From contig NZ_CP055157.1 in assembly GCF_013367775.1 (NCBI RefSeq), forward strand, positions 1,777,001 through 1,841,000: 64,000 bases of DNA. The letters are read 5' to 3'. The notes under the pieces were generated by a model. The model was not told the DNA's origin and made no database searches. It saw only the letters and a list, made by a program, of their open reading frames with translations. Within the stretch, counting starts at the first letter, position 1. Every line of letters starts with the position of its first letter. Position numbers and translations under genes: made by a program. This stretch comes from Microbulbifer sp. YPW1. Lineage in GTDB: Bacteria > Pseudomonadota > Gammaproteobacteria > Pseudomonadales > Cellvibrionaceae. This document shows positions 1-64,000 of the stretch, piece after piece.

Positions 1-1322
1 CCCATGGCATCTCGCTGGGCACCGCTGTGCCACAGGCGCAGCACTTCGGCAGTGACATCGTCGGGCAGGCTTTCACTGCGCACATCGAGGCCGAACAGGG
101 TGTCCGGACGCTGGGCCGCGACGGTTTTGCGCTGCGGGCGGTAGCCGGCGAGGCTGCGCAGGTGATGGCGGAAATACCACAGCAGAAAAATGATCAGCGC
201 CGCGGCCGTTATCCACAACAGCAGTTCGATGATGCCCGCCACCAGCGGCCATATTTCCCCCGGGTTTTCTTCTATCTCGTCGCCATCGTCCCTGCCGAGC
301 TCTTCCAGCCACTCCATCAAGCTGATCAGCCATTGAGGAAATGCCCGCTCGCGGGATTTGAATTCTTTCAGGCGCCAGCGGCTTTGCAGCTCGCGCCGAT
401 GGAAATCGTCCTCGGCGAGTACCTCGTCGATCAGCTCTTCAGACTGGGCCGGCGTCGCTACATCCGCCTGTGCCACTGGCGGCGCGGCAAAGGTGGCGCA
501 CAGTATCAGGCCGACTGCGCACACCAGCGCACTGACGGTGTTGGTGCGCACGCCGGTGGTGGGACGGCGGGTTGGTTTTTGTTCGGCTTCGAAGCGCGCG
601 CGCATTTTGCGAAAGTGAATTTCCAGATCCCAGGCTTCCAGCTCCACCCTGCGGCCGATGTAGAGCATAAACCCGGCGTACACGTAAAACGGGGCGACCG
701 CCGCCATGACCAGCAGTGAGACACTGTTGGTGATCCAGGATATGAGTACGGTGTTGTTGTTTAGTAGCGGCAGCCAGTCGATCTCCAGCTGTTCCGGTAA
801 CAGCGTGTACACCAGCGCCATCACGCCCAGGCTGAGGATCATCTCCACGTGCACGCCGACGATGTGCAGCCAGCTCGCGGTACTGGCGGCCTTGCGATGC
901 AGTAGCGACAGGCGTGTCGCGCGCGCCTTGCCGCTGGCGTTTTCCAGAACCGTGAGCGGCATATCGAACGCGCGGGTAAAGCTCAGGCGACGCCAGCTGA
1001 TCCAGGCCAGCCAGTCGCGACCATTGGCGCGGCGGAAGTAGGACAGCGCTTCGCGATTGTCCATGTGTTCGCCGAACAGCTGTCGACTGGCCACCAGCAG
1101 CGGCAGCCGTTCGAACACCGGCTTGAGCCACCAGATGGCAAAAATCACCCAGCCGGGGCTGTCGGGAAAAATCAGTCCCAGCAGCAGAAACAGTAGTGCC
1201 GCCGGAAACAGCCACAGGGCGGTCATTTGCAGCCAGTGGCGGCGAGCGAGCAGAATGCCCAGGTCCACGGACTCCCAGCTGGAGCGCGGGCGGGCGCTAA
1301 CGGCGAGGCGATCCAGGTTCAC
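1..1322 (-). CDS. DUF4129 domain membrane protein, C-terminus beyond window
   Basis: About 440 residues are visible; the 3' end lies beyond the left edge. I read it from a GTG at 1322 that overlaps the stop of the SpoIIM-like gene (GTGA overlap), which marks translational coupling. Five hydrophobic segments are visible, near residues 33-52, 195-215, 235-255, 300-320 and 385-405. The last visible stretch, with the motif EVLRLWHSGAQRDAMG, matches the start of the DUF4129 domain found at the C-terminus of transglutaminase-like membrane proteins. In many proteobacteria RDD, SpoIIM-like and DUF4129 genes sit beside MoxR ATPase and DUF58 genes, so those probably continue to the left. The function of the family is unknown; a role in envelope or surface processes is inference. 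Confidence 0.75.
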   Translation of the reverse strand, partial: MNLDRLAVSARPRSSWESVDLGILLARRHWLQMTALWLFPAALLFLLLGLIFPDSPGWVIFAIWWLKPVFERLPLLVASRQLFGEHMDNREALSYFRRANGRDWLAWISWRRLSFTRAFDMPLTVLENASGKARATRLSLLHRKAASTASWLHIVGVHVEMILSLGVMALVYTLLPEQLEIDWLPLLNNNTVLISWITNSVSLLVMAAVAPFYVYAGFMLYIGRRVELEAWDLEIHFRKMRARFEAEQKPTRRPTTGVRTNTVSALVCAVGLILCATFAAPPVAQADVATPAQSEELIDEVLAEDDFHRRELQSRWRLKEFKSRERAFPQWLISLMEWLEELGRDDGDEIEENPGEIWPLVAGIIELLLWITAAALIIFLLWYFRHHLRSLAGYRPQRKTVAAQRPDTLFGLDVRSESLPDDVTAEVLRLWHSGAQRDAM

Positions 1323-2320
1323 AGGCGGCTCCCGGCAGGTGCAGCCACTGGCAGGCGGCGGCCGGCAAATACGCAGTAACTTATGACGAGAAGCCAGAAG
1401 AATCCGCCTACGGCGTACTTGATCCCGATACTGACCTCGGTGCTGGATGACCAGAAGGCCTCGAGGAACGCGGCAATCACCAGCATCAGGAAAGTGCCGT
1501 ACATGATTTTCATGGCTTCCCTGCCCGCCTCGCGCAGGGACTGGCGGCGGTTCAGGTTGCCGGGATTGATCAGGGAGTGCCCCAGGCGCAGGCCCGCGGC
1601 ACCGGCAAAGACGATGGCGGTGAGTTCAAAGGCGCCGTGGCCGATGACAAACGGATAGAAGGTGCTGACAAAACCCACACGGGTGATATGGCCGAAAACC
1701 GCGCCGAGAAAAACGCCGTTCAATACGAGAAAAAAGATCGAGCCCAAACCGAACAGGATGCCGGTGGCAAACGTCCGGAAGGCGATCCCGATATTGTTCT
1801 TGATATAAAACCCGAACATCAGCAGATCCGAGTCGGACCCGCGCTCACGGCCCAGCACCCGGTTGGCGGGGTCGTACATGGATTCAATCTGCAGTACCTG
1901 CTCGGGCGACATCACCGCGTAGATCAGCGCATCGTTCCAGTAGCAGCCCAGCCCCATCACCAGTGCCGGGGCGAGAAACAGGCCGCAGGCCAACCACACA
2001 AAACGTGCCTGCTCGCGCAGCGCGCGGGGAAAGCCGGCAAAGATGAACTCCAGCCAGCGGTGGCTGGATACATGTTTCTGCCGATAGAGGCGCTGATGGC
2101 ATTGCATCACCAGCTGGTTCAGTCGTGCGATCAGGTTACTTGTGTACTGGCGCTCCTTGGCCACGGCCAGGTGCTGGCACAGCCGGCGATAGTTTTGCGG
2201 GAGGTCGTCAGTGCCGTTTGACTCCGGACCCGCGCCGGTATTCTTGCGGTATGCGCTCAGCCAGTTTTCTATCAGTTGCCACTGGCCTTCATATCGGCGC
2301 TCAAAATCCCGCTGCTTCAC
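1319..2320 (-). CDS. SpoIIM-like (DUF95) integral membrane protein
   Basis: 333 residues. The N-terminal cytoplasmic part (about 1-95) is followed by four or five hydrophobic helices, including the stretch FYIKNNIGIAF and the GHGAFELTAIVFAGAAG motif typical of the stage II sporulation protein M family. In non-sporulating gammaproteobacteria these proteins occur in a conserved operon with an RDD protein and a DUF4129 protein, as here. The gene overlaps the upstream RDD gene by 4 bases (ATGA) and the downstream DUF4129 gene by 4 bases, so all three are translated together. Family membership is secure; the biochemical role is not known. Confidence 0.85.
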   Translation of the reverse strand: MKQRDFERRYEGQWQLIENWLSAYRKNTGAGPESNGTDDLPQNYRRLCQHLAVAKERQYTSNLIARLNQLVMQCHQRLYRQKHVSSHRWLEFIFAGFPRALREQARFVWLACGLFLAPALVMGLGCYWNDALIYAVMSPEQVLQIESMYDPANRVLGRERGSDSDLLMFGFYIKNNIGIAFRTFATGILFGLGSIFFLVLNGVFLGAVFGHITRVGFVSTFYPFVIGHGAFELTAIVFAGAAGLRLGHSLINPGNLNRRQSLREAGREAMKIMYGTFLMLVIAAFLEAFWSSSTEVSIGIKYAVGGFFWLLVISYCVFAGRRLPVAAPAGSRL

Positions 2321-3108
2321 TGCGCCGCCTCCGCATGTTCCGGTGTGTCTGTTGTCGCCGTGGCTTTACTTTGTTTTGGCTTACGTGCGCCAAGCAGCCA
2401 ACGGCCGATCCCGTGCAGGCGGCGCAGACCGTCATCGCCGGATAAGCCGGTGACTGGCTGTAGCAGATCCGCAAGCTCCCGCTGGCGTGCGCGGCTCAGC
2501 ACATTGCTGCGTTCGGCCAGACTGACGATGGCCTGCTGGTCTGCGAGTTGCAGGCCGCGCGGTGGCGGTGTGGGGGTGGCATCGGGCAGTTCACCGGTTT
2601 TTGCTACCGGCTCCCGGTACACCACCACGGTGCCCGCAGCGTAGTCTCCGAGCCGCTGAAAATTCCGGCTGCAGGACATACTCAGAATGCCGGCGAAATA
2701 CCCGAAGGGCAGGAAGTCCGCGAAGCGCAGTAGATTGCGCATGATTGACGGTCCCCAGCCGATGGGGGTCAGGTTGTCGTTCACCACCGCGAGTGAAAAA
2801 GCCTGCTTGCCCGGAGTCTGGCCACGGCGCAGGACTTCAAACAGCACAGGGTAAAACCATTCCAGCAGAAAGGAGCACAGCAGCCACAGCCCGATTCCGG
2901 TATTGCCGGCCACCCTGAGTGCGATGCCAAGCGCCAGTAGAATCATGCTGCGGTAAAACAGATCCACGGAGTAGGCGAGTATGCGCGGTACCGGGCCCGC
3001 CACCTGGGCGGTCAGGTCGATCCCCTCAGGTGTTTCGATCTGGTACAGGGTATCCAGATCTGTCTCATCGGGGTTCCGTGGCGGTGTGCTGGCGGAGGTA
3101 TTGTGCAT
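2317..3108 (-). CDS. RDD family membrane protein
   Basis: 263 residues. After a polar N-terminus, the segment beginning VPRILAYSVDLFYRSMI carries the Arg...Asp pattern of the RDD family, followed by a second helix ending in FEVLRRGQTPGKQAF and the late LGDYAAGTVVVYR motif, all RDD hallmarks. The last 90 residues are a polar Ala/Thr-rich tail. It is the first gene of the leftward RDD-SpoIIM-DUF4129 operon. RDD proteins are small transporters or envelope proteins of mostly unknown substrate; some relatives have been linked to Na+/H+ exchange, but nothing here indicates a substrate. Confidence 0.85.
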   Translation of the reverse strand: MHNTSASTPPRNPDETDLDTLYQIETPEGIDLTAQVAGPVPRILAYSVDLFYRSMILLALGIALRVAGNTGIGLWLLCSFLLEWFYPVLFEVLRRGQTPGKQAFSLAVVNDNLTPIGWGPSIMRNLLRFADFLPFGYFAGILSMSCSRNFQRLGDYAAGTVVVYREPVAKTGELPDATPTPPPRGLQLADQQAIVSLAERSNVLSRARQRELADLLQPVTGLSGDDGLRRLHGIGRWLLGARKPKQSKATATTDTPEHAEAAQ

Positions 3109-3179
3109 CTGCGGTTGCTATTGTTGGGGCGGGGAGACTATCAGCGACGCCCGTGGCGGCGCCGCTGCAAGTGCGGAAA

Positions 3180-3923
3180 TCAGATTTCCGGATTGGTCTC
3201 GTGGCCGCCGAACATGTTGCGGTAAAGAATGCCGTAGGCAATGCTGAGGGTCGGAATCGCCCAGATCAGGCCGATGAGCAGTGCCAGAAAGCCGGCAACG
3301 TACAGCAGCATCATCACGATCATAAAGCCGAATATCGGGAACCAGTGCTTGGTTACCGCCTTGCGGGAAACTTCCAATGCCTGCCAGGGCCCCAGGTTCT
3401 TGTCCACGATCAGCGGCAGCATCATGATGTAGCCGATTGCCAGATAGATACCGGGGAGGATCAGCAGGATAAAGCCCAGGGTGACGAGCAGATACATCAG
3501 GATCATGCCCGCGGCCAGTGGCAGGATCTTGTCGAAATGGGCAAAGACCTCGGTGCCGGATACCTCTTCATTGCGCGCGATCTTGATACCGATCATGATC
3601 ATGCCCGCGCTGAGCGGCGCGCTAGCCAGCAGGATGAGCAGGTTGGCAAGGAGTGCGCCCACACCCTGGTTGGCTTCGGGATCAGTAAAGGAGCCCCCGG
3701 TAAGCAGTGTCGCCACCAGGGTGATTGCCATATAGGCAACCAGGTACAACAGTACACCCAGCCACACGGTACCTTTTTTCCCCTTGCTGAGGTTCCAGGC
3801 TTCGCTGAGGGTATCGCCAATGGCGACCTGATAGTCCCCCTCCAGTGCCTTGGGAATAGAGCCCGCACCGCTGCTGTGTTCACTGGCCAGATCGGCCTGG
3901 GGCGCGTTGTAAATATCACTCAT
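3180..3923 (-). CDS. polytopic inner-membrane protein, DUF975/YciC-like
   Basis: 247 residues with six hydrophobic segments. The N-terminus (MSDIYNAPQADL) and the pattern LSEAWNLSKGKKGTVWLGVLL resemble gammaproteobacterial DUF975/BPSS1780-like membrane proteins. A central stretch LPLAAGMILMYLLVTLGFILL and PGIYLAIGYIMMLPLIVDK follows the family outline. It stands 71 bases upstream of the RDD gene on the same strand and may share its transcript. No catalytic motif is visible and the function is unknown. Confidence 0.7.
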   Translation of the reverse strand: MSDIYNAPQADLASEHSSGAGSIPKALEGDYQVAIGDTLSEAWNLSKGKKGTVWLGVLLYLVAYMAITLVATLLTGGSFTDPEANQGVGALLANLLILLASAPLSAGMIMIGIKIARNEEVSGTEVFAHFDKILPLAAGMILMYLLVTLGFILLILPGIYLAIGYIMMLPLIVDKNLGPWQALEVSRKAVTKHWFPIFGFMIVMMLLYVAGFLALLIGLIWAIPTLSIAYGILYRNMFGGHETNPEI

Positions 3924-4151
3924 GGTCGAAATTCCTTGATCGAACTCTTTTTGTTATTGCTGCCCGCCGATTGCCAATCACCGTTTTTCCAACAACGGTG
4001 CTGCAGCGGCAACAGGACCCGCAACGATAACACAGGTCTGCACCCGGTTGGCGCGTGATTCCCGCCGGTGTAAGCGCCTGTAATTGGTGTGCGGAGAGCG
4101 CTACTATGGCTGGCGATATACCTGACTGATGAAACATAGGGAAACTTGAAG

Positions 4152-4541
4152 ATGGCCGTCACACAGGAAATGCACGATTCGAAAAATGTATTCGGTGAAC
4201 CTCTTATTGCCTGTAGCACTCGACCGCTTACGGGGTTTTTCCGCGATGGCTGTTGCAATACCAATGATCAGGATTATGGTTCTCATACGGTCTGTGTCGA
4301 AGTGACCGATGCCTTTCTCAAGTTCTCCCGCGAGCGCGGCAATGATTTGAGTACCCCGGTGGAAGAGTTCGGTTTTCCCGGTCTTAATCCGGGTGATCGC
4401 TGGTGCCTGTGTGCGGCGCGCTGGCTGGAGGCCCATGAGGCGGATATGGCGCCGCGGGTTTACCTGCAGCGCACCCACGTGCGAGCGCTGGAAACGGTTT
4501 CCCTGGAAATTTTGCGGCAGTACGCGGTGGACCTGAACTGA
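4152..4541 (+). CDS. DUF2237 family protein
   Basis: 129 residues from the ATG at 4152; an in-frame TTG six bases upstream is less likely. The protein is nearly all one domain, with the characteristic PLTGFFRDGCCNT near the start, HTVCVEVTDAFLKFS, GDRWCLCAARWLEA in the middle and PRVYLQRTHVRAL towards the end. These are conserved elements of DUF2237, a small cytosolic protein widespread in bacteria and some eukaryotes. The conserved Cys pair may bind metal, but no function is established. It is transcribed alone, divergent from the leftward membrane-protein genes. Confidence 0.85.
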   Translation: MAVTQEMHDSKNVFGEPLIACSTRPLTGFFRDGCCNTNDQDYGSHTVCVEVTDAFLKFSRERGNDLSTPVEEFGFPGLNPGDRWCLCAARWLEAHEADMAPRVYLQRTHVRALETVSLEILRQYAVDLN

Positions 4542-4896
4542 AGAGTTCTCATTGCACCGCTAGATAAAGAAAGGCAAAGAAAAGGAAGGGTGATCACAAA
4601 TAAAAATGCTCTGTGGCAAGCGTCCCGGCTTGCCCAGAGCGGACCTTACGGCCTAAACCAACTCACAGGATGAAAATTTGTTGGTGAGCTCGGTATCCAT
4701 ACCTGCCGGTTGGGCTCTACAGAAACGAGGCCGGCATGCTCAGGAGTTAGCTTGCGCTCACTTCCGCTTTTCAACAATAGCCATTTCGAGCTCAAATGCG
4801 TGAATGGTGTCACGCCATTCCACTCTTCCTTGCCGCTTGGCAATGACCGTTGATAAACACCGGTCATTCTCTTCGGCTGGGTCATCTGACGGACGA
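4542..4896. other. intergenic stretch, 355 bases
   Basis: It lies between the DUF2237 gene and the convergent PAS/LuxR gene. It contains one clear hairpin terminator (listed separately). A 79-codon leftward reading frame at 4646-4885 sits between the LuxR stop and the terminator, but it has no recognisable family and no ribosome-binding site ahead of its ATG, so I do not call it. Confidence 0.6.
4600..4640 (-). terminator. intrinsic terminator of the leftward PAS/LuxR gene
   Basis: Read leftward, GCTCTG + GGCAAGC pair with GCTTGCC + CAGAGC (13 base pairs with one bulged base, 6-base loop at 4622-4627), followed directly by ATTTTTATTTG. The T-tract is only on the leftward strand. Confidence 0.8.
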
Positions 4897-5691
4897 TCAG
4901 ATCAACCCCTCACTGATACATTTTGAAATCAGCTGACCGGTAGTCTTGCACTCGGCCTTCTTGAGAATATTTTTCCGGTGATTCTTAACAGTATTGGGGG
5001 ATATTTTCAGGATGTCTGCAATTGCGATGCTGGTTTTTCCCTTGGCCAGTAAGCGCAGGATATCGTTTTCCCGGTCAGTAAACGGAGAGAGCGCTGCCAT
5101 GGGATTATTGTTTTCATCGAATACATCGATATTCAGGTAACTCTCGCCACCGAATATATTCAACAGGGACAGCTTGTAATTGTTGATCGTGGTCAGGTGA
5201 GTGATATCCGTATGGATGCCGAGAGACTTGGCTACACCGTGGGCTTCGTCCGTGGCCAGGATCAGTGCCTGATGATTGAACAGCCGGTAGCTGCCATCCC
5301 TGGTTTTCAGGCGCGCACAGTACGATATCTTGTAATTCTTGACGTGTTCCATACCGATATCCCGGCTGAGAATGGTAATAGCCGCTTCTTCTGCACGGGA
5401 AACAAACGCCACATCATCCGGGTGTACCCGTTCGATGATGTTCTGAATGCTGGTATTGGTAGGGGTGAGTCCGAGAATCTTTACGATTGAATCGCTGACA
5501 AACATGGGCTGGTCAACGTTCAGAAAATCGAGCACATAGTAATAGGATGCACCGGTGCTGAAAGTGGCGGCAATGAACTGATCCAGTTGCCGCTGTGGTA
5601 AAACGATATCCCGTCGCGCGAAAAAATCCGGCACATTGCGCCATGCACGCTGAATAAGATTGTATTCCAATTGCGACTCGTCTACCCCCAT
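4897..5691 (-). CDS. PAS/LuxR-type transcriptional regulator
   Basis: 264 residues. Residues about 50-175 form a PAS-like sensory region (VLDFLNVDQPMFVSDSIVKI, RVHPDDVAFVSRAEE, GSYRLFNHQALIL). Residues about 200-264 are a LuxR/GerE helix-turn-helix (FTDRENDILRLLAKGKTSIA, then SPNTVKNHRKNILKK). There is no receiver domain, so it probably senses a ligand or redox state directly through the PAS region rather than by phosphorylation. It is a close paralogue of the next gene upstream, sharing length, domain order and many motifs. Target genes are unknown; the motor/cytochrome block to the right is a candidate by proximity only. Confidence 0.85.
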   Translation of the reverse strand: MGVDESQLEYNLIQRAWRNVPDFFARRDIVLPQRQLDQFIAATFSTGASYYYVLDFLNVDQPMFVSDSIVKILGLTPTNTSIQNIIERVHPDDVAFVSRAEEAAITILSRDIGMEHVKNYKISYCARLKTRDGSYRLFNHQALILATDEAHGVAKSLGIHTDITHLTTINNYKLSLLNIFGGESYLNIDVFDENNNPMAALSPFTDRENDILRLLAKGKTSIAIADILKISPNTVKNHRKNILKKAECKTTGQLISKCISEGLI

Positions 5692-5830
5692 GGGTACTGC
5701 CCTTTTCTTTTTGTTCTGTCTTTATTTTGATGCGAATTCCGTTTGCACCGAGTTTGCAAGTTAGCAAAAAAACAGCTGGGTATATTTGGTAAAAACACCC
5801 TGTGCCGAACAGGCGTGTGTGTCCGATCTA

Positions 5831-6628
5831 TTAGATCAGCCCTTCTGTAATGCAGGTAGCCAGTAGTTGGCTCATATTCTGGCAGCCGGCGCGTTTAAGA
5901 ATACGTTTTCGGTGATTCTTGATGGTGTATTCAGAGAGTGCCAGCTCCTTGCCAATTTCGGCACTGGTCAGCCCCTGGGCAACCAGGCGTATGACTGACA
6001 TTTCCCGTTCGCTGAATACCGGGCGGCTGGGCTTTGCATTTTCCAGGCTGCCGTCGACCTCCAGATCCAGGTAGGAGGGTTCACCGTTCATGCCGATCAG
6101 AGACATGCGGTAATTATTTTCCGCGGCCAGGTGTGAAATATCTGTGTGTACGTTCAGCGCCTTGCCGATGGCACCCTGGGCGTCAGTGCTGAGAACAATC
6201 GCCTGGTGGTTGAATAGCCGATAACTGCCGTCTTTGACGCGAAAGCGGAAACAGTAGGAAACCTTATAGTCGGTGATTTTTTCGCTGCTGATTTTCTCCT
6301 GGAAAATCCGGATGGCAGTTGCCTCGGCACGGGCGACAAAATCCATATCGTCCGGATGTATCTGGTCGAGAATATCCTGAAAGGTGATGGTTTCCAGGTC
6401 CAGGTCATGAATCTGCTCGATCTGGGGGCTAACGTAAACAAGATCGAGGTCGTAAAGGTCGAACACATAGTGGTAAAAAGGCCCGTTACTGAACACTGAG
6501 CTGATCAGCTCATCGATCTTCAGTTGAGCCAGTTCCGTTTTGCGCTTTGCGAACAACTCACTGCGGCTCTCCCAGACATCGGTCAGAAGCTCGGTTTGCG
6601 GGCGCTGCCCAAGATCTTCATCGGCCAC
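5831..6628 (-). CDS. PAS/LuxR-type transcriptional regulator, paralogue
   Basis: 265 residues with the same layout as the 4897-5691 gene: a PAS-like region (YVFDLYDLDLVYVSPQIEQI, QIHPDDMDFVARAEA, DGSYRLFNHQAIVLSTD) and a C-terminal LuxR helix-turn-helix (FSEREMSVIRLVAQGLTSAE, LSEYTIKNHRKRILKRAG). Both proteins end in the same tetrapeptide EGLI. The pair is a tandem duplication separated by 139 bases. A perfect CRP-type palindrome lies 89 bases upstream of the start codon, so expression may respond to cAMP or a CRP/FNR relative. No receiver or chemotaxis domain is present. Confidence 0.85.
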   Translation of the reverse strand: MADEDLGQRPQTELLTDVWESRSELFAKRKTELAQLKIDELISSVFSNGPFYHYVFDLYDLDLVYVSPQIEQIHDLDLETITFQDILDQIHPDDMDFVARAEATAIRIFQEKISSEKITDYKVSYCFRFRVKDGSYRLFNHQAIVLSTDAQGAIGKALNVHTDISHLAAENNYRMSLIGMNGEPSYLDLEVDGSLENAKPSRPVFSEREMSVIRLVAQGLTSAEIGKELALSEYTIKNHRKRILKRAGCQNMSQLLATCITEGLI

Positions 6629-6716
6629 GGGTGAAGTCCTTTCCTGTTTTTATGTTTGGCTTCAGCGGCGTGCTGGCGACGTCTGATTCATGTCATACGG
6701 CTGCCGATCGCCTTTA

Positions 6717-6732
6717 TGTGACGATCGTCACA
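6717..6732. promoter_or_regulatory. CRP/Vfr-type binding site (perfect palindrome)
   Basis: TGTGACGATCGTCACA is a 16-base perfect palindrome that fits the CRP consensus TGTGA-N6-TCACA exactly. It lies 89 bases upstream of the regulator that starts at 6628. Confidence 0.65.
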
Positions 6733-6888
6733 AAATAGTTGGGACTTTTGTATCAGATTTGGCGCGTGTTTATCAAGATTAATTGGTGACAGTAGGTAGA
6801 CTGCACAGCCGAATGGCTGTTATGTCAGGAAAGAATGGTTTGCGGGTGCGCAGGAAGGTGGGGCGGGGCGCTCGGTATCTATGGCGAG

Positions 6889-6925
6889 GATGGCCCGGCC
6901 AATATTTCGGGGCTGGCCGGGCATC
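6889..6925. terminator. GC-rich hairpin after the AgmX gene
   Basis: GATGGCCCGGCCA at 6889-6901 pairs with TGGCCGGGCATC ending at 6925, giving 12 base pairs with one bulged G. It lies about 55 bases past the end of the leftward motor operon. There is no T-tract, so it may only stabilise the transcript end. Confidence 0.35.
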
Positions 6926-6978
6926 GAAATCGGGGGGGATCTTGAGGAGCTGCCTCTAAACCATGGGGCTGCCGCCCG

Positions 6979-8013
6979 TCAGGACGGCAGGAAGTCGATG
7001 GAATAATTCAAAGTGGATTTCTCCACATTGGCTGCGCCGAAATTGATCAGGCGGATACGCGCCAGTAGCTTGCGCTCCAGATCCGGGCTGTTCAGCTCGC
7101 TACTGACCAGGCTCACCGCAGAAATGGTGCCGTTGGCCTCGATGACCAGCTTCACCGTTACCTTGCCGGCGAGCGTCGGGTCACGGCGCAGGGCTCGGTT
7201 GTAAATCGCAAAGATGGCCCCTTTATTGGCTTCCATGACCTGACGGATGGATTCCTCACCGCGGGTACCGCGCTCGCGACGCGCCTGCTTGGTGCTGGCC
7301 TTGGCAGCTTCTGTCGCTTGCGCCACTTCCACCTGGGTAGTTTCGCGACCTGACAATGCAGAGCCACCCGTATTGCGGCTCAGCTGTCCGGTATTGATGC
7401 CGCCGCTGGATGCCTTGGATTGATCACTGATCAGCGAGCGGTCGATCTTCTGTGCCTTGCTGGCGCCACTGGCGAGGCTGTTGGCACTGGCGACTTCGGA
7501 GACGTCGAGGCTATCGCGCATATCCATCAGGTCATCCTGCAGCTGCATCAGTCCGCTACTCGCTGCTTTTTCGCGAGCCTTGGCCACCTCTGCGGCCGGC
7601 GCCTTCTCGCTAAGCGGTTTCGGTTTTACCGTCTTGATCGGTTCCGGCTTGGGTTTCGGTTTTTCGACCGGCTTCGGTTTTTCCTTTATTGCCTCTTTGG
7701 GTTTTGGCTGCTTCTTTTCCACCGGCTTGGGCTTGGGTTTTTCCACCGGCTTGGGAAGCTCTTTCTTTTCCAGAATTACCCGCGCCAGTTGTGGGGGTAG
7801 CTTTTCCGCCTGTTCCCGGGTCAGTTCCGGCGCCGGAATAAAAGTGAGCAGTGCACCGATTACCACAAATGCGGCCAATCCGCTTTTCAGGTATTTTTTA
7901 AAGCGCTGGTCTTCTTCCTCGGTCGAGGCCCAGGGTAAAACCGAGTTGTAGTAGTGCCACGGCATCAGCGCGGAGCGGCCAGCGGCAGAAGAGTGAGAAG
8001 CGAAAGTCGTCAT
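6979..8013 (-). CDS. AgmX/PglI C-terminal domain protein (TonB-like link of a proton-driven motor)
   Basis: 344 residues. The N-terminal cytoplasmic piece is followed by one membrane helix (about 44-60), then a long Pro/Lys linker (about 85-140, repeated KPKPVEK units) that could span the periplasm as in TonB. After a helical middle, residues about 250-344 (MEANKGAIFAIYNRALRRDP, LAGKVTVKLVIEANGTISAV) match the AgmX/PglI C-terminal domain, related to TonB C-terminal domains. It is the last gene of a leftward operon with one ExbB/TolQ and two ExbD/TolR proteins, so it probably transmits proton-motive work to an outer-membrane or periplasmic partner, likely the TPR proteins encoded upstream. Confidence 0.8.
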   Translation of the reverse strand: MTTFASHSSAAGRSALMPWHYYNSVLPWASTEEEDQRFKKYLKSGLAAFVVIGALLTFIPAPELTREQAEKLPPQLARVILEKKELPKPVEKPKPKPVEKKQPKPKEAIKEKPKPVEKPKPKPEPIKTVKPKPLSEKAPAAEVAKAREKAASSGLMQLQDDLMDMRDSLDVSEVASANSLASGASKAQKIDRSLISDQSKASSGGINTGQLSRNTGGSALSGRETTQVEVAQATEAAKASTKQARRERGTRGEESIRQVMEANKGAIFAIYNRALRRDPTLAGKVTVKLVIEANGTISAVSLVSSELNSPDLERKLLARIRLINFGAANVEKSTLNYSIDFLPS

Positions 8014-8030
8014 ACAGTTGCGCCCCTCCC

Positions 8031-8552
8031 CTATTGACCGGCGGCCGGTGTGGCCGGGTCCTGTGGCGCCGTCTGGGTGACAGCGAGATCGATATCCCGG
8101 TAGTCCGCAGCGGCGCAGGTGTTCATGATCTGTTTAAGCAGCGCGTAGGGTACTTCCTCGTCGCCGAGAATGGTCACCGGGCGCCCCACCGCCTGCTTGT
8201 CTTCCGGCAGGGGTTCGGCGCGGCTGGCCAGGTATTTGAGTTCATCCAGCAGGGGTTTGATCTGCTCCTGATCCGCCGCGATGTCGGTTACTTTTGCGAT
8301 CATTCGGTTGCCCACCAGCAGTTGATCGCCATTTACCCGCACTACGGTGGTGGTCTCCGGTTTTTCGGTGGAGGTTGATTCCGGGAGTGTGATGGTTTTG
8401 TCCGCCTGCAGCACTTCCACATCCGACGAGTTCACCAGCAGGAAGAACACCAGGATGGTAAAAATATCCATCAGGGAAACCAGGTTCAGTTTTGTCTGTT
8501 TATGCCGGCGCTGCTTGCGCCCTTTCAGCTTGCCGCCGATCGTCGCTTTCAT
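8031..8552 (-). CDS. ExbD/TolR family proton-channel subunit (second copy)
   Basis: 173 residues, taken from the ATG at 8552, one base after the upstream ExbD stop (TGATATG), rather than an in-frame start 51 bases upstream that lies inside that gene. A basic N-terminus (KLKGRKQRRHKQ) precedes the single membrane helix with LVSLMDIFTILVFFLLVNSS, including the conserved Asp of ExbD/TolR that carries protons. The rest is periplasmic. With the other ExbD and the ExbB/TolQ gene it would form an inner-membrane proton channel. Two different TolR-like subunits beside one TolQ-like gene resembles the Agl/Glt gliding motor of myxobacteria, which is known to use AglR with AglQ and AglS. Confidence 0.88.
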   Translation of the reverse strand: MKATIGGKLKGRKQRRHKQTKLNLVSLMDIFTILVFFLLVNSSDVEVLQADKTITLPESTSTEKPETTTVVRVNGDQLLVGNRMIAKVTDIAADQEQIKPLLDELKYLASRAEPLPEDKQAVGRPVTILGDEEVPYALLKQIMNTCAAADYRDIDLAVTQTAPQDPATPAAGQ

Positions 8553-8553
8553 A

Positions 8554-9084
8554 TCACTTGCCTGCCAGCTGGTCTTGGGCCTGTTCACCCGGTGCGGGTG
8601 CATCGCCGAGAGAAATCTGAGGAAACAGTTCTGCGTCCACCACCGAAGCCGCTACCACCGCGCGGAACGAGCGCGCGGTATCCATGGCGCTCACCAGGGT
8701 GCGATAGGGCGTGCCGGGCTCAGAGAGAATGACCAGGTCTTTCTTGTCGATATCTTTTTCCCGCAGGCTGCGCTTCACTTCCTGCAATACATCGGACACC
8801 AGCTTGAAATCCGGTTTGCCGTCCCGGTTGGAAATACGCTTTACACGGATTCCCGCCGGATAGTTGATGTCGATGTAATCGGCGCGCAGCACCAGCTCCA
8901 GTTGCCGGTTTTCTTTCTGTTCTTCCACACTGGCGTCGCTCAATCCGGGAAGATTGAGGTTGAGCACAGAAATATGGGAGAACACCATATTCAGCAGCAA
9001 TACGGGTACCAGCACGGTCATCAGGCTCATAAACGAGGTGATGTCCAGATCCGGATCGGTTTCCAGCCTGCGTCGGATAGCCAT
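8554..9084 (-). CDS. ExbD/TolR family proton-channel subunit (first copy)
   Basis: 176 residues. The N-terminus MAIRRRLETDPDLDITSFMS holds the conserved Asp-containing segment of the ExbD/TolR membrane helix, continuing LMTVLVPVLLLNMVFSHISV. The remainder (about 45-176) is a periplasmic domain. It differs clearly in sequence from the second ExbD, so the two are not a recent duplication and probably form a heteromeric channel. It follows the ExbB/TolQ gene by 58 bases on the same strand. Confidence 0.88.
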   Translation of the reverse strand: MAIRRRLETDPDLDITSFMSLMTVLVPVLLLNMVFSHISVLNLNLPGLSDASVEEQKENRQLELVLRADYIDINYPAGIRVKRISNRDGKPDFKLVSDVLQEVKRSLREKDIDKKDLVILSEPGTPYRTLVSAMDTARSFRAVVAASVVDAELFPQISLGDAPAPGEQAQDQLAGK

Positions 9085-9142
9085 GGCTCTCTCTTGTTAT
9101 CTGACTTTTTATCGGATTACGCGTTCGTGTGAGGATGTCCGT

Positions 9143-9835
9143 TTACGCGGGAGTCGCCGCCTTTGCCGCGGGGCGCGCTGCTGCGTCTGCCTTCTGGCCA
9201 CGGGTCAGGGTAATCAGGTTGAGGAACTTCACCCCGGCCATTTCCAGACTGTCGATAATCTCGTTGGTTTTGTTCTGCAGCATGGAGTAGGCCAGCAGCA
9301 GAGGGATCGCAGAGATAAGGCCAAAAGCCGTGGTGTTCATGGCCACGGAAATACTGGAGGAGAGCATGGAGGCTTTCTCGGAGGGGTCGGCATTGGCCAC
9401 CGCGGTAAATGCTGCAATCAGGCCGATGATGGTGCCGAGCAGGCCGAGCAGTGTTGCGATATTGGCGAGGGTAGCCAGGTAGTTGGTGCGCTTTTCCAGG
9501 CGCGGTACCGCTTCGAGAATACTTTCTTCGATGGCCATCGCGATATTCTCATCCTTGCGCGCATGCTGCGCGGTGGAAATGCCGGCGGCTACGAGCTGGC
9601 CCATGGGTGCCTTTTCGTTCTGGGAGAATTTGAGCGCGGCGGCGAAGTTGCGCTGTTGCATCATGGGCAAGATCTGACCGTAGGCGCGGCGGTTGGCGAG
9701 CTTGGCGCGGGACAGGAATACCCAGCGCTCCACTACCAGCACAATACCGATGACCAGTACCAGGGCGATGGGGTACATGAATGGGCCGCCGGTCTGAAAG
9801 AAACGCAGCAGTGTGTTGAAAAATTCCATGGTCAA
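9143..9835 (-). CDS. MotA/TolQ/ExbB proton-channel family protein
   Basis: 230 residues with three membrane helices. They lie near 17-35 (FMYPIALVLVIGIVLVVERW), near 118-140 (LATLANIATLLGLLGTIIGL) and near 165-185. The segment with TLLGLLGTIIGLIAAF and MNTTAFGLISAIPLLLAYSM is diagnostic of the family. The protein is the inner-membrane stator that couples proton flow to movement of a partner such as TonB, TolA or a gliding apparatus. It heads the exbB-exbD-exbD-agmX group and follows two small or TPR envelope genes; the operon appears continuous from about 23150. Confidence 0.9.
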   Translation of the reverse strand: MTMEFFNTLLRFFQTGGPFMYPIALVLVIGIVLVVERWVFLSRAKLANRRAYGQILPMMQQRNFAAALKFSQNEKAPMGQLVAAGISTAQHARKDENIAMAIEESILEAVPRLEKRTNYLATLANIATLLGLLGTIIGLIAAFTAVANADPSEKASMLSSSISVAMNTTAFGLISAIPLLLAYSMLQNKTNEIIDSLEMAGVKFLNLITLTRGQKADAAARPAAKAATPA

Positions 9836-9961
9836 ATCTCCGGGACGTAAAGATTTTTTGTTGTTAAAAAAGAATAAAACCGGCTGCCAGGCACCCGGCC
9901 TTGAAATCGTAATTTGGTTATTTCGCTGGATGGCAGTCGTTGCTGTCGAGCGCTTTGCTTT

Positions 9962-10231
9962 CTACTCTTCGGATTCTTCTGGCTGCAGCAATTCCATTTC
10001 TCGTTTCAGCTCGGAATACTCCTGATGTCGGAATGTATGACTGATTGCATCGGGAATAGTACTTTCAATTTTTTCCAGGCTGTTGGCCTGCTTCCAGGGA
10101 ATGATGTACAACACTTTCGGTTGTTCCTGGCTACCGATAATGGTGGATTCCAGGGTGATGATTTCACCCTCACCATCCTGCGCAGTAGCTGCAGCGGCGC
10201 ATAGTAACAGCAGAATTGGCAATCTTTTCAC
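9962..10231 (-). CDS. small exported protein of unknown function
   Basis: 89 residues. An N-terminal signal peptide (MKRLPILLLLCAAAATAQDG) is followed by an acidic periplasmic peptide with the fragment PKVLYIIPWKQA. I recognise no family. The gene starts 3 bases after the TPR lipoprotein gene stops and ends 127 bases before the ExbB/TolQ start, so it belongs to the motor operon and may be a structural or assembly part. Confidence 0.65.
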   Translation of the reverse strand: MKRLPILLLLCAAAATAQDGEGEIITLESTIIGSQEQPKVLYIIPWKQANSLEKIESTIPDAISHTFRHQEYSELKREMELLQPEESEE

Positions 10232-10234
10232 GGG

Positions 10235-10888
10235 TTACAGCCTCCGTTCCAGGTCCATGATCCAGCCTGCCAGTACTCTGTCTTCCTCTTGTTCCAGTGC
10301 CTTGGCTTCGCGGTAGTGATGCAAGGCCTGTTCCGGTTGGTGCAGGTACAGATCGTAAAGAATTCCCAGATTGCGGTGGGCCAGTGCAAAATCCGGCCAG
10401 CGCGCGAGCGCGTTGCTGTACGCTTCGCGCGCTTCCTCGAAGCGGCCGCGGTCGCGCAACAGTGCTCCCAGGGAGTTCCACGCAAACACATTGTTTTCGT
10501 TGGCGGCCACGGCCTGCTGCAGGCTGCGCTCTGCGGATTCTGGCTGTTCCAGTTTCAACTGAACCTTGGCCAGGTTCAGCCACGCACCGGAAAGTTGCGG
10601 CCACTGTGCAACCACCTGCTGCATGGTGGACTCGGCGGCGACGTACTGTTGCTGGCCAAACTGGGCGCGCGCCTGGGAAATTGCCTGTTGCGCTGCGGCG
10701 GGGACATCTGCGGGCTCCGCCAGGTAGGGGTTGGGTCGCAACACGCGCTCGCCGTTTTCATCCACCAGCGCTGCGGTGGGCTCGGTGGTTTCCAATTCCG
10801 GCGTCGGCGGGTTGCCCGCACAGGCGGCCAGCAACAGCGCGCAGCTGACAGCGGCGGCAATGTGGGCAAAACGTGAGAGTCGTTTCAT
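10235..10888 (-). CDS. TPR-repeat lipoprotein
   Basis: 217 residues from the ATG at 10888, one base after the upstream gene's stop (TGACATG). The lipobox LLLAACAG gives a lipidated Cys near residue 23. From about residue 75 there are three to four tetratricopeptide repeats (for example LSGAWLNLAKVQLKLEQPES, FAWNSLGALLRDRGRFEEA, FALAHRNLGILYDLYLHQPE). The protein is probably a periplasmic scaffold anchored in the outer membrane. It lies between a very large TPR lipoprotein and the proton-channel genes, as in Agl/Glt-type systems, where TPR proteins link motor and surface. Confidence 0.82.
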   Translation of the reverse strand: MKRLSRFAHIAAAVSCALLLAACAGNPPTPELETTEPTAALVDENGERVLRPNPYLAEPADVPAAAQQAISQARAQFGQQQYVAAESTMQQVVAQWPQLSGAWLNLAKVQLKLEQPESAERSLQQAVAANENNVFAWNSLGALLRDRGRFEEAREAYSNALARWPDFALAHRNLGILYDLYLHQPEQALHHYREAKALEQEEDRVLAGWIMDLERRL

Positions 10889-10889
10889 G

Positions 10890-13796
10890 TCAGTAGGCCG
10901 CATCGCTCCACTCCACAGTCGATTCCGGTTTGCGATAGCGCGCCGGCAGCAGGTTTTCCAGGGACGAGAAGCTGTTCTTCACCCACTCGTCGTAGACACC
11001 GTCGGCAGTGCGCTGGACGTTGGCCTCGTGCAGTTCGATGGCCTTCTCCTCGAACGGGTAGGCCTGCTCTTCCAGCAGGATTTCGTACTGTTCGAGCTCA
11101 AGGGCCCCCAATCCGTTGGGGCGCTGGGAATCCATCAGGTCGCGGCTCAGCTGGCGATAGACCTCGGCGAGGCGGAAGTTGGCCGCGGTGGTGAATTCGG
11201 CAATGCCGAATTCCAGCACCTTGCGGTAGTCCGCCACGGTGGCTTCCATGGCCTGTTTCTTGTTTTTCAGGCTCTGCTTGAGCGGCAGGGTAAGGGCCAG
11301 CCGGGCAAAGCGCGCATAACTCTGCTCCGCCAGTTCATTGCGCGCGTAAGCGGCGAGATAGCGGCCGCGCGGTTCTGAAACCTTGTTGCCGGCCAGGCTC
11401 TGAATCCACAGGTTGCGTTCGCGCTGGTTGCCGGATTGTCCGTACAGCGTCACCAGCTGGTACTGGGCCTCTAGATTCTGCAGTGCGGGCTCGCGCCACT
11501 GCCGGGTGTACTGACGGTAGGCATCGATTGCCTGCGAGGTCTTGCCGGACTGCTGGTACAGCTCCGCGGCCATATACAGGGAGTCGCGACGTACCGCAGG
11601 GCTGGGGTCCTTGGCTGCCATGGTCATCAGCTCGCCGGCAGCGGCGTCGGGCATATCCAGTCCCTGATAAATCGCCACCGCTTTCGCCGCCAGCGAAGGT
11701 GTCAGCTTGTGCTCCGGGTAGTGCTGGCGGAAGTCGGCCAGTTCGCTGCGCGCCTGGGGCCAGCGTTGCAGGCGTACCAGCTGGGTAATGGCATCGTACT
11801 GGGCGGTGGCGGCAATGGACGAGCGGCCGCTGTCGCGCACCCGTAACAACAAGGCAATGGCTTCTTCCGTGGGCGCCACGAATTCCATGCTGTCGGTGGT
11901 CAGGTGCACCTGCTTGAGAATGATCTCGGCCTGCTTGTAAATAGAGGACTGCAAGCGGTCGCGGGTGTTCAGGTATTCCGGATCCGTAGAGGCCATACCG
12001 CCGAGCAATTGGGTATAGGCAGTCTCCGCGGCGGCGAAGTTGTCGATCTCGAAATAGCTGTGCCCCAGCAGCATCAGGATACTGCGGCGCTGCTTGGCGT
12101 CGGGGGGCGGTTGCCAGCCCGCGGCTTTTTCCGCCGCGGCAATGGTTTCGGCGTGACGAAACTGCTCAAACAGGTTGTGTGCGGCATCAAGCTGCACCGC
12201 AAGTGCGCGCTGATCCTGCGGCCAGGTATCGGCAAAGCGCAGGCTGGTTTCGGTTTTCCTGTCCAGCCACAGGTTGGCCTGTTCCGGGTGCTTTTCCCGC
12301 TTGTGCATTGCCCCGGCCATCAGGATGGCCGCGTAACCTGCTTCGGTGGCTTCCGCGGGCACCTTGCCGGTTTCCTCGGCAAAGTCCCAGGCCACCCGTC
12401 GGTAAGCGCCAAAGGCTTGCGCATACTGGCCCGCTTCGTTCAGGCTTTCCGCCATCAGGAAGGTAAGCTGCGGGGTTTTTTCGTCGTCCGGGAATGTCTG
12501 GGTGAACTCTCCGTACAGTGCTGCAGCGCTCAGGAAGGCCGCGCGGGAATCCCGCGATGCCTTGGCTGCTGCCTTGGAATTGCCCCTGCTCTTGGAGCTT
12601 TCGAGGGCGAGTGCCTGGGCGCGGGCGTGATCGAATCGGGCCAGTTCCTCCAGCCAGGGTTTCAACTGGGATTTCAGCTGTTCGCGCTGGCCATCGTCCG
12701 CCGCAGCCCAGTACTGGCTGCGGATACCGTAGCGGGTAACAAACGCGCGCTTGGCCGGGATGACCTCGCTGGGAAAATTCCCCTGCTGCAGAATTTCTAC
12801 CGCGCGCACATGCATGTGCGGCGCCTCGTGGCTCTGCGGGTAGCGCTCCACGAATGCGAGAAAGGTCTGTGCACCGTCGCGATAGCGCTCGCTTTCCGCG
12901 TACCAGTCACCGAGACCGCGATACAGCTGGTGGTGGTAGGAGCGGGGTCCGGACTCGGGGGTAAAGGACTCGATCACCTCGGCACCGCCCAGGTAATTGA
13001 AGCCGAGTGCGAGTACACGCAAGGTGTCATCTGCCAGCCGGCGATCGCCTTTTTCCAGCTGATCCAGCGGGCGTGACAGCGGCTGGTTTTCTGCCAGCAG
13101 ATCATCCATCAGAACCAGGAAGGTCTCGCTGGAATCCCGGTAGCGGGCATCCTTGAACTGGCTCCAGCCGAGCATATAGCGTGCGTTGCGTGCAAACGGG
13201 GTATCGCCCTGGGCAAGCACCGCTGCGAAGTCCTGTTCTGCAGCGCGATAATTCTTGCGTCCGAACGCGGCTTCGCCGCGGCGGAATAGCGCCTCGGCAA
13301 TAAACGGCGACTCTGGTGCGGTGGCGACAATGTTTTCTAGCGCCGCCAGCGAACCCTGGGTATTGCCATCCAGGGAGCGTGCGCGGGCCAGTCGATAGGC
13401 GAGGTAGTCGTCGTCTGCGGAGGTCTGCAGTAGTGCTTCGTAATGCCGCACCGCCTCGCCATAGGCCACTGCCATTTCAGGGTTATCTTCCTGCAGCTGT
13501 TCCAGTCGTTCCATATTGAGGTCTGCCAGGCGCAGCTGGATCTGGCGACGGGTCTTTGGATCGGTATTGGAAGCGAGCGCGTTTTCATAGCTCTCGATCA
13601 GTTCCGGCAACTCCACCTTGGGTACGACCACATAGGGCTCGGGTGCGAGGTTGGTTGTCGGCAGGTCCGCCAGGGTGGTGCCGGCCTCAAACTGGCTCGC
13701 ACAGCCGCCCAGCAGTGCGCTGGCACAAACGGCCAGCGCGAGTATTTTTTTATGGGGAAAATTGCGGACGTAATTGCGCGACGAAAGGGACTTCAC
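10890..13796 (-). CDS. large TPR-repeat lipoprotein, 968 residues
   Basis: It starts at a GTG that overlaps the stop of the 716-residue gene (GTGA), showing coupling. The signal peptide has a lipobox (ASALLGGCASQ, Cys near 32). Nearly the whole remaining protein is helical repeats of TPR type, with recognisable units such as AEALFRRGEAAFGRKNYRAA, FARNARYMLGWSQFKDARYR and QPPPDAKQRRSILMLLGHSY. Such a long superhelix would bridge the periplasm. No enzymatic motif is seen. Its place upstream of the TPR lipoprotein and the TolQR-like channel suggests the periplasmic or outer-membrane part of one machine. Confidence 0.82.
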   Translation of the reverse strand: MKSLSSRNYVRNFPHKKILALAVCASALLGGCASQFEAGTTLADLPTTNLAPEPYVVVPKVELPELIESYENALASNTDPKTRRQIQLRLADLNMERLEQLQEDNPEMAVAYGEAVRHYEALLQTSADDDYLAYRLARARSLDGNTQGSLAALENIVATAPESPFIAEALFRRGEAAFGRKNYRAAEQDFAAVLAQGDTPFARNARYMLGWSQFKDARYRDSSETFLVLMDDLLAENQPLSRPLDQLEKGDRRLADDTLRVLALGFNYLGGAEVIESFTPESGPRSYHHQLYRGLGDWYAESERYRDGAQTFLAFVERYPQSHEAPHMHVRAVEILQQGNFPSEVIPAKRAFVTRYGIRSQYWAAADDGQREQLKSQLKPWLEELARFDHARAQALALESSKSRGNSKAAAKASRDSRAAFLSAAALYGEFTQTFPDDEKTPQLTFLMAESLNEAGQYAQAFGAYRRVAWDFAEETGKVPAEATEAGYAAILMAGAMHKREKHPEQANLWLDRKTETSLRFADTWPQDQRALAVQLDAAHNLFEQFRHAETIAAAEKAAGWQPPPDAKQRRSILMLLGHSYFEIDNFAAAETAYTQLLGGMASTDPEYLNTRDRLQSSIYKQAEIILKQVHLTTDSMEFVAPTEEAIALLLRVRDSGRSSIAATAQYDAITQLVRLQRWPQARSELADFRQHYPEHKLTPSLAAKAVAIYQGLDMPDAAAGELMTMAAKDPSPAVRRDSLYMAAELYQQSGKTSQAIDAYRQYTRQWREPALQNLEAQYQLVTLYGQSGNQRERNLWIQSLAGNKVSEPRGRYLAAYARNELAEQSYARFARLALTLPLKQSLKNKKQAMEATVADYRKVLEFGIAEFTTAANFRLAEVYRQLSRDLMDSQRPNGLGALELEQYEILLEEQAYPFEEKAIELHEANVQRTADGVYDEWVKNSFSSLENLLPARYRKPESTVEWSDAAY

Positions 13797-15943
13797 GACT
13801 CTTCCTCCGTCTGCACAGGGCTTTGCGTGGCCTGCTCAGGGGGTTCACTCACAGGCTCAAGGCGGTCAGTTTCCTGCGTCGGGGATGCGTTTGCCTCACC
13901 TGGATTTTCGGGCTCTGCCGCAGGGCTCTCCATTGCCGCCGAAAAGGACTCGATTACCGATTGCTCCTCTGCCTGGGGGAGCTGCGGGGGCAGGTCATAC
14001 ATTCCCTGTACCGCCGCATCCTGGATGCGCGCAATGGACAGGCGCGCGTGCGCCATATATTTCTCAACCCGCATCTTGGCTTCGTCCAGCGCGGTGCGCA
14101 TGTCCTTGCGGATACTTGCTTCTATCGCTGCACTGGCACGCTCGATGGCGTTGCTTTGCTGCGCTATGCGCTGGCCGGCACTGTCTATACCGTTGGCCAG
14201 CAGGTTCAGTTGCGGCGCCTCCGCGGCGATGCGGGCGACGCTGCGCTGGCGGCGTGCAGCGTCGATCAGCTGTTCTTCCAGCGTTGCGATGGACTTGCGT
14301 TTCTGCCACAGGTTTTCGTGATATTGCTCGGCCGCCTGCCACTGCAGAATGCCGCGTGCGCGGGCCAGGGTCTGGCGCTGGTAGTTACTGGTTTTTCCGG
14401 CATTACTGAGGTTTTGATAGCGGGCTTCCGCAGCGCGCAGCATATCCAGAAACTCTGCGTTCTCGCCCCCTGCCGCTGCCAGCATCGCGAGGCCATCCTG
14501 CTGTTGCTCGATCCGCGCGAGGCTCGCTTTCAGGGTCACCAGCTCCTGCTCGGCAATCTGCACCTGTTGATCGTACTGCGCGCTGTCGTGTTGCTGGACA
14601 ATGGCGATACGGCGCTGTTCGCGCTCGTCGATCAAATTATCGAACTCCGGCAGTCGCTGCTGCCACTGCTCCAGCACCTGCTTGAGGTGACGCAGGTCGC
14701 GCAACTCGGACAACTGCAACTGCAGGCGGTCGCTCTGCATCATCTGCTGCAGGTATTTGCGGTTGATGCGCATGAACGCTGGGGTTCTCGCGTCTTCCAG
14801 CCAGCCGTAACGGCGCAGATCGATATTCTCTTCCACATCGATTTCGGCAAACTGCAGGCGATCGGATGCCTGGTACAGGTTGTCCAGGTCGCCAAGGGCC
14901 TGCAGATACTTTTGCTCCGCCGTCTCATAGGCCTTCAGGGCCAGTTTCGGGCGACGCAGCATTTCGTAACTGAATGGCAGTGCCAGCAGCGCTTCCTGTA
15001 CTTCGGGCGACAGCGGATTCTGTTGGATCAGGTAACTCAGTGCATCTACCGCACGCTGGTATTCCTCCCCGTTGACCGAAGCCCAGCCCAGGCCGAGCAG
15101 CGCCTGGGGAGACCAGGGCGTGTCCAGGCGCACGCTCTGGAATTCCTGTGCCGCGCCGGCGTAGTCATTGTTCAGGGCCAGAGCATAGCCGGCGCCAATG
15201 CGCGCCTTGTCGCGCAGGATGCGCAGCTCGTCATCCGCATCAGGATACTGCTCTACCAGTTCGGCAGCGCAACGGTATTCATCGGCTGCCGCGGAAAGCT
15301 GTTGCTGGCGCGCCAGAGCGGCGGCGAGATTGCTGTGGCCCAGCACCTGTTGCGCAACCGGCAGCGTGGCCATGTCCAGCAGGGTTCGCGCCTGTTCCAG
15401 GTCGCCGCTGCGGATGGCGAGATTGAGCGGCAGGTCGGACTGGTGCATTGCACCGGACTTTTCCAGCTGCAGCGCCGCGGTATCCCAGTTTTGCTGGCGG
15501 TAATTGAGTTCCGCCAGTTTCAGCCAGGCAATCTCGCGAAAGCGCGCGATCCGCTGGCGATTACTGTCATCCGCAGTTTTCTGCAACTGCTGTTCAAACA
15601 GTGCCGCGGCCTGGCGCTCCAGTCCGAAGGCCAGGCTGATACCGCCGCGAATTAAATCGGCGTTGTCTTTGTGATGGACAAGATCATCGCGCAGATCGGA
15701 GACCATCAGGGTACTCAGGGCATCAAAGGTGTTGCCCTGGAAGTAGTGGTAGAGCGCGGCTCCGTAGCGCATATCCTGCGCCTGCTGGAATTTCTGTGTG
15801 CTGGCGGCGGGCTCTGCGATTTCCTCGGCGCGGCCGTTGTCTTCGCTCGTGTCCTCGGCACTGGCGCACAGCGGTGCGCTGGCGACGATGGCGGCCAGGG
15901 TCAGTGCCAGCGGAGATTTTCTGATAACAGCGGAGAACGACAT
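13793..15943 (-). CDS. large periplasmic TPR/coiled-coil protein, 716 residues
   Basis: It has a signal peptide (RKSPLALTLAAIVASAPLCASA), then TPR-like repeats over about residues 55-340 (AALYHYFQGNTFDALSTLMV, SPQALLGLGWASVNGEEYQR). Long helical coiled-coil-prone segments follow to about 640 and a Glu/Pro/Thr-rich tail ends the protein. It has no lipobox, so it is likely soluble in the periplasm. The start is 8 bases after the stop of the 176-residue gene, and its stop overlaps the start of the 968-residue TPR gene. The function is unknown; architecture and context point to a scaffold of the motor complex. Confidence 0.8.
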   Translation of the reverse strand: MSFSAVIRKSPLALTLAAIVASAPLCASAEDTSEDNGRAEEIAEPAASTQKFQQAQDMRYGAALYHYFQGNTFDALSTLMVSDLRDDLVHHKDNADLIRGGISLAFGLERQAAALFEQQLQKTADDSNRQRIARFREIAWLKLAELNYRQQNWDTAALQLEKSGAMHQSDLPLNLAIRSGDLEQARTLLDMATLPVAQQVLGHSNLAAALARQQQLSAAADEYRCAAELVEQYPDADDELRILRDKARIGAGYALALNNDYAGAAQEFQSVRLDTPWSPQALLGLGWASVNGEEYQRAVDALSYLIQQNPLSPEVQEALLALPFSYEMLRRPKLALKAYETAEQKYLQALGDLDNLYQASDRLQFAEIDVEENIDLRRYGWLEDARTPAFMRINRKYLQQMMQSDRLQLQLSELRDLRHLKQVLEQWQQRLPEFDNLIDEREQRRIAIVQQHDSAQYDQQVQIAEQELVTLKASLARIEQQQDGLAMLAAAGGENAEFLDMLRAAEARYQNLSNAGKTSNYQRQTLARARGILQWQAAEQYHENLWQKRKSIATLEEQLIDAARRQRSVARIAAEAPQLNLLANGIDSAGQRIAQQSNAIERASAAIEASIRKDMRTALDEAKMRVEKYMAHARLSIARIQDAAVQGMYDLPPQLPQAEEQSVIESFSAAMESPAAEPENPGEANASPTQETDRLEPVSEPPEQATQSPVQTEEES

Positions 15944-15950
15944 GGCGGCC

Positions 15951-16481
15951 TCAGGGGGCGGGCCACTGAACGACGGTAAATTCCGGCTGTTGCTTGCCGC
16001 CGGAATCGGAAATCCGCAATTCGATCACGGCGGGTTCATCGGTCTTGGCCAGTTCCAGCGTGGCGGCGCGTTTGTAAGGCCGTTGTTCTGGGCCGATACC
16101 GGTAAAGAAGGCGGTGATGGTGTGTTCGCCGGATTTGAGGTTGCCCTTGAACAGGGGCTGTATGCCTCCGCGGAACAGAGCCTTTTTCTGGTGATCGGTA
16201 TACAGGTGGGTTTCCACCAGTTTGTTGTCGATATGCAGTTTGACCGAGTCCAGATCAAAGAAGTGACCCACGTCCATGGACAGGTATACCGCCACCTGGC
16301 TCTGTGCCGGGAATATCAGGTCTTCTTCCAGCACCAGCAGGTCCCGGTTCAGTTTCAGCACCTCGCGCTTGAGACTCTCCAGGTCGCCCTCGGGGAAGTC
16401 CTCGCTCTGGGCCGCAGTGCCACCTGCAAAAATCAGGGAAATTAGGGCCAGAATCGGGCCGAGATGACGCGGGGAAAACAT
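15951..16481 (-). CDS. exported protein of unknown function, motor operon
   Basis: 176 residues. The signal peptide (HLGPILALISLIFAGGTAAQ) precedes a short helical segment (DLESLKREVLKLNRDLLVLE) and a beta-rich domain (QVAVYLSMDVGHFFDLDSVK, GEHTITAFFTGIGP). The C-terminal part looks like an immunoglobulin-like or similar beta-sandwich fold, judged only from the strand pattern. It is the first gene after the ApbE gene in the leftward block, with an 8-base gap to the 716-residue TPR gene. Function unknown. Confidence 0.7.
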   Translation of the reverse strand: MFSPRHLGPILALISLIFAGGTAAQSEDFPEGDLESLKREVLKLNRDLLVLEEDLIFPAQSQVAVYLSMDVGHFFDLDSVKLHIDNKLVETHLYTDHQKKALFRGGIQPLFKGNLKSGEHTITAFFTGIGPEQRPYKRAATLELAKTDEPAVIELRISDSGGKQQPEFTVVQWPAP

Positions 16482-16521
16482 GTTGAAACCTTAAACTCCT
16501 TGGTCGCTGGGTGGACGATTA

Positions 16522-16550
16522 TGTCACGATGCCTCGTTCCGGTTGTGACA
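16522..16550. promoter_or_regulatory. inverted repeat upstream of the 176-residue gene
   Basis: TGTCAC and GTGACA face each other across 17 bases, 41 bases upstream of the start at 16481. The spacing is wider than a CRP site. It could be an operator for an internal promoter of the motor genes, or chance. Confidence 0.25.
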
Positions 16551-16560
16551 AAGTTGGCAA

Positions 16561-17580
16561 TTACTGTTGCAGCCCACTGGTAAAGAACATCCGGTGATTG
16601 GCGTCGATAACAATTGCCTCAAATTGGGGCAGGCCTTCGACCAATGCCATGCCTTTTTGCTTGCCGAGCACGAATACGCTGGTGGAAAGCGGGTCCGTAT
16701 CAAATCCTTGCGGGCCGATCACGCTGACACTGATCAGCTTGTTGCTATCGCTGGCGTTGCCACTGGAATCCGTTTCTGCGGGTTTGCCCGTAGCCGGATT
16801 GAAAATGTGGTGCACCCGGTGATCATCGCTGTCGATAAAAAAGCGCTCGTAGTCCCCCGATGTGGAAATGGCGGTGTTTTCCAGGGGAATCACCGCAGCA
16901 TTCTTTGACCGGTCGCGGGGGTGCCGAATACCGATCAGCCAGGGCTTGCCGCGCTTGTCACCCAGAAGTCGTGCATCGCCGCCGGCGCTGACACTGGCAT
17001 TTTGCACACCGTACTGTTGCAGAATTGCCACGGCGCGATCCACCGCATAACCCTTGGCGATTCCACCGAGATCGATTTTGGTACGTTTGTCTAAAAATGC
17101 GAGCTTGTGGTTGTCATGGTCGAGACTGATATGCCGGTAGTTGACCGAGGGTAACAGCTCTTGCGTGGTTTCCTGATCCGCTTTTTCACCTTTGCGAAAA
17201 TCGTACAGGCTGCCCAGGGTGGCATAGGTAATATCAAAAGCGCCCTGGGTCTTTTTGCTGTACCACAGGGACTTATCCAAAATCGATGCCAGTTCCTGCG
17301 AGATATCCACAGGCCCTTGTCCGGCCTGTCGGTTTACCCGGGACAGCTCGCTGTTTTCCTTGTACGGCGAGAGCGCGGCATCGATGCGACGAAATTCTTC
17401 CATTACCGCATTGGTGATGGTCTCGGCGGTTGTCCCGTTTTCATGCCAGAACTGCAGGTGCACCTCGGTGCCCATAATCGCCTGCTTGTCATAGTGCCAG
17501 CCATCTTGCTGCGCTTCAGCGTGGGAGAGGCCGGTGCACAACAGGCTGGCAAGCAGGGCAAAAATACGGGCGAGGGACAT
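16561..17580 (-). CDS. apbE: FAD:protein FMN transferase
   Basis: 339 residues with an N-terminal signal peptide. Motifs of the ApbE family are clear: MGTEVHLQF near 36, RIDAALSPYKENSELSRVN at 65-83, GAFDITYATLGSLYDF near 113-128, KIDLGGIAKGYAVDRAV at 169-183, and HHIFNPATGKPA near 260 for metal and flavin binding, then DPLSTSVFVLG. ApbE covalently attaches FMN from FAD to Ser/Thr in exported redox proteins. In this block the plausible client is the DUF3570 protein, which carries an SGAS motif, or one of the cytochrome-like proteins. The gene lies 79 bases upstream of the 176-residue gene and 25 bases after the DUF1501-like gene. Confidence 0.92.
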   Translation of the reverse strand: MSLARIFALLASLLCTGLSHAEAQQDGWHYDKQAIMGTEVHLQFWHENGTTAETITNAVMEEFRRIDAALSPYKENSELSRVNRQAGQGPVDISQELASILDKSLWYSKKTQGAFDITYATLGSLYDFRKGEKADQETTQELLPSVNYRHISLDHDNHKLAFLDKRTKIDLGGIAKGYAVDRAVAILQQYGVQNASVSAGGDARLLGDKRGKPWLIGIRHPRDRSKNAAVIPLENTAISTSGDYERFFIDSDDHRVHHIFNPATGKPAETDSSGNASDSNKLISVSVIGPQGFDTDPLSTSVFVLGKQKGMALVEGLPQFEAIVIDANHRMFFTSGLQQ

Positions 17581-17605
17581 CGTTAATTCTTTTCAGGTAA
17601 TCGCG

Positions 17606-19177
17606 TTATTGGATCGGCGCAAATGCCGTCAGGCTGTCCATCAGGCTGGCATTACCCAGGCCGTGGTTGGGGAACAGGCTGGCAAAGCTGCCCTGTTCAC
17701 CGTGCAGGGCCATGTAGTTCAGTACCACCGTCTGCACCAGCTGGTTGACGTTGTTGGCGGCCGGGCTGCCAGCGGTCTCCACATCCCCCGAGGGGCGCAT
17801 ATAGCCCAGCTGCTGATGGCGCGCCTGTTCGTCGGCAGTGCCGCCCAGCAGGGTGGGGCGGCCGGCGGGATTGTAAACCAGGAAGTAGGAAGCGGCAGTC
17901 TGCTGATTGTCCCCGGTCCAGACACCCTTGCCGCGACCCTCAACGGAATCGTCGATCATGCCGTTGCTGAAAACCGAGCCGTCGCTGAACACATACACCA
18001 TCAGCGGCTGGCCGACGCGCGCGGCGTACTCCAGGCAGGCGCCGATACAGCGACCCGCGCGCAGGTCGCGCAGCTCGCCGGTTGCGCGGTCGCCGGTGTG
18101 ATAGTCGTAGCCGCCCATGGTGATGGTGCCGGCACCGGCATAACCGTTGACCACCAGCTTCATGGTGGAAGCGGCTTTCTGGAATTCGCGATCGCCGAAG
18201 AATTCATCGGAACTGAAAATCCCCGCGGGCCCGACGATATCCGGGTCAAGGGCCGGGTCCAGTGCGCTGGGGTTACCGAAGCGATCGGCGAGGTCGGCAC
18301 TTTTCATATAGCCGCATTTCACCAGATCCTTGATCACTGCATCGTTGCTCACCCGGGTGTTGACCTTGCCCAGCTTGGCATTGGAAATCCGGTACATGGA
18401 TTCCATCACCGCAACCGTATCTTCCTGGCTCAACAGGCCCACCAGGTCTCCCACATCGACCAGTCCGGTTACATCAGAAGGGCGGTCGATCTTGGTGGGA
18501 CGCACTTCCGCGTTGATCAGATCCGCCGGCGCCATGGAGTTGCCACCGGATTCGCTGGTCTGGGAGCCGATAAGAGCGAGCAGTGATCCATTGGCGCCCG
18601 CGCGGTTGATGCCGTACATGGGGTTGTGGGGGTTGTTGCCGGTGTCGTTTTCCGAGCGTGCCGGAATCACCGCGCCGTTGATGGCGTTGGCAGTGCCCGC
18701 AGCCACTTTTTCCAGGATGCCGCGCAGCATCTGGCTGTCGCTGTGGAAAGCGAGCCCCAGATCCCGGTTGACGAAGGAATTGCCCGCAGCATCTGTCAGC
18801 GACGGCAGCATGTCCCCGGGCAGGCCCTGTTTGTTGTAGCCGGACGTGCTGAGGAAATCCAGCTGCCCGCCCTGCTTGCCCACCAGCACATTGGAGCCCG
18901 CAATATTTGCGCCCCCCGCCAGATCAAAACAGATAAACGGAATCTTGCCTGCGCCGTTGGCACTCACCCCGCAGGTAGCGCGCATCGCCTCCAGATCTGA
19001 AGACAGGGCCGCCTGCGCCGAGCGCGGATTGGCAAACAGGCTGAAGACTGAGCCGCCCAGCACCGTCGCCATACCCGCGCGAAAACCCTGGCCGAGAAAA
19101 TCCCGTCGGCTCACCGGACGATGGTGGTCCGGGTGGCGCAGTGGTTGGTCCAATCCAAAATGTTTTTTCTTGCTCAT
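17606..19177 (-). CDS. Tat-exported DUF1501-like protein
   Basis: 523 residues. The N-terminus carries a twin-arginine signal (VSRRDFLGQGF, about residues 22-32, then a hydrophobic stretch), so the folded protein is exported by Tat. The body resembles DUF1501 (sulfatase-like alkaline-phosphatase fold) proteins, with FICFDLAGGANIAGSN near 78-93, YDYHTGDRATGELRDLRAGR and VYVFSDGSVFSNG. DUF1501 genes commonly pair with genes for cytochrome-domain proteins of planctomycete type (PSD1/DUF1800-like), and here cytochrome-like genes lie directly upstream. No catalytic activity is established for the family. Confidence 0.75.
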   Translation of the reverse strand: MSKKKHFGLDQPLRHPDHHRPVSRRDFLGQGFRAGMATVLGGSVFSLFANPRSAQAALSSDLEAMRATCGVSANGAGKIPFICFDLAGGANIAGSNVLVGKQGGQLDFLSTSGYNKQGLPGDMLPSLTDAAGNSFVNRDLGLAFHSDSQMLRGILEKVAAGTANAINGAVIPARSENDTGNNPHNPMYGINRAGANGSLLALIGSQTSESGGNSMAPADLINAEVRPTKIDRPSDVTGLVDVGDLVGLLSQEDTVAVMESMYRISNAKLGKVNTRVSNDAVIKDLVKCGYMKSADLADRFGNPSALDPALDPDIVGPAGIFSSDEFFGDREFQKAASTMKLVVNGYAGAGTITMGGYDYHTGDRATGELRDLRAGRCIGACLEYAARVGQPLMVYVFSDGSVFSNGMIDDSVEGRGKGVWTGDNQQTAASYFLVYNPAGRPTLLGGTADEQARHQQLGYMRPSGDVETAGSPAANNVNQLVQTVVLNYMALHGEQGSFASLFPNHGLGNASLMDSLTAFAPIQ

Positions 19178-19352
19178 GGCTGTTCCGGGATCCCGATAAT
19201 TCGGATTAGTCCGTTTATAAAAATGTGTTGCGGTGCGGCTGCCTGGGATAGCTCACAACTTTTCTGCGTATCGCAAGCAGCATTTCCCCGCAGACTCCGC
19301 ACCAGGGACAAGCGTTACCCACCCCTTACGGAGCACAAAATCTACGAAGTGC

Positions 19353-21926
19353 TCAGTGAATCAAAATCATCGCACTACCCATCGCCGCCGCGCAGGTGGC
19401 TTTCACGGTGGTGGGTGTGCGATCCGCGTCGCAGCCGCTGCCGCACGCCGTCATGGTGTCGATCAGACTCTCCAGCTCCGCACGCACCGCACTCTCATCG
19501 GGTGCCGTGGCCAGCTGTGCAGTGTGGCCGCCCACCGCAGCGGGCCAGGCAATCGGCCGGCCGAGCAGGTTTTCCAGCAGCGGATCGATCACCTGCGCGC
19601 GCTCAGCGGCAGTATCGAATGCTTCGCCGGCACCGGCCGAGAAGTTAAAGCCCGGGAAATAGCTGGCGCGGGCACTGGTATCGTCCACCAGCGTGCTGCA
19701 GTACTTCACCGCCAGCTGGGTAATACCCATCTGCTGAGCCGCGAGGAATCCGCGAATATCTGCTTCCACCGGCAGCTGCTGTTTTACCTTCTGCCAGGTT
19801 TCCACCACAGCCGGGTGCGTGCTGGAAACCCCGGTCGCTGCGGACAGCGCCGCATGAATCTGCTCGAAGCGGCGGATACCGATGCGCGGTTGCGGCGTCA
19901 GGTCAGCCGGTGCCGCGGGCGCTGCCGGCGTAGCCTCGACACGCACGAATTCCTCGTTGCCGAGACGCTCGAAGGTCAGGAAAAACTCATCCGCGGTGGG
20001 GCCTTTTTCCAGGGTAATGATGGTGCCCAGCGGAGACAGCTGCTGGCCGGTTTCCGCATCGTACTCCGCCGCGGTCACCGTAGTATCCAGATTCGCCCAG
20101 GATTGACCGACAACCGCCTCGCGACCGTTGATACCGATACGCATGCCCCGAATGATCACGCCGTCGGGAGAGACACCATCTTCCAGGGAGATGAACTTGG
20201 GTTCGCTGAACAGGTATCCGTGATTGTCGTACTGCTGAACCTCAAACATTACGTAGCCCTGGGGGACACCGGTCTGCTCCTCCACCTTGAACAGCAGCAG
20301 ATATTTTTCACCCACGCCCGCTTCGTAGTTGGTCAGGATGTCGTCCTGGGTCAGTGCCCGCGAATGGATGGCCAGCAGGCGGATGGAGCCCTGCCATACA
20401 TTGTCCCCGGACACCTCGCTGCCCAGTGCCAGGGCAAAAGTGTCATCCCAGGTGGACAGCAGCCCCGCCGCAACCGGATCTGCATCACCAGTGAACTCGC
20501 CGTTTACATACAGGCGGCGGCCGTTGATCGGGTCGAAGGTGGCCACCACATGCTGCAGAGTTGCCTGGGCGCGCTCGGCCATATCGTCGGTAATCAGCGC
20601 GGGCATGCCATCGGCATCGGTACTGGCGTCGTTGCGATTCTGGAAGGTGTAGTTGTACATCGCCTGGCCGAGGGTGAAGTTGCGGATATCGTTGCCACCG
20701 GAATAGGTGACGATCCGCGCCGGACCTTCCTGTACCACATTGGCCGGGGCAACCCATGCCTCGATGGAATACTCTCCGGTGCCGGTGAGGGTATCGAACA
20801 GGCGTTTGCTGCTGGTAGTGGACGCCTGAGCCTTGCCGCCATTCAGCTGGATACCCCAGGAGCCGAGCCACTCCACATCGCCAGACAAGCTGAGGTCGAT
20901 GGCCGGATTGACCCCGGAAGTGTCGTAGGCGGTGGTGCCGCTACCGGACTTGAACTCGTACAGGGCGATGGCATTGTTCTCGATACGGCCGCCGCCGCTG
21001 GAGACGATACCGTCGGTCAGGTAAAGCGCCTTACTGGTGACCCAGTTTGGATCCACTTCCGTTACCGCGATACCGTCGACAAAGTTCCTGATGGCTGCGG
21101 CCATGGTGTCCGCGTTTTCGGCGCAGTCGCTCCAGCAGTTGTGGAAGTCATTGCCGAGGCGAACCACAAAGCGGGAATTTTCCGGGTTATCCAGATCCAT
21201 CCGCGCCTTGGATGCCTCGTAGGCCTGGTCAATATCGCTGCTGGCGAAATAGGGCTGTTGCGCGGTTTCCGCATCTTCGCTGTGGCAGCTTGCGCAGTAC
21301 TCCTGCAGCAGCGGATAGACGGTGGTGGCGAAATTGCCGCTGAATGCGGGGAAGCTCTTGCTGGCGCCTACTTCGCGCTCGGTGGGTGGCGTCAGGGTAA
21401 TGGTGCTTGCTACGGAGCCCGCCGCTGCGGCCCATTCCTCGATGTAGTTGGTGATGATCTCACCGCAGGTATCTGCATTTGCCAGCCAGCAGTTGTGGCC
21501 GCTGACCACCTTGGTGACGAGTCGCGAATCTTCCGGGCTGCCGAGATTTACCAGGTCGCGACCTTCGCCGTGGGCGAGGTTGATATCGTCGCTGCGCACA
21601 AAGCGCGGGCTCTGGTTGCCTTCGACGTGACAGCTACCGCAGCGATTTTCCGCGGCGAGATTGTCCCAGATATAGCGTTTGTAATTCTGGACGTCTTCAT
21701 TTTCCGGAGCGGGGCCGGAGTAACTGGTATCGCCGGAATCCGGATTGGTGTTGGGCAGGGTCTCGGTGGACTGGCCGCTGCCGCCGGAACAGGCGACGAG
21801 CAGTGCGGAGCCGAGCACGGTGGATAACAGTACGGTTTTCTTCAGCTGCGGCCGTGTAATCAAAGCATGCAGGTTTGCAGCGGTCAGAAGCAGCGACTTG
21901 AGTGTGCCAGCGGATTCATAGTTCAT
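19353..21926 (-). CDS. lipoprotein with two c-type haem motifs and a LamG domain
   Basis: 857 residues from the ATG at 21926, preceded by a GGGGGAA ribosome-binding site; an in-frame upstream start lies inside the previous gene. The lipobox is ALLVAC (Cys 46). CxxCH haem motifs are CGSCH at 96-100 and CASCH at 211-215, each followed about 50 residues later by an HNCW motif, so this half is an internal duplication. Residues about 320-520 form a LamG/concanavalin-like domain (SIEAWVAPANVVQEG, LQHVVATFDPINGRRLYVNG). The last 200 residues are helical. It is probably an outer-membrane-anchored haem protein with a carbohydrate- or surface-binding module. Partner genes are the cytochrome-like gene upstream and the DUF1501-like gene downstream. 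Confidence 0.82.
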   Translation of the reverse strand: MNYESAGTLKSLLLTAANLHALITRPQLKKTVLLSTVLGSALLVACSGGSGQSTETLPNTNPDSGDTSYSGPAPENEDVQNYKRYIWDNLAAENRCGSCHVEGNQSPRFVRSDDINLAHGEGRDLVNLGSPEDSRLVTKVVSGHNCWLANADTCGEIITNYIEEWAAAAGSVASTITLTPPTEREVGASKSFPAFSGNFATTVYPLLQEYCASCHSEDAETAQQPYFASSDIDQAYEASKARMDLDNPENSRFVVRLGNDFHNCWSDCAENADTMAAAIRNFVDGIAVTEVDPNWVTSKALYLTDGIVSSGGGRIENNAIALYEFKSGSGTTAYDTSGVNPAIDLSLSGDVEWLGSWGIQLNGGKAQASTTSSKRLFDTLTGTGEYSIEAWVAPANVVQEGPARIVTYSGGNDIRNFTLGQAMYNYTFQNRNDASTDADGMPALITDDMAERAQATLQHVVATFDPINGRRLYVNGEFTGDADPVAAGLLSTWDDTFALALGSEVSGDNVWQGSIRLLAIHSRALTQDDILTNYEAGVGEKYLLLFKVEEQTGVPQGYVMFEVQQYDNHGYLFSEPKFISLEDGVSPDGVIIRGMRIGINGREAVVGQSWANLDTTVTAAEYDAETGQQLSPLGTIITLEKGPTADEFFLTFERLGNEEFVRVEATPAAPAAPADLTPQPRIGIRRFEQIHAALSAATGVSSTHPAVVETWQKVKQQLPVEADIRGFLAAQQMGITQLAVKYCSTLVDDTSARASYFPGFNFSAGAGEAFDTAAERAQVIDPLLENLLGRPIAWPAAVGGHTAQLATAPDESAVRAELESLIDTMTACGSGCDADRTPTTVKATCAAAMGSAMILIH

Positions 21927-21930
21927 TGCA

Positions 21931-23151
21931 TTATTCCCCCGCACAGTAAACCGCAGCGTCTGCATAGACCTGCTTCAGCTTGTAGCCGTTGCCGGTAAAG
22001 CTGTCGGTCATGCTCGCGATGCGATTGCGGTCTGCGCTGTCTTCTGGTGCGCGCAGGCAGACCTGCTCGAATACTTTGGTGACCTGGCACTGGGCGAAGG
22101 CCTCGCTGTTGGCCAGTTCCCGTCCCATGGACTTGGCGCCATTGCCCGAGCCGGGCAGCGCGCTGCTCCAGCCCAGATGCATGTTTGGTCCCTCGCGCCA
22201 GTAGTTGTCCCATTTGTCATCGGGGATCACGAAACCGTAGGGAAAGGTGGCACTGTTGATGTGGTTTTTGGCCTTTACCCGGGTGCCGGTCGCGGGGTCG
22301 GTATCGCCGCTGCGGTTGTAGTCCAGCTGGCCGTCTTCCCCGGCAGGGTCGTTGTCCACGTCGTACACGTAGTCGTAGTAGGCAAATGCCTGGGCCATCG
22401 GGTCCATACCGCTGTGGCAGCCCACACAGTTGTTCTGGAACACGCGGCTGTCACCACCGGGACTGCGGCTGACATCCTGGCGGATGCGATCCGGTGGGCG
22501 CGATGTATCGTGTACCTGTTCCAGGTCGCGGCACAGGTGATTCATCAGGGTGAAGCGGAACATGGCGCGGTTGGTGCCCGCGTAGAAGAAAGCTTTGGCT
22601 CCGCCTCGTGTGGTCATCACACCGGCAGTCGCATCCCCGGGCAGGCCGGTTACCGATGACTGGGTGTGGCGTTCGAGGGCGGTCTGCAGCGGGTAGCCGC
22701 TCTGCTCCAGAGCGGCATAGTGCGCGTTATCGCTATTGCTGTAGCTGGGCAGCCCGAGGCCGGAAGCACCGGTATAGATGATGTCACCGGAAAGGATTTC
22801 CCGGAAATCCACCTCGTCGCGCACCATGCCGATCACCGTCGCCGTGTAATCGTTTAGCGGGGCGAAGTTGTCCCCATCGCGATTGGTCCAGGGGGTGACC
22901 AGGTTTTTCAGGGTCACATCGTAGAAGGCATCGTTTTCCATCGCCCGGTAGGCTGCCGAACCGGCATTGCCATTGGCGATATCCTCTGCCATCGCCTTGA
23001 GGACATCGACGCTCGGTTTGACTCCGGTGATACGGCTGTGGATCTGCGCGGCCTGCTCTTGCGGATCGGCAACAGCAATTGCACTGAGCGAGGCGCTGAA
23101 ACAGGCGGTCGCCGCGAGCAGCATGCGCGCAGCGGGCGATTTTATTTTCAT
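21931..23151 (-). CDS. exported cytochrome c-like protein
   Basis: 406 residues with a signal peptide ending near residue 28. One haem-attachment motif, CVGCH at 242-246, is followed by SGMDPMAQAF, which resembles the haem segment of planctomycete-type DUF1588/DUF1585 proteins (the CxxCHxxxDPxG-like region). The rest shows no other recognised domain. It also contains the sequence DIIYTGAS (123-130), loosely like an ApbE flavinylation motif. It is the first gene of the leftward block and ends 4 bases before the start of the LamG/cytochrome gene. It is probably periplasmic and passes or receives electrons within this block. Confidence 0.75.
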   Translation of the reverse strand: MKIKSPAARMLLAATACFSASLSAIAVADPQEQAAQIHSRITGVKPSVDVLKAMAEDIANGNAGSAAYRAMENDAFYDVTLKNLVTPWTNRDGDNFAPLNDYTATVIGMVRDEVDFREILSGDIIYTGASGLGLPSYSNSDNAHYAALEQSGYPLQTALERHTQSSVTGLPGDATAGVMTTRGGAKAFFYAGTNRAMFRFTLMNHLCRDLEQVHDTSRPPDRIRQDVSRSPGGDSRVFQNNCVGCHSGMDPMAQAFAYYDYVYDVDNDPAGEDGQLDYNRSGDTDPATGTRVKAKNHINSATFPYGFVIPDDKWDNYWREGPNMHLGWSSALPGSGNGAKSMGRELANSEAFAQCQVTKVFEQVCLRAPEDSADRNRIASMTDSFTGNGYKLKQVYADAAVYCAGE

Positions 23152-23461
23152 GGGCTGGTTCGCGTAAGGTTCTTTACCACGCGGGTAATGCCAGCGCAGT
23201 ATTTTTTATGTCTTGAGACCGGTCACTGATACTAAAGAAAGTGGAGTGATTGGCTAGCGGTAAAAATTTAAACCGTGTTCTGGTTGGCAAAAACCGTGTG
23301 CACCGCTTGAGACAACACGGGTCAACCGAGAGAATCGCACCCATTACGCTTGCCCTGTTATGTGGGACGTTAGTCCAGTTATGGTGCCGCGACGACGGTG
23401 AGTAACCACTGCGAAACGAATAAAAATGCGGTAAGGGCCAAGCCAAATTGAGGGTATTTTC
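23152..23461. promoter_or_regulatory. divergent promoter region, 310 bases
   Basis: This gap separates the starts of the two opposing operons (cytochrome/motor leftward, HzsA-like/porin rightward) and must hold both promoters. An AT-rich near-palindrome CGGTAAAAATTTAAACCG at about 23258-23275 could be an operator. I see no clear -35/-10 pair or CRP site. Confidence 0.5.
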
Positions 23462-26143
23462 TTGAATAAATTCTATACGCTGGCCGGTGGGCTTGCGGCT
23501 TTGCTATTGCTCGCCGGTTGTTCCGGTGGCAGCGGTGGAAGCTCCGGCCTCGGTGGCGGTGATCAGGCTGAGGATCCGGTGGTCGTGGACTACCCGGTAG
23601 TCTATGTTCGTCGCACGCTGAACCGCGACGAAGACGATATGCTGGTGACCAGCGACCTCTATGCGCCCTCTGCCTTCAATCCCGGTGCTGAACTGGTGAT
23701 GCGCGATCGCGCCACCGCCTCGGCCCCCGAGCGTGTGCTTACTGAAAACCTTTTTGTCAGTGATGAAGAGGCCGGTGTCGTGTTCGAGGGCGGCTATGAC
23801 GTAAAAGATCTGGCCGTATCCGCCGATGGCACGCAACTCGCTTTCGCCATGCGTGCGCCGGATATCGAAGGGCTCGACGATGACGAGCAGCCGAGCTGGA
23901 ATATCTGGCTATACGATTTTGAAACCGCGCAGCTGACCCGCGCCATCCAGTCCGACCTGATTGCCGAGGAGGGAGACGATATCGCCCCGGCTTTCCTCCC
24001 GGATGGCCGCCTTGTTTTCACTTCCACCCGCCAGCGTCGCTCACGGGCACTGTTGCTCGATGACAACAAGCCGCAGTTCTCCGCGCTGGCAGAAGATCTC
24101 GACGAGCCCGCCTTCGTGCTGCATGTGATGGAAGCGGACGGCACCGATATCCAGCAGATTTCCTACAACCAGAGTCACGATCTGTCCCCCACCGTGCTGT
24201 TCAATGGCCGCATCCTGTTCAGTCGCTGGGACAATATGGGTGGAGTGGATCGGCTGAGCCTCTACACGGTCAAGCCGGATGGCACCGACCTGCAGTTCCA
24301 CTACGGCTACCACAGCCAGGCCACTGGCACCGGCAGTGGGCCGGACCCGATTCCCGCCGCCTTCAGCAAACCCCAGCAGATGCCGGACGGACGCATACTC
24401 GTCACCCTGCGCGCGCCGGAGGGGATTACCTACGGCGGCGATATGGTGGTGATCGATGCGGAAAACTTTACCGAGGCCTACAGCGAGCCCGAACAGCAGG
24501 GCGTGTTGCAGGGGCAGGAATCCCTGTCCGTCGAGCAGGTGATTACCGACGGCGGCCTGTCACCCCACGGCCTGTTTGCCAATGCCTGGGCATTCCACGA
24601 CGGTACCAGCCGCCTGCTGGTGAGCTGGAGTGAGTGCCGGGTGATCGATCCGGAAACCGAGCTGCCGCAACCCTGCACCGACGAGTGGCTGGCGACACCG
24701 GACATCGTGCCTGCGGATCCCCTCTACGGCCTGTGGATTTACGACTATCGCGAGGGCACCCAGCGTCCGATCATCCAGCCGGTTGAAGGGCAGATGATCA
24801 GCGAGGCGGTCACCGCGGATACCCGCCCGATTGCGGAATTTATCCCCCAGCCGATTCCCGGGATCGATATCGACCGCGACCTGTTCGATGAGGGCATGGC
24901 GATTCTGGATATTCGCAGTGTGTACGATTTCGACGGTGTTGCCGCGGTGGATATAGCGGCGCTGGCGGATCCGCTGCAGACCACTGCCGCAGAACGCCCG
25001 GCGCGATTCCTGCGGGTTGTCAAAGCGGTGGGTGTTCCCGATCGCGATACCCTCGATTTCGATCGCTCCGCTTTCGGTCGCAGCCGCGCCCAGCTGATGC
25101 GTGAAATCATCGGCTATACCCCGATCCAGCCCGACGGCTCGGTGCGGGTTAAGGTCCCGGCGGACATGCCACTGGCTATTTCCGTGGTGGATGCCAACGG
25201 CCGTCGCATCGTCGGTCGCCACAATAACTGGCTGCAATTCCGCGCCGGTGAGATCCGCAAATGCCAGGGCTGTCACAGCGGCGACAGCGAGGTACCCCAC
25301 GGCCGTACCGACAAAGAACCGGAATCCGCGTGGGCAGGTGCGCCCACCAGCGCCGCTCCGTTCGCCAACACCGAGCCGGCACTTACTGCGGATATGGGAG
25401 AGACCATGGCGCAGCTGATGGCGCGGGTGGCCGGCCATCCGGTTCTGGATGGCGACCTGAAATTTGCCGACCTGTGGACCGACCCGGCGCTGCGGGAAAA
25501 AGACCCGAGCAGTGAACTGTTGACCAGCGATCTGCCGACCCCGGCGCCCACCAGTCTCGCCTGCCAGAGTGAGTGGACTGCGGATTGCCGCACCGTCATA
25601 CACTACCCCGAGCATATCCAGCCGATCTGGGATCTGCCGCGGGAGATCACCGATGCCATGGGCAACGTGATCGATGATCAGACCTGTACCAGTTGCCACA
25701 GCAACCGCGATGCCGCCGGCATGGCACAGGTGCCGCCGGGACAGCTGGACCTGAGCGCCTCCCAGTCCGGGGTGAACACCAATTTCAGCACCTCCTATGT
25801 GGAGCTGATCTTCGATAACCCCACCCAGGAGCTGCGCGACGGAGCGGTACAGAATGTGCTTGTACAGGATACCGATGACGACGGTAACCTGGTGTTCGAG
25901 ACCGATGAGGACGGTGAGCTGATTTTGGATGCCGATGGCAACCCGATTCCTGTTATGGTTACCGTCGACATTGAGCGGATCATGGATACGGCCGGCGCCA
26001 ACGCCAGTCGCTTCTTCCGCGTCTTTGAAGCGGGCGGCGTCCACGCAGGTGCGCTGTCCGCAGCGGAATTGCGATTGATTTCAGAGTGGCTGGATATCGG
26101 TGCGCAGTATTACAACAACCCCTTTGATGCACCGGTCAACTGA
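23462..26143 (+). CDS. HzsA-like lipoprotein with two haem c motifs
   Basis: 893 residues from a TTG at 23462 with GAGGG nine bases upstream. The lipobox LLLLAGCSG makes it a lipoprotein. Residues about 45-480 show repeated beta-propeller strands of PD40/TolB type (DLAVSADGTQLAFAMRAPDI, IAPAFLPDGRLVFTSTRQRR, SPTVLFNGRILFSRWDNMGG). The C-terminal part has two CxxCH haem sites, CQGCH at 601-605 and CTSCH at 742-746. This layout matches proteins annotated as related to the hydrazine synthase alpha subunit HzsA, which are common outside anammox bacteria and have no proven function there. It heads the rightward operon opposite the cytochrome/motor operon. Confidence 0.82.
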   Translation: MNKFYTLAGGLAALLLLAGCSGGSGGSSGLGGGDQAEDPVVVDYPVVYVRRTLNRDEDDMLVTSDLYAPSAFNPGAELVMRDRATASAPERVLTENLFVSDEEAGVVFEGGYDVKDLAVSADGTQLAFAMRAPDIEGLDDDEQPSWNIWLYDFETAQLTRAIQSDLIAEEGDDIAPAFLPDGRLVFTSTRQRRSRALLLDDNKPQFSALAEDLDEPAFVLHVMEADGTDIQQISYNQSHDLSPTVLFNGRILFSRWDNMGGVDRLSLYTVKPDGTDLQFHYGYHSQATGTGSGPDPIPAAFSKPQQMPDGRILVTLRAPEGITYGGDMVVIDAENFTEAYSEPEQQGVLQGQESLSVEQVITDGGLSPHGLFANAWAFHDGTSRLLVSWSECRVIDPETELPQPCTDEWLATPDIVPADPLYGLWIYDYREGTQRPIIQPVEGQMISEAVTADTRPIAEFIPQPIPGIDIDRDLFDEGMAILDIRSVYDFDGVAAVDIAALADPLQTTAAERPARFLRVVKAVGVPDRDTLDFDRSAFGRSRAQLMREIIGYTPIQPDGSVRVKVPADMPLAISVVDANGRRIVGRHNNWLQFRAGEIRKCQGCHSGDSEVPHGRTDKEPESAWAGAPTSAAPFANTEPALTADMGETMAQLMARVAGHPVLDGDLKFADLWTDPALREKDPSSELLTSDLPTPAPTSLACQSEWTADCRTVIHYPEHIQPIWDLPREITDAMGNVIDDQTCTSCHSNRDAAGMAQVPPGQLDLSASQSGVNTNFSTSYVELIFDNPTQELRDGAVQNVLVQDTDDDGNLVFETDEDGELILDADGNPIPVMVTVDIERIMDTAGANASRFFRVFEAGGVHAGALSAAELRLISEWLDIGAQYYNNPFDAPVN

Positions 26144-26146
26144 ACA

Positions 26147-26998
26147 ATGAACAGGCAGCCCGGAAACAGGATTTCCAATTTGGCGCTATTGCTGGCAGGA
26201 CTCTTGAGTGTTTCCCTGGCCCAGGCGCAGACAGACACGGAAGAACAGGCAAGCGGAGAAACCCCGGTAACCGAGAGTTTCTCCGCACAGCAGTTTGGTG
26301 ATCGCGCACCGCAGCAGCTCCCCTTCGACACCGAAAAAGTATTTGTGGGTGCTGAATTCCTGAACCTGTATACCGGCCCCGGGCGCGGATATGTCATCGA
26401 CCAGGTGGTGGAATACGGCGAGCCGTTATGGCTGTTGAAGCGCCGCACCGACTGGGTCAAGGTCATGACCCGCACCGGCAAGATGGGCTGGGCAAAAATT
26501 GCCGACCTGGATGCGGTGTACGGTGCGGAAGGTGAACGGGTGGTGGTACCCGCCCCCGGCGTAGATGACGCCCGCGACCGCGGCGTGCGCTTCGGCTTTA
26601 CCTACGGTGACTTCGAAGGTGCGAATTCGCTGGGGATTTCACTGGGTTACCGCTTTACCGGCAATCTCTCCGCGGAGCTGCGCGCTGCGCAAACCATCGG
26701 TGCCTATTCCGATAGCCAGACCTACCAGGTCGCTCTGTTACACAAGCCGTTTCCGGAATGGCGGCTCTCGCCGTATTTCATGCTGGGTACCGGGATCAAT
26801 ATCACCTCGCCCAACGCCACCATCGTCGCCACGGAAGACCGCCAGGACACCACCATGCTCAGCGGCATCGGCGTCACCACCCACTTGTCCCGCCGCTTTG
26901 CCCTGCGCGCGGAAGTTGCCAATCACTACCTGCTCACCTCGCGGGAAAATAATCAGGAGATAGTCGAGTGGAAACTGGGCTTCGACGTATTCATGTAA
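26147..26998 (+). CDS. SH3-domain plus outer-membrane beta-barrel protein
   Basis: 283 residues beginning 4 bases after the HzsA-like gene. A signal peptide ends near residue 28 (VSLAQAQ). Residues about 60-125 form a bacterial SH3-like domain (FLNLYTGPGRGYVIDQVVEY, WVKVMTRTGKMGWAKI). From about 145 to the end, alternating strands (GVRFGFTYGDFEGANSLGIS, SAELRAAQTIGAYSD) and the terminal LGFDVFM, which ends in an aromatic-rich strand, indicate an eight-strand outer-membrane barrel. It is likely a peptidoglycan-contacting outer-membrane component of the same apparatus. Confidence 0.78.
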   Translation: MNRQPGNRISNLALLLAGLLSVSLAQAQTDTEEQASGETPVTESFSAQQFGDRAPQQLPFDTEKVFVGAEFLNLYTGPGRGYVIDQVVEYGEPLWLLKRRTDWVKVMTRTGKMGWAKIADLDAVYGAEGERVVVPAPGVDDARDRGVRFGFTYGDFEGANSLGISLGYRFTGNLSAELRAAQTIGAYSDSQTYQVALLHKPFPEWRLSPYFMLGTGINITSPNATIVATEDRQDTTMLSGIGVTTHLSRRFALRAEVANHYLLTSRENNQEIVEWKLGFDVFM

Positions 26999-27630
26999 CA
27001 CTCGCTGGCCTGTTGCTGGCCGCGAGTGCTTCTTTCGCCAATATTGCCTGTGCTCAGGGTGATACGACGATTGACGAGATCATCTCGCCGGATCTGGAGC
27101 GTCGTGAAATCCGCGAGGCGGAAATCGACAGCGAGGACTTTGAAGTTACCGTCTACTGGGGCGGTATCATGAGCGTGGAGGATTTCGGCAGTAACCGCAT
27201 GATCGGCGGCAGCCTGGCCTACCACATCAATGAAGATTTCTTTATGGAGGCCGCCTACGCGCAGACCGAACTGGGCGAGTCCAGCTATGAGCGCCTGAGT
27301 GGATCTGCCCCGCTGCTGACCGAAGACGAGCGCGACCTCAGCCTGTACAACCTGTCTCTGGCCTGGAATTTCCTGCCCGGCGAAATCTTTATCCTCGATC
27401 GGTGGGCGCTGAACAGCAACCTTTACCTGATCGGTGGAATCGGCAATACCAGCTTCGCCGACGAAGAGTATTTCACTTACAACGTCGGGGTGGGGGTGCG
27501 CATGTTGACCAAGGACTGGCTGACGCTGCGTTTTGATGTGCGCGACCACATTTTCGAGCACGAGATTTTTGGTGAGCCGATTACCACCAACAACCTTTCC
27601 GCCCAGCTGGGTGTTTCCATTTATTTCTGA
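26968..27630 (+). CDS. outer-membrane beta-barrel domain protein
   Basis: 220 residues from a GTG at 26968 preceded by AGGAG eight bases upstream, overlapping the previous gene by 31 bases. The signal peptide ends near AQG (about 30). The mature part alternates hydrophobic strands (FEVTVYWGGIMSVEDFGSNR, IGGSLAYHINEDFFMEAAYA, LYLIGGIGNTSFADEEYFTY) and ends LSAQLGVSIYF with the C-terminal Phe typical of BAM substrates. The overlap with the SH3/barrel gene suggests coupled production in fixed ratio. Confidence 0.8.
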   Translation: METGLRRIHVTLAGLLLAASASFANIACAQGDTTIDEIISPDLERREIREAEIDSEDFEVTVYWGGIMSVEDFGSNRMIGGSLAYHINEDFFMEAAYAQTELGESSYERLSGSAPLLTEDERDLSLYNLSLAWNFLPGEIFILDRWALNSNLYLIGGIGNTSFADEEYFTYNVGVGVRMLTKDWLTLRFDVRDHIFEHEIFGEPITTNNLSAQLGVSIYF

Positions 27631-27678
27631 CCGCAGTGAATTTCACAGAAAAACAACTGAGAAAACCGGAGAATTCCA

Positions 27679-28164
27679 ATGCGTAAACTGATTGCCGCTC
27701 TCTGCACCAGTGCCGCCCTGCTCGCGGGCGCCCCCGCTTCCGCCAATGTCCCGGCAGCGGATTTCACCCTCGCGTCCCTGAAAGACGGCAACCTCAAACT
27801 GAGCGAACAGCGCGGTGAAGTGATCATGCTGAACTTCTGGGCTTCCTGGTGTGGTCCCTGCCGCGAAGAGATGCCGCTGCTCAATGACCTGCACGCGCGC
27901 TACGAGCCCGTGGGTTTCCAGGTATGGGGTGTCAATGTCGATGCCAACCGCGAAGATGCGCAGGCGATGCTGAACAAGATTCCGGTGGAGTTTCCGGTAC
28001 TGTTCGACTCCCAGAGTGATGTGAGCAAGCTGTTCGGCGTGGAAGCCATGCCGAGCTCCGTATTCATCGATCGCGACGGCAAGGTGCGCTACGTGCACAA
28101 GGGCTACCGCAGCGGCGACGAGGCGGAATACAAGAAAATCATCAAGGAACTGATCCGGGAATAA
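27679..28164 (+). CDS. TlpA/ResA-like periplasmic thiol-disulfide oxidoreductase
   Basis: 161 residues with a signal peptide (about 1-22). The active site WASWCGPC places the redox Cys at 58 and 61. The cis-Pro region (EAMPSSVFIDRDGKVRYVHKG) and the EEMPLLNDLH helix fit TlpA/ResA. These proteins reduce or oxidise periplasmic thiols, for example the CxxCH cysteines before haem attachment. Since the block encodes at least three proteins with CxxCH motifs and a Cys-rich DUF4266 protein, a maturation role is plausible. Confidence 0.9.
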   Translation: MRKLIAALCTSAALLAGAPASANVPAADFTLASLKDGNLKLSEQRGEVIMLNFWASWCGPCREEMPLLNDLHARYEPVGFQVWGVNVDANREDAQAMLNKIPVEFPVLFDSQSDVSKLFGVEAMPSSVFIDRDGKVRYVHKGYRSGDEAEYKKIIKELIRE

Positions 28165-28167
28165 GCC

Positions 28168-28395
28168 ATGTACAAGCGCGCGCTTCTGCTGTTGCCACTT
28201 TTGTTGCTGGCAGGCTGTGAAACCATGATGCCGGATCCCTGGGTAAAGCCCTATGAGCGGCATTACCTGGCGGACCCGATCATGAGCTTTGAACGGGATC
28301 CGGTGGCAGCGGGTTATATGAACCATGTGTACGAAGCGCGTGAGGCTGCGCGGGGCGCGGAAGGCGGTTCCGGGGGCGGTTGTGGCTGTAACTGA
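28168..28395 (+). CDS. DUF4266 lipoprotein
   Basis: 75 residues starting 4 bases after the TlpA-like gene. The lipobox LLLLAGC puts the lipidated Cys at 18. The body PWVKPYERHYLADPIMSFER is the DUF4266 signature, and the tail ends GGGCGCN with two cysteines. DUF4266 genes usually sit next to DUF3570 genes, as here (the DUF3570 gene starts inside this one), and often near apbE. Function unknown; it may be an assembly factor for the DUF3570 protein or be acted on by the TlpA-like protein. Confidence 0.88.
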   Translation: MYKRALLLLPLLLLAGCETMMPDPWVKPYERHYLADPIMSFERDPVAAGYMNHVYEAREAARGAEGGSGGGCGCN

Positions 28396-29539
28396 TCTTA
28401 AGAAACTGCTCGGCCTGCTGGCTGTTGCACTGTTCGCGACAACTACAAACAGCGCGGTTTTGCCAGAAGAGCGCGCCGACACCATGTATCACGCCTACAG
28501 TGGTGGCGGTGTCACCATTGATGGCCCATCAGTGCTGGTGCGCAAGAACATTGGCAACAAGGTTTCCCTTTCGGCCAATTACTATGTGGACATGATTTCC
28601 GGTGCCTCCATCGATGTGCAGGCCACTGCCAGTCCCTACAGTGAGCAGCGCGACGAGTTTTCCCTGGGCGCCGACTACCTGGTGGAAAAAACCACCATGA
28701 GTCTCAGCTACACCAATTCCAGCGAAAACGACTACCAGGCGGAGACCGTCGGATTTGGCATCAGCCAGGATTTCTTTGGTGATCTCAGCAACCTGTCCAT
28801 GCGCGTCAGTCTCGGCAGCGATGATGTGATGCGCAACGGCGACGAGAACTTTCTCGAGCAGGCCGAGCACCGTCGCTACTCTCTCGGCTGGAGCCAGATT
28901 CTCACCACCAAACTGATTGCCGAGGTCAGTGTGGAAACGGTGGCCGATGAAGGCTTCCTGAATAATCCCTATCGCAGTGTGCGCTACCTGGACCCAAACT
29001 CCGGCACCGGTTTCAGTTACCAGGCCGAGCTGTATCCCACTACACGCAACAGCGATGCAGTGGCGTTGCGCGCGAAATACCGCTTGCCCTACCGCGCCGC
29101 GATCAAGAGTGAATATCGCCGCTACGCGGACAGCTGGGGGATCAGTTCCGACAACCTCGAATTCCGCTATACCCATCCGCTGGAATCCGAAAACCTGATT
29201 CTCGAAGGCAAACTGCGTTACTACAAGCAGGACGGGGCGGACTTTTACAGTGACCTTTTCCCCTACCTGAACGCCACCAATTTCCGCGCCCGCGACAAAG
29301 AACTGAGTGATTTTTCCAGTACCGCCATCGGCATCGGCGCCTCTTACCAGCTCCCCGATCGCTGGGCACTGTTTAATCGTCGGAATACCGTCAATCTCTA
29401 CTGGGATTATGTGCTGTTCGACTACGACAATTTCCACGATGTGCGCGTGCACAACAGCGGCGATTACCTCCCCGGCGAAGAGCCCACCTACAGCTTTAAC
29501 GCCCATGTCGTGCGACTGTTCTGGTCAATGTGGTTCTAA
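28382..29539 (+). CDS. DUF3570 outer-membrane protein, candidate flavoprotein
   Basis: 385 residues from the GTG at 28382, with GGGGG upstream, overlapping the DUF4266 gene by 14 bases. The signal peptide ends near residue 24. Residue 70 onward reads D-M-I-S-G-A-S (S73-S76), a fair match to the ApbE target pattern Dxx[S/T]GA[T/S]. The remaining sequence is rich in amphipathic strands (FSLGADYLVEKTTMSLSYTN) and ends FWSMWF, typical of an outer-membrane barrel. Family DUF3570 is uncharacterised. With ApbE, TlpA and DUF4266 nearby, an FMN-bearing outer-membrane redox protein is my inference. Confidence 0.85.
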   Translation: MAVTDLKKLLGLLAVALFATTTNSAVLPEERADTMYHAYSGGGVTIDGPSVLVRKNIGNKVSLSANYYVDMISGASIDVQATASPYSEQRDEFSLGADYLVEKTTMSLSYTNSSENDYQAETVGFGISQDFFGDLSNLSMRVSLGSDDVMRNGDENFLEQAEHRRYSLGWSQILTTKLIAEVSVETVADEGFLNNPYRSVRYLDPNSGTGFSYQAELYPTTRNSDAVALRAKYRLPYRAAIKSEYRRYADSWGISSDNLEFRYTHPLESENLILEGKLRYYKQDGADFYSDLFPYLNATNFRARDKELSDFSSTAIGIGASYQLPDRWALFNRRNTVNLYWDYVLFDYDNFHDVRVHNSGDYLPGEEPTYSFNAHVVRLFWSMWF

Positions 29540-29909
29540 CCCCGTCCGCTGATTAATTTGGCACTCCCGTTTGATAAGCGTGAGTGCCTGACCCTATTCG
29601 TATCCCCTCCTGATGCCTTCTTTTCTTCGGTCTGTGACGCTTATCACGCCATCAATGTGATCAAACCCTGATCAGAAAGGCGCAAAATAGCCCCCAAAAT
29701 GCCTAAAAGGAGGCATTGTTCGCATTTCGTGGCATCTATAGCCTCCATCCCCGCGCGAATTGTTCTCCCCTCTCGCCGTGTCTGCAGCAGCACAACGCAG
29801 TCCGTTCCCGAGTTGTGCGAGAGGTATTGATCCGCAAAAAAAAGCTACGCCACTTCCGCCTTGAAACGCTCTTCGGTGGAACGGAAATCAATTTTACCTG
29901 GGGGATTTT
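29540..29909. other. intergenic stretch, 370 bases, with regulatory features
   Basis: It follows the DUF3570 gene. GGCACTC at 29560-29566 and GAGTGCC at 29582-29588 can form a weak hairpin without a T-tract. A CRP-like site lies at 29633-29648, and a small perfect hairpin (AATGCCT / AGGCATT, 29698-29717) lies downstream. This is probably the promoter and leader of the RCC1 lipoprotein gene. A 77-codon frame at 29716-29949 shows no support. Confidence 0.5.
29633..29648. promoter_or_regulatory. CRP-like binding site
   Basis: TGTGACGCTTATCACG fits TGTGA-N6-TCACA with one mismatch at the last base. It lies 262 bases upstream of the lipoprotein gene at 29910. Confidence 0.45.
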
Positions 29910-32897
29910 ATGTACAGTCGATTGCTACTCGTCTGCTCGTTTTCACTAGTTCTCGCCGCATGCGGCGGGGGAGGTGGGGGATCCGATGGTGGTGGAAGTG
30001 GAAGCAGTGGTGGGGGGAGCTCCAGCAGTAGTTCAAGTTCCAGCTCGAGTTCCAGTAGTTCGAGCTCAAGTAGTGGTGGATCTAGCTCGAGTAGCAGCTC
30101 CAGTTCCAGTAGCGGCGGTGGCGGCACTTCATATACGATTTCCACCGCGCTTGGTGTTGGCCTTGCCGCCGAGCCCGCATCTGCCACTGTTGAAGAGGGC
30201 GGTACCGCAAGTTTCACCCTTTCGCAGGTCGAAGCGGGTTACGCTTTAGAAAATATCGCTGGTTGTGGTGGTAGTTATGATTCCGCCACCGGCGTTTACA
30301 CCACTGGCCCGATAACCGCAGATTGTGAAGTGGTAGCGAGTAGCCAATTAGCGGTAAATCTGCAGCCCTATACGATTACCGCAACGCAACCGTCTATCGT
30401 CACCATGATTCAGCGGGTGGTGGATCGTAGCAGTGGTGAGCCGGTTACCAGCCTTACCCTGGATGACTTCAACGTTCTGGAAAATGACACGCCTATTGCG
30501 GAGCGCGAAGCCTTTCTGGATCTTGAGCCGATTGATCAGATTCCCTACCAGCTGAAGACCGTGTTGATGCTGGATGTCAGCTCGAGTGTGACGTCTTCTG
30601 ACCTGGTCGATGTAAAAGCTGCGGCTGAAAAAATCGTCGATAATCTTATTCAAAACCAGCAGATTGCTGTTTACGTGTTTGATGACACGGTCCGCAGAGT
30701 GAGTGATTTCAGCAGCGACAAGGAGGCCTTGAAAGCGGCAATTGACGGCATCACCGGCGGCGGCCCTTCAACAAATCTGTATGGTGCAGTGGTCAACGGT
30801 TTCAGCCAATGGAACAACAGTTTCACCCTTGATCAGGTGACCCATGGGGCTCTGATTCTGATTACCGATGGCAACGATACGGCTTCGTCTTCTACGCTTG
30901 ACGCAGCTCTCGCAGCCAAAGGCGACAAGGATTTCTTCGCGCTTACCGTTGGCAGCGAAATCGATCCGGATCCGCTGGTACAAATTGTGCTGGGTGAGAA
31001 GCTGGATACCATCGTCGATTCCGACCGCGCCTTGGCTTCGAAACGACTTTTCAGTGTAAGCAATTACGGTGAGGTGGATACGGGTCTGCAGCAGATTGCG
31101 GCGGAAGTAGAGCGGCTGACGCAAGGCTTGTATTTCCTCTACTACGCCACGCCCAAGCGCTCCGGAACTCATACGGTGACTGTGAGTATCGAAAACAATG
31201 CACCCTGCTCCGAGCTGGATGTAAATTGTGTGACGTCACTTTCCGGAAATTTTTCTGCAAGTGGATTTAGCAATGTCTTGCCCGAATTGCTGTTCAGCGG
31301 GCCGGAAGGCACTCTGCGGCCGGGAAATACATACCAGCTTTCCGGGCGCGTGCGCTGGTCAAACCCGCCGTACGAATTTACCTGGGCACTGGAAAATCTT
31401 GATGGCCAGATGACGCTCGAGGTAAACCCGGAAGATCCCAGCAAGGCAACTCTCAGCATCGCCTCTTCTGCCCAGGTGAGCAAAGGTTCCGTTACGCTTT
31501 CTGTTCTATTGCAGGGCGGCAGTGGCGATGAACTGGTCAATACGGTGGATTACGAGGCCGGTATCTCAGTAAGCGGCCCGGACGGTACGATACTCGACAC
31601 TATCCAGCTCAGGGGCGGACAGTCCTTGGCACTTACTGCAGATGTTGCCTGTGATCAATGTAGCTGGTGGCTTAATAATTCTGCAGTGGCCAGCCTTAAT
31701 GTCACTACCGGCAATCGCGTGAACCTTTCTGCAGGAAGTTCCACTGGATACACCAAGCTAACGATTCAGGATCAGTTGTCTGGTGTGTCTTCGAGTTACG
31801 CTGTCGAAGTCGGCTTCCGCCCCGGGACCAGCGAGGATGTACAGGTATCCTATTACGACTCTCACGCTTTAACCTTGAAGGCGGATGGCAGCCTGTGGGC
31901 ATGGGGCTGGAACATCAACGGTGCCTTGGGCACGGGTGACACGTCCTCCGTCTACGTACCTACTCGAGTGGGCATAGATAGCGACTGGATCAATGTAGCG
32001 GCAGGCAGTCAATCCTCCTTCGCTATTAAGTCTGATGGCACCCTGTGGGCCTGGGGATCAAACCACGCTTATCGACTGGGTACCGGAGATGAGAATCTCG
32101 TTGAGCAGCACCTTCCCGTGCAAGTCGGTGAAGACAGCGACTGGGTGAAGGTTTTCGCGGGTGAAGGCCGCGGTTTCGCGATCAAGTCCGATGGCAGTCT
32201 TTGGGCCTGGGGTAGTAATAGTCGCGGAATGCTCGGCACCGGTCCTGATTCACCTACCGCTGCGGAAACGCCCGTACAAATCGGTACCGATACCGATTGG
32301 GTTAGTATCTCGGCAGCTCGATACCACACTGTGGCGCTGAAAAGCGATGGCAGTTTGTGGGCCTGGGGTCACAATAACGTCGGTCAACTGGGTAACGGAA
32401 ATTTCGATGCACAGTACAGCCCGGTGCGAGTGGGCGAAGACACGGATTGGACCGTGGTAGACGCTGGTAACTCTCACACCGTTGCGCTGAAATCCGATGG
32501 CAGTCTGTGGGCCTGGGGAGATAATGGCAATTATCAGCTGGGCTCAAGCGATAATACGCTAGACCTAAATGTTCCCACCCAGGTCGGCGACGACACGGAT
32601 TGGATTTCGGTGGATGCCGGCGCGAATCATACGGTTGCGGTTAAATCCGGTGGCAGCCTGTGGGCCTGGGGAAGAAATGTTGACGGGCAAGCGGGTATCG
32701 ATAGCACCGACAACTATGTGGTCGTGCCGACACAGGTCGGAGGCGCTTCCAGCTGGAGCAGCGTAGTCGCCGGAACGGCTACGACCTTTGCGATCAGCAG
32801 GGATGGCTATTTGTGGGGCTGGGGAGATAACGAGAACTACCGTCTGGCAGTTGGTTCCATGACCGATAAAAGGGCACCTGTAGTTGTTGGCTTCTAA
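29910..32897 (+). CDS. surface lipoprotein with poly-Ser linker, vWA domain and RCC1 repeats
   Basis: 995 residues. The lipobox VLAACGG gives a lipidated Cys near 18, followed by a Gly/Ser low-complexity linker to about residue 72. Residues about 205-400 form a von Willebrand A domain with an intact MIDAS start (MLDVSSSVTSS) and LILITDGNDTASS. An Ig-like stretch follows (about 450-640). From about 655 to the end come about seven RCC1-type repeats, each with DGSLWAWGxN and a HTVALK or similar strand, forming a beta-propeller. Poly-Ser linkers are characteristic of Cellvibrionales surface enzymes. It is likely an outer-surface adhesin or binding protein; the ligand is unknown. Transcribed alone, ending at a strong terminator. 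Confidence 0.85.
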   Translation: MYSRLLLVCSFSLVLAACGGGGGGSDGGGSGSSGGGSSSSSSSSSSSSSSSSSSSGGSSSSSSSSSSSGGGGTSYTISTALGVGLAAEPASATVEEGGTASFTLSQVEAGYALENIAGCGGSYDSATGVYTTGPITADCEVVASSQLAVNLQPYTITATQPSIVTMIQRVVDRSSGEPVTSLTLDDFNVLENDTPIAEREAFLDLEPIDQIPYQLKTVLMLDVSSSVTSSDLVDVKAAAEKIVDNLIQNQQIAVYVFDDTVRRVSDFSSDKEALKAAIDGITGGGPSTNLYGAVVNGFSQWNNSFTLDQVTHGALILITDGNDTASSSTLDAALAAKGDKDFFALTVGSEIDPDPLVQIVLGEKLDTIVDSDRALASKRLFSVSNYGEVDTGLQQIAAEVERLTQGLYFLYYATPKRSGTHTVTVSIENNAPCSELDVNCVTSLSGNFSASGFSNVLPELLFSGPEGTLRPGNTYQLSGRVRWSNPPYEFTWALENLDGQMTLEVNPEDPSKATLSIASSAQVSKGSVTLSVLLQGGSGDELVNTVDYEAGISVSGPDGTILDTIQLRGGQSLALTADVACDQCSWWLNNSAVASLNVTTGNRVNLSAGSSTGYTKLTIQDQLSGVSSSYAVEVGFRPGTSEDVQVSYYDSHALTLKADGSLWAWGWNINGALGTGDTSSVYVPTRVGIDSDWINVAAGSQSSFAIKSDGTLWAWGSNHAYRLGTGDENLVEQHLPVQVGEDSDWVKVFAGEGRGFAIKSDGSLWAWGSNSRGMLGTGPDSPTAAETPVQIGTDTDWVSISAARYHTVALKSDGSLWAWGHNNVGQLGNGNFDAQYSPVRVGEDTDWTVVDAGNSHTVALKSDGSLWAWGDNGNYQLGSSDNTLDLNVPTQVGDDTDWISVDAGANHTVAVKSGGSLWAWGRNVDGQAGIDSTDNYVVVPTQVGGASSWSSVVAGTATTFAISRDGYLWGWGDNENYRLAVGSMTDKRAPVVVGF
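29967..30126 (+). repeat. poly-Ser/Gly coding repeat
   Basis: Tandem AGC/AGT/TCC/TCG serine codons interrupted by GGT/GGC glycine codons encode about 50 residues of linker. Varied codons keep it from being a simple DNA repeat, but slippage or recombination could alter its length. Confidence 0.85.
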
Positions 32898-32933
32898 TTT
32901 AAGTAGTTAACCGTTAGGCAACCATTCCAAATT

Positions 32934-32960
32934 AAAGGGGGCTTTGTGCCCCCTTTTTAT
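32934..32960 (+). terminator. intrinsic terminator of the RCC1 lipoprotein gene
   Basis: AAAGGGGGC and GCCCCCTTTTT form a near-perfect stem around a TTTGT loop, followed by TTTTTATTTTG, 37 bases after the stop codon. Confidence 0.92.
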
Positions 32961-33193
32961 TTTGTTTGCAGATCATGCGCATGGGGTATCCGGCTGCCAG
33001 CAAGGTTGTCAGGTTTGATTAAAAATTGATTGTCACCGACTAAAAAGCGCCCTAAAGTTCGCCGGCATTCCGGTGAGCCCAAAAGATCGGGCCCTTTCCC
33101 CTCCTCGAGGATGCTCACCCGCCGCTGCCTACCTCTCCTCATTTATCTGTCCGGCAGCGTTTTGTCCTCGTTTTTCGCGCCCGGGTGGGTTTC

Positions 33194-34033
33194 ATGCTCA
33201 GTTATCGTCACGGTTTTCATGCCGGCAATTTTGCCGACGTGCTCAAGCACTGCGTGCTTGTGGAAATTATTTCCTACTTGCAAAAGAAAGGTGCGCCTTT
33301 CGACTATATCGATACCCATGCGGGTGCGGGCGGGTATGCCCTGACATCGGATATGGCGCAGAAAAACTGCGAGTACCTCAATGGGATCGGCCAGCTCTAC
33401 GGGCGTTGCGAACTACCGGGACTGCAGAATTATCTGCGTCTGATCGAGGGGCTGAACCCGCAGGGCAGATTGCAGCAGTATCCCGGCTCGCCGTTGATTG
33501 CCGCACAGCTGCTGCGCCCCCAGGACAAGGCCTGGTTGTTCGAGCTGCATCCCAGCGATGCGGAAAAGCTGCGTCAGACCCTCTCCCGCGGGCGCCAGTG
33601 TCGGGTGCGCGAGGAAGATGGATTTGCCGGGCTGTCGAGCCTGCTGCCGTGCAGCTCCCGTCGCGCCCTGATCCTGATCGATCCGCCCTATGAACAGAAA
33701 GCGGACTACCAGCGGATAGTAACCGCGTTACAGCTGATTCACCGCAAGATGGCCACTGCCACGGTGGCGCTCTGGTACCCGGTTGTGGAGCGCCATCGCA
33801 TTGATGCGCTGGAAAAGCAGATCGCCGGATCCGGCATACGCAATATCGAGCTGTTCGAATTGGGTATCCGCGCCGATGCGGATGGCCTCGGCATGACCTC
33901 CTCCGGCATGATCGTGGTCAATCCCCCCTGGACCCTGCGCAAGCAGATGCAGGAATTGTTGCCCGCGCTGGCCGCAGACCTGAGTGCCGATGGCAAGGCT
34001 CACTACCGCTGTGTGACCCTGGTTGCCGAATAA
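33194..34033 (+). CDS. rlmJ: 23S rRNA (adenine(2030)-N6)-methyltransferase
   Basis: 279 residues from the ATG at 33194, which gives the standard N-terminus MLSYRHGFHAGNFADVLKH; an in-frame GTG nine bases earlier is less likely. The SAM-binding motif I region is DYIDTHAGAGGY (37-48), and the N6-adenine methyltransferase catalytic motif DPPY is at 163-166. The terminal NPPWTLRKQMQELLP is also conserved. RlmJ methylates A2030 of 23S rRNA. It is a core chromosomal housekeeping gene, which shows that this part is not on the island. Confidence 0.95.
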   Translation: MLSYRHGFHAGNFADVLKHCVLVEIISYLQKKGAPFDYIDTHAGAGGYALTSDMAQKNCEYLNGIGQLYGRCELPGLQNYLRLIEGLNPQGRLQQYPGSPLIAAQLLRPQDKAWLFELHPSDAEKLRQTLSRGRQCRVREEDGFAGLSSLLPCSSRRALILIDPPYEQKADYQRIVTALQLIHRKMATATVALWYPVVERHRIDALEKQIAGSGIRNIELFELGIRADADGLGMTSSGMIVVNPPWTLRKQMQELLPALAADLSADGKAHYRCVTLVAE

Positions 34034-34251
34034 GGGGGGGCGGATCGGGCGGCGCTGCGCGTCTCAACTTGTCACCCCCCGGAAGATTGTTGTATGTTTT
34101 CCAGACAGAACAATAATCAACCGGGCGCGTGATAGAAGCGGCGACTCTCCCGAGCAGTGGTTCGGCAGGATGAAAGGCTGCTATCGCGTCACCGGGATCC
34201 CCGCTATCTGCCCCTGTGGCAATCGCCGGGAACAGCGATGACGATTTGCCT

Positions 34252-37032
34252 ATGTCCAAGGCCTGCCTCAGGTCACTACCCGCCCTTTTGCTGGCGGCAC
34301 ACGTAAGTGCCGTACCGGCGGCATTTGCCGTGGATGCCGCTCAGAGGCCGGAGGGTAATATTGGACCGGGAAATTCCGCACAGGCCGCCACCTACCAATT
34401 CCAGATTCCCCCACAGCCGCTCGACCAGTCACTACTGGCATTCTCACGTCAGACCGGGCTGGCGGTGATGGTTGCCACCGCCCAGGATCGCGCTGTCAGC
34501 ACTCCGGGCGGCGAGGCGCCGGCGGTCGCTGGCGAATACACCGCCGAAGCCGCGCTGGAGCAGCTGCTGGCGCAGTCGGATTTCCGCTACCGGCGGGTGG
34601 ATGGCCAGGGAGTAGTGATTCTGCCCCCGAAATCGACAGCAGCAGAGGCGGAGACAGAGGCGCAGCTTATCGCCGAGGCGCGCCCACTGCTGGAGGAGAT
34701 TGAGGTGGTGGCGAGCAAGCGCCGCACCAGTCTCCAGCAGACGCCCATGACCGTCACCGCGATCAGTGGCGGCACCCTGGAAGAGCGCAATATCGATAGC
34801 CTGGAGAAACTCGCGGCAGAAGTGCCCAGCCTGCAGGTGGCGCGCAATGGAGACCACACCGCATCCATGCTCTACCTGCGCGGGGTCGGGTCTGATAACC
34901 ACACCGAGGCGGGGGATTCCGGGGTCGCCACCCATGTGGATGGGATATTCAGCAGCCGGGTACAGGGTTCGGCGGTCCTGCTTTATGACCTGGATCGGGT
35001 TGAAGTGCTGCGCGGTCCCCAGGGCACCCTGTTCGGGCGCAACTCCACTGGCGGGGTGATCAACTACCACACGGCGCGACCGCAGGACGAATGGTCGTCG
35101 GAAATGTCAGTCACTCTGGGCAACTACCGGCAGCACAAGATCAGTGCCGTTGCCAATGCACCGATCAGCGACAACTGGGCACTGCGCTGGGCGGGGGTAT
35201 CCGAACAGGTCGACAGCTATACCGACTACACCGAAGATTCGGTTCACGCGGATCGCGACAGCCGCTATAACAACACCCACCTGTTCAGTCACCGCCTCAG
35301 CTCGAGCTGGCAGATCACGGATAGTCTCGACTGGTGGCTCAGCTACGAGCGCTTTGAGGATCGCGGCGCCGGCAGTCTGCCGGTGGTGGATTATGCCACC
35401 CCGGTCACCATCGATACCCCCGGGCGCACCCGGTTGGACCAGGACGCGTTGCGCAGCCGCATAGCGCTCAGTTTGCCCGGCGGTGCGTCACTATCCTATA
35501 TCTCCGGTTATGGCTTTACCCGTCGCGCCCAGGACTGGGATGCGGATCGCAGCGGCGCGGTGGGCAGCGAGACAGACCCGGCCATCTATCACCAGAGCAA
35601 TCGCACCATCTGGTCGAAATACCGCGCGCGTCAGCACGAACTGCAGCTGAAAAGCCGCGACGACCAGCGGTTGCGCTGGCTGCTGGCGTATTTCAACTTT
35701 GCGGAAAAGAATGCGATCCGCTTCGACCTGGAGCATCAGGAGCCTGACGGCAGCGGTTGGGGCGGTGCGCCGGCACACAGCTTCCTGCAACCGGACCGGG
35801 GTTCCCGGTTGGATGCGGCATACGGCCAACTGGATTACGACCTGAGCGCGCAATGGCGGGTCAGCGTCGGCGCCAGAAGCGGTCGCGACCAGCGCTATGA
35901 TCGCGTCGGGCGCAACATCGCCTGCCCGGACCTGATCCGCAGCGATCGCGGTGGCGAGCTGGGTTCCGTCGCGGTCAATCGCGAATCCGCTGATCCGGAT
36001 CAGTGTTATGTAGCAAACTACAATGACGTCGACCGCACCTGGCGCAGCACCACCGCCATGGCGCGCCTTACCTATCACCCTTCCGACCAGACCCTGCTCT
36101 ATCTGCACTATGCCGAGGGATTCAAACCGGGCATCGTGCAGGACGGCGCCAAGCTCAGTGGCACATACCTTGGTGTCGATGACCCGAATTACCGGCAGGC
36201 GCTGGAAACATTGCTCGAGCGCAATAACCGCGGCGCCGCCTTTGTCGGCCCGGAAACCAGTGCCAACCTGGAGCTGGGCTTCAAGCTGGGCCTGCTGGAT
36301 GGCGCCATGACCCTGAACGGGGCGCTGTTTGATACCCGCTACCGCGACCTGCAGGTCTCTGGCATCGCCGTGGAGGAAGATGGCACCGAGTTGATTCGCA
36401 GCTCTAATGCCCCATCCGCCACCATTCGCGGCATGGAGCTGGAGCTGAACTGGGCCAGTAGTCTCAACGGGCGGGTTGCGGGCTTCATATCCCTGCTTGA
36501 TGCGCACTACGATCACTTCCTCGCGGTGGATAGCGAGTTTCCCGATCACGGCCAGACCTGGAACCCGGGCGCCGGTGACCCGCAATTCCCCAACCTGGTG
36601 GATTTCAGCGGCAACCGCCTGAAGCAGGTACCAGAGATCAGTCTCGGCCTGAACTACCGCCATAGCCTCTCACTGGGTAACTGGGCGCGCGCTACCGCAC
36701 GGCTGGGGGTGCAGTTCGCCTCGGATATGTACTTCGATGAGGCCAATCGAGGCAGTCGCAGCGGCATGTTGCTGGATAACCGCAGCGGTGAGTGGCAGCA
36801 GGATCCCGCCGGTCCCGCGGACAACATCGACCGTCAGCCCGCCTGGAGCCGCTGGAATACCGGTATCAAGCTTGAGCCCTACCGAGGCAACTGGTGGCTT
36901 GATCTCTACGGAGAAAACCTCACCAATACCGCCGTCGCCAACGATGTGCAGGAGGCGGATATTGCGGTACCTGAGTACTACTACGGCGCGCCGCGTACCT
37001 TCGGCCTGCGGCTTGGCGTTCAGATCGACTGA
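34252..37032 (+). CDS. TonB-dependent receptor with N-terminal STN signalling domain
   Basis: 926 residues from the ATG at 34252, which gives a proper signal peptide; a GTG at 34216 is possible. Residues about 50-120 form a secretin/TonB N-terminal domain (YQFQIPPQPLDQSLLAFSRQ), used to signal to a FecR partner. The plug domain follows (EEIEVVASKRRTSLQQTPMT, VLRGPQGTLFGRNSTGGVIN), then the barrel ending YYYGAPRTFGLRLGVQID. The ECF sigma factor and FecR genes lie directly downstream, so this is a cell-surface signalling receptor. The substrate is unknown; a siderophore or plant or algal compound is plausible. Confidence 0.92.
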   Translation: MSKACLRSLPALLLAAHVSAVPAAFAVDAAQRPEGNIGPGNSAQAATYQFQIPPQPLDQSLLAFSRQTGLAVMVATAQDRAVSTPGGEAPAVAGEYTAEAALEQLLAQSDFRYRRVDGQGVVILPPKSTAAEAETEAQLIAEARPLLEEIEVVASKRRTSLQQTPMTVTAISGGTLEERNIDSLEKLAAEVPSLQVARNGDHTASMLYLRGVGSDNHTEAGDSGVATHVDGIFSSRVQGSAVLLYDLDRVEVLRGPQGTLFGRNSTGGVINYHTARPQDEWSSEMSVTLGNYRQHKISAVANAPISDNWALRWAGVSEQVDSYTDYTEDSVHADRDSRYNNTHLFSHRLSSSWQITDSLDWWLSYERFEDRGAGSLPVVDYATPVTIDTPGRTRLDQDALRSRIALSLPGGASLSYISGYGFTRRAQDWDADRSGAVGSETDPAIYHQSNRTIWSKYRARQHELQLKSRDDQRLRWLLAYFNFAEKNAIRFDLEHQEPDGSGWGGAPAHSFLQPDRGSRLDAAYGQLDYDLSAQWRVSVGARSGRDQRYDRVGRNIACPDLIRSDRGGELGSVAVNRESADPDQCYVANYNDVDRTWRSTTAMARLTYHPSDQTLLYLHYAEGFKPGIVQDGAKLSGTYLGVDDPNYRQALETLLERNNRGAAFVGPETSANLELGFKLGLLDGAMTLNGALFDTRYRDLQVSGIAVEEDGTELIRSSNAPSATIRGMELELNWASSLNGRVAGFISLLDAHYDHFLAVDSEFPDHGQTWNPGAGDPQFPNLVDFSGNRLKQVPEISLGLNYRHSLSLGNWARATARLGVQFASDMYFDEANRGSRSGMLLDNRSGEWQQDPAGPADNIDRQPAWSRWNTGIKLEPYRGNWWLDLYGENLTNTAVANDVQEADIAVPEYYYGAPRTFGLRLGVQID

Positions 37033-37078
37033 ATAGCGTCGCGTGTTCATTATTTTTTTATCGTGGGGGGACGATCCG

Positions 37079-37109
37079 TTTCTCTTGACCGTTCTATCGA
37101 CAAGAGAAA
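37079..37109 (+). promoter_or_regulatory. perfect hairpin between receptor and sigma-factor genes
   Basis: TTTCTCTTG at 37079-37087 pairs with CAAGAGAAA at 37101-37109 across 13 bases. No T-tract follows, so it is more likely an mRNA-processing or attenuation element, or an operator, than a terminator. Confidence 0.35.
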
Positions 37110-37180
37110 TAGATTTCAGCGCCCGCCAGAGGCGTCTTCCATACAGACAAATACAACAAAAATGATGGTGAAGAGAATCC

Positions 37181-37729
37181 ATGGCAACAGCGTGGGCTAG
37201 CCAATTGGCGACCGATAACGACAAGGACCTGGATTACTACTACCGCGAATATCACCAGGAACTCTGTCGGTATGCGGTGAGTAAGTTCGGACTGTCGCAC
37301 AGCGAGGCCGAGGACCTGGTGCAGGAAGCATTTGCGCGCATGGCGCCCCAGCTCCGGGTTGGCGATATCGAACATGTGCGGGCCTTCCTGTATCGCTCTG
37401 TGCACAACGCCACGATTGACGCGTTGCGCAAGGGGCAGGTGCGGGAGAGTTATGCACAGTCGGTGCAGGACGACCCAGACCGGGAGCAGGACAGCCTGAG
37501 CCCGGAGCGCGTTGCCACCAGCCGGCAGTTCCTGGGCCTGATCAATCGCGCCCTGTGGAGCATGCCCCACAAGCGCCGCCGGCTGTTGTTGATGAATCGT
37601 GTCGATGGTCTCTCCTACGCGGAAATAGCGCGGAGGGAAGGACTCTCGGCAACCGTAGTTAAAAAGCATGTAGCGAAAGCCCTGGCTGGGTGTCAGGAAG
37701 CGCTGCGTGCACATGGTGGAGAATTGTGA
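37181..37729 (+). CDS. FecI-type ECF sigma factor
   Basis: 182 residues. Region 2 is recognisable (LCRYAVSKFGLSHSEAEDLV, QEAFARMAPQLRV), and region 4 carries the helix-turn-helix (LLLMNRVDGLSYAEIARREG, LSATVVKKHVAKAL). It is a FecI-like factor controlled by the adjacent FecR-like anti-sigma/activator. Its TGA stop overlaps the ATG of fecR, so the two are coupled. It probably drives the upstream TonB-receptor gene, although no matched promoter was identified. Confidence 0.93.
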   Translation: MATAWASQLATDNDKDLDYYYREYHQELCRYAVSKFGLSHSEAEDLVQEAFARMAPQLRVGDIEHVRAFLYRSVHNATIDALRKGQVRESYAQSVQDDPDREQDSLSPERVATSRQFLGLINRALWSMPHKRRRLLLMNRVDGLSYAEIARREGLSATVVKKHVAKALAGCQEALRAHGGEL

Positions 37730-38772
37730 TGACGACTGGCAACAGTCACCTGCAGACAGATATCCGGCGCGTGGAAGCCGAAGCCCGTGAGTGGTTTATG
37801 CTTCGCGGCGAGCGCAGCCTCTCGGGTGACGAGCAGTCCGCGTTTGACGAGTGGATGCAGCAGGTACACAACCGCGGCGCTTACCAGCGCCTGGAACAGA
37901 TCGATCGCAGCCTGGCAGCCCTCGCCGCCGGCGCGGAGGGCGCACGCCTGCGCCAGCCTGGGGGGCTCTCAGGCTGGCTCGACAAGCTGAATAACTACTT
38001 CGGTATTGCGCCGGTCGCCGGTCTCGCGTTTGCCTGCACATTGATGCTCGCCGTGGGGGTGGTTTACCTGGCCCCATGGCAGGCTGAGCCGGGGCCCCAG
38101 GCCTACGCCGCGGAACTGGCACAGCAACGCACCGTAACCCTCGACGACGGTAGTCGGGTAACTCTCGGCGGCGACTCCGCCATTGAGGTCGCGTTCAGCG
38201 ATGACCGCCGCAGCGTGAAACTCCTGCGCGGACAGGCGTTCTTCGAGGTCTCCAGGGATCCTGCGCGCCCGTTCTATGTGGGCGCCCGCGACGCGGAGAT
38301 CCGCGTGGTAGGCACCCGCTTTGATGTGCATGCCGGCAGTACCCTGCACCCCGCGACAAAAGTCACTGTCGAGGAGGGTATCGTCGATGTCGCCAGTCGT
38401 CCGGCAGGCGAGGCTGCTGTTAGCCAAAGCGGCCCGAAGGTGCGCTTGGTTGCCGGTCAGCAGGTCAGGGTTGAGCAGTCCCGGCTGAGCCATGTCACCA
38501 CCGTGGATAGCACCCAGGTTGCCAGCTGGCGTCAGGGAAAATTCAGCTATCGCGACGCACCGCTGTCCGAGGTAGTTGCCGATGCCAATCGCTATCGCCA
38601 AAAGCGTATTGTGATTGGCACTCGCGAACTGGAAAACCTGCGCGTGACTACGGCGTTCACCGCTGATCAGGCCGATACCCTGGTGGCAATGCTTGAACAG
38701 TCATTACCGGTGCGGGTGTTCAAGGAGCCCGATGGCCGTGTGGTGATCTGGCCGGGTACCGTGGAAGATTAA
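37729..38772 (+). CDS. FecR-family anti-sigma factor / signal transducer
   Basis: 347 residues from the ATG at 37729 that overlaps the sigma-factor stop. The N-terminal DUF4880 part is cytoplasmic (AEAREWFMLRGERSLSGDEQ), followed by one membrane helix near 94-115. The periplasmic FecR domain (TVTLDDGSRVTLGGDSAIEV, RRSVKLLRGQAFFEVSRDP) and a C-terminal STN-like/DUF4974 region follow (YRQKRIVIGTRELENLRVTT). It relays the substrate-bound state of the TonB receptor to the sigma factor. The operon ends at a bidirectional terminator 15 bases later. Confidence 0.92.
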   Translation: MTTGNSHLQTDIRRVEAEAREWFMLRGERSLSGDEQSAFDEWMQQVHNRGAYQRLEQIDRSLAALAAGAEGARLRQPGGLSGWLDKLNNYFGIAPVAGLAFACTLMLAVGVVYLAPWQAEPGPQAYAAELAQQRTVTLDDGSRVTLGGDSAIEVAFSDDRRSVKLLRGQAFFEVSRDPARPFYVGARDAEIRVVGTRFDVHAGSTLHPATKVTVEEGIVDVASRPAGEAAVSQSGPKVRLVAGQQVRVEQSRLSHVTTVDSTQVASWRQGKFSYRDAPLSEVVADANRYRQKRIVIGTRELENLRVTTAFTADQADTLVAMLEQSLPVRVFKEPDGRVVIWPGTVED

Positions 38773-38786
38773 ACGACTGATTAAGT

Positions 38787-38816
38787 AAAAAAGCCCGGAG
38801 ATTTCCGGGCTTTTTT
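38787..38816. terminator. bidirectional intrinsic terminator
   Basis: AGCCCGGA and TCCGGGCT form the stem around ATT, flanked by an A-run on the left and a T-run on the right, so it terminates both the fecR operon and the convergent cation-transporter gene. Confidence 0.92.
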
Positions 38817-38886
38817 ATGTGTGCTTGTTACGAATGTTTGGTATTTCGCTGTTATTCAGTAAGGCGCACCGTAGTTTTAGGGGGCA

Positions 38887-39492
38887 TCATTGCGCCTGGT
38901 CATGCGCGTCTCTGGCTTCGCGAAGTATTTTCCAGCCACCGCGGATAACCACGAGCGAAATAATACTTCCGATAATCAAGTCGGGCAGCCGGCTACCGAG
39001 AAGTGCAACAAGTACGCCGGCGACTATCACCCCGAGATTAGCGATCACATCGTTTGCGGAAAATATCCACGAGGCTCGCATATGCATGCCCCCTTCGCGG
39101 TGTTTTGAAATCAGGGCGAGACAGATGATATTGGCGATCAGTGCCACAGCACCGACGCTCATGATCAGCAGGCTATGTGGCTCGCTACCAAAAAGCAGCC
39201 TCCTGAGCACTTCGAGCAGAACTCCCGCGCCTAATAGTATCTGCAGGATACCGCTGATTCTGGCTGCGCGAACTTGCAGCATAACGCCCCGGCCTACCGC
39301 GTAGAGAGAAATTCCATATACCAGTGCATCGGCCAGCATATCGAGTGAATCGGCTATCAGCCCGGTGGACTGTGCCAGCCAGCCCAGAATCAGTTCGACA
39401 GCGAACATCAAACCGTTGATGGATAGCAGCGCGATTAAGGTTTTTCTCTCGAGCTTCTCTGCTTGTGCAGGATTGCAGCCACAATCGGACAT
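38887..39492 (-). CDS. cation diffusion facilitator, membrane part only
   Basis: 201 residues with five or six membrane helices. The CDF signature is present: NGLMFAVELILGWLAQSTGLIADSLDMLADA, with the metal-site Asp residues in DSLDMLADAL, and SWIFSANDVIANLGVI in helix 5. The N-terminus MSDCGCNP carries two Cys that may bind metal. Typical CDF proteins have about 300 residues with a C-terminal cytoplasmic domain; that domain is missing here. It probably exports a divalent cation such as Zn2+, Co2+ or Cd2+. No metal regulator is adjacent. Confidence 0.82.
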   Translation of the reverse strand: MSDCGCNPAQAEKLERKTLIALLSINGLMFAVELILGWLAQSTGLIADSLDMLADALVYGISLYAVGRGVMLQVRAARISGILQILLGAGVLLEVLRRLLFGSEPHSLLIMSVGAVALIANIICLALISKHREGGMHMRASWIFSANDVIANLGVIVAGVLVALLGSRLPDLIIGSIISLVVIRGGWKILREARDAHDQAQ

Positions 39493-39525
39493 TTTTAAGT
39501 TTTCACCCTGGGCTCTATTAATGAA

Positions 39526-39906
39526 CTATTCGCTGCGTTCTACCCTCCACGGAGGGTTCAGGCGATTATTTCCCGCCCAGTAGAGCTTGATCTTGTTGCC
39601 CGACGGATCATGCAGTACTGCCTCCCGCCAAAGATATGGCATATCTGTAGGCTCCTGGTCGAAGGCAAATCCTTTTTCCTTGAGATTCGCTACCAGCGTA
39701 TCCAGCGTGCTATTTTCAAAGTAGATGACGGTGCGGCTTGTAAAATCTTCAGATTCCAGTGAGAGGGAAAATGTGGAGTTTCCCTCGGGGCATTCAAAGC
39801 GGGCGTAATGGGGCGTATCCACGATTTGCAGAAAACCCATGCGCCGGTAGAAGTCTGTAGATTCTTCCATGTTTGAAACCGGTAGGGTTACCTGGTTCAA
39901 ATCCAT
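39526..39906 (-). CDS. VOC (glyoxalase/bleomycin-resistance) family protein
   Basis: 126 residues forming one vicinal-oxygen-chelate module: LNQVTLPVSNMEESTDFYRR at the start, SFSLSLESEDF in the middle and REAVLHDPSGNKIKLYWAGN at the end with the usual DPxGNxI motif. Substrate unknown. It lies 33 bases upstream of the cation-transporter gene on the same strand and may be co-transcribed. Confidence 0.85.
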   Translation of the reverse strand: MDLNQVTLPVSNMEESTDFYRRMGFLQIVDTPHYARFECPEGNSTFSLSLESEDFTSRTVIYFENSTLDTLVANLKEKGFAFDQEPTDMPYLWREAVLHDPSGNKIKLYWAGNNRLNPPWRVERSE

Positions 39907-39988
39907 TCTTTAATCCTGCAAGTAACGAAATGAATTGGCTGAGAGGTTTTTTCCCGTTAGGGAAAAGCGCAAGCTCTGATTGAATATA

Positions 39989-40264
39989 TTAGTCGGGGCT
40001 GTCTATCGATTTGATGGCAGTATGTACAAGGCCATCTATCAAATTGTCCTTCACCGAACGGTTTTTTCTTTTTTCGTCCTGCCTTCTCTGCTCTAGCATT
40101 TTTTCTCGGGGAGTTTTCCCCAAGTCTCGAATATCCTCGTCACTTTTGGAGGTATATGCATCTGGATCTCCAGACCACAAGTCTGCATGCAACATGTCTT
40201 CCTGGCTTGCGCACCCTGAACCAGCTGCGACAAAAATAGCGATAAGAACAAATTTATTTTTCAT
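39989..40264 (-). CDS. small lipoprotein of unknown function
   Basis: 91 residues. The lipobox AAGSGCAS gives a lipidated Cys at about 19. The rest is charged (EKMLEQRRQDEKRKNRS) with a conserved-looking C-terminus (VKDNLIDGLVHTAIKSIDS). It is the last chromosomal gene before the apparent island boundary. No family recognised. Confidence 0.7.
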   Translation of the reverse strand: MKNKFVLIAIFVAAGSGCASQEDMLHADLWSGDPDAYTSKSDEDIRDLGKTPREKMLEQRRQDEKRKNRSVKDNLIDGLVHTAIKSIDSPD

Positions 40265-40587
40265 TATTCCTTGGGGCTCCGGATGGCCGGTAGATTGCTC
40301 TGAGTATGGCCTGGCAAGAATGCTAGGGACATTAAACCTCTATGTTGATGGCAAATCTATCGTAGCAGTCACTTCAACTTTCCTCGGTATCCGTTATTGC
40401 TTGATGCAGACCTTAGGTTGGTTGAAATTTGGGCAGCTTGTTCGGGTAAGGATTTGCGGCGAATGACGCTCTGGGATGAGAGGGTATTTTTCTGGAGTGG
40501 TTTTTTGGATGGGAGCGAAGTGCTTGCTGCAAATCGCTGGCGCGCCCCGTCGAACAGCGGTTGTTCTCGATTGCCCGGCGCAAGCAT

Positions 40588-40624
40588 AAAAAAAGCCGCA
40601 CCCTTTCGGGAGCGGCTTTTTGTA
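40588..40624. terminator. intrinsic terminator beside the tRNA fragment
   Basis: GCCGC...GCGGC with an inner CCC/GGG, flanked by A-runs and T-runs on both strands. It lies immediately past the tRNA CCA end, as expected for that tRNA gene's own terminator. Confidence 0.85.
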
Positions 40625-40647
40625 TGGTGCCCAGAGGCGGAATCGAA
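40625..40647 (-). other. tRNA 3'-end fragment, probable attachment site
   Basis: Read leftward, the sequence is TTCGATTCCGCC then TCTGGGCACCA: the T-loop and 3' T-stem, acceptor 3' strand, discriminator and CCA of a tRNA. The bases that should precede it as the 5' T-stem (GGCGG) are absent; AGATGC stands there instead. So this is a fragment, not a tRNA gene. A leftward fragment means the intact tRNA gene and the integrase end would lie to the right, making everything from here rightwards the inserted element. The tRNA is probably a Leu or other type with GCCCAGA at its 5' end. Confidence 0.6.
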
Positions 40648-40819
40648 GCATCTTCTAGCGGTCCTATGGTGTCTATAGGTTAAACAGCTGAACTTGTGGA
40701 TAACCACAACTATAACCACAGATTACCAATATCTTATAAGTTACAACTCCCGTTTTCATCATGTGGAGAGCCAAGCCATAGAATTTTAGCAATTCCCACC
40801 ATCGATGCCACGCTGGGCA

Positions 40820-41932
40820 CTAGTGCTCAGGTAAACTGATGCTCTCATACAGGTTTTGGGCTGCAAGCTTGGCCTCGGCGTCTTGCTCGGGGCTAATTGG
40901 ATCAAGTGTGACACCGTCTCTGCCATCGACAAGCATCGGCCCGCCGATGTCATCGTCATAGAGGGAGCCGTCCTCGTGGAAGGCGTAATATTCATCCTTT
41001 GTCAGGTCCGTACCCACCAATCGTGATAGATAGACCCAGGTCCAGCATCTGACTAGATTGTCACTATCATACGCTTCAAGCAGCTTCAGCATTGCATTCG
41101 TGTCACCATTCTCAGCACTAACCGTAAGCCGATATTTCGCTCCCTGGTCATGTCCAATTTGCTCAGCGATTTCCGCGATTTCCGCTGGATCGACGTCAAT
41201 ATCGGGGCATGACTGATCGAAAAAGGTGGTGTCGCCAAAGCTTTCCGCCAAATCGAGCAGCGCCATGGGGTAGTTCTGACGTCCAGCCTCCCGAAGGTGG
41301 TACTCGTATTTCTTAGTTTGGTTGAGGCGTGCCTCATAAGCTTCGGCCCACTCCTTTTCTACCCCAACTAGAATGCGCCCACTTTGGGCTTGCTCAAACC
41401 AGTATGAACTTCCCATTCCAATTTGCCTATGGTCACCGTTGGGGGCATAGATCAATGCAAGTGCATAGTGAGCCTTGGCGTTGCCTTTACTGGCCGCCAT
41501 CTCCAAACTGTCCAGCAGTAATGGCCCGGTCCGGTCTGGATCATCGAAGCCAAATAGCTCTTCTTCGGTGTCCTCAAAGTAGTCATCTAGCATCCGTAAT
41601 TCTCCCCTTAGTGAATTGATAAGGGATGAAATACTCACGACGCCTATTTTGTTTTCCGTTAAGAATGCTATCAGCGTGGCCGCGGCTAGATCAGCCGCGT
41701 CTCGTTGATATCCAAGGTCGATACAGCGCTGGACGACATGCTCGGTTTTCGGTAAAACCGGACTGCCATGCTTCCGAAAGTGGCCAAAAACATGTTCGAC
41801 GTTGAATGCTGCGTAGGACTTGAAGTCGAATGAAGACGCCAATAGTTCGTAAACGTGAGCTCTCTTGATTGAGCAGCCTGTATTGGCATGGAGGGATTTC
41901 TGCGTGGAATACGCAAGTTCTTTGATAGTCAT
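40820..41932 (-). CDS. protein of unknown function with Sel1-like region
   Basis: 370 residues from the ATG at 41932, which has AAGG six bases upstream; an in-frame TTG lies 15 bases earlier. Residues about 1-45 (STQKSLHANTGCSIKRAHVY, ELLASSFDFKSYAAF) resemble the small N-terminal helical region found in some island-encoded glyoxalase-like and Sel1 proteins. The middle (KGNAKAHYALALIYAPNGDH, NYPMALLDLAESFGD) looks like degenerate Sel1/TPR repeats. No catalytic motif. A scaffolding role is inference. Confidence 0.6.
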   Translation of the reverse strand: MTIKELAYSTQKSLHANTGCSIKRAHVYELLASSFDFKSYAAFNVEHVFGHFRKHGSPVLPKTEHVVQRCIDLGYQRDAADLAAATLIAFLTENKIGVVSISSLINSLRGELRMLDDYFEDTEEELFGFDDPDRTGPLLLDSLEMAASKGNAKAHYALALIYAPNGDHRQIGMGSSYWFEQAQSGRILVGVEKEWAEAYEARLNQTKKYEYHLREAGRQNYPMALLDLAESFGDTTFFDQSCPDIDVDPAEIAEIAEQIGHDQGAKYRLTVSAENGDTNAMLKLLEAYDSDNLVRCWTWVYLSRLVGTDLTKDEYYAFHEDGSLYDDDIGGPMLVDGRDGVTLDPISPEQDAEAKLAAQNLYESISLPEH

Positions 41933-42291
41933 TTCAAACCTTTCCAAAGTACGCGTCGATTTCGGGGTAGGCGCACACGTTTAAGTCCCCGACGACGAGG
42001 TCTATAGAGAGGTTTTTTGACGAATATGAAAGGGACGCCTTTTTTTACTCGTGTGCAAGTAGGGTGGGCACCTTAGAAGGAAGTCTATCGAAGTTCCAAA
42101 TATCTGTCTACTGAGCCATTTTTTGATTTGGCAAAGTCTATCGCGAAGCTGGCGTGGAGAGATGAGCCTAAATAAGGGCAACCGACAAATGATGTCTGCC
42201 TCGGCTTTTAAAACGCAATATGTGGCTGCGCCCATTTCTAGCTGATGTTTGTAAGTGGGGCGGAAACAGTTGATCACAACACTAAAGGAGA
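41933..42291. other. intergenic stretch, 359 bases
   Basis: Upstream region of the leftward 370-residue gene. TCGGGG and CCCCGA (near 41968 and 41992) face each other and may be an operator. A 91-codon leftward frame at 42002-42277 has no recognisable features. Confidence 0.45.
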
Positions 42292-43416
42292 CTAACTGAT
42301 CCGGTCAAATGAAGAAATTGGCTTCTTGGGGAGTCTATGCAGATATTCTAAGGAGTCTCTTATAGAGAGTTGTTGCTGGTGGTGGGAGCAGGAATCTCTC
42401 ATTGTTTCGAATAAGAATGACGTCGGTAGTCTACCCGGGACCGATACCTTTAAGTAGTTCTCCAGTAACTTAGTAAGGGCAAACTGTACACCTAGGTAGA
42501 ATTTATACTCGCCGTCACCAAATATGAGTTCAATAAACTTGCCTAATCTATCGAAACGAACTTTATCTTTACCGCTTCGTATGTGATGCAGCGAACACGC
42601 TAAGCCATCATTCCCTTCCGGCATTCCTAGTTTTACTGCTAAGGCCGTCCAGCTTAACTCTTCTTCTAAGTGGTTCTCGGATAATTTCTTAAAATTTTCC
42701 CAATACAAGTTGTTAATGCTACCTCGATCATACACATCAGGTAGTAATCTTCCCAATAAGCAGTCACTAGGATTGGTATTATTTGAGCCGGAGGCTTGTG
42801 TCGTGATTTCTGCGTCCATGACGCCAGACAGCCAGAATATAAACAAGCCAAGTATATTCCATCTATCTGATCTGCTGGGGATAGCAAATTTTCGTTTCTC
42901 ACTGGGTAGTAAATTGACAGGTTCAAATCCTCGCAGTAACTCGGAGAACCTATGATCCCGATAAAAAGATAGAGTTCTTTTAGTTTGGCTTATGTTTTCA
43001 TTGGATAGTTCGGTTAAAGCAAAATGCTCATTGCAAATTAGATTTTCCAGTATGGCAGCGGTATATGGAACTTCTTCAGTTAACCACGCGATGGTATCTA
43101 AAGCATTTGCGGTGCAGACGGCACCATATCCAACGTAGCCATCGTTGAAATATCGAAATGAAAGGTCGTGACCTTGCTTTTCGAAGAAGTCGATTGCCCA
43201 ATTTGAAATTTTGTCCCGAGACTTCCACTTAATTTTTGAAAATGGATTATCCAACACTTTATTAATTGTGTTGTGGCTTGCTGGAAGAGGGATTGATAGG
43301 CGTTCTGATAATTTCTTAAAAAGAGTTGCCTTTGATCCTACTTCTAAAAGTGGGTACAAAACCTCCGTAGGCTGAACTATGACGCTCCAGTCCAGTATTT
43401 TGGCAGATCTTGCCAT
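42292..43416 (-). CDS. orphan protein of unknown function, AT-rich gene
   Basis: 374 residues; I do not recognise any family. The N-terminus (TLFKKLSERLSIPLPASHNT) looks like a DNA-binding or adaptor helical region, and the whole protein appears alpha-helical with no membrane helix or signal peptide. Codon use and base composition are clearly more AT-rich than in the left half of the window, a sign of horizontal transfer. It is divergent from the dioxygenase gene at 43666, with a 249-base gap between the starts. Confidence 0.6.
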   Translation of the reverse strand: MARSAKILDWSVIVQPTEVLYPLLEVGSKATLFKKLSERLSIPLPASHNTINKVLDNPFSKIKWKSRDKISNWAIDFFEKQGHDLSFRYFNDGYVGYGAVCTANALDTIAWLTEEVPYTAAILENLICNEHFALTELSNENISQTKRTLSFYRDHRFSELLRGFEPVNLLPSEKRKFAIPSRSDRWNILGLFIFWLSGVMDAEITTQASGSNNTNPSDCLLGRLLPDVYDRGSINNLYWENFKKLSENHLEEELSWTALAVKLGMPEGNDGLACSLHHIRSGKDKVRFDRLGKFIELIFGDGEYKFYLGVQFALTKLLENYLKVSVPGRLPTSFLFETMRDSCSHHQQQLSIRDSLEYLHRLPKKPISSFDRIS

Positions 43417-43665
43417 TCCTTAAGTTTCCTATCGTAATTCGCCTACAACGTTCTTGGCGCCGTTCTCTATGGCGAAATTTTTGAAAATTCTACCCACTGT
43501 AGCCCAAGGGGCAGGCTATCTACAATGACTACAAATTGGTCTAACAGCTATTTAGAGGTAACGCGTGAAATAAGAATATATATCTGTGTTCATTGAAGCT
43601 TTGGGGTGCGAGTTGTACCGCCGATTCGCAAAGGATCATTTTTTCGTCAGGGCAGCGGTATCAAT

Positions 43666-44286
43666 ATGAGTGGTGAGCGAGAGACGGATCCCATCCGTCA
43701 AAGACTAAAGTCAGATGGTTATGCGTTGCTCAAAAATAGGGCAGTCAAGGAGGCGCTTAATATATGTTCGAAGCTAGGCAAAACGATTCGTCATGATGAT
43801 GTTTGGGTTGACCCTAACTCACGAGCACATATCAACTCTGATTGCCTGCTTGATTTTCATACTGACCATAGCAGGGCAAAGTACATAGCCTGGTATTGTT
43901 TAAAGCAAAGCAGCTGCGGTGGTGAGTCAATGCTCTTAGATTCCTACAAAGTTTTAGATCATCTTAGAGAGTATGAAATCAAGAGCTTAAGAAAAATTTA
44001 TCTCTATCAGCACTTTGTATTTGAGGGAGACGCTCGCTCTTGGCCATTACTAAGTGATGTGGATGGAGCGCCGCAAATTTACTATGCAAGTTGGCTAATT
44101 GATTCTGTGGATCAGAGAAAACGAGAAATAAGAAAATTAAATCGGCTATTAAATTTGGCCGAAAAAATTAAAATTCGACTAACGCCAGGTGATTTTTTGG
44201 TGATTGATAATAGAAGAATTTTGCATGGAAGGGGAGAAATCAAAGGGACTAAAGATCGGCATTTAAGACGTTTTTGGTTGGCGTAA
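43666..44286 (+). CDS. TauD/clavaminate synthase-like 2OG-Fe(II) dioxygenase
   Basis: 206 residues from the ATG at 43666; a GTG at 43606 would add 20 untypical residues. The iron triad and 2-oxoglutarate Arg of the family are present: HTD at 65-67 (LLDFHTDHSRA), the distal His 187 (VIDNRRILHGRG) and Arg in RHLRRFWLA at the C-terminus. The cupin strands between fit a compact TauD/TfdA fold. Such enzymes hydroxylate or desaturate small molecules or peptide residues. The next gene starts 17 bases after its stop, encoding a protein with a Cys-rich tail that may be its substrate. The gene is AT-rich, like its neighbours. Confidence 0.8.
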   Translation: MSGERETDPIRQRLKSDGYALLKNRAVKEALNICSKLGKTIRHDDVWVDPNSRAHINSDCLLDFHTDHSRAKYIAWYCLKQSSCGGESMLLDSYKVLDHLREYEIKSLRKIYLYQHFVFEGDARSWPLLSDVDGAPQIYYASWLIDSVDQRKREIRKLNRLLNLAEKIKIRLTPGDFLVIDNRRILHGRGEIKGTKDRHLRRFWLA

Positions 44287-44302
44287 ATCAGGAGAGTTGT
44301 TA

Positions 44303-44842
44303 ATGAGTCATGTAATACATAGAGCAGAGAATCTGGTTTATCCGGATTCGATCAGTGAATCTAGAGTACGGTACCTCATTGAGGAAAAGGGGATTATGAA
44401 AGCAGTAGCTGAGCTTGATCTAGAAATGGTCAAGATGAAGCTGAAAGAGGAAGAGGAGGGGCTTGGTTGGAGTGACGAGCAGTGCGAGAGCGCTGAGATT
44501 GAATATAAGAGATACCTTCATCTTTGTAGCGTTTTTGGTAAAGGAATCGTTCCAAATAAAATAATGGATTACATGTGGCATTTTCACATTCTTGACACTA
44601 TTGCTTATCATGAAGACTGCGGGAAAGTGTTTGGAGGATACATGCACCATTACCCCTATTTTGGGATGCGAGGAAATGAAGATGCTAGAGACTTAGAGGA
44701 TTCCTTCAATAAGTCGAGAATGCTCTACCTTAATGAGTTTGGTGAGGATATCGCGCGAGAAGAACATTCAAAGTGCTGGCATGATTGTCAGAATAGATGT
44801 TGGCATGCTTGCCCGTCTCATGGAGAAATGCATGCGGCATAG
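44303..44842 (+). CDS. GRDP-like protein with Cys/Trp/His-rich tail
   Basis: 179 residues from the ATG at 44303, preceded by AGGAG. Residues about 85-120 (VPNKIMDYMWHFHILDTIAY, HEDCGKVFGGYMHHYPYFG) match the conserved core of the glycine-rich-domain-like (GRDP/DUF1399) family, with WHxHxxD and HHxPYFG. The last 25 residues are unusual: C158-W-H-D-C162 and C166-W-H-A-C170, a doubled CWHxC motif, then a His-rich end. This could be a metal site, or a core peptide behind a large leader-like domain, modified by the dioxygenase encoded 17 bases upstream. Product class not established. Confidence 0.65.
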   Translation: MSHVIHRAENLVYPDSISESRVRYLIEEKGIMKAVAELDLEMVKMKLKEEEEGLGWSDEQCESAEIEYKRYLHLCSVFGKGIVPNKIMDYMWHFHILDTIAYHEDCGKVFGGYMHHYPYFGMRGNEDARDLEDSFNKSRMLYLNEFGEDIAREEHSKCWHDCQNRCWHACPSHGEMHAA

Positions 44843-44858
44843 TGAATAAAGGGAATGG

Positions 44859-44888
44859 TAACGGCACCTTGATAAATTGGTGCCGTTA
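44859..44888 (+). terminator. hairpin terminator after the GRDP-like gene
   Basis: TAACGGCACC at 44859-44868 pairs with GGTGCCGTTA at 44879-44888 around 10 bases. The following AT-rich run TTAATTGG is short, so termination may be partial. Confidence 0.65.
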
Positions 44889-45095
44889 ATTGGATTAGTT
44901 CAGACTTGGCAAGAAACAGAGACTTAGCACATGGCTGGATGCCTCACCCAAATCATGCCTTTGGCGGCCTTTCTCCTATTGGTTTGATTGAGAAAAGAGG
45001 CATGTTGGGAATGTATATTTTCAGGAGTTTTCTGTACCAATGAAAAATCTTTGAATAGACAAATTAGATAGCCACTAAATTATTCTTTCTGGCCA

Positions 45096-46295
45096 TCAAT
45101 GTTCGGGCGGTACGAGGCTCGAGTACTGCGCGCTAATGTCCCGGGTTAAGTCTGCCAGAGGGTCAACCTGTTCATGGCCGAATGCCGGTACTGCCCGCAC
45201 AGCCTTGAGTGCCGCCCCCAGGCCCAGCAGCCAAGTCTTGAATTCATAGTCGTACCAGAGCTTGTGGATACGGAGTAGCACTCGCGGCACGGGTTCATGC
45301 TGAAGAAATTCATGTTCCGTTAGGTGTTTTTTCTCTTCTTTGGGATGAAATCGCATTTCTGATAGGTGAATCGCCACGGGGCCTTCTACTTCCAGTTCAA
45401 GTTTCTCTAGTTCGCCCCAGTTGCCGGGAATACGAGGCTTTATTGTTGGATTTGTGTAGTCGATAGAGTGATTTCTTTCCTTGAGGGGGAAGTCATCGAC
45501 ACTATCTGTAATTCCAATATCGATACTGAAGCGGTGCAGGGCCATCTCTTCATAGATGCCCTTGCGTTCGTCGGTGGTACACACGAGGTAACTGATCTGC
45601 TCGCGGCGCACCAGCCGCACCGGAAAATAGATGATCTCCCGACCACCCTGATAGCGCGCCGGGAACCCCATTTCTTCCTCAAGTGCTCGCAATGCCACTT
45701 GCTCGTGTAGGCGTAACCGTTGCGTATCGGTATTCGGGAATATCCCCGGATAACGCGCAGAGTATCGTAACCTCTTAATGAGACTGTCTATCTTCTGGTT
45801 GGAACTAGTGGATTTGATTAGTCTAACCAACGCCTTGCGTTCATTTTTTGGAAGAAAGAACTCATTGAACTTGCCTACCAGAAGTAAGTGAAGGCGCAGG
45901 CTGCGGGGGTGCAATATCTCCGGTTCAGCGGTTAACTTGTAGCAACGTACTTTTCCTGGCCGATGTGGGCCTTTTTCATTTTTCTTATTTTTAACCCCGG
46001 CTTCGTTTTTTTTCTTTTCCGATTTTGGTGGCCTGGGGATCGGCTCTATTTCTTCGTCGTGTTTACCCCAGTCATTAACACACACGACGCCGCCATGCTC
46101 ACTGTTGTACTGTCGCAAAAAGGCCTCGGCTTGGTCCTTAAGGAGGCGGCGGTTGCTTGCGCTGGTGAGGCTGGTGGTAGACATGATCTCTTCAAGAGCC
46201 TTGCTGAGCCTCAACCCTTTTGTACTATCAGCCCTGAACAGCATCCACAGTAACCTGTACTTGGCTTCCTCATCGAATTCCGCTCTCTTGTCCAA
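45096..46295 (-). CDS. WYL-domain-type transcriptional regulator
   Basis: 399 residues from a TTG at 46295 with AGGGG seven bases upstream. The N-terminal 70 residues look like a winged helix-turn-helix (YRLLWMLFRADSTKGLRLSK). A basic linker follows (about 88-115, EKKKNEAGVKNKKNEK), then a WYL-like region (about 215-290) with REQISYLVCTTDERK and EEMALHRFSIDIG, the YLV...LHRF pattern of the domain. The C-terminus (LLRIHKLWYDYEFKTWLLGL) fits a WCX extension. WYL regulators such as BrxR and CapW repress phage-defence operons by binding inverted repeats. It is divergent from the MazG/DUF2779 operon, with a palindrome in between. Confidence 0.75.
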   Translation of the reverse strand: MDKRAEFDEEAKYRLLWMLFRADSTKGLRLSKALEEIMSTTSLTSASNRRLLKDQAEAFLRQYNSEHGGVVCVNDWGKHDEEIEPIPRPPKSEKKKNEAGVKNKKNEKGPHRPGKVRCYKLTAEPEILHPRSLRLHLLLVGKFNEFFLPKNERKALVRLIKSTSSNQKIDSLIKRLRYSARYPGIFPNTDTQRLRLHEQVALRALEEEMGFPARYQGGREIIYFPVRLVRREQISYLVCTTDERKGIYEEMALHRFSIDIGITDSVDDFPLKERNHSIDYTNPTIKPRIPGNWGELEKLELEVEGPVAIHLSEMRFHPKEEKKHLTEHEFLQHEPVPRVLLRIHKLWYDYEFKTWLLGLGAALKAVRAVPAFGHEQVDPLADLTRDISAQYSSLVPPEH

Positions 46296-46355
46296 TTACC
46301 GTCCCCTCAATACTGTCTTGGCGTCCCAAGATTTCCGTCCCGCAAGCTTAAATAA

Positions 46356-46379
46356 AACCTACGATTACATTCGTAGGTT
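46356..46379. promoter_or_regulatory. palindromic operator candidate for the WYL regulator
   Basis: AACCTACGA and TCGTAGGTT are perfect 9-base inverted arms around TTACAT, placed in the 123-base divergent gap: 60 bases from the regulator start and 39 from the operon start. The layout fits autoregulation plus repression of the operon. Confidence 0.65.
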
Positions 46380-46418
46380 CCCTTTGTATGCTGGACTTGT
46401 CAAATCGGGAGACACCAA

Positions 46419-46628
46419 ATGAATCGAAAAATCCTCCGTGACCCCAAGGGCCAGCTGCTGGGCTGGATCCAGTCAGACCCTTCCACTGGCCACATACTTG
46501 CCTACCGCGCTGGCGGCAATGTGCTTGGCTGGTACATACCCAACTTCGGGCCTGGAGGCCGGACCTTCGACAACAAGGGCCAGCCGTTGGGCCAGGGCAA
46601 CCACTTGTCCAGCCTGTTCTACCGCTAA
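46419..46628 (+). CDS. small island-type protein with GxLLGW-like repeats
   Basis: 69 residues, with GGGAG eight bases before the ATG. Three short repeats are visible: LRDPKGQLLGWI, YRAGGNVLGWYIP and TFDNKGQPLGQGN, which would form a small beta-sheet. Similar small proteins with RDxxGxxLG repeats occur on mobile elements, with no known function. It is the first gene of the operon divergent from the WYL regulator; the MazG-like gene follows 29 bases later. Confidence 0.65.
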   Translation: MNRKILRDPKGQLLGWIQSDPSTGHILAYRAGGNVLGWYIPNFGPGGRTFDNKGQPLGQGNHLSSLFYR

Positions 46629-46657
46629 GTCAGTCGCCAGGAAAAGGAGCGCACAGC

Positions 46658-47038
46658 ATGAAGAAAGCCATCCCGCAGAAAGATCTCCCTTTGAGCGATT
46701 ATCTAGAGTCGGTGGGCCTGTGGATTGCCGGTGTGGGCAGCCAATACTTTGGGCCGCTGACCAACGGCTGCATGCTGTCGGAAGAGGTGGGCGAGGTTAA
46801 TCGCTTGCTGTGCCGACAGTACGGCGAGCAGCGCTATAAAGCCGGTGAGGAACCGGCCAATTTCAAACGGGCCCTGGCAGATGAACTCGCGGATGTCATG
46901 TTTGTGCTGGCCTGTATTGCCAACGAGCAAGATATCGACCTAGCTGATGCGCTTGTGCGCAACCTGCAGAAAAAGAATACCCGCGACCGCAGTCGTTACA
47001 GCCAGCCCGAGCACAAGGAGCAAGCCTATGCAGGTTAA
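46658..47038 (+). CDS. MazG-like nucleotide pyrophosphohydrolase
   Basis: 126 residues. The all-alpha NTP pyrophosphatase motifs are present: EEVGEVNRLL (ExxE) and DELADVMFVLACI (ExxD), with PLTNGCMLSEE ahead. MazG-like enzymes hydrolyse NTPs or (p)ppGpp, and in defence or phage contexts can deplete nucleotides. It is followed by a gene that begins inside it (11-base overlap), showing coupling. Confidence 0.85.
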   Translation: MKKAIPQKDLPLSDYLESVGLWIAGVGSQYFGPLTNGCMLSEEVGEVNRLLCRQYGEQRYKAGEEPANFKRALADELADVMFVLACIANEQDIDLADALVRNLQKKNTRDRSRYSQPEHKEQAYAG

Positions 47039-47600
47039 GCGGCGCGATCGCCTTCCCGAGGCCCTGCTATTCCGCAATATCGTCATCCGGGATGCGGTGG
47101 CAGCGGAGTACTGCCGCAAGGACGACGACATGACGGTTTTCATCTATGCCAAGGCAAAAAATTGCATCCTCAATGGCAGTCACCCGCTGAACGTCCCGTA
47201 CAAGGGTGAGCTTGCGCTCGAACTTGTTTTTACCGGGGTGGATGCCTCTTTCCGGGGAGTGCCCACTGGCGAGCACAGCAATATGCCGATTTTTGAAGAC
47301 TTCTTTGAGGGCGGTGAGGTGCTGCTATTGCCCTCCGTGATAAGTGAGGACACCCGGCCGCTGGGTCTGCCCTGGCGACCGGAGGAAAAGCCGCGCCCAT
47401 ACCGGATCTACACCCAGTATGGTTTTTTCGATGACGACGACGGGTACCGCAACCCGCCTACGGCCAGTATCTACTGTAAAGAGCAGTTCCACTATGTGCG
47501 CAAGGGCATGTCGTTCCATGGCGACTTTCTCTGGGATATCCGCGCCGCTTCAGCCCACGCCTGTATCGATTTCGGTCACCCGGAAGTATCCGCTGGTTAA
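47028..47600 (+). CDS. protein of unknown function, WYL-linked operon
   Basis: 190 residues from the ATG at 47028, overlapping the MazG-like stop, with AAGGAG upstream. Beta-rich pattern (DDMTVFIYAKAKNCILNGSH, ELALELVFTGVDASFRGV), a central acidic patch, and RPYRIYTQYGFFDDDDGYRN. No membrane helix or recognised motif. Overlap with the MazG-like gene suggests that they act together. Confidence 0.65.
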   Translation: MQVKRRDRLPEALLFRNIVIRDAVAAEYCRKDDDMTVFIYAKAKNCILNGSHPLNVPYKGELALELVFTGVDASFRGVPTGEHSNMPIFEDFFEGGEVLLLPSVISEDTRPLGLPWRPEEKPRPYRIYTQYGFFDDDDGYRNPPTASIYCKEQFHYVRKGMSFHGDFLWDIRAASAHACIDFGHPEVSAG

Positions 47601-47613
47601 ACATTGATTTGTG

Positions 47614-47646
47614 CGCCAGTTCACACTTATATTGGGTGAACTGGCG
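47614..47646. promoter_or_regulatory. perfect 11-base inverted repeat inside the operon
   Basis: CGCCAGTTCAC and GTGAACTGGCG face each other around 11 bases in the 102-base gap before the DUF2779 gene. No T-tract follows. It may be a second operator, an attenuator or an RNA-processing hairpin that sets the nuclease level apart from the upstream genes. Confidence 0.5.
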
Positions 47647-47702
47647 GTATCACAATAAAAGATTCGACAAGAACTCCAAAAAACGAGAGATAAGGAAGTT
47701 GC

Positions 47703-49685
47703 ATGCCCCAGAGTTCCGCTGTTCCCCAGCGCTCGACATTGCTGACCAAATCGCGATTCAAGCGTGCCCTGGAATGCCCCACCAAGCTGTATTACGCCGA
47801 ACAACCCGGCTACGCCAATCAGAGCCTGGAAGATGATTTCTTGGCTGAGCTGGCCAAAGGCGGTCACCAGGTGGGCGCGCTGGCCAAGTGCTATTTCCCC
47901 GGTGGAGAAGACCTTGCTGGAATATCCCCAGAAGAAGCTCTGGTGCGCACGCAGGAGCTGTTGCAACGGGACCAGGTCACTATCTTCGAAGCGGCTATCC
48001 AGCATGGCCAGTTGTTGGTGCGGGTGGATATCCTGGTCAAGGACGCTGGCCGTTACCAGCTGATCGAGGTCAAGGCCAAGTCCTGCGACCCCCTCGACCT
48101 TCACTTCATGAAAAAGCGTGGCGAAGGCATCGTCAAGGACTGGGAACCTTACCTGTGCGACGTTGCCTTCCAGAAAGTGGTGCTCGAAAAAGCACTGAGC
48201 ACGTGCAATATCGACAGCTACCTGATGCTGGCGAACAAACAAGCACGCGCTGCCACCGATGGTCTGAACAGCAAGTTCCGCGTGGCGGGCGACCACAGTG
48301 TAATCGTCTCCCCTGAACTGAGCGCGGAAGACCTAGCCAGCGAGCTGCTGGTCAAGGTGGATGTCAACGAGCCGTTGGCCTATATCCGCACAATGTGCGA
48401 GTACCACGGCCACACATTCGAGGGCTATATCGCCACCGCCGCCGATGCCTTGCAGCGGAGCGAGCGCTTGCGTGGGTGCGTTGGCGCCCATTGTAAGAAG
48501 TGCGAATTCCGCTGCACTCTGGAAGATGAGGCCAATGGCCTGCAAAGCGGCTTCCGCGAATGTTGGAAGGAGGCCATGGGATGGCAAGATCAGGACTTTG
48601 AGGACCCGTTGGTGCTCGAAATCGCCAACTTCCGCAAAGCCGATAAGCTGCTAGCGCAGGGTAAGGTCAAAATGATCGATCTGGACGAGGCTGATATCAG
48701 TCCCGCACCAGGGGACAAGCTGGGCATGTCCAACAGTGAACGCCAGTGGCTTCAGGTGCAAAAGGTTCAGCAGGGCGACACCAGCCCGGAGATCGATATC
48801 GACGGCCTGCGTGCGGAGATGCAGGGCTGGACCTACCCCCTGCACTTTATCGACTTCGAAACCATCACCGCTGCCCTGCCATTCACCAGCGGCCGCCGTC
48901 CCTACGAAGGCGTTGCGTTTCAGTTCTCACACCATGTAGTCCTCGAGGACGGCACGGTGGAGCACGCCCACCAGTTCCTAGATACAGAGCCCGGGCACTT
49001 CCCCAGCTTCGATTTTATCCGCGCTCTGAAGCAGGCGCTGGAAGGCGACAACGGCACTATCTTCCGCTATGCGGCCCATGAAAACAGCTTCCTCAATCTT
49101 ATCCACAGCCAGCTGCACGACAGCGACCTGCCGCAGGAAGAAGTACAGGAGCTATGCGCGTTTATCGAGTCCATCTCCCATTCCAAGGAAGATAGCGAAC
49201 TTACCTGGAATGGCGCGCGGGATATGGTCGACCTGCTGGAGCTGGTCAAGCGCTATGCCTACTACCCGCAAACCAGGGGCTCCAATTCGATCAAGTATGT
49301 GCTGCCGGCTGTGTTGAATCACTCTTCCTTCCTACAGGAAAAATACGGCCAGCCCATCTATGGTGCGACAGGCGGAATCCCCAGCTTCAATTTCCAAAAC
49401 TGGCAGTGGGTCCAGGTGGAACACGGCCAGGTACGCGACCCGTACAAGCTTCTTCCCAAGATGTTCGAGGATGTGCCAGAGAATATCGATGAGTTGCTGT
49501 CGGAGGGCGATAGCCTCGCCAATGGTGGGGCGGCGTTAACGGCTTATGCCAGGATTCAGTTTACTGACTTGAGTTCATATGAGCGCGGGGAGTTGCGGGC
49601 GGCGCTTCTGAAGTACTGTGAGCTGGATACTCTCGCAATGGTGATGATTTATGAAGCTTGGCAGGCACAAGCGAATAACCGATAA
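47703..49685 (+). CDS. DUF2779 protein: Cas4-like nuclease fused to DEDDy-like exonuclease
   Basis: 660 residues. The N-terminal part has a PD-(D/E)xK core (LIEVKAK, E122-V-K124) and the Cas4-like cysteines: Cys 25 in ALECPTKLYY, then Cys 259, 264, 267 and 271 (GCVGAHCKKCEFRC), which could hold an iron-sulfur cluster. The C-terminal half is a DUF2779 domain that looks like a DnaQ/RNase D-type exonuclease: D384-F-E386 in FIDFETITAALP, HENSFL, and Y638-C-E-L-D642 (YxxxD, the DEDDy motif). Two nuclease centres in one protein would process DNA ends. It is the largest gene of the WYL-linked operon, on an island; a defence role is inference. Confidence 0.75.
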   Translation: MPQSSAVPQRSTLLTKSRFKRALECPTKLYYAEQPGYANQSLEDDFLAELAKGGHQVGALAKCYFPGGEDLAGISPEEALVRTQELLQRDQVTIFEAAIQHGQLLVRVDILVKDAGRYQLIEVKAKSCDPLDLHFMKKRGEGIVKDWEPYLCDVAFQKVVLEKALSTCNIDSYLMLANKQARAATDGLNSKFRVAGDHSVIVSPELSAEDLASELLVKVDVNEPLAYIRTMCEYHGHTFEGYIATAADALQRSERLRGCVGAHCKKCEFRCTLEDEANGLQSGFRECWKEAMGWQDQDFEDPLVLEIANFRKADKLLAQGKVKMIDLDEADISPAPGDKLGMSNSERQWLQVQKVQQGDTSPEIDIDGLRAEMQGWTYPLHFIDFETITAALPFTSGRRPYEGVAFQFSHHVVLEDGTVEHAHQFLDTEPGHFPSFDFIRALKQALEGDNGTIFRYAAHENSFLNLIHSQLHDSDLPQEEVQELCAFIESISHSKEDSELTWNGARDMVDLLELVKRYAYYPQTRGSNSIKYVLPAVLNHSSFLQEKYGQPIYGATGGIPSFNFQNWQWVQVEHGQVRDPYKLLPKMFEDVPENIDELLSEGDSLANGGAALTAYARIQFTDLSSYERGELRAALLKYCELDTLAMVMIYEAWQAQANNR

Positions 49686-49700
49686 GGAACTAGCTGTAAG

Positions 49701-50618
49701 ATGAAAAAGTTGGCCGAGTGCATCGCTCAATATATCGAAGATCAATGTGGAGATGCGTCACTGCAGTTCTGGTTGAGTCAAAACTACATCTGGCCGAAGA
49801 AAGCTGGGGACCGTGAGGCGCTCTATGAAAAATTTAATCTGCAGGACTGGACTGAGTCTGCAGTCGACGTACGCGACGATAGCTGCTATGTAAAAACCAG
49901 CAAAATCAAAGCGGCAGTAGAAAAAGTACTGGCCGGAACTGCCGGCGATGCCGACCAATTCAGCGCAATACGATTTTTTCTCAATGATTGGGGCAAGGTT
50001 AATGTCAGCGATGAAACTTTGAGAAGGCTCGTAAAGCTGCGAATAGGAATGGCAGGCCCTGATGACGTTTTGGCTCCTGCTGGCACAATTGATGGCATCA
50101 ATCGGCCGCGCTCCCGCTTCGCCCTAAAAGCAACTGGTACAGAAAAAACGGGAAATGTCAGCAGTTGGTCCAAGTACCTCGCTGTCGCTTTCCCGGAATG
50201 GGCTCTCATCTATGATTCCCGAGTGGCCTACGCCATCAACGCGATCATCTACCTGCACGGCCTGGCGGACGAGCCTCTGTGGCCGATGCCCGATGGCGTC
50301 AATAGCAAGCTCAACCTCATTGATATCGAAACCATTATCCTTGCCAGCCAAGGCAGACAAAGACGTGCTTTTGAAAAGCTCAGGGCCTTGCAGGGGGCGC
50401 CTCACCGGGTGAGTAGATTCCGCGACACTTTGTATCACGATGATAAGGATACATACCAACTTTACTTAGCATTGATCGAGAAGGTGCACAGTATTCTCGA
50501 GCAGTCAGGCAAAGTAGCCTGTACCAGTGCAGGGCAGATCGAGGCATTCCTGTTTATGGTGGCAGATGGCGACCTGTTCGAGATGATTGCCGAGCGCGCA
50601 CTCGCGCCGGCGGTCTGA
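49701..50618 (+). CDS. protein of unknown function, last gene of WYL-linked operon
   Basis: 305 residues starting 15 bases after the DUF2779 stop. Helical N-terminus (LAECIAQYIEDQCGDASLQF), a centre with SSWSKYLAVAFPEWALIYDS and RVAYAINAIIYLHG, and a C-terminus with TSAGQIEAFLFMVADG. No recognised family, no membrane helix. The repeated YDSRVAYA-type pattern is reminiscent of HhH-type DNA-binding proteins found on islands, but I cannot support it. Its tight spacing makes it part of the operon. Confidence 0.65.
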   Translation: MKKLAECIAQYIEDQCGDASLQFWLSQNYIWPKKAGDREALYEKFNLQDWTESAVDVRDDSCYVKTSKIKAAVEKVLAGTAGDADQFSAIRFFLNDWGKVNVSDETLRRLVKLRIGMAGPDDVLAPAGTIDGINRPRSRFALKATGTEKTGNVSSWSKYLAVAFPEWALIYDSRVAYAINAIIYLHGLADEPLWPMPDGVNSKLNLIDIETIILASQGRQRRAFEKLRALQGAPHRVSRFRDTLYHDDKDTYQLYLALIEKVHSILEQSGKVACTSAGQIEAFLFMVADGDLFEMIAERALAPAV

Positions 50619-50999
50619 TCTTCATTTCTCACTCATTGTTACATACAACTGGCGCCCCCCTCAGTGGGGGCCGCTTTGGTAGTTTTCAGGGCGTCTTTGG
50701 CCACGCCACAGAATGAAGAGCTCTGGATCATAACGACCCTGTACAGGTTCGCCGCTTGTGCGCAATCTTTTCTGCGCTTGGTTAAATGGTGCAGGCTCAT
50801 ACCGAAGCCAGCATAGTGGCAGTCGGAACTGAGCGGTAGCCCATCGTTGCTGCTTGTGTTGCTTGTGACGCTCGGTTTACATGGAGCGGATGATTCGTGC
50901 CGGCTGATCAATAATCTGCCAAAGAAATTCAGAGTAACGGCTAGAAATACCTGTCCTACTAGTTCAGCTGTATGTGCCGCCTAGGCGTATCAATGCCTT
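50619..50999. other. intergenic stretch, 381 bases
   Basis: It lies between the rightward accessory operon and the leftward small membrane gene. GCCCCC and GGGGGC (50654-50671), with CTTTGGTAGTTTTC after them, form a terminator-like hairpin for the rightward operon. A 90-codon leftward frame at 50639-50911 has no support. Confidence 0.5.
50654..50680 (+). terminator. probable terminator of the DUF2779 operon
   Basis: A 6-base GC stem around CTCAGT, 36 bases past the stop of the last operon gene, with a weak T-rich run after. Confidence 0.45.
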
Positions 51000-51266
51000 T
51001 TAAGGGGAGTGAATTATGCTATATATACCGGCGCCGAGCATGATAAGAATGAAAATCCAAAGTTGCTTCTGGCCCTGCTTTCTTTCCCATTGCTTTTCAG
51101 CACGTAACTTCTTTGCGTAGATGAGGCCATCTTGCGCCTCTTCTAGGCTCCATTCAGCTTTCGTTGGATTACTTTTCGCTTCTTCGACGGCTACTTCCCA
51201 TTCATGGATGCAATTTTCAAAGTAAGCGTCAAGCTCCTTGGCCGACATATTGTCTCGGTACTTCAT
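51000..51266 (-). CDS. small membrane protein downstream of the MAD operon
   Basis: 88 residues: a charged coiled-coil-like N-terminus (CIHEWEVAVEEAKSNPTKAE, WSLEEAQDGLIYAKKLRAEK) and one C-terminal membrane helix (LWIFILIMLGAGIYSIIHS). It is a tail-anchored layout. It lies 68 bases after the giant ATPase gene on the same strand and may be an accessory part of the defence operon or an independent gene. No family recognised. Confidence 0.6.
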   Translation of the reverse strand: MKYRDNMSAKELDAYFENCIHEWEVAVEEAKSNPTKAEWSLEEAQDGLIYAKKLRAEKQWERKQGQKQLWIFILIMLGAGIYSIIHSP

Positions 51267-51327
51267 GTTTTGTCGTCTTGTTACTACTTATTATCTGATT
51301 TGCGAATCGCTGTAGTGGCAACAAGCA

Positions 51328-51346
51328 ACAGCCGCTATACGGCTGT
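51328..51346 (-). terminator. hairpin overlapping the end of the ATPase gene
   Basis: ACAGCCG and CGGCTGT face each other around CTATA and overlap the TAG stop of the ATPase gene. The downstream strand (read leftward) has no clear T-run, so termination is uncertain. Confidence 0.3.
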
Positions 51347-54300
51347 TTTAGTGCTACCACCATGTTGTGTAATGCGAGGTCTACATTTTATCTTGACCGC
51401 CCCACGCGTAAAAGCTTCGTCGGAGGCTTTGCTCGACCACACATAAGCTTCACCGGTTCCAAGATGGCTCATCCTGTCTGAGGTCAAGTCACCAAGTGCT
51501 GCATTGGCTTTCTGAATGTGTCTCAACCAGGCAGGTGAATTGAACTTGTGCATGATGATCTGCGATGAAAGTTCGATCAGTGAGACTGGTACCGAAGGGG
51601 GGTCCTGCGAGGCAACCATGATACTAGTCCCCTTGTGTCGCATTTCACGAACAACTTCTACCAAACCAGAAATCAAATCATCGTTTTCGATGTATTTATG
51701 TGCTTCATCGAAGACCACCAGTTTATTGAAGGTACTTCCTTGGTAGGTCGCTTCCGAAAAGATTTGTAACATAACCACAAATAGACCGAGAGCTTCATCT
51801 TTTTCAATATACTCGTCGCGAAGGTCCACGATTATCAGGCGGCCAGGCCTTATAAGATCTTGAAGTCGCTGGTTATCATCAATGTACTCAGATGCAAACA
51901 AAAGGCGAGTCTGAGCCAAATCTTTAAGATGATCCGATAAGCTTGAAGACTCAATGCCGGCTCGCAAAGCCTCCAAAGTCAGATTGTCGCGCAGCCCCCT
52001 CATGATGAGATTAATTTGCCGCATGTACATGCTCTGGCTTCCAATCGCACCCATAAGAAATTTCCAGTGTGCCGCCTTTAACTCTGAGGCAGAGAAGGCT
52101 ATCGGCTTGACCTCGATATCTGGGTACTCGGCTCGGCGATCATCTACCTTATTTTCGGGAGTAAGAATTAGCACATCCTTTAGCGCTTCCGGATTTGCCT
52201 GGTAGCGCTCACGAAGTATCTGGATCTCTTCATCTACCGAATTGGCGCGATTCATTGAGGTAAATTCCGGCGCATAATCCTGCGTCGGGCTGTAATGAAA
52301 AATTACTGTGGCGAGAGGACTTGGTAGCACATTGATGTGTTCTACAGGCATGGAAGCCATCTCTATGGCTGTACCAAGGGTATAGCTTTTGCCGCCACCC
52401 TGTACTCCAAAGAGGCTAATGGTATGGGTGTGATTGAGGTCTAACGCTATTTTCCTGCCGGAAACCTCTCCGAGCAATCCGTATTGGGGCGAATCGCCAT
52501 TCACACCCAGCATAATGTCATAGCTGACCTCGCATTGAGGTTTAGTTTGAGATTCAGATTCAAGCTCGGGTTTCTGGGTGGTTCCTTCTGGCACACTATC
52601 GACGACGGTAGGCTCGATATCCTCTTCTCGTCCTTCACGCTCAATAACGGAGGGGAGAGCTATTTTCTCGACAGGTTCTTTCTGTGCGTCATTCTCGTCT
52701 TTGCCAGAAGCCGCTCCTTCTTCTGCGGCAGGGGATGCTGGCTGGGGAATTTGTGTCTCCGATTCATCATCCCATAGTTCTTCTAAAGTCCAGGACGTCG
52801 ACCGTTCTCTTTCAGGTGCGATAAAGTCTGCGGTTTTTAGCTTTGGCACACCCGGAATAAACAACTCACTGAGAAAACTAACTGTCGGTTCTTCTTCAGA
52901 TACGCTAGTGGCTGGTTTGCGGCAGTTTTCTAGTAATTCACGAATTAGATCTTTACCTATGCGGTAAAATTCAATGCCTACCTCTCTATCTGGAGGCTCG
53001 GTTCCTGGTTTGTCGAAATCAAAAATCAGTGCACAGCGTCTGAACTGCAGGGCGTAACCCTGCTCTATAGATTCAAGAAAGCCCCGTGCTTCCTGTGCAG
53101 CAGCCGTATCAAAGATGCCGTAACGTAGAGAGCGCTCCAAATAGAAATGTAGAATCTGAACTAGTTCACGACTTTTAAGCAGTCTGTCTGGACGATCCGG
53201 ATTTTTCAGAACTGGGTCGAAATGACGCTGGAGAATACGCTCGCTTTGATTGATTTGTGCGGAAATGCGCTCTTTAAGCGAGTTAAACGCCGAAAGATCG
53301 CCCACTTGTGAATAACATTTCACTTCTACCAAATTGCACGTAATTGTTCTCTTGTTCAAATCCAAGTCAAACAACGCTAAGTCAGTGCGCTGTAGGCTGA
53401 TCCCATCGCTGACATCGTCTGACTCACCGCCTGTGCGGTAGAGGTCTATGTGCGCGTCTAACGGCACGATGACCTGATTACTCAATGCACCCTGATATTC
53501 AAGGTAGAGACGCGCTAATGCCAGGCCGAGGGCCTCTGCTTGTTGTGTTCGCGCAGAAATTAGCTTTAGGGCGAGCTGCCCTGATAGTGATCGTAGGTTC
53601 GCCAGTAGCTGAACTGATTGCTCGCCGTCGGCGGACAAGCCGTATTCGAGTAATACCGGCTTTAGCATGGCCTCCAGCTCATCGTTTGAGCGCGAAGAGA
53701 TGATTAGGTTGTGCGTCGCTTGGGAGCTGGCTCCAGGTACATAGTCAATCAAATAGTCTGGCCTATTCTTCCTTCCGCCATGGTCGAAGAATTCAATTCC
53801 CATATTACGATCGATGTTGAATACCCAGTCGCTAACCTGGTGGACTTCATAGATTAGCTCTCGTTGAGCCACATCGAGGCCAAGGGTCACGACGGGTACG
53901 GCTTTGAAGCTGGCGCCAGAAGCGGCAACTGCTGAGGTCGCGAAACAGAGATTTTTGCTCAGTGATGACAACAAATCAAAACACGGGGCTTGGTCATAGC
54001 TAGCGAGGGAACGTCCAACTATTGGCCGTTTGTTCCAGAAAGTACCCGAATCATCATCAACGAATTCGGTGGCGAAGTCCTGTATTAGTCCTTGTAGTGG
54101 AACCGCTCCCATTGGCATTTCTGCAATGGAAAGCTCCTCGGCGGGAAATACATCGAGAAGAAGACTGATGTGTGCTGGGAATTTCTGGGGATTTTCGTGG
54201 AATTCGTTCAGCGCGTGCTTGGCCAAATTCATCTTTGAGAAAAGATGGCTACCTGTTGAGGTGGCAAATGCATCGGCAGCCTCATTTATGGTGACTTCTG

Positions 54301-56785
54301 GGCGGACCATGTATTCAAGGGCTTCGCCCAAGACCGGAGAGTCAGGGTCAGAGGTAAAGAGCCGAATGTCATAGCGCAAATCGGCATGCTCTCGCTTCTG
54401 CTGAAGCGATAGTAAGGCATCTGCTAGCACTGAACCCGCTCCAGGATTGAAGATGTTCAGTGACAACTCTCGTACATAGGGGTGCTGGGAGAGATAACGC
54501 TCAATTTTGTCCGCAATGAGCTTCCCAGAAATATCCGTTCCTGCAGTAGACGGTTCAGCCAAACCCAGAGCAGAACAGATCTCAGCCATTAAGCCGCGGA
54601 CGTTATCCTCAGTCGTTGGGGCGTAGAGGGCCCAGAACGTATTTAAGTTGTCTACGGGGGTGAAGATTCGTCCATCCTCGACCGGGATGCCGACCGGAAA
54701 AGCTGAGGGTACAAGGCTATCCAGTAGGGCAGAGCGGATATGAGGAACATGGTCCCTCCCGCCGGCCTTCAATTTCTCAATCCATTTCTTACCCAAAGTC
54801 CCCCAACTGCAAAGCCACAACGCTCGGAGAGGGTGGGTTGGGGAGACCATAACAGCCTCTCTGTGCTTCCCTCGAAAGTCTGTCAATATAACGTGAACGG
54901 AATCAACGGCCAGAACGTTTCGGAGTGTTTGAAGATAGTGCTGGCTCTCCGTCCCTGATGTTGTCTCGGCCTGTCGGACAAGATTTCTCACTAGATCGAG
55001 GTAGCTTTCAGCATATGTAAGGCATTCCTTCTCGGAGTCTCGGAATGAAAGTCCTTGCATGATCAGTTCGGCAGTATCCTTGCGCACTGTCGAAAAGAAC
55101 TCTTCGCGGGCGGCGAGGAAAGAAGCCATCGCGGCTGAAGATGGCAGTGTCAGTGCTCCCTCAGACGGTGGTTCGGCGGTATCCAAATTGACTTGCATTC
55201 GCCAACCTGATGGATGCTTGGGTTCCGCCAAGATACGCTGCTCAATAGTTTTGAGCATGCGCGAAAGCGGGATCTGAACAGCGCCTTCACGGCCGAATTT
55301 TGCAAGCAACGTTTCCTGACGCCCGGCATTTTTCGAGCGACCACCTTCAGCCCATGTGATACTACTTACCGTTATATCTTCCGGATCACGCTCATCACTC
55401 AAGGCAGTTAGCTGTAGCCGGAACCGTGCATGCTCCAAACTCTGCTCAATGGGTATCGCACGCTGTGGTGGTTCCTCCTCGATAATGCCACCCGGCAGGA
55501 CATAGAAAGGCTCACTTTCATGGGAGCGCTTAGCATCCCCAATGCCGGATTCAGCTTCAAGTGGGATCGGGTCACCATCGGCCGTCCAGGGCAAGATGCG
55601 GATGAAATGCCATCCTTCCTCGAACTCTATCTTGTTAAGCTTAGTTAAATTGGTTGTGCATTTCAGTCGATTTGGTGTCCAAGCTTTGACCTTTTTGGAC
55701 TTCCCTACTGGGCCATCGTTTTGTGAAACGATCTGAACTGAAAAGTGGTCGAGCCCACTGACTTGACCTGGGTGAGGATTAACCTCAAACACCACGTTTA
55801 TTTTACGTCGTTCATTAGGGGCCAGGACCTGCTGTCCTATCAGGCTCGAAAGTTGCTCGTCAGTCTCATCTTCTTGTACAAAAGGTAGGTCGGTTTCCGT
55901 CACCGTCAACAGGATCTTGTCCAGCGACAGCTCTTCTCGAAATTTCCACTTGTCGAAAGAAATGCTCCACCAGCTTTTGTCGACGGCAATAGTTGGCGTC
56001 CAGGATTCAGGCTCCTGGACATCGTATTTCTCAAAGTAAGCGAATAATCGAGACTCGAGTGCTTTGTCACTCAGCCCCAAATTGGCTATACGACCTCGAA
56101 CCGATTTGTGCGAGGTCATCAAACTGCGAACGCTGGCAAGGTTACGGCGAATCTTTCCATTCACCGTGCCGAGATCGGCAAAGAGCTTAAAGTCAGGAAT
56201 CAACGTCAATTCATACAGGCTGGCCCCGAGTGTTTCTCCATCAATCCCATTTTCGAGCGCGGTCAACAGGTACCGAACGCGGGAAACGCTATCGGCAAAT
56301 AGCCAATCCTCTTCCGTTAGTAGGCTAAACACATCTCTAACATGACCAGCCAGTGTTCCTGGAATCCGATCAAGTAGCGAATCAACAAGATCTTCGTAGA
56401 TTCCTGTGAATGTCAGTTCTTCAAAAGTCGCCACACCGAACGAGTCTTCGGCGCTGGTGCGAAGCGAAGTCGGTATGAATACCAGTAAAGGCTGACGTAG
56501 CCCGCCGTCTGCATCCGGGTTGCGCAACTCCACCAGTTTGGTAGAAGTGACTCGGAATGGCTGACTCTCCTGGTCATGGCCGCCGAGGATAAAGATGTTT
56601 CCGTTTGGCTGGATCCTGCGCAGTTCTTTGCAGACCGACTCCATTACATCATCGTCGAGATCGGTTATACGTATGCAGTGCCCTGGACCACGATCACTCA
56701 GGATCTCATCAATTCGTGGGCATAGCATACCAGCGACGGCGGCGTTCAATTTGCCCCGGGAAAGCTTGGTGAAGGCATTACTCAT
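51335..56785 (-). CDS. MAD8-like giant ATP-binding protein (HerA/DptH-like)
   Basis: 1816 residues; the ATG overlaps the stop of the MAD7-like gene (ATGA). The C-terminal part is a HerA/FtsK-type ATPase: Walker A in LFGVQGGGKSYTLG near 1460, Walker B in LVVFDEAHKYI near 1690. Between them and upstream, residues about 1120-1160 show a PD-(D/E)xK-like pattern ending NLVEVKCYS, with EVK at 1154-1156. Residues 1-1000 are a large region with no recognised motif. Size and layout fit the ATPase of the methylation-associated defence system (MAD8) and resemble DptH of phosphorothioate-dependent restriction. Order and overlaps with the MAD7-, MAD6- and MAD5-like genes support the call. Confidence 0.78.
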   Translation of the reverse strand: MSNAFTKLSRGKLNAAVAGMLCPRIDEILSDRGPGHCIRITDLDDDVMESVCKELRRIQPNGNIFILGGHDQESQPFRVTSTKLVELRNPDADGGLRQPLLVFIPTSLRTSAEDSFGVATFEELTFTGIYEDLVDSLLDRIPGTLAGHVRDVFSLLTEEDWLFADSVSRVRYLLTALENGIDGETLGASLYELTLIPDFKLFADLGTVNGKIRRNLASVRSLMTSHKSVRGRIANLGLSDKALESRLFAYFEKYDVQEPESWTPTIAVDKSWWSISFDKWKFREELSLDKILLTVTETDLPFVQEDETDEQLSSLIGQQVLAPNERRKINVVFEVNPHPGQVSGLDHFSVQIVSQNDGPVGKSKKVKAWTPNRLKCTTNLTKLNKIEFEEGWHFIRILPWTADGDPIPLEAESGIGDAKRSHESEPFYVLPGGIIEEEPPQRAIPIEQSLEHARFRLQLTALSDERDPEDITVSSITWAEGGRSKNAGRQETLLAKFGREGAVQIPLSRMLKTIEQRILAEPKHPSGWRMQVNLDTAEPPSEGALTLPSSAAMASFLAAREEFFSTVRKDTAELIMQGLSFRDSEKECLTYAESYLDLVRNLVRQAETTSGTESQHYLQTLRNVLAVDSVHVILTDFRGKHREAVMVSPTHPLRALWLCSWGTLGKKWIEKLKAGGRDHVPHIRSALLDSLVPSAFPVGIPVEDGRIFTPVDNLNTFWALYAPTTEDNVRGLMAEICSALGLAEPSTAGTDISGKLIADKIERYLSQHPYVRELSLNIFNPGAGSVLADALLSLQQKREHADLRYDIRLFTSDPDSPVLGEALEYMVRPEVTINEAADAFATSTGSHLFSKMNLAKHALNEFHENPQKFPAHISLLLDVFPAEELSIAEMPMGAVPLQGLIQDFATEFVDDDSGTFWNKRPIVGRSLASYDQAPCFDLLSSLSKNLCFATSAVAASGASFKAVPVVTLGLDVAQRELIYEVHQVSDWVFNIDRNMGIEFFDHGGRKNRPDYLIDYVPGASSQATHNLIISSRSNDELEAMLKPVLLEYGLSADGEQSVQLLANLRSLSGQLALKLISARTQQAEALGLALARLYLEYQGALSNQVIVPLDAHIDLYRTGGESDDVSDGISLQRTDLALFDLDLNKRTITCNLVEVKCYSQVGDLSAFNSLKERISAQINQSERILQRHFDPVLKNPDRPDRLLKSRELVQILHFYLERSLRYGIFDTAAAQEARGFLESIEQGYALQFRRCALIFDFDKPGTEPPDREVGIEFYRIGKDLIRELLENCRKPATSVSEEEPTVSFLSELFIPGVPKLKTADFIAPERERSTSWTLEELWDDESETQIPQPASPAAEEGAASGKDENDAQKEPVEKIALPSVIEREGREEDIEPTVVDSVPEGTTQKPELESESQTKPQCEVSYDIMLGVNGDSPQYGLLGEVSGRKIALDLNHTHTISLFGVQGGGKSYTLGTAIEMASMPVEHINVLPSPLATVIFHYSPTQDYAPEFTSMNRANSVDEEIQILRERYQANPEALKDVLILTPENKVDDRRAEYPDIEVKPIAFSASELKAAHWKFLMGAIGSQSMYMRQINLIMRGLRDNLTLEALRAGIESSSLSDHLKDLAQTRLLFASEYIDDNQRLQDLIRPGRLIIVDLRDEYIEKDEALGLFVVMLQIFSEATYQGSTFNKLVVFDEAHKYIENDDLISGLVEVVREMRHKGTSIMVASQDPPSVPVSLIELSSQIIMHKFNSPAWLRHIQKANAALGDLTSDRMSHLGTGEAYVWSSKASDEAFTRGAVKIKCRPRITQHGGSTKTAV

Positions 56786-58464
56786 TTACTACGTCCGCCT
56801 TTATTTGTTCTGTCAATTCTCTCAATCGCATAGCGGGGCGATACTTTTTGCGTCACGTAGGCGTCCGACAGGTCTTCATAGAACCCAATTTCACGCAGGC
56901 GACGTTTGAAGGCTTCAAGGTTAAGACGAAGGGCGCGTCTATCTAGGATGCTGCTATGTGCCTGTGCCACTTCTGGCAGTTGGTCAATGTAAAGACCATA
57001 CCGGTGCCTCAAGAAATCCAGTAACTCTTCGATGCGAACTTCCCGAGTCACGAACTGTCCTCCATCCTGGGTGAGTACCGCTACCTGAAGGAGAACTTCG
57101 AGTAGTTTACTTCCGAGAACAAATCGTCGTGGACTTCCTTTGGTGCGAGATTGGGCCAGCAGGCCGCTTTCTTTATTTTTGAGGAGTAATGAGTCAAGAC
57201 ACTGAGTGATGTACTGACGGTGATACTTTCCCCGATACGCCATCAGGATTTCGATGAAGGTTTCGAACTCGCCGAGTCCCATTTCAGTGACTTCGCGAAT
57301 CTCAGGATCGACATCTCCGTTTCCAGAAGATGATTCCTCGATCAGACTTGCCAAGCGAAACTTGAAGTAGGCCTGCCGATCTGCATCGTGCTCGGGCTTC
57401 AGCAGGGATACCAGATCACCTATGCTGAAAAACCCGTTGGCGGGAGTAGCCAGTTTGCCGGTCTTTTTACTCAAGTATTCCGCCATTTCATCGAGCTTTT
57501 TGACGACAAAATTAGCTTGTATGAATGAAGGTATCTGGCGGTACAGTCGGTCAGTCGACTTCCGAGCTAACTCAGCCATATGTGGATTGCTGATCTCGCC
57601 CATGTCCACAACTAGGGCTATTTGGTAGGGACAGCCTTCCAGTGCATTGTCGAGATCGGGGTTAATCGGGCAATCTTTGGTGGTACAAACATTATTGCCA
57701 GAGCGTTGCTTCACCAGCTTGGGAAGCACGTGTAATAACTTGAGGTGGTAGAGCGCCAGGTGGAAAGCCATCAAAGTTTTGAGGTAATCCACCAACACCG
57801 AACGCGGAATGTAGGGCTCATAAGCCAGCAGCCGCAGGATGTCATCAGCCATAATATCAGCCTGGCCGATACACAGTGGCTGAAAGCGCGAGGGCTCCTT
57901 GGAGTCTTTCATGTCCTGGGTAACCTGGTGGTCCAGGCGTAGGATGGCTTGAGTTTCCACATCCACGGAAGCGGTGGGATCGTAGCGGTCCGTAACTAAG
58001 TCGATTCCCGGAAAGAAAAAGCGCTTTAAGGCGTCTCTTGCCGCTTGCCCTTTGCCCTTGCGGGCGTAGAAAAGCATCCAGTAAATCTGCTCTGCCGCTC
58101 CGTAATCTCGAGTGTGTTTGGCATTGCGAAATTTATAAGTATTGCCATGCAGTGGTCTGGGTGCAGCTAGGGCCTGATTGCTCTTGCCCCGATTGACCAA
58201 GTCCATTAGGTCCGTCTCAATCCAGGCGCGAACGATATCTGGGTGCTTGTCAAAGCCTGCGAACCATTCTCGGTGCTCTAAAAAGTCTTCCAGAAATTCA
58301 TCGACAGAAAGGTCGCCTCCACGTGGTGGCCGGCGACTGGCATACCCATCGTATTTCAATCGCGGAAAAAGCATCGTCAAAACACGATCCATCTCGATGT
58401 GCTTGAAATCGAGATACGAGACTTTGGGAATTCTGAACTCTTTATCGCGTCCTTTAATTGACAT
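56782..58464 (-). CDS. MAD7-like protein
   Basis: 560 residues from the ATG at 58464, which lies inside the end of the kinase gene (11-base overlap); an in-frame GTG at 58476 is possible. The protein is largely helical. A Cys-rich stretch near 265-295 (NVCTTKDCPINPDLDN, ALEGCPYQ) may bind zinc. No catalytic motif is evident. By gene order between a PglW/MAD6-like kinase and the giant ATPase, it is the MAD7 component of the methylation-associated defence system; its molecular role is unknown. Confidence 0.7.
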   Translation of the reverse strand: MSIKGRDKEFRIPKVSYLDFKHIEMDRVLTMLFPRLKYDGYASRRPPRGGDLSVDEFLEDFLEHREWFAGFDKHPDIVRAWIETDLMDLVNRGKSNQALAAPRPLHGNTYKFRNAKHTRDYGAAEQIYWMLFYARKGKGQAARDALKRFFFPGIDLVTDRYDPTASVDVETQAILRLDHQVTQDMKDSKEPSRFQPLCIGQADIMADDILRLLAYEPYIPRSVLVDYLKTLMAFHLALYHLKLLHVLPKLVKQRSGNNVCTTKDCPINPDLDNALEGCPYQIALVVDMGEISNPHMAELARKSTDRLYRQIPSFIQANFVVKKLDEMAEYLSKKTGKLATPANGFFSIGDLVSLLKPEHDADRQAYFKFRLASLIEESSSGNGDVDPEIREVTEMGLGEFETFIEILMAYRGKYHRQYITQCLDSLLLKNKESGLLAQSRTKGSPRRFVLGSKLLEVLLQVAVLTQDGGQFVTREVRIEELLDFLRHRYGLYIDQLPEVAQAHSSILDRRALRLNLEAFKRRLREIGFYEDLSDAYVTQKVSPRYAIERIDRTNKGGRSK

Positions 58465-61400
58465 TGTATTCAGCACCCTTCTCTGAAACTTCCATCACCA
58501 GTCTACCGTCATCTTCCCGGCGTATTTCGTAGAATCTGTGACCAGCCCTAGTGAGTAAAACCTCTTTGTAAGGCACCGAGGCTAGTAGGTTTTTAAATAC
58601 CGATAGGCTCAGGAGGAAACCCTCTTGCTCCTCAATACTGGGGCGATAGCCGTTGTTGAGGCGCATTAACATTTCATAGATATCAAGATTGATTCGCAGG
58701 CTAGCTCTGTGCCCGTCGCCGGAGTCATATTGCAGCACCAGGGCCTGAGGCAGGCTCTCTAGAAAAGGATGAGCTGTTGTTTCTTGCTCAGCGCTCAGCG
58801 TGAAATGGTCACCGTCAAACAGTCGGTAGCTACGTATGGTCCCCTTCTCTACCTGGCGGACGCGCAGTGCCAACTGGTTACCCAGTCGAGCCGGATTGCT
58901 CAGTCCTTCGCCTCTATTGATGGCCTGTAGAATGTTAGTAATTTGGTCCGCGCTTTTCGCACCAGGTTGTTCAATGGCGTCCACGAAGGGATCGATACTT
59001 CCGTAGGGCAGCATCTCCCTCCAACCTCTGTCCCGTCGCTCGAAGAAGTGTCGGCGTCGCATGTGCGACAGATAATTCCGGTGCTTGGAGATCAATCGCG
59101 CACGGCTCTTAGACGAATAGTCGCGGGGTAGGCTGCGGAACAGTGTCTCCATTAGCTCATTGTCATATCCGGCTCGCTCAGCGAATGAGTAGCGGCTCAT
59201 TACCTTAGTCTTGGGGTTGAGAAAGCCTAGTTCTCGGTCCAGAGCCGGATTGCTGACTTCGGCAATGTCAATCTCGCGCAACAAGGCGATAAGTCGGTCA
59301 TTCGACCCTTCTTCCCCTCCAAGCCAAGAGTTGAAATAAAAGCCGTCAAGAATGCGCTTCTGGGTTTCTTCACCACTCTGTTGGTAGAGCTGATGAATAC
59401 CCTCACAATCCCGAGTACCCACTAACATGAAGGCTAGCGCCGACCGTAAATCACGCATCGTAATGTGCAGGCGACCGCGCAGATGGGTAATGGTGTAGAG
59501 CATCTTCAGGCGTTCAATCACCCTGGTACCGGCAACCGGATCTTGGAAGGTGCGAGCATTGTGATAGGCATAGCACTTAACCTTGAGATCGCACTTCTCG
59601 CACGCCTGCCAGTATTCCTGATGTGTCATACGAGCGATCAACCGTTCCATGATGGATGGCTGGCCCTCTTCGGGCTGGGAAACCACCGAGCGCAGATTGA
59701 GGTTGATAACCGCGACACCTTCTCCGGGTGTCGCTCCGGCTAACCCTTGCTGGACCTGTTTGGCAAGTAGCGGGAATTTCTCTTCGTGCTCCAGGAAGAA
59801 GTCGACCAATCGGCCCTCATTGATGGCGATCAGGCGGGTCTGATTCCCTGGCCATTGTGAGGTATCACTGCCTGCAAACGGCGCAAAGAACTTTTGTAAT
59901 ACTGTGTCGTTGCGCTCGTCCCCCTCATCTTGGCTACCGTCATAGTTACTCTGATAGTTATGCCCATTGAGCTGAAACACCGCCCCATTCGCACCACGCT
60001 GCATCTGTGCGCCTTTGCTTTCGGCAAAAGCTTCGAACTGCTGAATAAAAGCCGTTTTACCGTCACCAGCGTTACCACTGATAACAACTAAGCGGAACTC
60101 TCCTTTGAGCAGAGCGGGCTTGAGTTTCTCGTCCAGATATGTAGATACGTAGGTGGCCTTGCCAACTTCATCGAGACCTCGAGTCCCCGCATTGGACACT
60201 TGGCTTTGGCTATAGAGAGTTAGGAGATGGGTTACAAAGGGGTTTACGTTAGGCCTGGCCGCGCTTAAGCCGAGCTTCGAAGCACCCTTGTACCCAGTGC
60301 CAATGTCGGTCGTGGTTAGCAGCGAGCGCAAGTGCTTAACCTCGGCCAGCGCGGCCGAGAATTCCTCCACGGATGCAAAGCGATCCTTGCGCTCGGGCGC
60401 TATCGTCTTTAGTAGCACATCAATCAGAGATGGGCTAAGGTCGGCACAACCCTTAAACTGCTTCGGGTTCTTGGGTTGAGTATTGATCGGTGGCGTAGGT
60501 TCGTCGAAAGGGTACTTGCCAGTTAGGCATTCGTAGATGGATATGCCCAGTGCATACAGATCTCTGTCTATTCGATCAGAACTCTCTGGCTCGGAGGAAT
60601 GATCGTAATCCGGTGGCAGGTAACGGCGTGTGCCACCACCGCCTTGAATCTCGTCATTCTCTGCAACTGCGACGTTAAAATCGATGATGCGGACTCCACT
60701 GTCGGTCCACAACAGGTTAGACGGCTTCACGTCCTGATGGTACACGCCGTGCTTATGGAGGTGGGCTAGCCCATCTGCCGCCTCCCGCGCAATACATACG
60801 GCATCGTCTAAGGATAGGGCCTCCGCATCTATTAGATCAGAGACATCAAGTCCGTCGACATAGTCAAAGACGATATACGGCGTCTGCTTGGCGTCGGCCA
60901 TGCGATCCGCCCATATCACTTTAACTACGTGCGGGTGCTCGGGAAGATTGGTTAAGGTTTTGTATTCGCGGCGCAACCGTTCGTAAATGCTGCGGCGGTC
61001 TCTGGTTACCAACTTGATCACCCGCACGACATCGCCCAGGGAATCGAAGACCTTGTAAGCGACCCCAAAGCCACCACTCCCGAGTTTCTTCTGAATGCGG
61101 AAGCGATCTGCCAATATGAAATCTTGTGGCAGATCCATTAAGTTTTCTGGAAGCTGTCGCACATTTTCGCCGGGCCCGCTTGTATCCTGGGCGGGGTCGT
61201 CCTTGGCCTCGGGTAGAATCACGTCGTCCAGGGCTTTGCGAGCAATCGCTGCGCTAGTATGGCGATCCTCTGGGTCAAATTCGCAAAACTTCTGCAACCA
61301 TTTGTCGAGTCCTTTGGGTAGGTCCGGCTTGTGCTCCGATGGCTTAATTGGGAATTTGCCGTCGGCCTCGATCATCTGATCGATATCTTCGTAAGCGAGT

Positions 61401-62626
61401 TCTCCAGTCAGCAGTCGATAAAAGATCAATCCTGCCGAAAACAAGTCCGATGCGATCGAGGCTTCTTTTGGTTCAGACTTTCTCTCCGATATCACGAGCT
61501 CAGGTGCGCGGTAAACGGGATCTAGTGACTCTTCGATTTGATAAGCAATCGTTTCGCTGGTCGAGCGCTGTTTGCCGACCCGAGCATAGTCAAAATCTGT
61601 CACCCGCCCGTGACCACCTTTAGTAACCAGTATCGCATCCGGGGTGAGATTGCGGTGGATTACTTCGTTTCGATGGGCGTGGTCCAAGGCAGCCAGCACG
61701 TCCCGCATCAATTGCAGCTTTTGATCAAACGTCAGCGCTAGGGAAGCCTTGTTTATGTGGAGGCGTAAGGGCTGACCGGGCAGATCCTCAGTAACCAGCA
61801 CCACCTTATCTTCATCGTCGGATACGAATAGGTCCTTGACCGAAAGCACATTGGCATGAGCGGGCATGTGCGCTACAGCACGATACGCGTTGCTGATCTT
61901 CTTGAACTCTTCCTCGCGAGTCCCCTCATCTTGGTAAGGATCTGCCTGGTAGACGCGCAGTCGGGCTAAACCGCCGCTCTTACCCAATAAATTGTGCTTG
62001 GCGCGGTACTCGGTATAGCGGTCGGTTCCACCGAGTTTTTCTTCTACTTGCCAATCGCGATATACCTGTGCAGCACTTTTCGGTTTCGCGTTGCCAGTAA
62101 TCGCTTTTGCGATTTGAGGATGGAATCGAGAAATGGATTCCAGACGGCTGTTCGGGATTCGACTGGCATCGCGAAAGTACTTCAGGCAGCGTTTGAAGTC
62201 GGTGACGTCTGGGCTGTCGATACCAGCTTGATCGAACACCGTCGCATTATCTGCCGTAAGTAGTACGGCGGCGTGTACATGCGCCTTACGTAGTTCCGTA
62301 AGGCCTTTATTACTCTCGCTAATAATGCTTGCCAATACCTTGGCATGGTGGCGTAGTTTTGCGAGGGGGGAATGGAAGGACAGTCGTCCTTCCGGATACC
62401 ATTTTGAGCCATACACATCGATATTGCCCCGCGTGCCTTTAACGTCCACCAGATAGACTGCGTGAGGCGTGAGGATAGCGATGTCGATTTCGAACACCTC
62501 TAGCCCCTGCCGCATCTCAAAGTTGTGGAATATCAGCCAGCTCTCCGGGAGATGATCCCGGAGAAAGCCTATGGCTTGGCGTTCAGATTCGTTCGCGGGT
62601 TGGCCGATGGGTATGACTTTCGCCAC
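58454..62626 (-). CDS. MAD6-like protein kinase (NERD, pseudokinase, kinase, P-loop)
   Basis: 1390 residues from a GTG at 62626 that overlaps the MAD5-like stop (TAGTG). Residues about 1-130 form a NERD domain (GLEVFEIDIAILTPHAVYLV). The first kinase-like domain (about 200-460) has HRNLTPDAI and DFDYARV, so the HRD catalytic Asp is Asn and there is no glycine loop: likely a pseudokinase. The second (about 505-770) has KLGSGGFGVAYK, HQDVKPSNLL and IIDFNVAV, retaining the catalytic Asp and metal Asp, with DFN in place of DFG. A P-loop GNAGDGKT lies near 847, and Cys-rich CEKCDLKVKC near 1010. The layout matches PglW-type kinases of type 2 BREX and MAD6. Confidence 0.82.
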   Translation of the reverse strand: MAKVIPIGQPANESERQAIGFLRDHLPESWLIFHNFEMRQGLEVFEIDIAILTPHAVYLVDVKGTRGNIDVYGSKWYPEGRLSFHSPLAKLRHHAKVLASIISESNKGLTELRKAHVHAAVLLTADNATVFDQAGIDSPDVTDFKRCLKYFRDASRIPNSRLESISRFHPQIAKAITGNAKPKSAAQVYRDWQVEEKLGGTDRYTEYRAKHNLLGKSGGLARLRVYQADPYQDEGTREEEFKKISNAYRAVAHMPAHANVLSVKDLFVSDDEDKVVLVTEDLPGQPLRLHINKASLALTFDQKLQLMRDVLAALDHAHRNEVIHRNLTPDAILVTKGGHGRVTDFDYARVGKQRSTSETIAYQIEESLDPVYRAPELVISERKSEPKEASIASDLFSAGLIFYRLLTGELAYEDIDQMIEADGKFPIKPSEHKPDLPKGLDKWLQKFCEFDPEDRHTSAAIARKALDDVILPEAKDDPAQDTSGPGENVRQLPENLMDLPQDFILADRFRIQKKLGSGGFGVAYKVFDSLGDVVRVIKLVTRDRRSIYERLRREYKTLTNLPEHPHVVKVIWADRMADAKQTPYIVFDYVDGLDVSDLIDAEALSLDDAVCIAREAADGLAHLHKHGVYHQDVKPSNLLWTDSGVRIIDFNVAVAENDEIQGGGGTRRYLPPDYDHSSEPESSDRIDRDLYALGISIYECLTGKYPFDEPTPPINTQPKNPKQFKGCADLSPSLIDVLLKTIAPERKDRFASVEEFSAALAEVKHLRSLLTTTDIGTGYKGASKLGLSAARPNVNPFVTHLLTLYSQSQVSNAGTRGLDEVGKATYVSTYLDEKLKPALLKGEFRLVVISGNAGDGKTAFIQQFEAFAESKGAQMQRGANGAVFQLNGHNYQSNYDGSQDEGDERNDTVLQKFFAPFAGSDTSQWPGNQTRLIAINEGRLVDFFLEHEEKFPLLAKQVQQGLAGATPGEGVAVINLNLRSVVSQPEEGQPSIMERLIARMTHQEYWQACEKCDLKVKCYAYHNARTFQDPVAGTRVIERLKMLYTITHLRGRLHITMRDLRSALAFMLVGTRDCEGIHQLYQQSGEETQKRILDGFYFNSWLGGEEGSNDRLIALLREIDIAEVSNPALDRELGFLNPKTKVMSRYSFAERAGYDNELMETLFRSLPRDYSSKSRARLISKHRNYLSHMRRRHFFERRDRGWREMLPYGSIDPFVDAIEQPGAKSADQITNILQAINRGEGLSNPARLGNQLALRVRQVEKGTIRSYRLFDGDHFTLSAEQETTAHPFLESLPQALVLQYDSGDGHRASLRINLDIYEMLMRLNNGYRPSIEEQEGFLLSLSVFKNLLASVPYKEVLLTRAGHRFYEIRREDDGRLVMEVSEKGAEYNVN

Positions 62627-64000
62627 TAGCTGGCTCCTTCCTCGATTGTACGCTCCACAAGAGCTCGAGCCTCATCTTCTAGCTCGATTGCTTTTTCTCG
62701 CGCCCTGTATGCTTCTATAACTAACTCATTGCAGCGCCGACGAACATCCTCAGGAGGGTAGGGAATAGGCAGTGCTGGCAGCATCGTATAATGATGATCC
62801 TGAAGCTTACTGCCTACTGAAATAGAGCGAAGCATTCTGAAGGCTGTTTCTGATCGCATGAAGGCAAATAATGCACCTCTTTCTATTAATTCTTCATTTG
62901 CCAAGACTCGTAGTATGTGTTCGGAATAAGCATTTTCTAAGGCCTTTCCGGTTGCAAACTCGGATCGGCAATAGAGCTCAGATTCACCAAGAGTTCCCTG
63001 TGCTGCGACCAGAACGCAGCCATCTTCAACAAGCACCCCGTCAGGGACAAAATTTTTCCCGATCCAGCGGCCTTGGGGTCGCAACCAAAATAATTCCTTC
63101 TGCCCTATCAGTCGATAAGCATATTCCGGATCAGCATCAACTCGACTAAAACGAACACCGCGCTTAAGTGTCCCTGGAACACAAAGCTCCCCCAATAGTT
63201 TCCAAGAGCCCTGTTTTATCCGATCGCAAAGTCGATTAAATCGAGGGTTGAAATTTAATGCTCGTAGAGATTTGGACCCCGCCAGTGAGCTAAAACCAAG
63301 GTCGGAGCCCCAGGAATGCCATTCACCTGGAGTGATATCTTCAAGGCCTACAGATTCTAAATAGAGTTGTGTTGCGTCATTTAAATATTTTTGATATTGG
63401 TCCAGTAGTGAGGCAGATCGCTCAATTAATTCATGCGCTTTATCCTCTATGAGATCTCCAAGGCGTGGAACAAGTAAATCACTAAAATGTTCGGGCTCTA
63501 GGTGCGTAATTACTGACCCATATTTGCCAGATAATACAAAGGGCACCCCAAAACGAGTGCACAGATATGCATAGAGATAACCTGACTTGACCTTAACTGG
63601 ATCCGCGACAACCTTTATGATGTCTTCGTTCGACCAGATGCCCGCCATGCTAGAGCGCGCATAGATAGTTCGACCTACACTCCCTGAGCGGGTGATTAAC
63701 GTCATTCCTTCACTAACTTTTTGGTTGATTAGCTTTCTTGATTCAGCTTCCTTTCTACTAATTAAGGGAAGTCGCGTTAAGTCGGCCTGCATCATGAAAG
63801 TTGTCGTCAAAAAAGGCACGCCGTAATTTGCATCTCTTACATAGGTGCGTGTGCTTCTCGGCCCATAGAAAATCCCACCTTCATGCCCTGTCGTTATATC
63901 TGGCAATCTTTCAGTGTCGTGCTTTTTTAGAAGTTCGCGAATTTCAGCTGCACCGGACATGTAGGGAGTACAGTCGAGCCGTCGACCATTCTGCTCTAGC
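62626..64000 (-). CDS. MAD5-like restriction-modification specificity subunit (S), 5' end beyond window
   Basis: At least 444 residues from an ATG at 63960, but the frame stays open to the window edge (13 more codons reading ...RRLDCTPYMSGA), and this matches the usual S-subunit N-terminal pattern, so the real start lies to the right of the window. Two target-recognition regions are visible: about 15-175 (LPDITTGHEGGIFYGPRSTR, LITRSGSVGRTIYARSSMAG) and about 240-420 (GRWIGKNFVPDGVLVEDGCV, VLVAAQGTLGESELYCRSEF). The DNA methyltransferase that it would guide (MAD2) should be encoded further right. Stop overlaps the kinase start by 3 bases. Confidence 0.8.
   Translation of the reverse strand, partial: LEQNGRRLDCTPYMSGAAEIRELLKKHDTERLPDITTGHEGGIFYGPRSTRTYVRDANYGVPFLTTTFMMQADLTRLPLISRKEAESRKLINQKVSEGMTLITRSGSVGRTIYARSSMAGIWSNEDIIKVVADPVKVKSGYLYAYLCTRFGVPFVLSGKYGSVITHLEPEHFSDLLVPRLGDLIEDKAHELIERSASLLDQYQKYLNDATQLYLESVGLEDITPGEWHSWGSDLGFSSLAGSKSLRALNFNPRFNRLCDRIKQGSWKLLGELCVPGTLKRGVRFSRVDADPEYAYRLIGQKELFWLRPQGRWIGKNFVPDGVLVEDGCVLVAAQGTLGESELYCRSEFATGKALENAYSEHILRVLANEELIERGALFAFMRSETAFRMLRSISVGSKLQDHHYTMLPALPIPYPPEDVRRRCNELVIEAYRAREKAIELEDEARALVERTIEEGAS

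What the first reader, a model, noticed from the sequence alone, without database searches (positions are those of the whole stretch)
6979..29539. Large divergent block joining a proton-driven motor with cytochromes, a flavin transferase and outer-membrane barrels
Leftward genes encode haem-motif proteins, a Tat-exported DUF1501-like protein, ApbE, giant TPR proteins and a TolQ/TolR/TolR/AgmX motor; rightward genes encode an HzsA-like dihaem-motif lipoprotein, two barrels, TlpA, DUF4266 and DUF3570. Motor systems of Agl/Glt type and cytochrome-flavin surface systems are known separately, and I know of no described machine that combines them. A proton-powered surface redox or polymer-handling complex is possible.
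Basis: partly seen in the sequence, partly recalled or inferred. Interest (0 to 1): 0.75.

Follow-up and report, generated by a model that had tools for sequence, protein, structure and literature searches.

The report
Proton-driven motor coupled to redox module
A proton-powered envelope motor of the myxobacterial gliding type is encoded together with a conserved set of haem, flavin and outer-membrane barrel proteins in many marine bacteria, which suggests an undescribed machine that does redox chemistry at the cell surface.

Summary
The block is real and conserved well beyond chance. Its leftward end is the Agl-Glt-type "core complex" (TolQ, two TolR, AgmX/GltG-like, three TPR proteins, two small proteins), described in gammaproteobacteria in 2011 with unknown function. 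The rest is a nine-gene redox module (cyt406, lectin-domain cyt870, a Tat protein, HzsA-like dihaem lipoprotein, two barrels, TlpA, DUF4266, flavin-site DUF3570) plus ApbE. In 145 sampled genomes of the order, all 39 with a clear HzsA-like gene, 33 with the Tat protein, 33 with cyt406 and 35 with strong DUF3570 also hold the motor; in 369 of the class, 48 of 50. The halves are fused in one operon at four different junctions. The one complete genome with the Tat protein but no motor has a split HzsA and no DUF3570. The converse fails: 15 of 54 motor genomes lack HzsA, and the window's genome has a second motor beside an adhesin-like giant. Best reading: the redox module is one interchangeable cargo of a proton-driven trans-envelope motor. 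The flavin submodule is known; no paper found describes the combination. Substrate and electron direction are unknown. "DUF1501-like" is not supported by any family model.

The parts
6979..8013 (-). AgmX/GltG-like energy transducer (TonB/TolA-like), 344 aa
   Evidence: NF033768 66 bits over cut-off 40; GltG equivalog 46 bits, far under its cut-off 650
8031..8603 (-). TolR2 (AglQ/S-type), trans-membrane Asp46 present
   Evidence: PF02472 58.6 bits; D46 in 67 of 67 sequences
8554..9084 (-). TolR1 (AglQ/S-type), Asp position is Ser20
   Evidence: PF02472 38.9 bits; N in 52, S in 13, D in 2 of 67
9143..9835 (-). TolQ/AglR-type motor subunit
   Evidence: PF01618 103 bits
9962..10231 (-). s90: small conserved protein of motor operons, 89 aa, GTG start, signal-peptide-like start (by eye)
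   Evidence: coordinates; found in motor loci; no family
10235..10903 (-). TPR222, TPR lipoprotein (GltE-like position)
   Evidence: TPR models; NF033758 GltE 31.9 bits, cut-off 225; lipobox by eye
10890..13796 (-). TPR968, giant TPR lipoprotein (GltD-like position), motor marker used in the surveys
   Evidence: TPR_6; tol_pal_ybgF 77 bits, cut-off 90; surveys
13793..15943 (-). TPR716, TPR protein (GltC-like position)
   Evidence: TPR_19 21.6 bits, cut-off 25; conserved position
15951..16481 (-). s176, first gene of the motor operon, no family
   Evidence: no Pfam or NCBIfam; conserved at the motor operon start in most loci
16561..17580 (-). ApbE FAD:protein FMN transferase
   Evidence: PF02424 273 bits
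17606..19177 (-). Tat-exported 523-aa protein called D1501 in the calls; 44-95% identical across the class, no family model
   Evidence: twin-Arg motif TRR/SRR in 90 of 93
19353..21965 (-). cyt870: dihaem-motif lipoprotein with Laminin_G_3 (lectin-like) domain
   Evidence: PF13385 68.9 bits; two CxxCH, two in 87 of 89 relatives of at least 650 aa
21931..23151 (-). cyt406: monohaem-motif exported protein with PSD2/DUF1585-like C-terminus
   Evidence: PF07624 21.4 bits, under cut-off 25.8; one CxxCH in 89 of 89 relatives of at least 380 aa
23462..26143 (+). HzsA-like dihaem lipoprotein with beta-propeller repeats
   Evidence: PF18582 51.4 bits, PD40; PDB 5c2v HZS alpha E 6.8e-6; two CxxCH in 84 of 88 relatives of at least 700 aa
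26147..26998 (+). SH3bb: SH3 domain plus outer-membrane beta-barrel
   Evidence: PF13505, PF06347; OMP_myx_plus 27 bits under cut-off 60
26968..27630 (+). bb220: outer-membrane beta-barrel, TIGR04565 OMP_myx_plus
   Evidence: TIGR04565 184.8 bits, cut-off 60
27679..28164 (+). TlpA/ResA-like thioredoxin, WCGPC
   Evidence: PF00578 98.6 bits; WCxxC in 86 of 88
28168..28395 (+). DUF4266 small lipoprotein ending GGGCGCN
   Evidence: PF14086 83 bits; terminal CxC in 81 of 83
28325..29539 (+). DUF3570 barrel with predicted FMN site DMISGAS
   Evidence: PF12094 143 bits; motif; flavinylation of the family shown in PMC8238504 (passages)

Best explanation
One functional system made of two modules. Module 1 is an Agl-Glt/Nfs-type proton-driven trans-envelope motor: TolQ plus an asymmetric TolR1/TolR2 pair take energy from the proton motive force, AgmX (GltG-like) carries it into the periplasm, and the TPR proteins (GltC/D/E positions) carry it to the outer membrane. 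Module 2 is a redox-active outer-membrane complex that rides on it: the barrel pair and the HzsA-like propeller lipoprotein as docking platform, five haem motifs, FMN placed by ApbE on DUF3570, TlpA and DUF4266 as thiol couples, and the highly conserved Tat protein as likely catalytic or substrate-binding part, with a lectin-like domain on cyt870. Steps shown here: gene content, motifs, co-occurrence, operon fusion, one case of decay without a motor. Steps inferred: physical complex, electron path (thiol/FMN/haem), surface location, and a glycan-like surface substrate (the least certain step). Breakdown: functional coupling about 0.9; real electron transfer about 0.6; surface polymer as substrate about 0.3.
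For: Containment: HzsA 39/39, Tat protein 33/33, strong DUF3570 35/35, cyt406 33/33 in 145 genomes; Tat protein 48/50 in 369. Linkage: motor and HzsA within 20 kb in 23 of 39 genomes; motor and Tat protein within 25 kb in 25 of the other 47 class genomes that hold both, the window's own left out. Four operon junctions among the 166 loci L069-L234: Tat protein to s176 in 28 loci (11 are Microbulbifer; 16 direct, gaps -3 to 189 bp), DUF3570 to s176 with the motor following in 9 (5 direct, -58 to 72 bp), AgmX to HzsA in 6, AgmX to cyt406 in 3. ApbE heads the motor operon while the redox module is on another contig or 110 kb away in G004, G057, G118, G083. Complete genome G177: no motor, split HzsA, five partner genes gone from the locus, DUF3570 absent from the genome. 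bb220 is OMP_myx_plus; in Myxococcus two OM barrels, GltA and GltB, belong to the motor complex (PMC4488436, passages). Redox-linked motors are spread over the motor tree (at least 7 changes of label). The same genome has a second motor beside a giant with isopeptide-forming and DUF11 domains, as a modular-cargo view expects.
Against: 15 of 54 motor genomes lack HzsA and 40 of 88 in the class lack the Tat protein. In 16 of 39 genomes motor and HzsA are not within 20 kb; most of these are on different contigs, but they are 3.1 Mb apart in G066 and 110 kb apart in G057. Containment p-values ignore relatedness. Two weak HzsA hits (G038, G078), one weak cyt406 hit (G081) and many weak DUF3570 hits lie in genomes without the motor. 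The strict flavinylation motif is in only 16 of 40 relatives; most others have SSAS or SAAS. No structure prediction was possible, so no interaction was tested. Hosts include Marinobacter, Sedimenticola and a tubeworm symbiont, which speaks against polysaccharide breakdown as the common function.
Confidence: 0.6

Rival explanations
1. Two independent systems of large marine gammaproteobacterial genomes, kept together by shared ecology and clustered by chance or hitchhiking.
For: Motor without HzsA in 15 of 54 genomes; pairs not linked on one contig, or far apart, in G066, G057, G004, G118 and others.
Against: No clear redox gene without motor in 145 genomes; four different operon junctions with overlapping or short gaps; ApbE moves to the motor operon when the halves are apart; decay of the redox module in motorless G177.
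Confidence: 0.1
2. The haem and thiol proteins are assembly or stability factors for the surface complex, not an electron chain: cofactors are structural, and the motor does gliding, adhesion or coat transport.
For: A cytochrome c in a myxobacterial surface machine, TfcP, is reported as unlikely to do electron transport and instead to help an adhesin bind calcium (PMC8833165, abstract and introduction). TlpA-like proteins also match beside some motors outside the redox loci (L072 29%, L078 23% identity).
Against: Five haem motifs, WCxxC, terminal CxC and DUF3570 are kept together in most loci, with ApbE nearby or in the motor operon in part of them (34 of 80 named loci), which looks like a redox chain.
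Confidence: 0.2
3. Reductive metal (iron) acquisition: the redox module reduces a metal complex at the surface and the motor acts like ExbBD-TonB to drive uptake.
For: PMC8238504 (passages) notes 25 DUF3570 clusters with a VIT1 iron transporter; AgmX has a sub-threshold TonB C-terminal match (21.6 bits, cut-off 27.1).
Against: No TonB-dependent receptor or metal transporter among the window's block by Pfam; recurrent extra families in relatives were judged by eye only; the barrels are small (220-283 aa).
Confidence: 0.1
4. Extracellular electron transfer to or from an insoluble partner, with the motor only moving the conduit over the surface.
For: Dihaem lipoproteins plus barrels plus FMN site; one HzsA variant (L231) has a third haem motif and a sub-threshold MtrC-like match (17.4 bits, cut-off 30).
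Against: Only five haem motifs in the window, none in a multihaem array; many hosts are aerobic marine heterotrophs (host names; lifestyle recalled).
Confidence: 0.15

Closest known systems
Agl-Glt / Agl-Nfs machines of Myxococcus and the gammaproteobacterial core complex (PMC3169522, PMC3858216, passages)
   Same: One TolQ-like and two TolR-like subunits, AgmX/GltG-like transducer, TPR proteins at GltC/D/E positions, all in one region; a pair of OM barrels nearby, one of them OMP_myx_plus.
   Different: Cargo here is a haem/flavin/thiol module; 'cytochrome' has 0 occurrences in the main text of PMC3169522. One TolR-like subunit lacks the proton-carrying Asp, whereas both AglQ and AglS are described as having it (PMC9389320, passages). 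Gliding was not tested.
ApbE-DUF3570-thioredoxin-DUF4266 flavinylation module (PMC8238504, abstract and passages)
   Same: The same four genes; DUF3570 flavinylated by ApbE in Chlorobium; DUF4266 terminal CXC; 316 clusters without DsbD.
   Different: 'gliding', 'TolQ', 'hydrazine' and 'GltJ' have 0 occurrences in its main text (supplements not seen); here the module sits in a nine-gene set with HzsA-like, barrels, cyt and Tat proteins, with a motor.
Planctomycete-type PSCyt/PSD cytochromes next to two families of unknown genes (PMC5615132, section 13; that these are DUF1501/DUF1552 is recalled, the search listing counts both terms in the paper)
   Same: Haem protein with a PSD2-like end and another with Laminin_G_3, next to a Tat protein; function unknown there too.
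   Different: Domains are split over two smaller genes; the Tat protein matches neither DUF1501 nor DUF1552 models.
Hydrazine synthase alpha subunit (PDB 5c2v)
   Same: The middle haem domain aligns (E 6.8e-6 overall); two flanking stretches in the propeller and C-terminal regions fall in the same order but are not significant alone.
   Different: 39 bits against an equivalog cut-off of 800; the residue after CxxCH differs; no other hydrazine synthase subunit model in the block.

Membership tests
Agl-Glt/Nfs core complex | AglR-like TolQ plus two TolR-like genes (AglQ, AglS) | tested here: met
   (family level; AglR/Q/S sequences not compared directly)
Agl-Glt/Nfs core complex | proton-carrying Asp in both TolR-like subunits | tested here: not met
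   TolR2 67/67 D; TolR1 52 N, 13 S, 2 D of 67
Agl-Glt/Nfs core complex | GltG-like transducer with AgmX/PglI C-terminal domain | tested here: met
   domain model 66 bits over cut-off 40; the stricter GltG equivalog cut-off is not reached (46 of 650)
Agl-Glt/Nfs core complex | GltC, GltD, GltE homologues by sequence | tested here: inconclusive
   TPR proteins in place; GltE model 31.9 bits, cut-off 225; GltC and GltD not compared directly
Agl-Glt/Nfs core complex | genes in one region with an additional gene | tested here: met
   s176 and s90 are extra genes (which of them, if either, is the 2011 'additional gene' was not tested)
Agl-Glt gliding machine | OM barrel pair GltA/GltB | tested here: inconclusive
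   bb220 OMP_myx_plus 185 bits, SH3bb 27 bits under cut-off; GltA/B sequences not compared
Agl-Glt gliding machine | gliding motility | not testable with these tools
   -
ApbE-DUF3570 flavinylation module | ApbE, DUF3570, thioredoxin-like, DUF4266 together | tested here: met
ApbE-DUF3570 flavinylation module | two [ST]GA[ST] sites in DUF3570 | tested here: not met
   window has one strict site (SGAS); strict site in 16 of 40 relatives of at least 350 aa, two in 2 of 40
DUF1501 (PF07394) | match to the Pfam model | tested here: not met
   0 of 59 members at E<=10; no PF07394 match at E<=0.001 in the window's genome; profile comparison 8-15% probability
Hydrazine synthase | equivalog score and partner subunits | tested here: not met
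   39 bits, cut-off 800; no partner subunits in the block

The most novel reading that the evidence does not exclude
A new class of envelope machine: a proton-motive-force motor of the Agl-Glt/Nfs type whose cargo is a redox enzyme complex in the outer membrane, so that mechanical work and haem/flavin/thiol electron transfer act together on a surface substrate. The motor would run on an asymmetric TolR heterodimer with a single proton-carrying Asp.
Probability: 0.4. Interest if true: 0.85.

Novelty: new variant of a known kind. Interest (0 to 1): 0.72.

Why it matters
[quoted passage not shown] Joining the three gives each a partner and a test: in 39 of 54 motor genomes of the order sample the motor comes with an HzsA-like redox gene. 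The system is present in genera with cultured strains (Microbulbifer, Alteromonas, Marinobacter, Shewanella). The Asp/Asn split of the two TolR subunits bears on the open question whether AglQ and AglS form heterodimers (raised in PMC9389320, passages).

Tried and rejected
Rejected: hydrazine synthesis (score far under the equivalog cut-off, no partner subunits in the block). Not accepted as shown: "DUF1501" (no model match; a first profile comparison used wrong frames for most rows and was replaced with 11 rows, at least one of doubtful frame; one search enriched the query side). Rejected: one dedicated motor clade for the redox module (a quick tree with long-branch warnings). Rejected: the VWA-RCC1 gene at 29910-32897 as a part (no match at E<=1e-10 in any fetched locus from L069 to L234; many of these loci end near DUF3570, so this is weak). 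Promoter and terminator scans of 6500-24000 were uninformative (3 and 17 sites against 5.1 and 17.7 expected). The bb220 homologue search gave, in the 120 listed of 724, only generic barrel names. The Tat family was found in 8 of 398 genomes drawn from the phylum, all in the window's class. L233 (G178) has an s176-like frame after DUF3570 but no motor TPR968 was found on that contig, so it is left out of the junction count.

Rows dropped before counts: order survey, motor 57 hits to 54 (G048, G111, G070 weak), HzsA 41 to 39 (G038, G078 weak, both without motor), DUF3570 54 to 35 (19 genomes whose best hit is under 125 bits, many without motor), cyt406 35 to 33 (G016, G081 weak; G081 without motor). 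Kept: Tat hits cut by contig ends (G126 22 bits, G062, G031). Class survey, motor 98 to 88 at over 100 bits. The tree left out 7 of 11 Microbulbifer rows and rows under about 800 aa.

Full report
What is there. The window lies at G000:C1:1777001-1841000 of a one-contig 4.58 Mb genome. Its closest named relatives are Microbulbifer (Tat protein 95% identical to that of Microbulbifer sp. HZ11), so the host is probably of that genus (inference). Two corrections: the Tat-exported protein matches no functional Pfam or NCBIfam model although it is the best conserved protein of the block in the relatives looked at, and a conserved 89-aa gene lies at 9962-10231 (-) in what looked like an intergenic gap.

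Two modules. Comparing the loci shows two units. The motor unit is s176 - TPR716 - TPR968 - TPR222 - s90 - TolQ - TolR1 - TolR2 - AgmX. The redox unit is Tat protein - cyt870 - cyt406 on one strand and HzsA-like - SH3bb - bb220 - TlpA - DUF4266 - DUF3570 on the other. ApbE joins one or the other. In 80 named loci found with the Tat protein, cyt870 is present in 79, cyt406 in 77, HzsA in 73, SH3bb, bb220 and TlpA in 71 each, DUF4266 in 68 and DUF3570 in 65; some misses are probably due to contig or locus ends (not checked one by one). The motor's TPR968 lies in the same locus in 26, ApbE in 34.

Co-occurrence. The same 145 genomes of the order were searched with five proteins. After dropping weak hits (listed under Tried and rejected), every genome with HzsA (39), the Tat protein (33), strong DUF3570 (35) or cyt406 (33) also has the motor's TPR968. 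The converse does not hold: 15 of 54 motor genomes have no HzsA. Motor and HzsA lie within 20 kb in 23 of the 39; by chance about 1% would be expected in a 4-Mb genome (my estimate). In 369 genomes of the class, 48 of 50 with the Tat protein have the motor; leaving out the window's genome, 25 of 47 have them within 25 kb; 40 of 88 motor genomes lack the Tat protein. Fisher p-values were tiny but ignore relatedness; cyt406 occurs in 19 families of the order, all among the 26 families with the motor.

The two exceptions. G145 has only a 112-residue Tat fragment at a contig end. G177 is a one-contig genome: cyt406, cyt870 and the Tat protein are full length, but HzsA is in two short frames, and SH3bb, bb220, TlpA, DUF4266 and DUF3570 are missing from the locus; DUF3570 is missing from the genome (the others were not sought elsewhere). 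Its three clear MotA/TolQ relatives are 25-31% identical to the window's TolQ with no TPR motor genes beside them; a fourth, sub-threshold hit was not looked at. So the only well-assembled motorless genome has a decaying redox unit. This is a single case.

Operon fusion. Among the 166 loci L069-L234, some of them overlapping stretches of one genome, the halves meet head-to-tail on one strand in four ways: Tat protein to s176 in 28 loci (12 with ApbE between, 11 of these Microbulbifer; the other 16 with gaps of -3 to 189 bp); DUF3570 to s176 with the motor following in 9 (5 direct, -58 to 72 bp; the rest with ApbE and/or barrels between); AgmX to an HzsA variant in 6 (46-235 bp); AgmX to cyt406 in 3 Rheinheimera/Arsukibacterium loci (-27 to 18 bp). 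Gaps depend on start codons chosen mechanically. Where the halves are apart, ApbE stands at the head of the motor operon in G004, G057, G118 and G083. Different junctions joining the same two gene sets are hard to explain by hitchhiking.

The motor. The set matches the core complex that Luciano et al. 2011 described as AglRQS plus GltC, D, E, G, clustered in one region, of unknown function in gammaproteobacteria (PMC3169522, passages; PMC3858216, passages). In Myxococcus the motor is modular and takes different cargoes, Glt for gliding and Nfs for the spore coat (PMC3858216). Here the redox-linked motors are spread over the TPR968 tree (76 rows; at least 7 label changes forced by supported branches), so the redox unit is not tied to one motor lineage. 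The window's own genome has a second motor at C1:541223 next to an 1828-aa frame with isopeptide-forming and DUF11 domains; the two other genomes of its genus that the survey sampled (G015, G144) have that motor type and no match for HzsA, the Tat protein, DUF3570 or cyt406. Other motors sit beside VWA- and MoxR-like genes (named by eye). This fits one motor type with interchangeable cargoes.

A detail of the motor. The trans-membrane Asp that carries protons in this family is invariant in TolR2 (67 of 67) and replaced in TolR1 by Asn (52) or Ser (13), Asp in 2 (loci not all independent). Myxococcus AglQ and AglS are both described with the Asp, and whether they form hetero- or homodimers is called unknown (PMC9389320, passages); AglQ D28N abolishes proton conductance (PMC3858216, passages). 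The simplest reading here is an obligate TolR1/TolR2 heterodimer with one active site (inference).

The redox unit. DUF3570 is a proven ApbE substrate and DUF4266 ends in a conserved CXC (PMC8238504, passages). The window's DUF3570 has the site DMISGAS; relatives keep the position but often as SSAS or SAAS, so flavinylation is likely here and uncertain in many relatives. DUF4266 ends in CxC in 81 of 83, TlpA has WCxxC in 86 of 88, HzsA has two CxxCH in 84 of 88, cyt870 two in 87 of 89, cyt406 one in 89 of 89 (length filters as in that call). HzsA-like aligns with the middle domain of hydrazine synthase alpha; two further stretches fall in the same order but are not significant, and the equivalog score is 39 against a cut-off of 800. 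cyt870 carries a lectin-like domain and cyt406 a sub-threshold PSD2-like end, recalling the PSCyt/PSD genes of the PVC phyla, whose function is unknown (PMC5615132, section 13). bb220 belongs to OMP_myx_plus; in Myxococcus two OM barrels, GltA and GltB, bind the TPR protein GltC and need AglQ for incorporation (PMC4488436, passages). That suggests that SH3bb/bb220 with TPR716 are the docking point between the modules (inference).

Mechanism proposed. The motor drives AgmX and the TPR scaffold, which act on the barrel pair and the HzsA-like propeller at the outer membrane. Electrons pass between the periplasmic thiol couple (TlpA, DUF4266), FMN on DUF3570 and the haems, and meet the Tat protein and cyt870 at a substrate, perhaps a surface glycan. 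Why a motor: to move, pull or open the substrate or the complex.

Literature. Searches of the library for DUF3570/DUF4266, Agl/Tol/Glt terms, HZS/DUF1501/ApbE terms, DUF1501/PSCyt families, GltJ/AgmX/TolQ/cytochrome and flavinylation with gliding (10 of 21 listed) showed no title or abstract start that describes the combination; six papers were read in passages or sections and one in abstract and introduction. Subscription papers and preprints are not held. Verdict: the finding is real, its combination appears undescribed, its parts are known, and its function is open.

Noticed in passing
window 8031-9084: The two TolR-like subunits differ at the proton-carrying position: Asp invariant in TolR2, Asn/Ser in 65 of 67 TolR1.
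   Followed up: partly
window 9962-10231 (-): Unannotated 89-aa protein conserved in motor operons; no family model.
   Followed up: partly
L089:1-15923 (G000:C1:531000-550900): Second, paralogous motor in the same genome, next to a giant frame with isopeptide-forming and DUF11 domains.
   Followed up: partly
window 29910-32897 (+): VWA plus RCC1-repeat protein just downstream of DUF3570; no match in the fetched relatives.
   Followed up: partly
window 4897-6628 (-): Two tandem PAS-LuxR regulators downstream of AgmX.
   Followed up: no
L078, L105, L106, L108: Motors without the redox unit beside MoxR-like AAA and VWA-like genes (named by eye); L108 also has a sub-threshold SH3_3 protein (22.2 bits, cut-off 27) followed by a second small protein, and L078 looks alike.
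   Followed up: no
L148: The full redox unit in a record titled Klebsiella pneumoniae MAG; probably mislabelled or mixed.
   Followed up: no
L104:12356-16735: A 1459-aa HzsA variant with PKD domain and one haem motif directly after AgmX.
   Followed up: no
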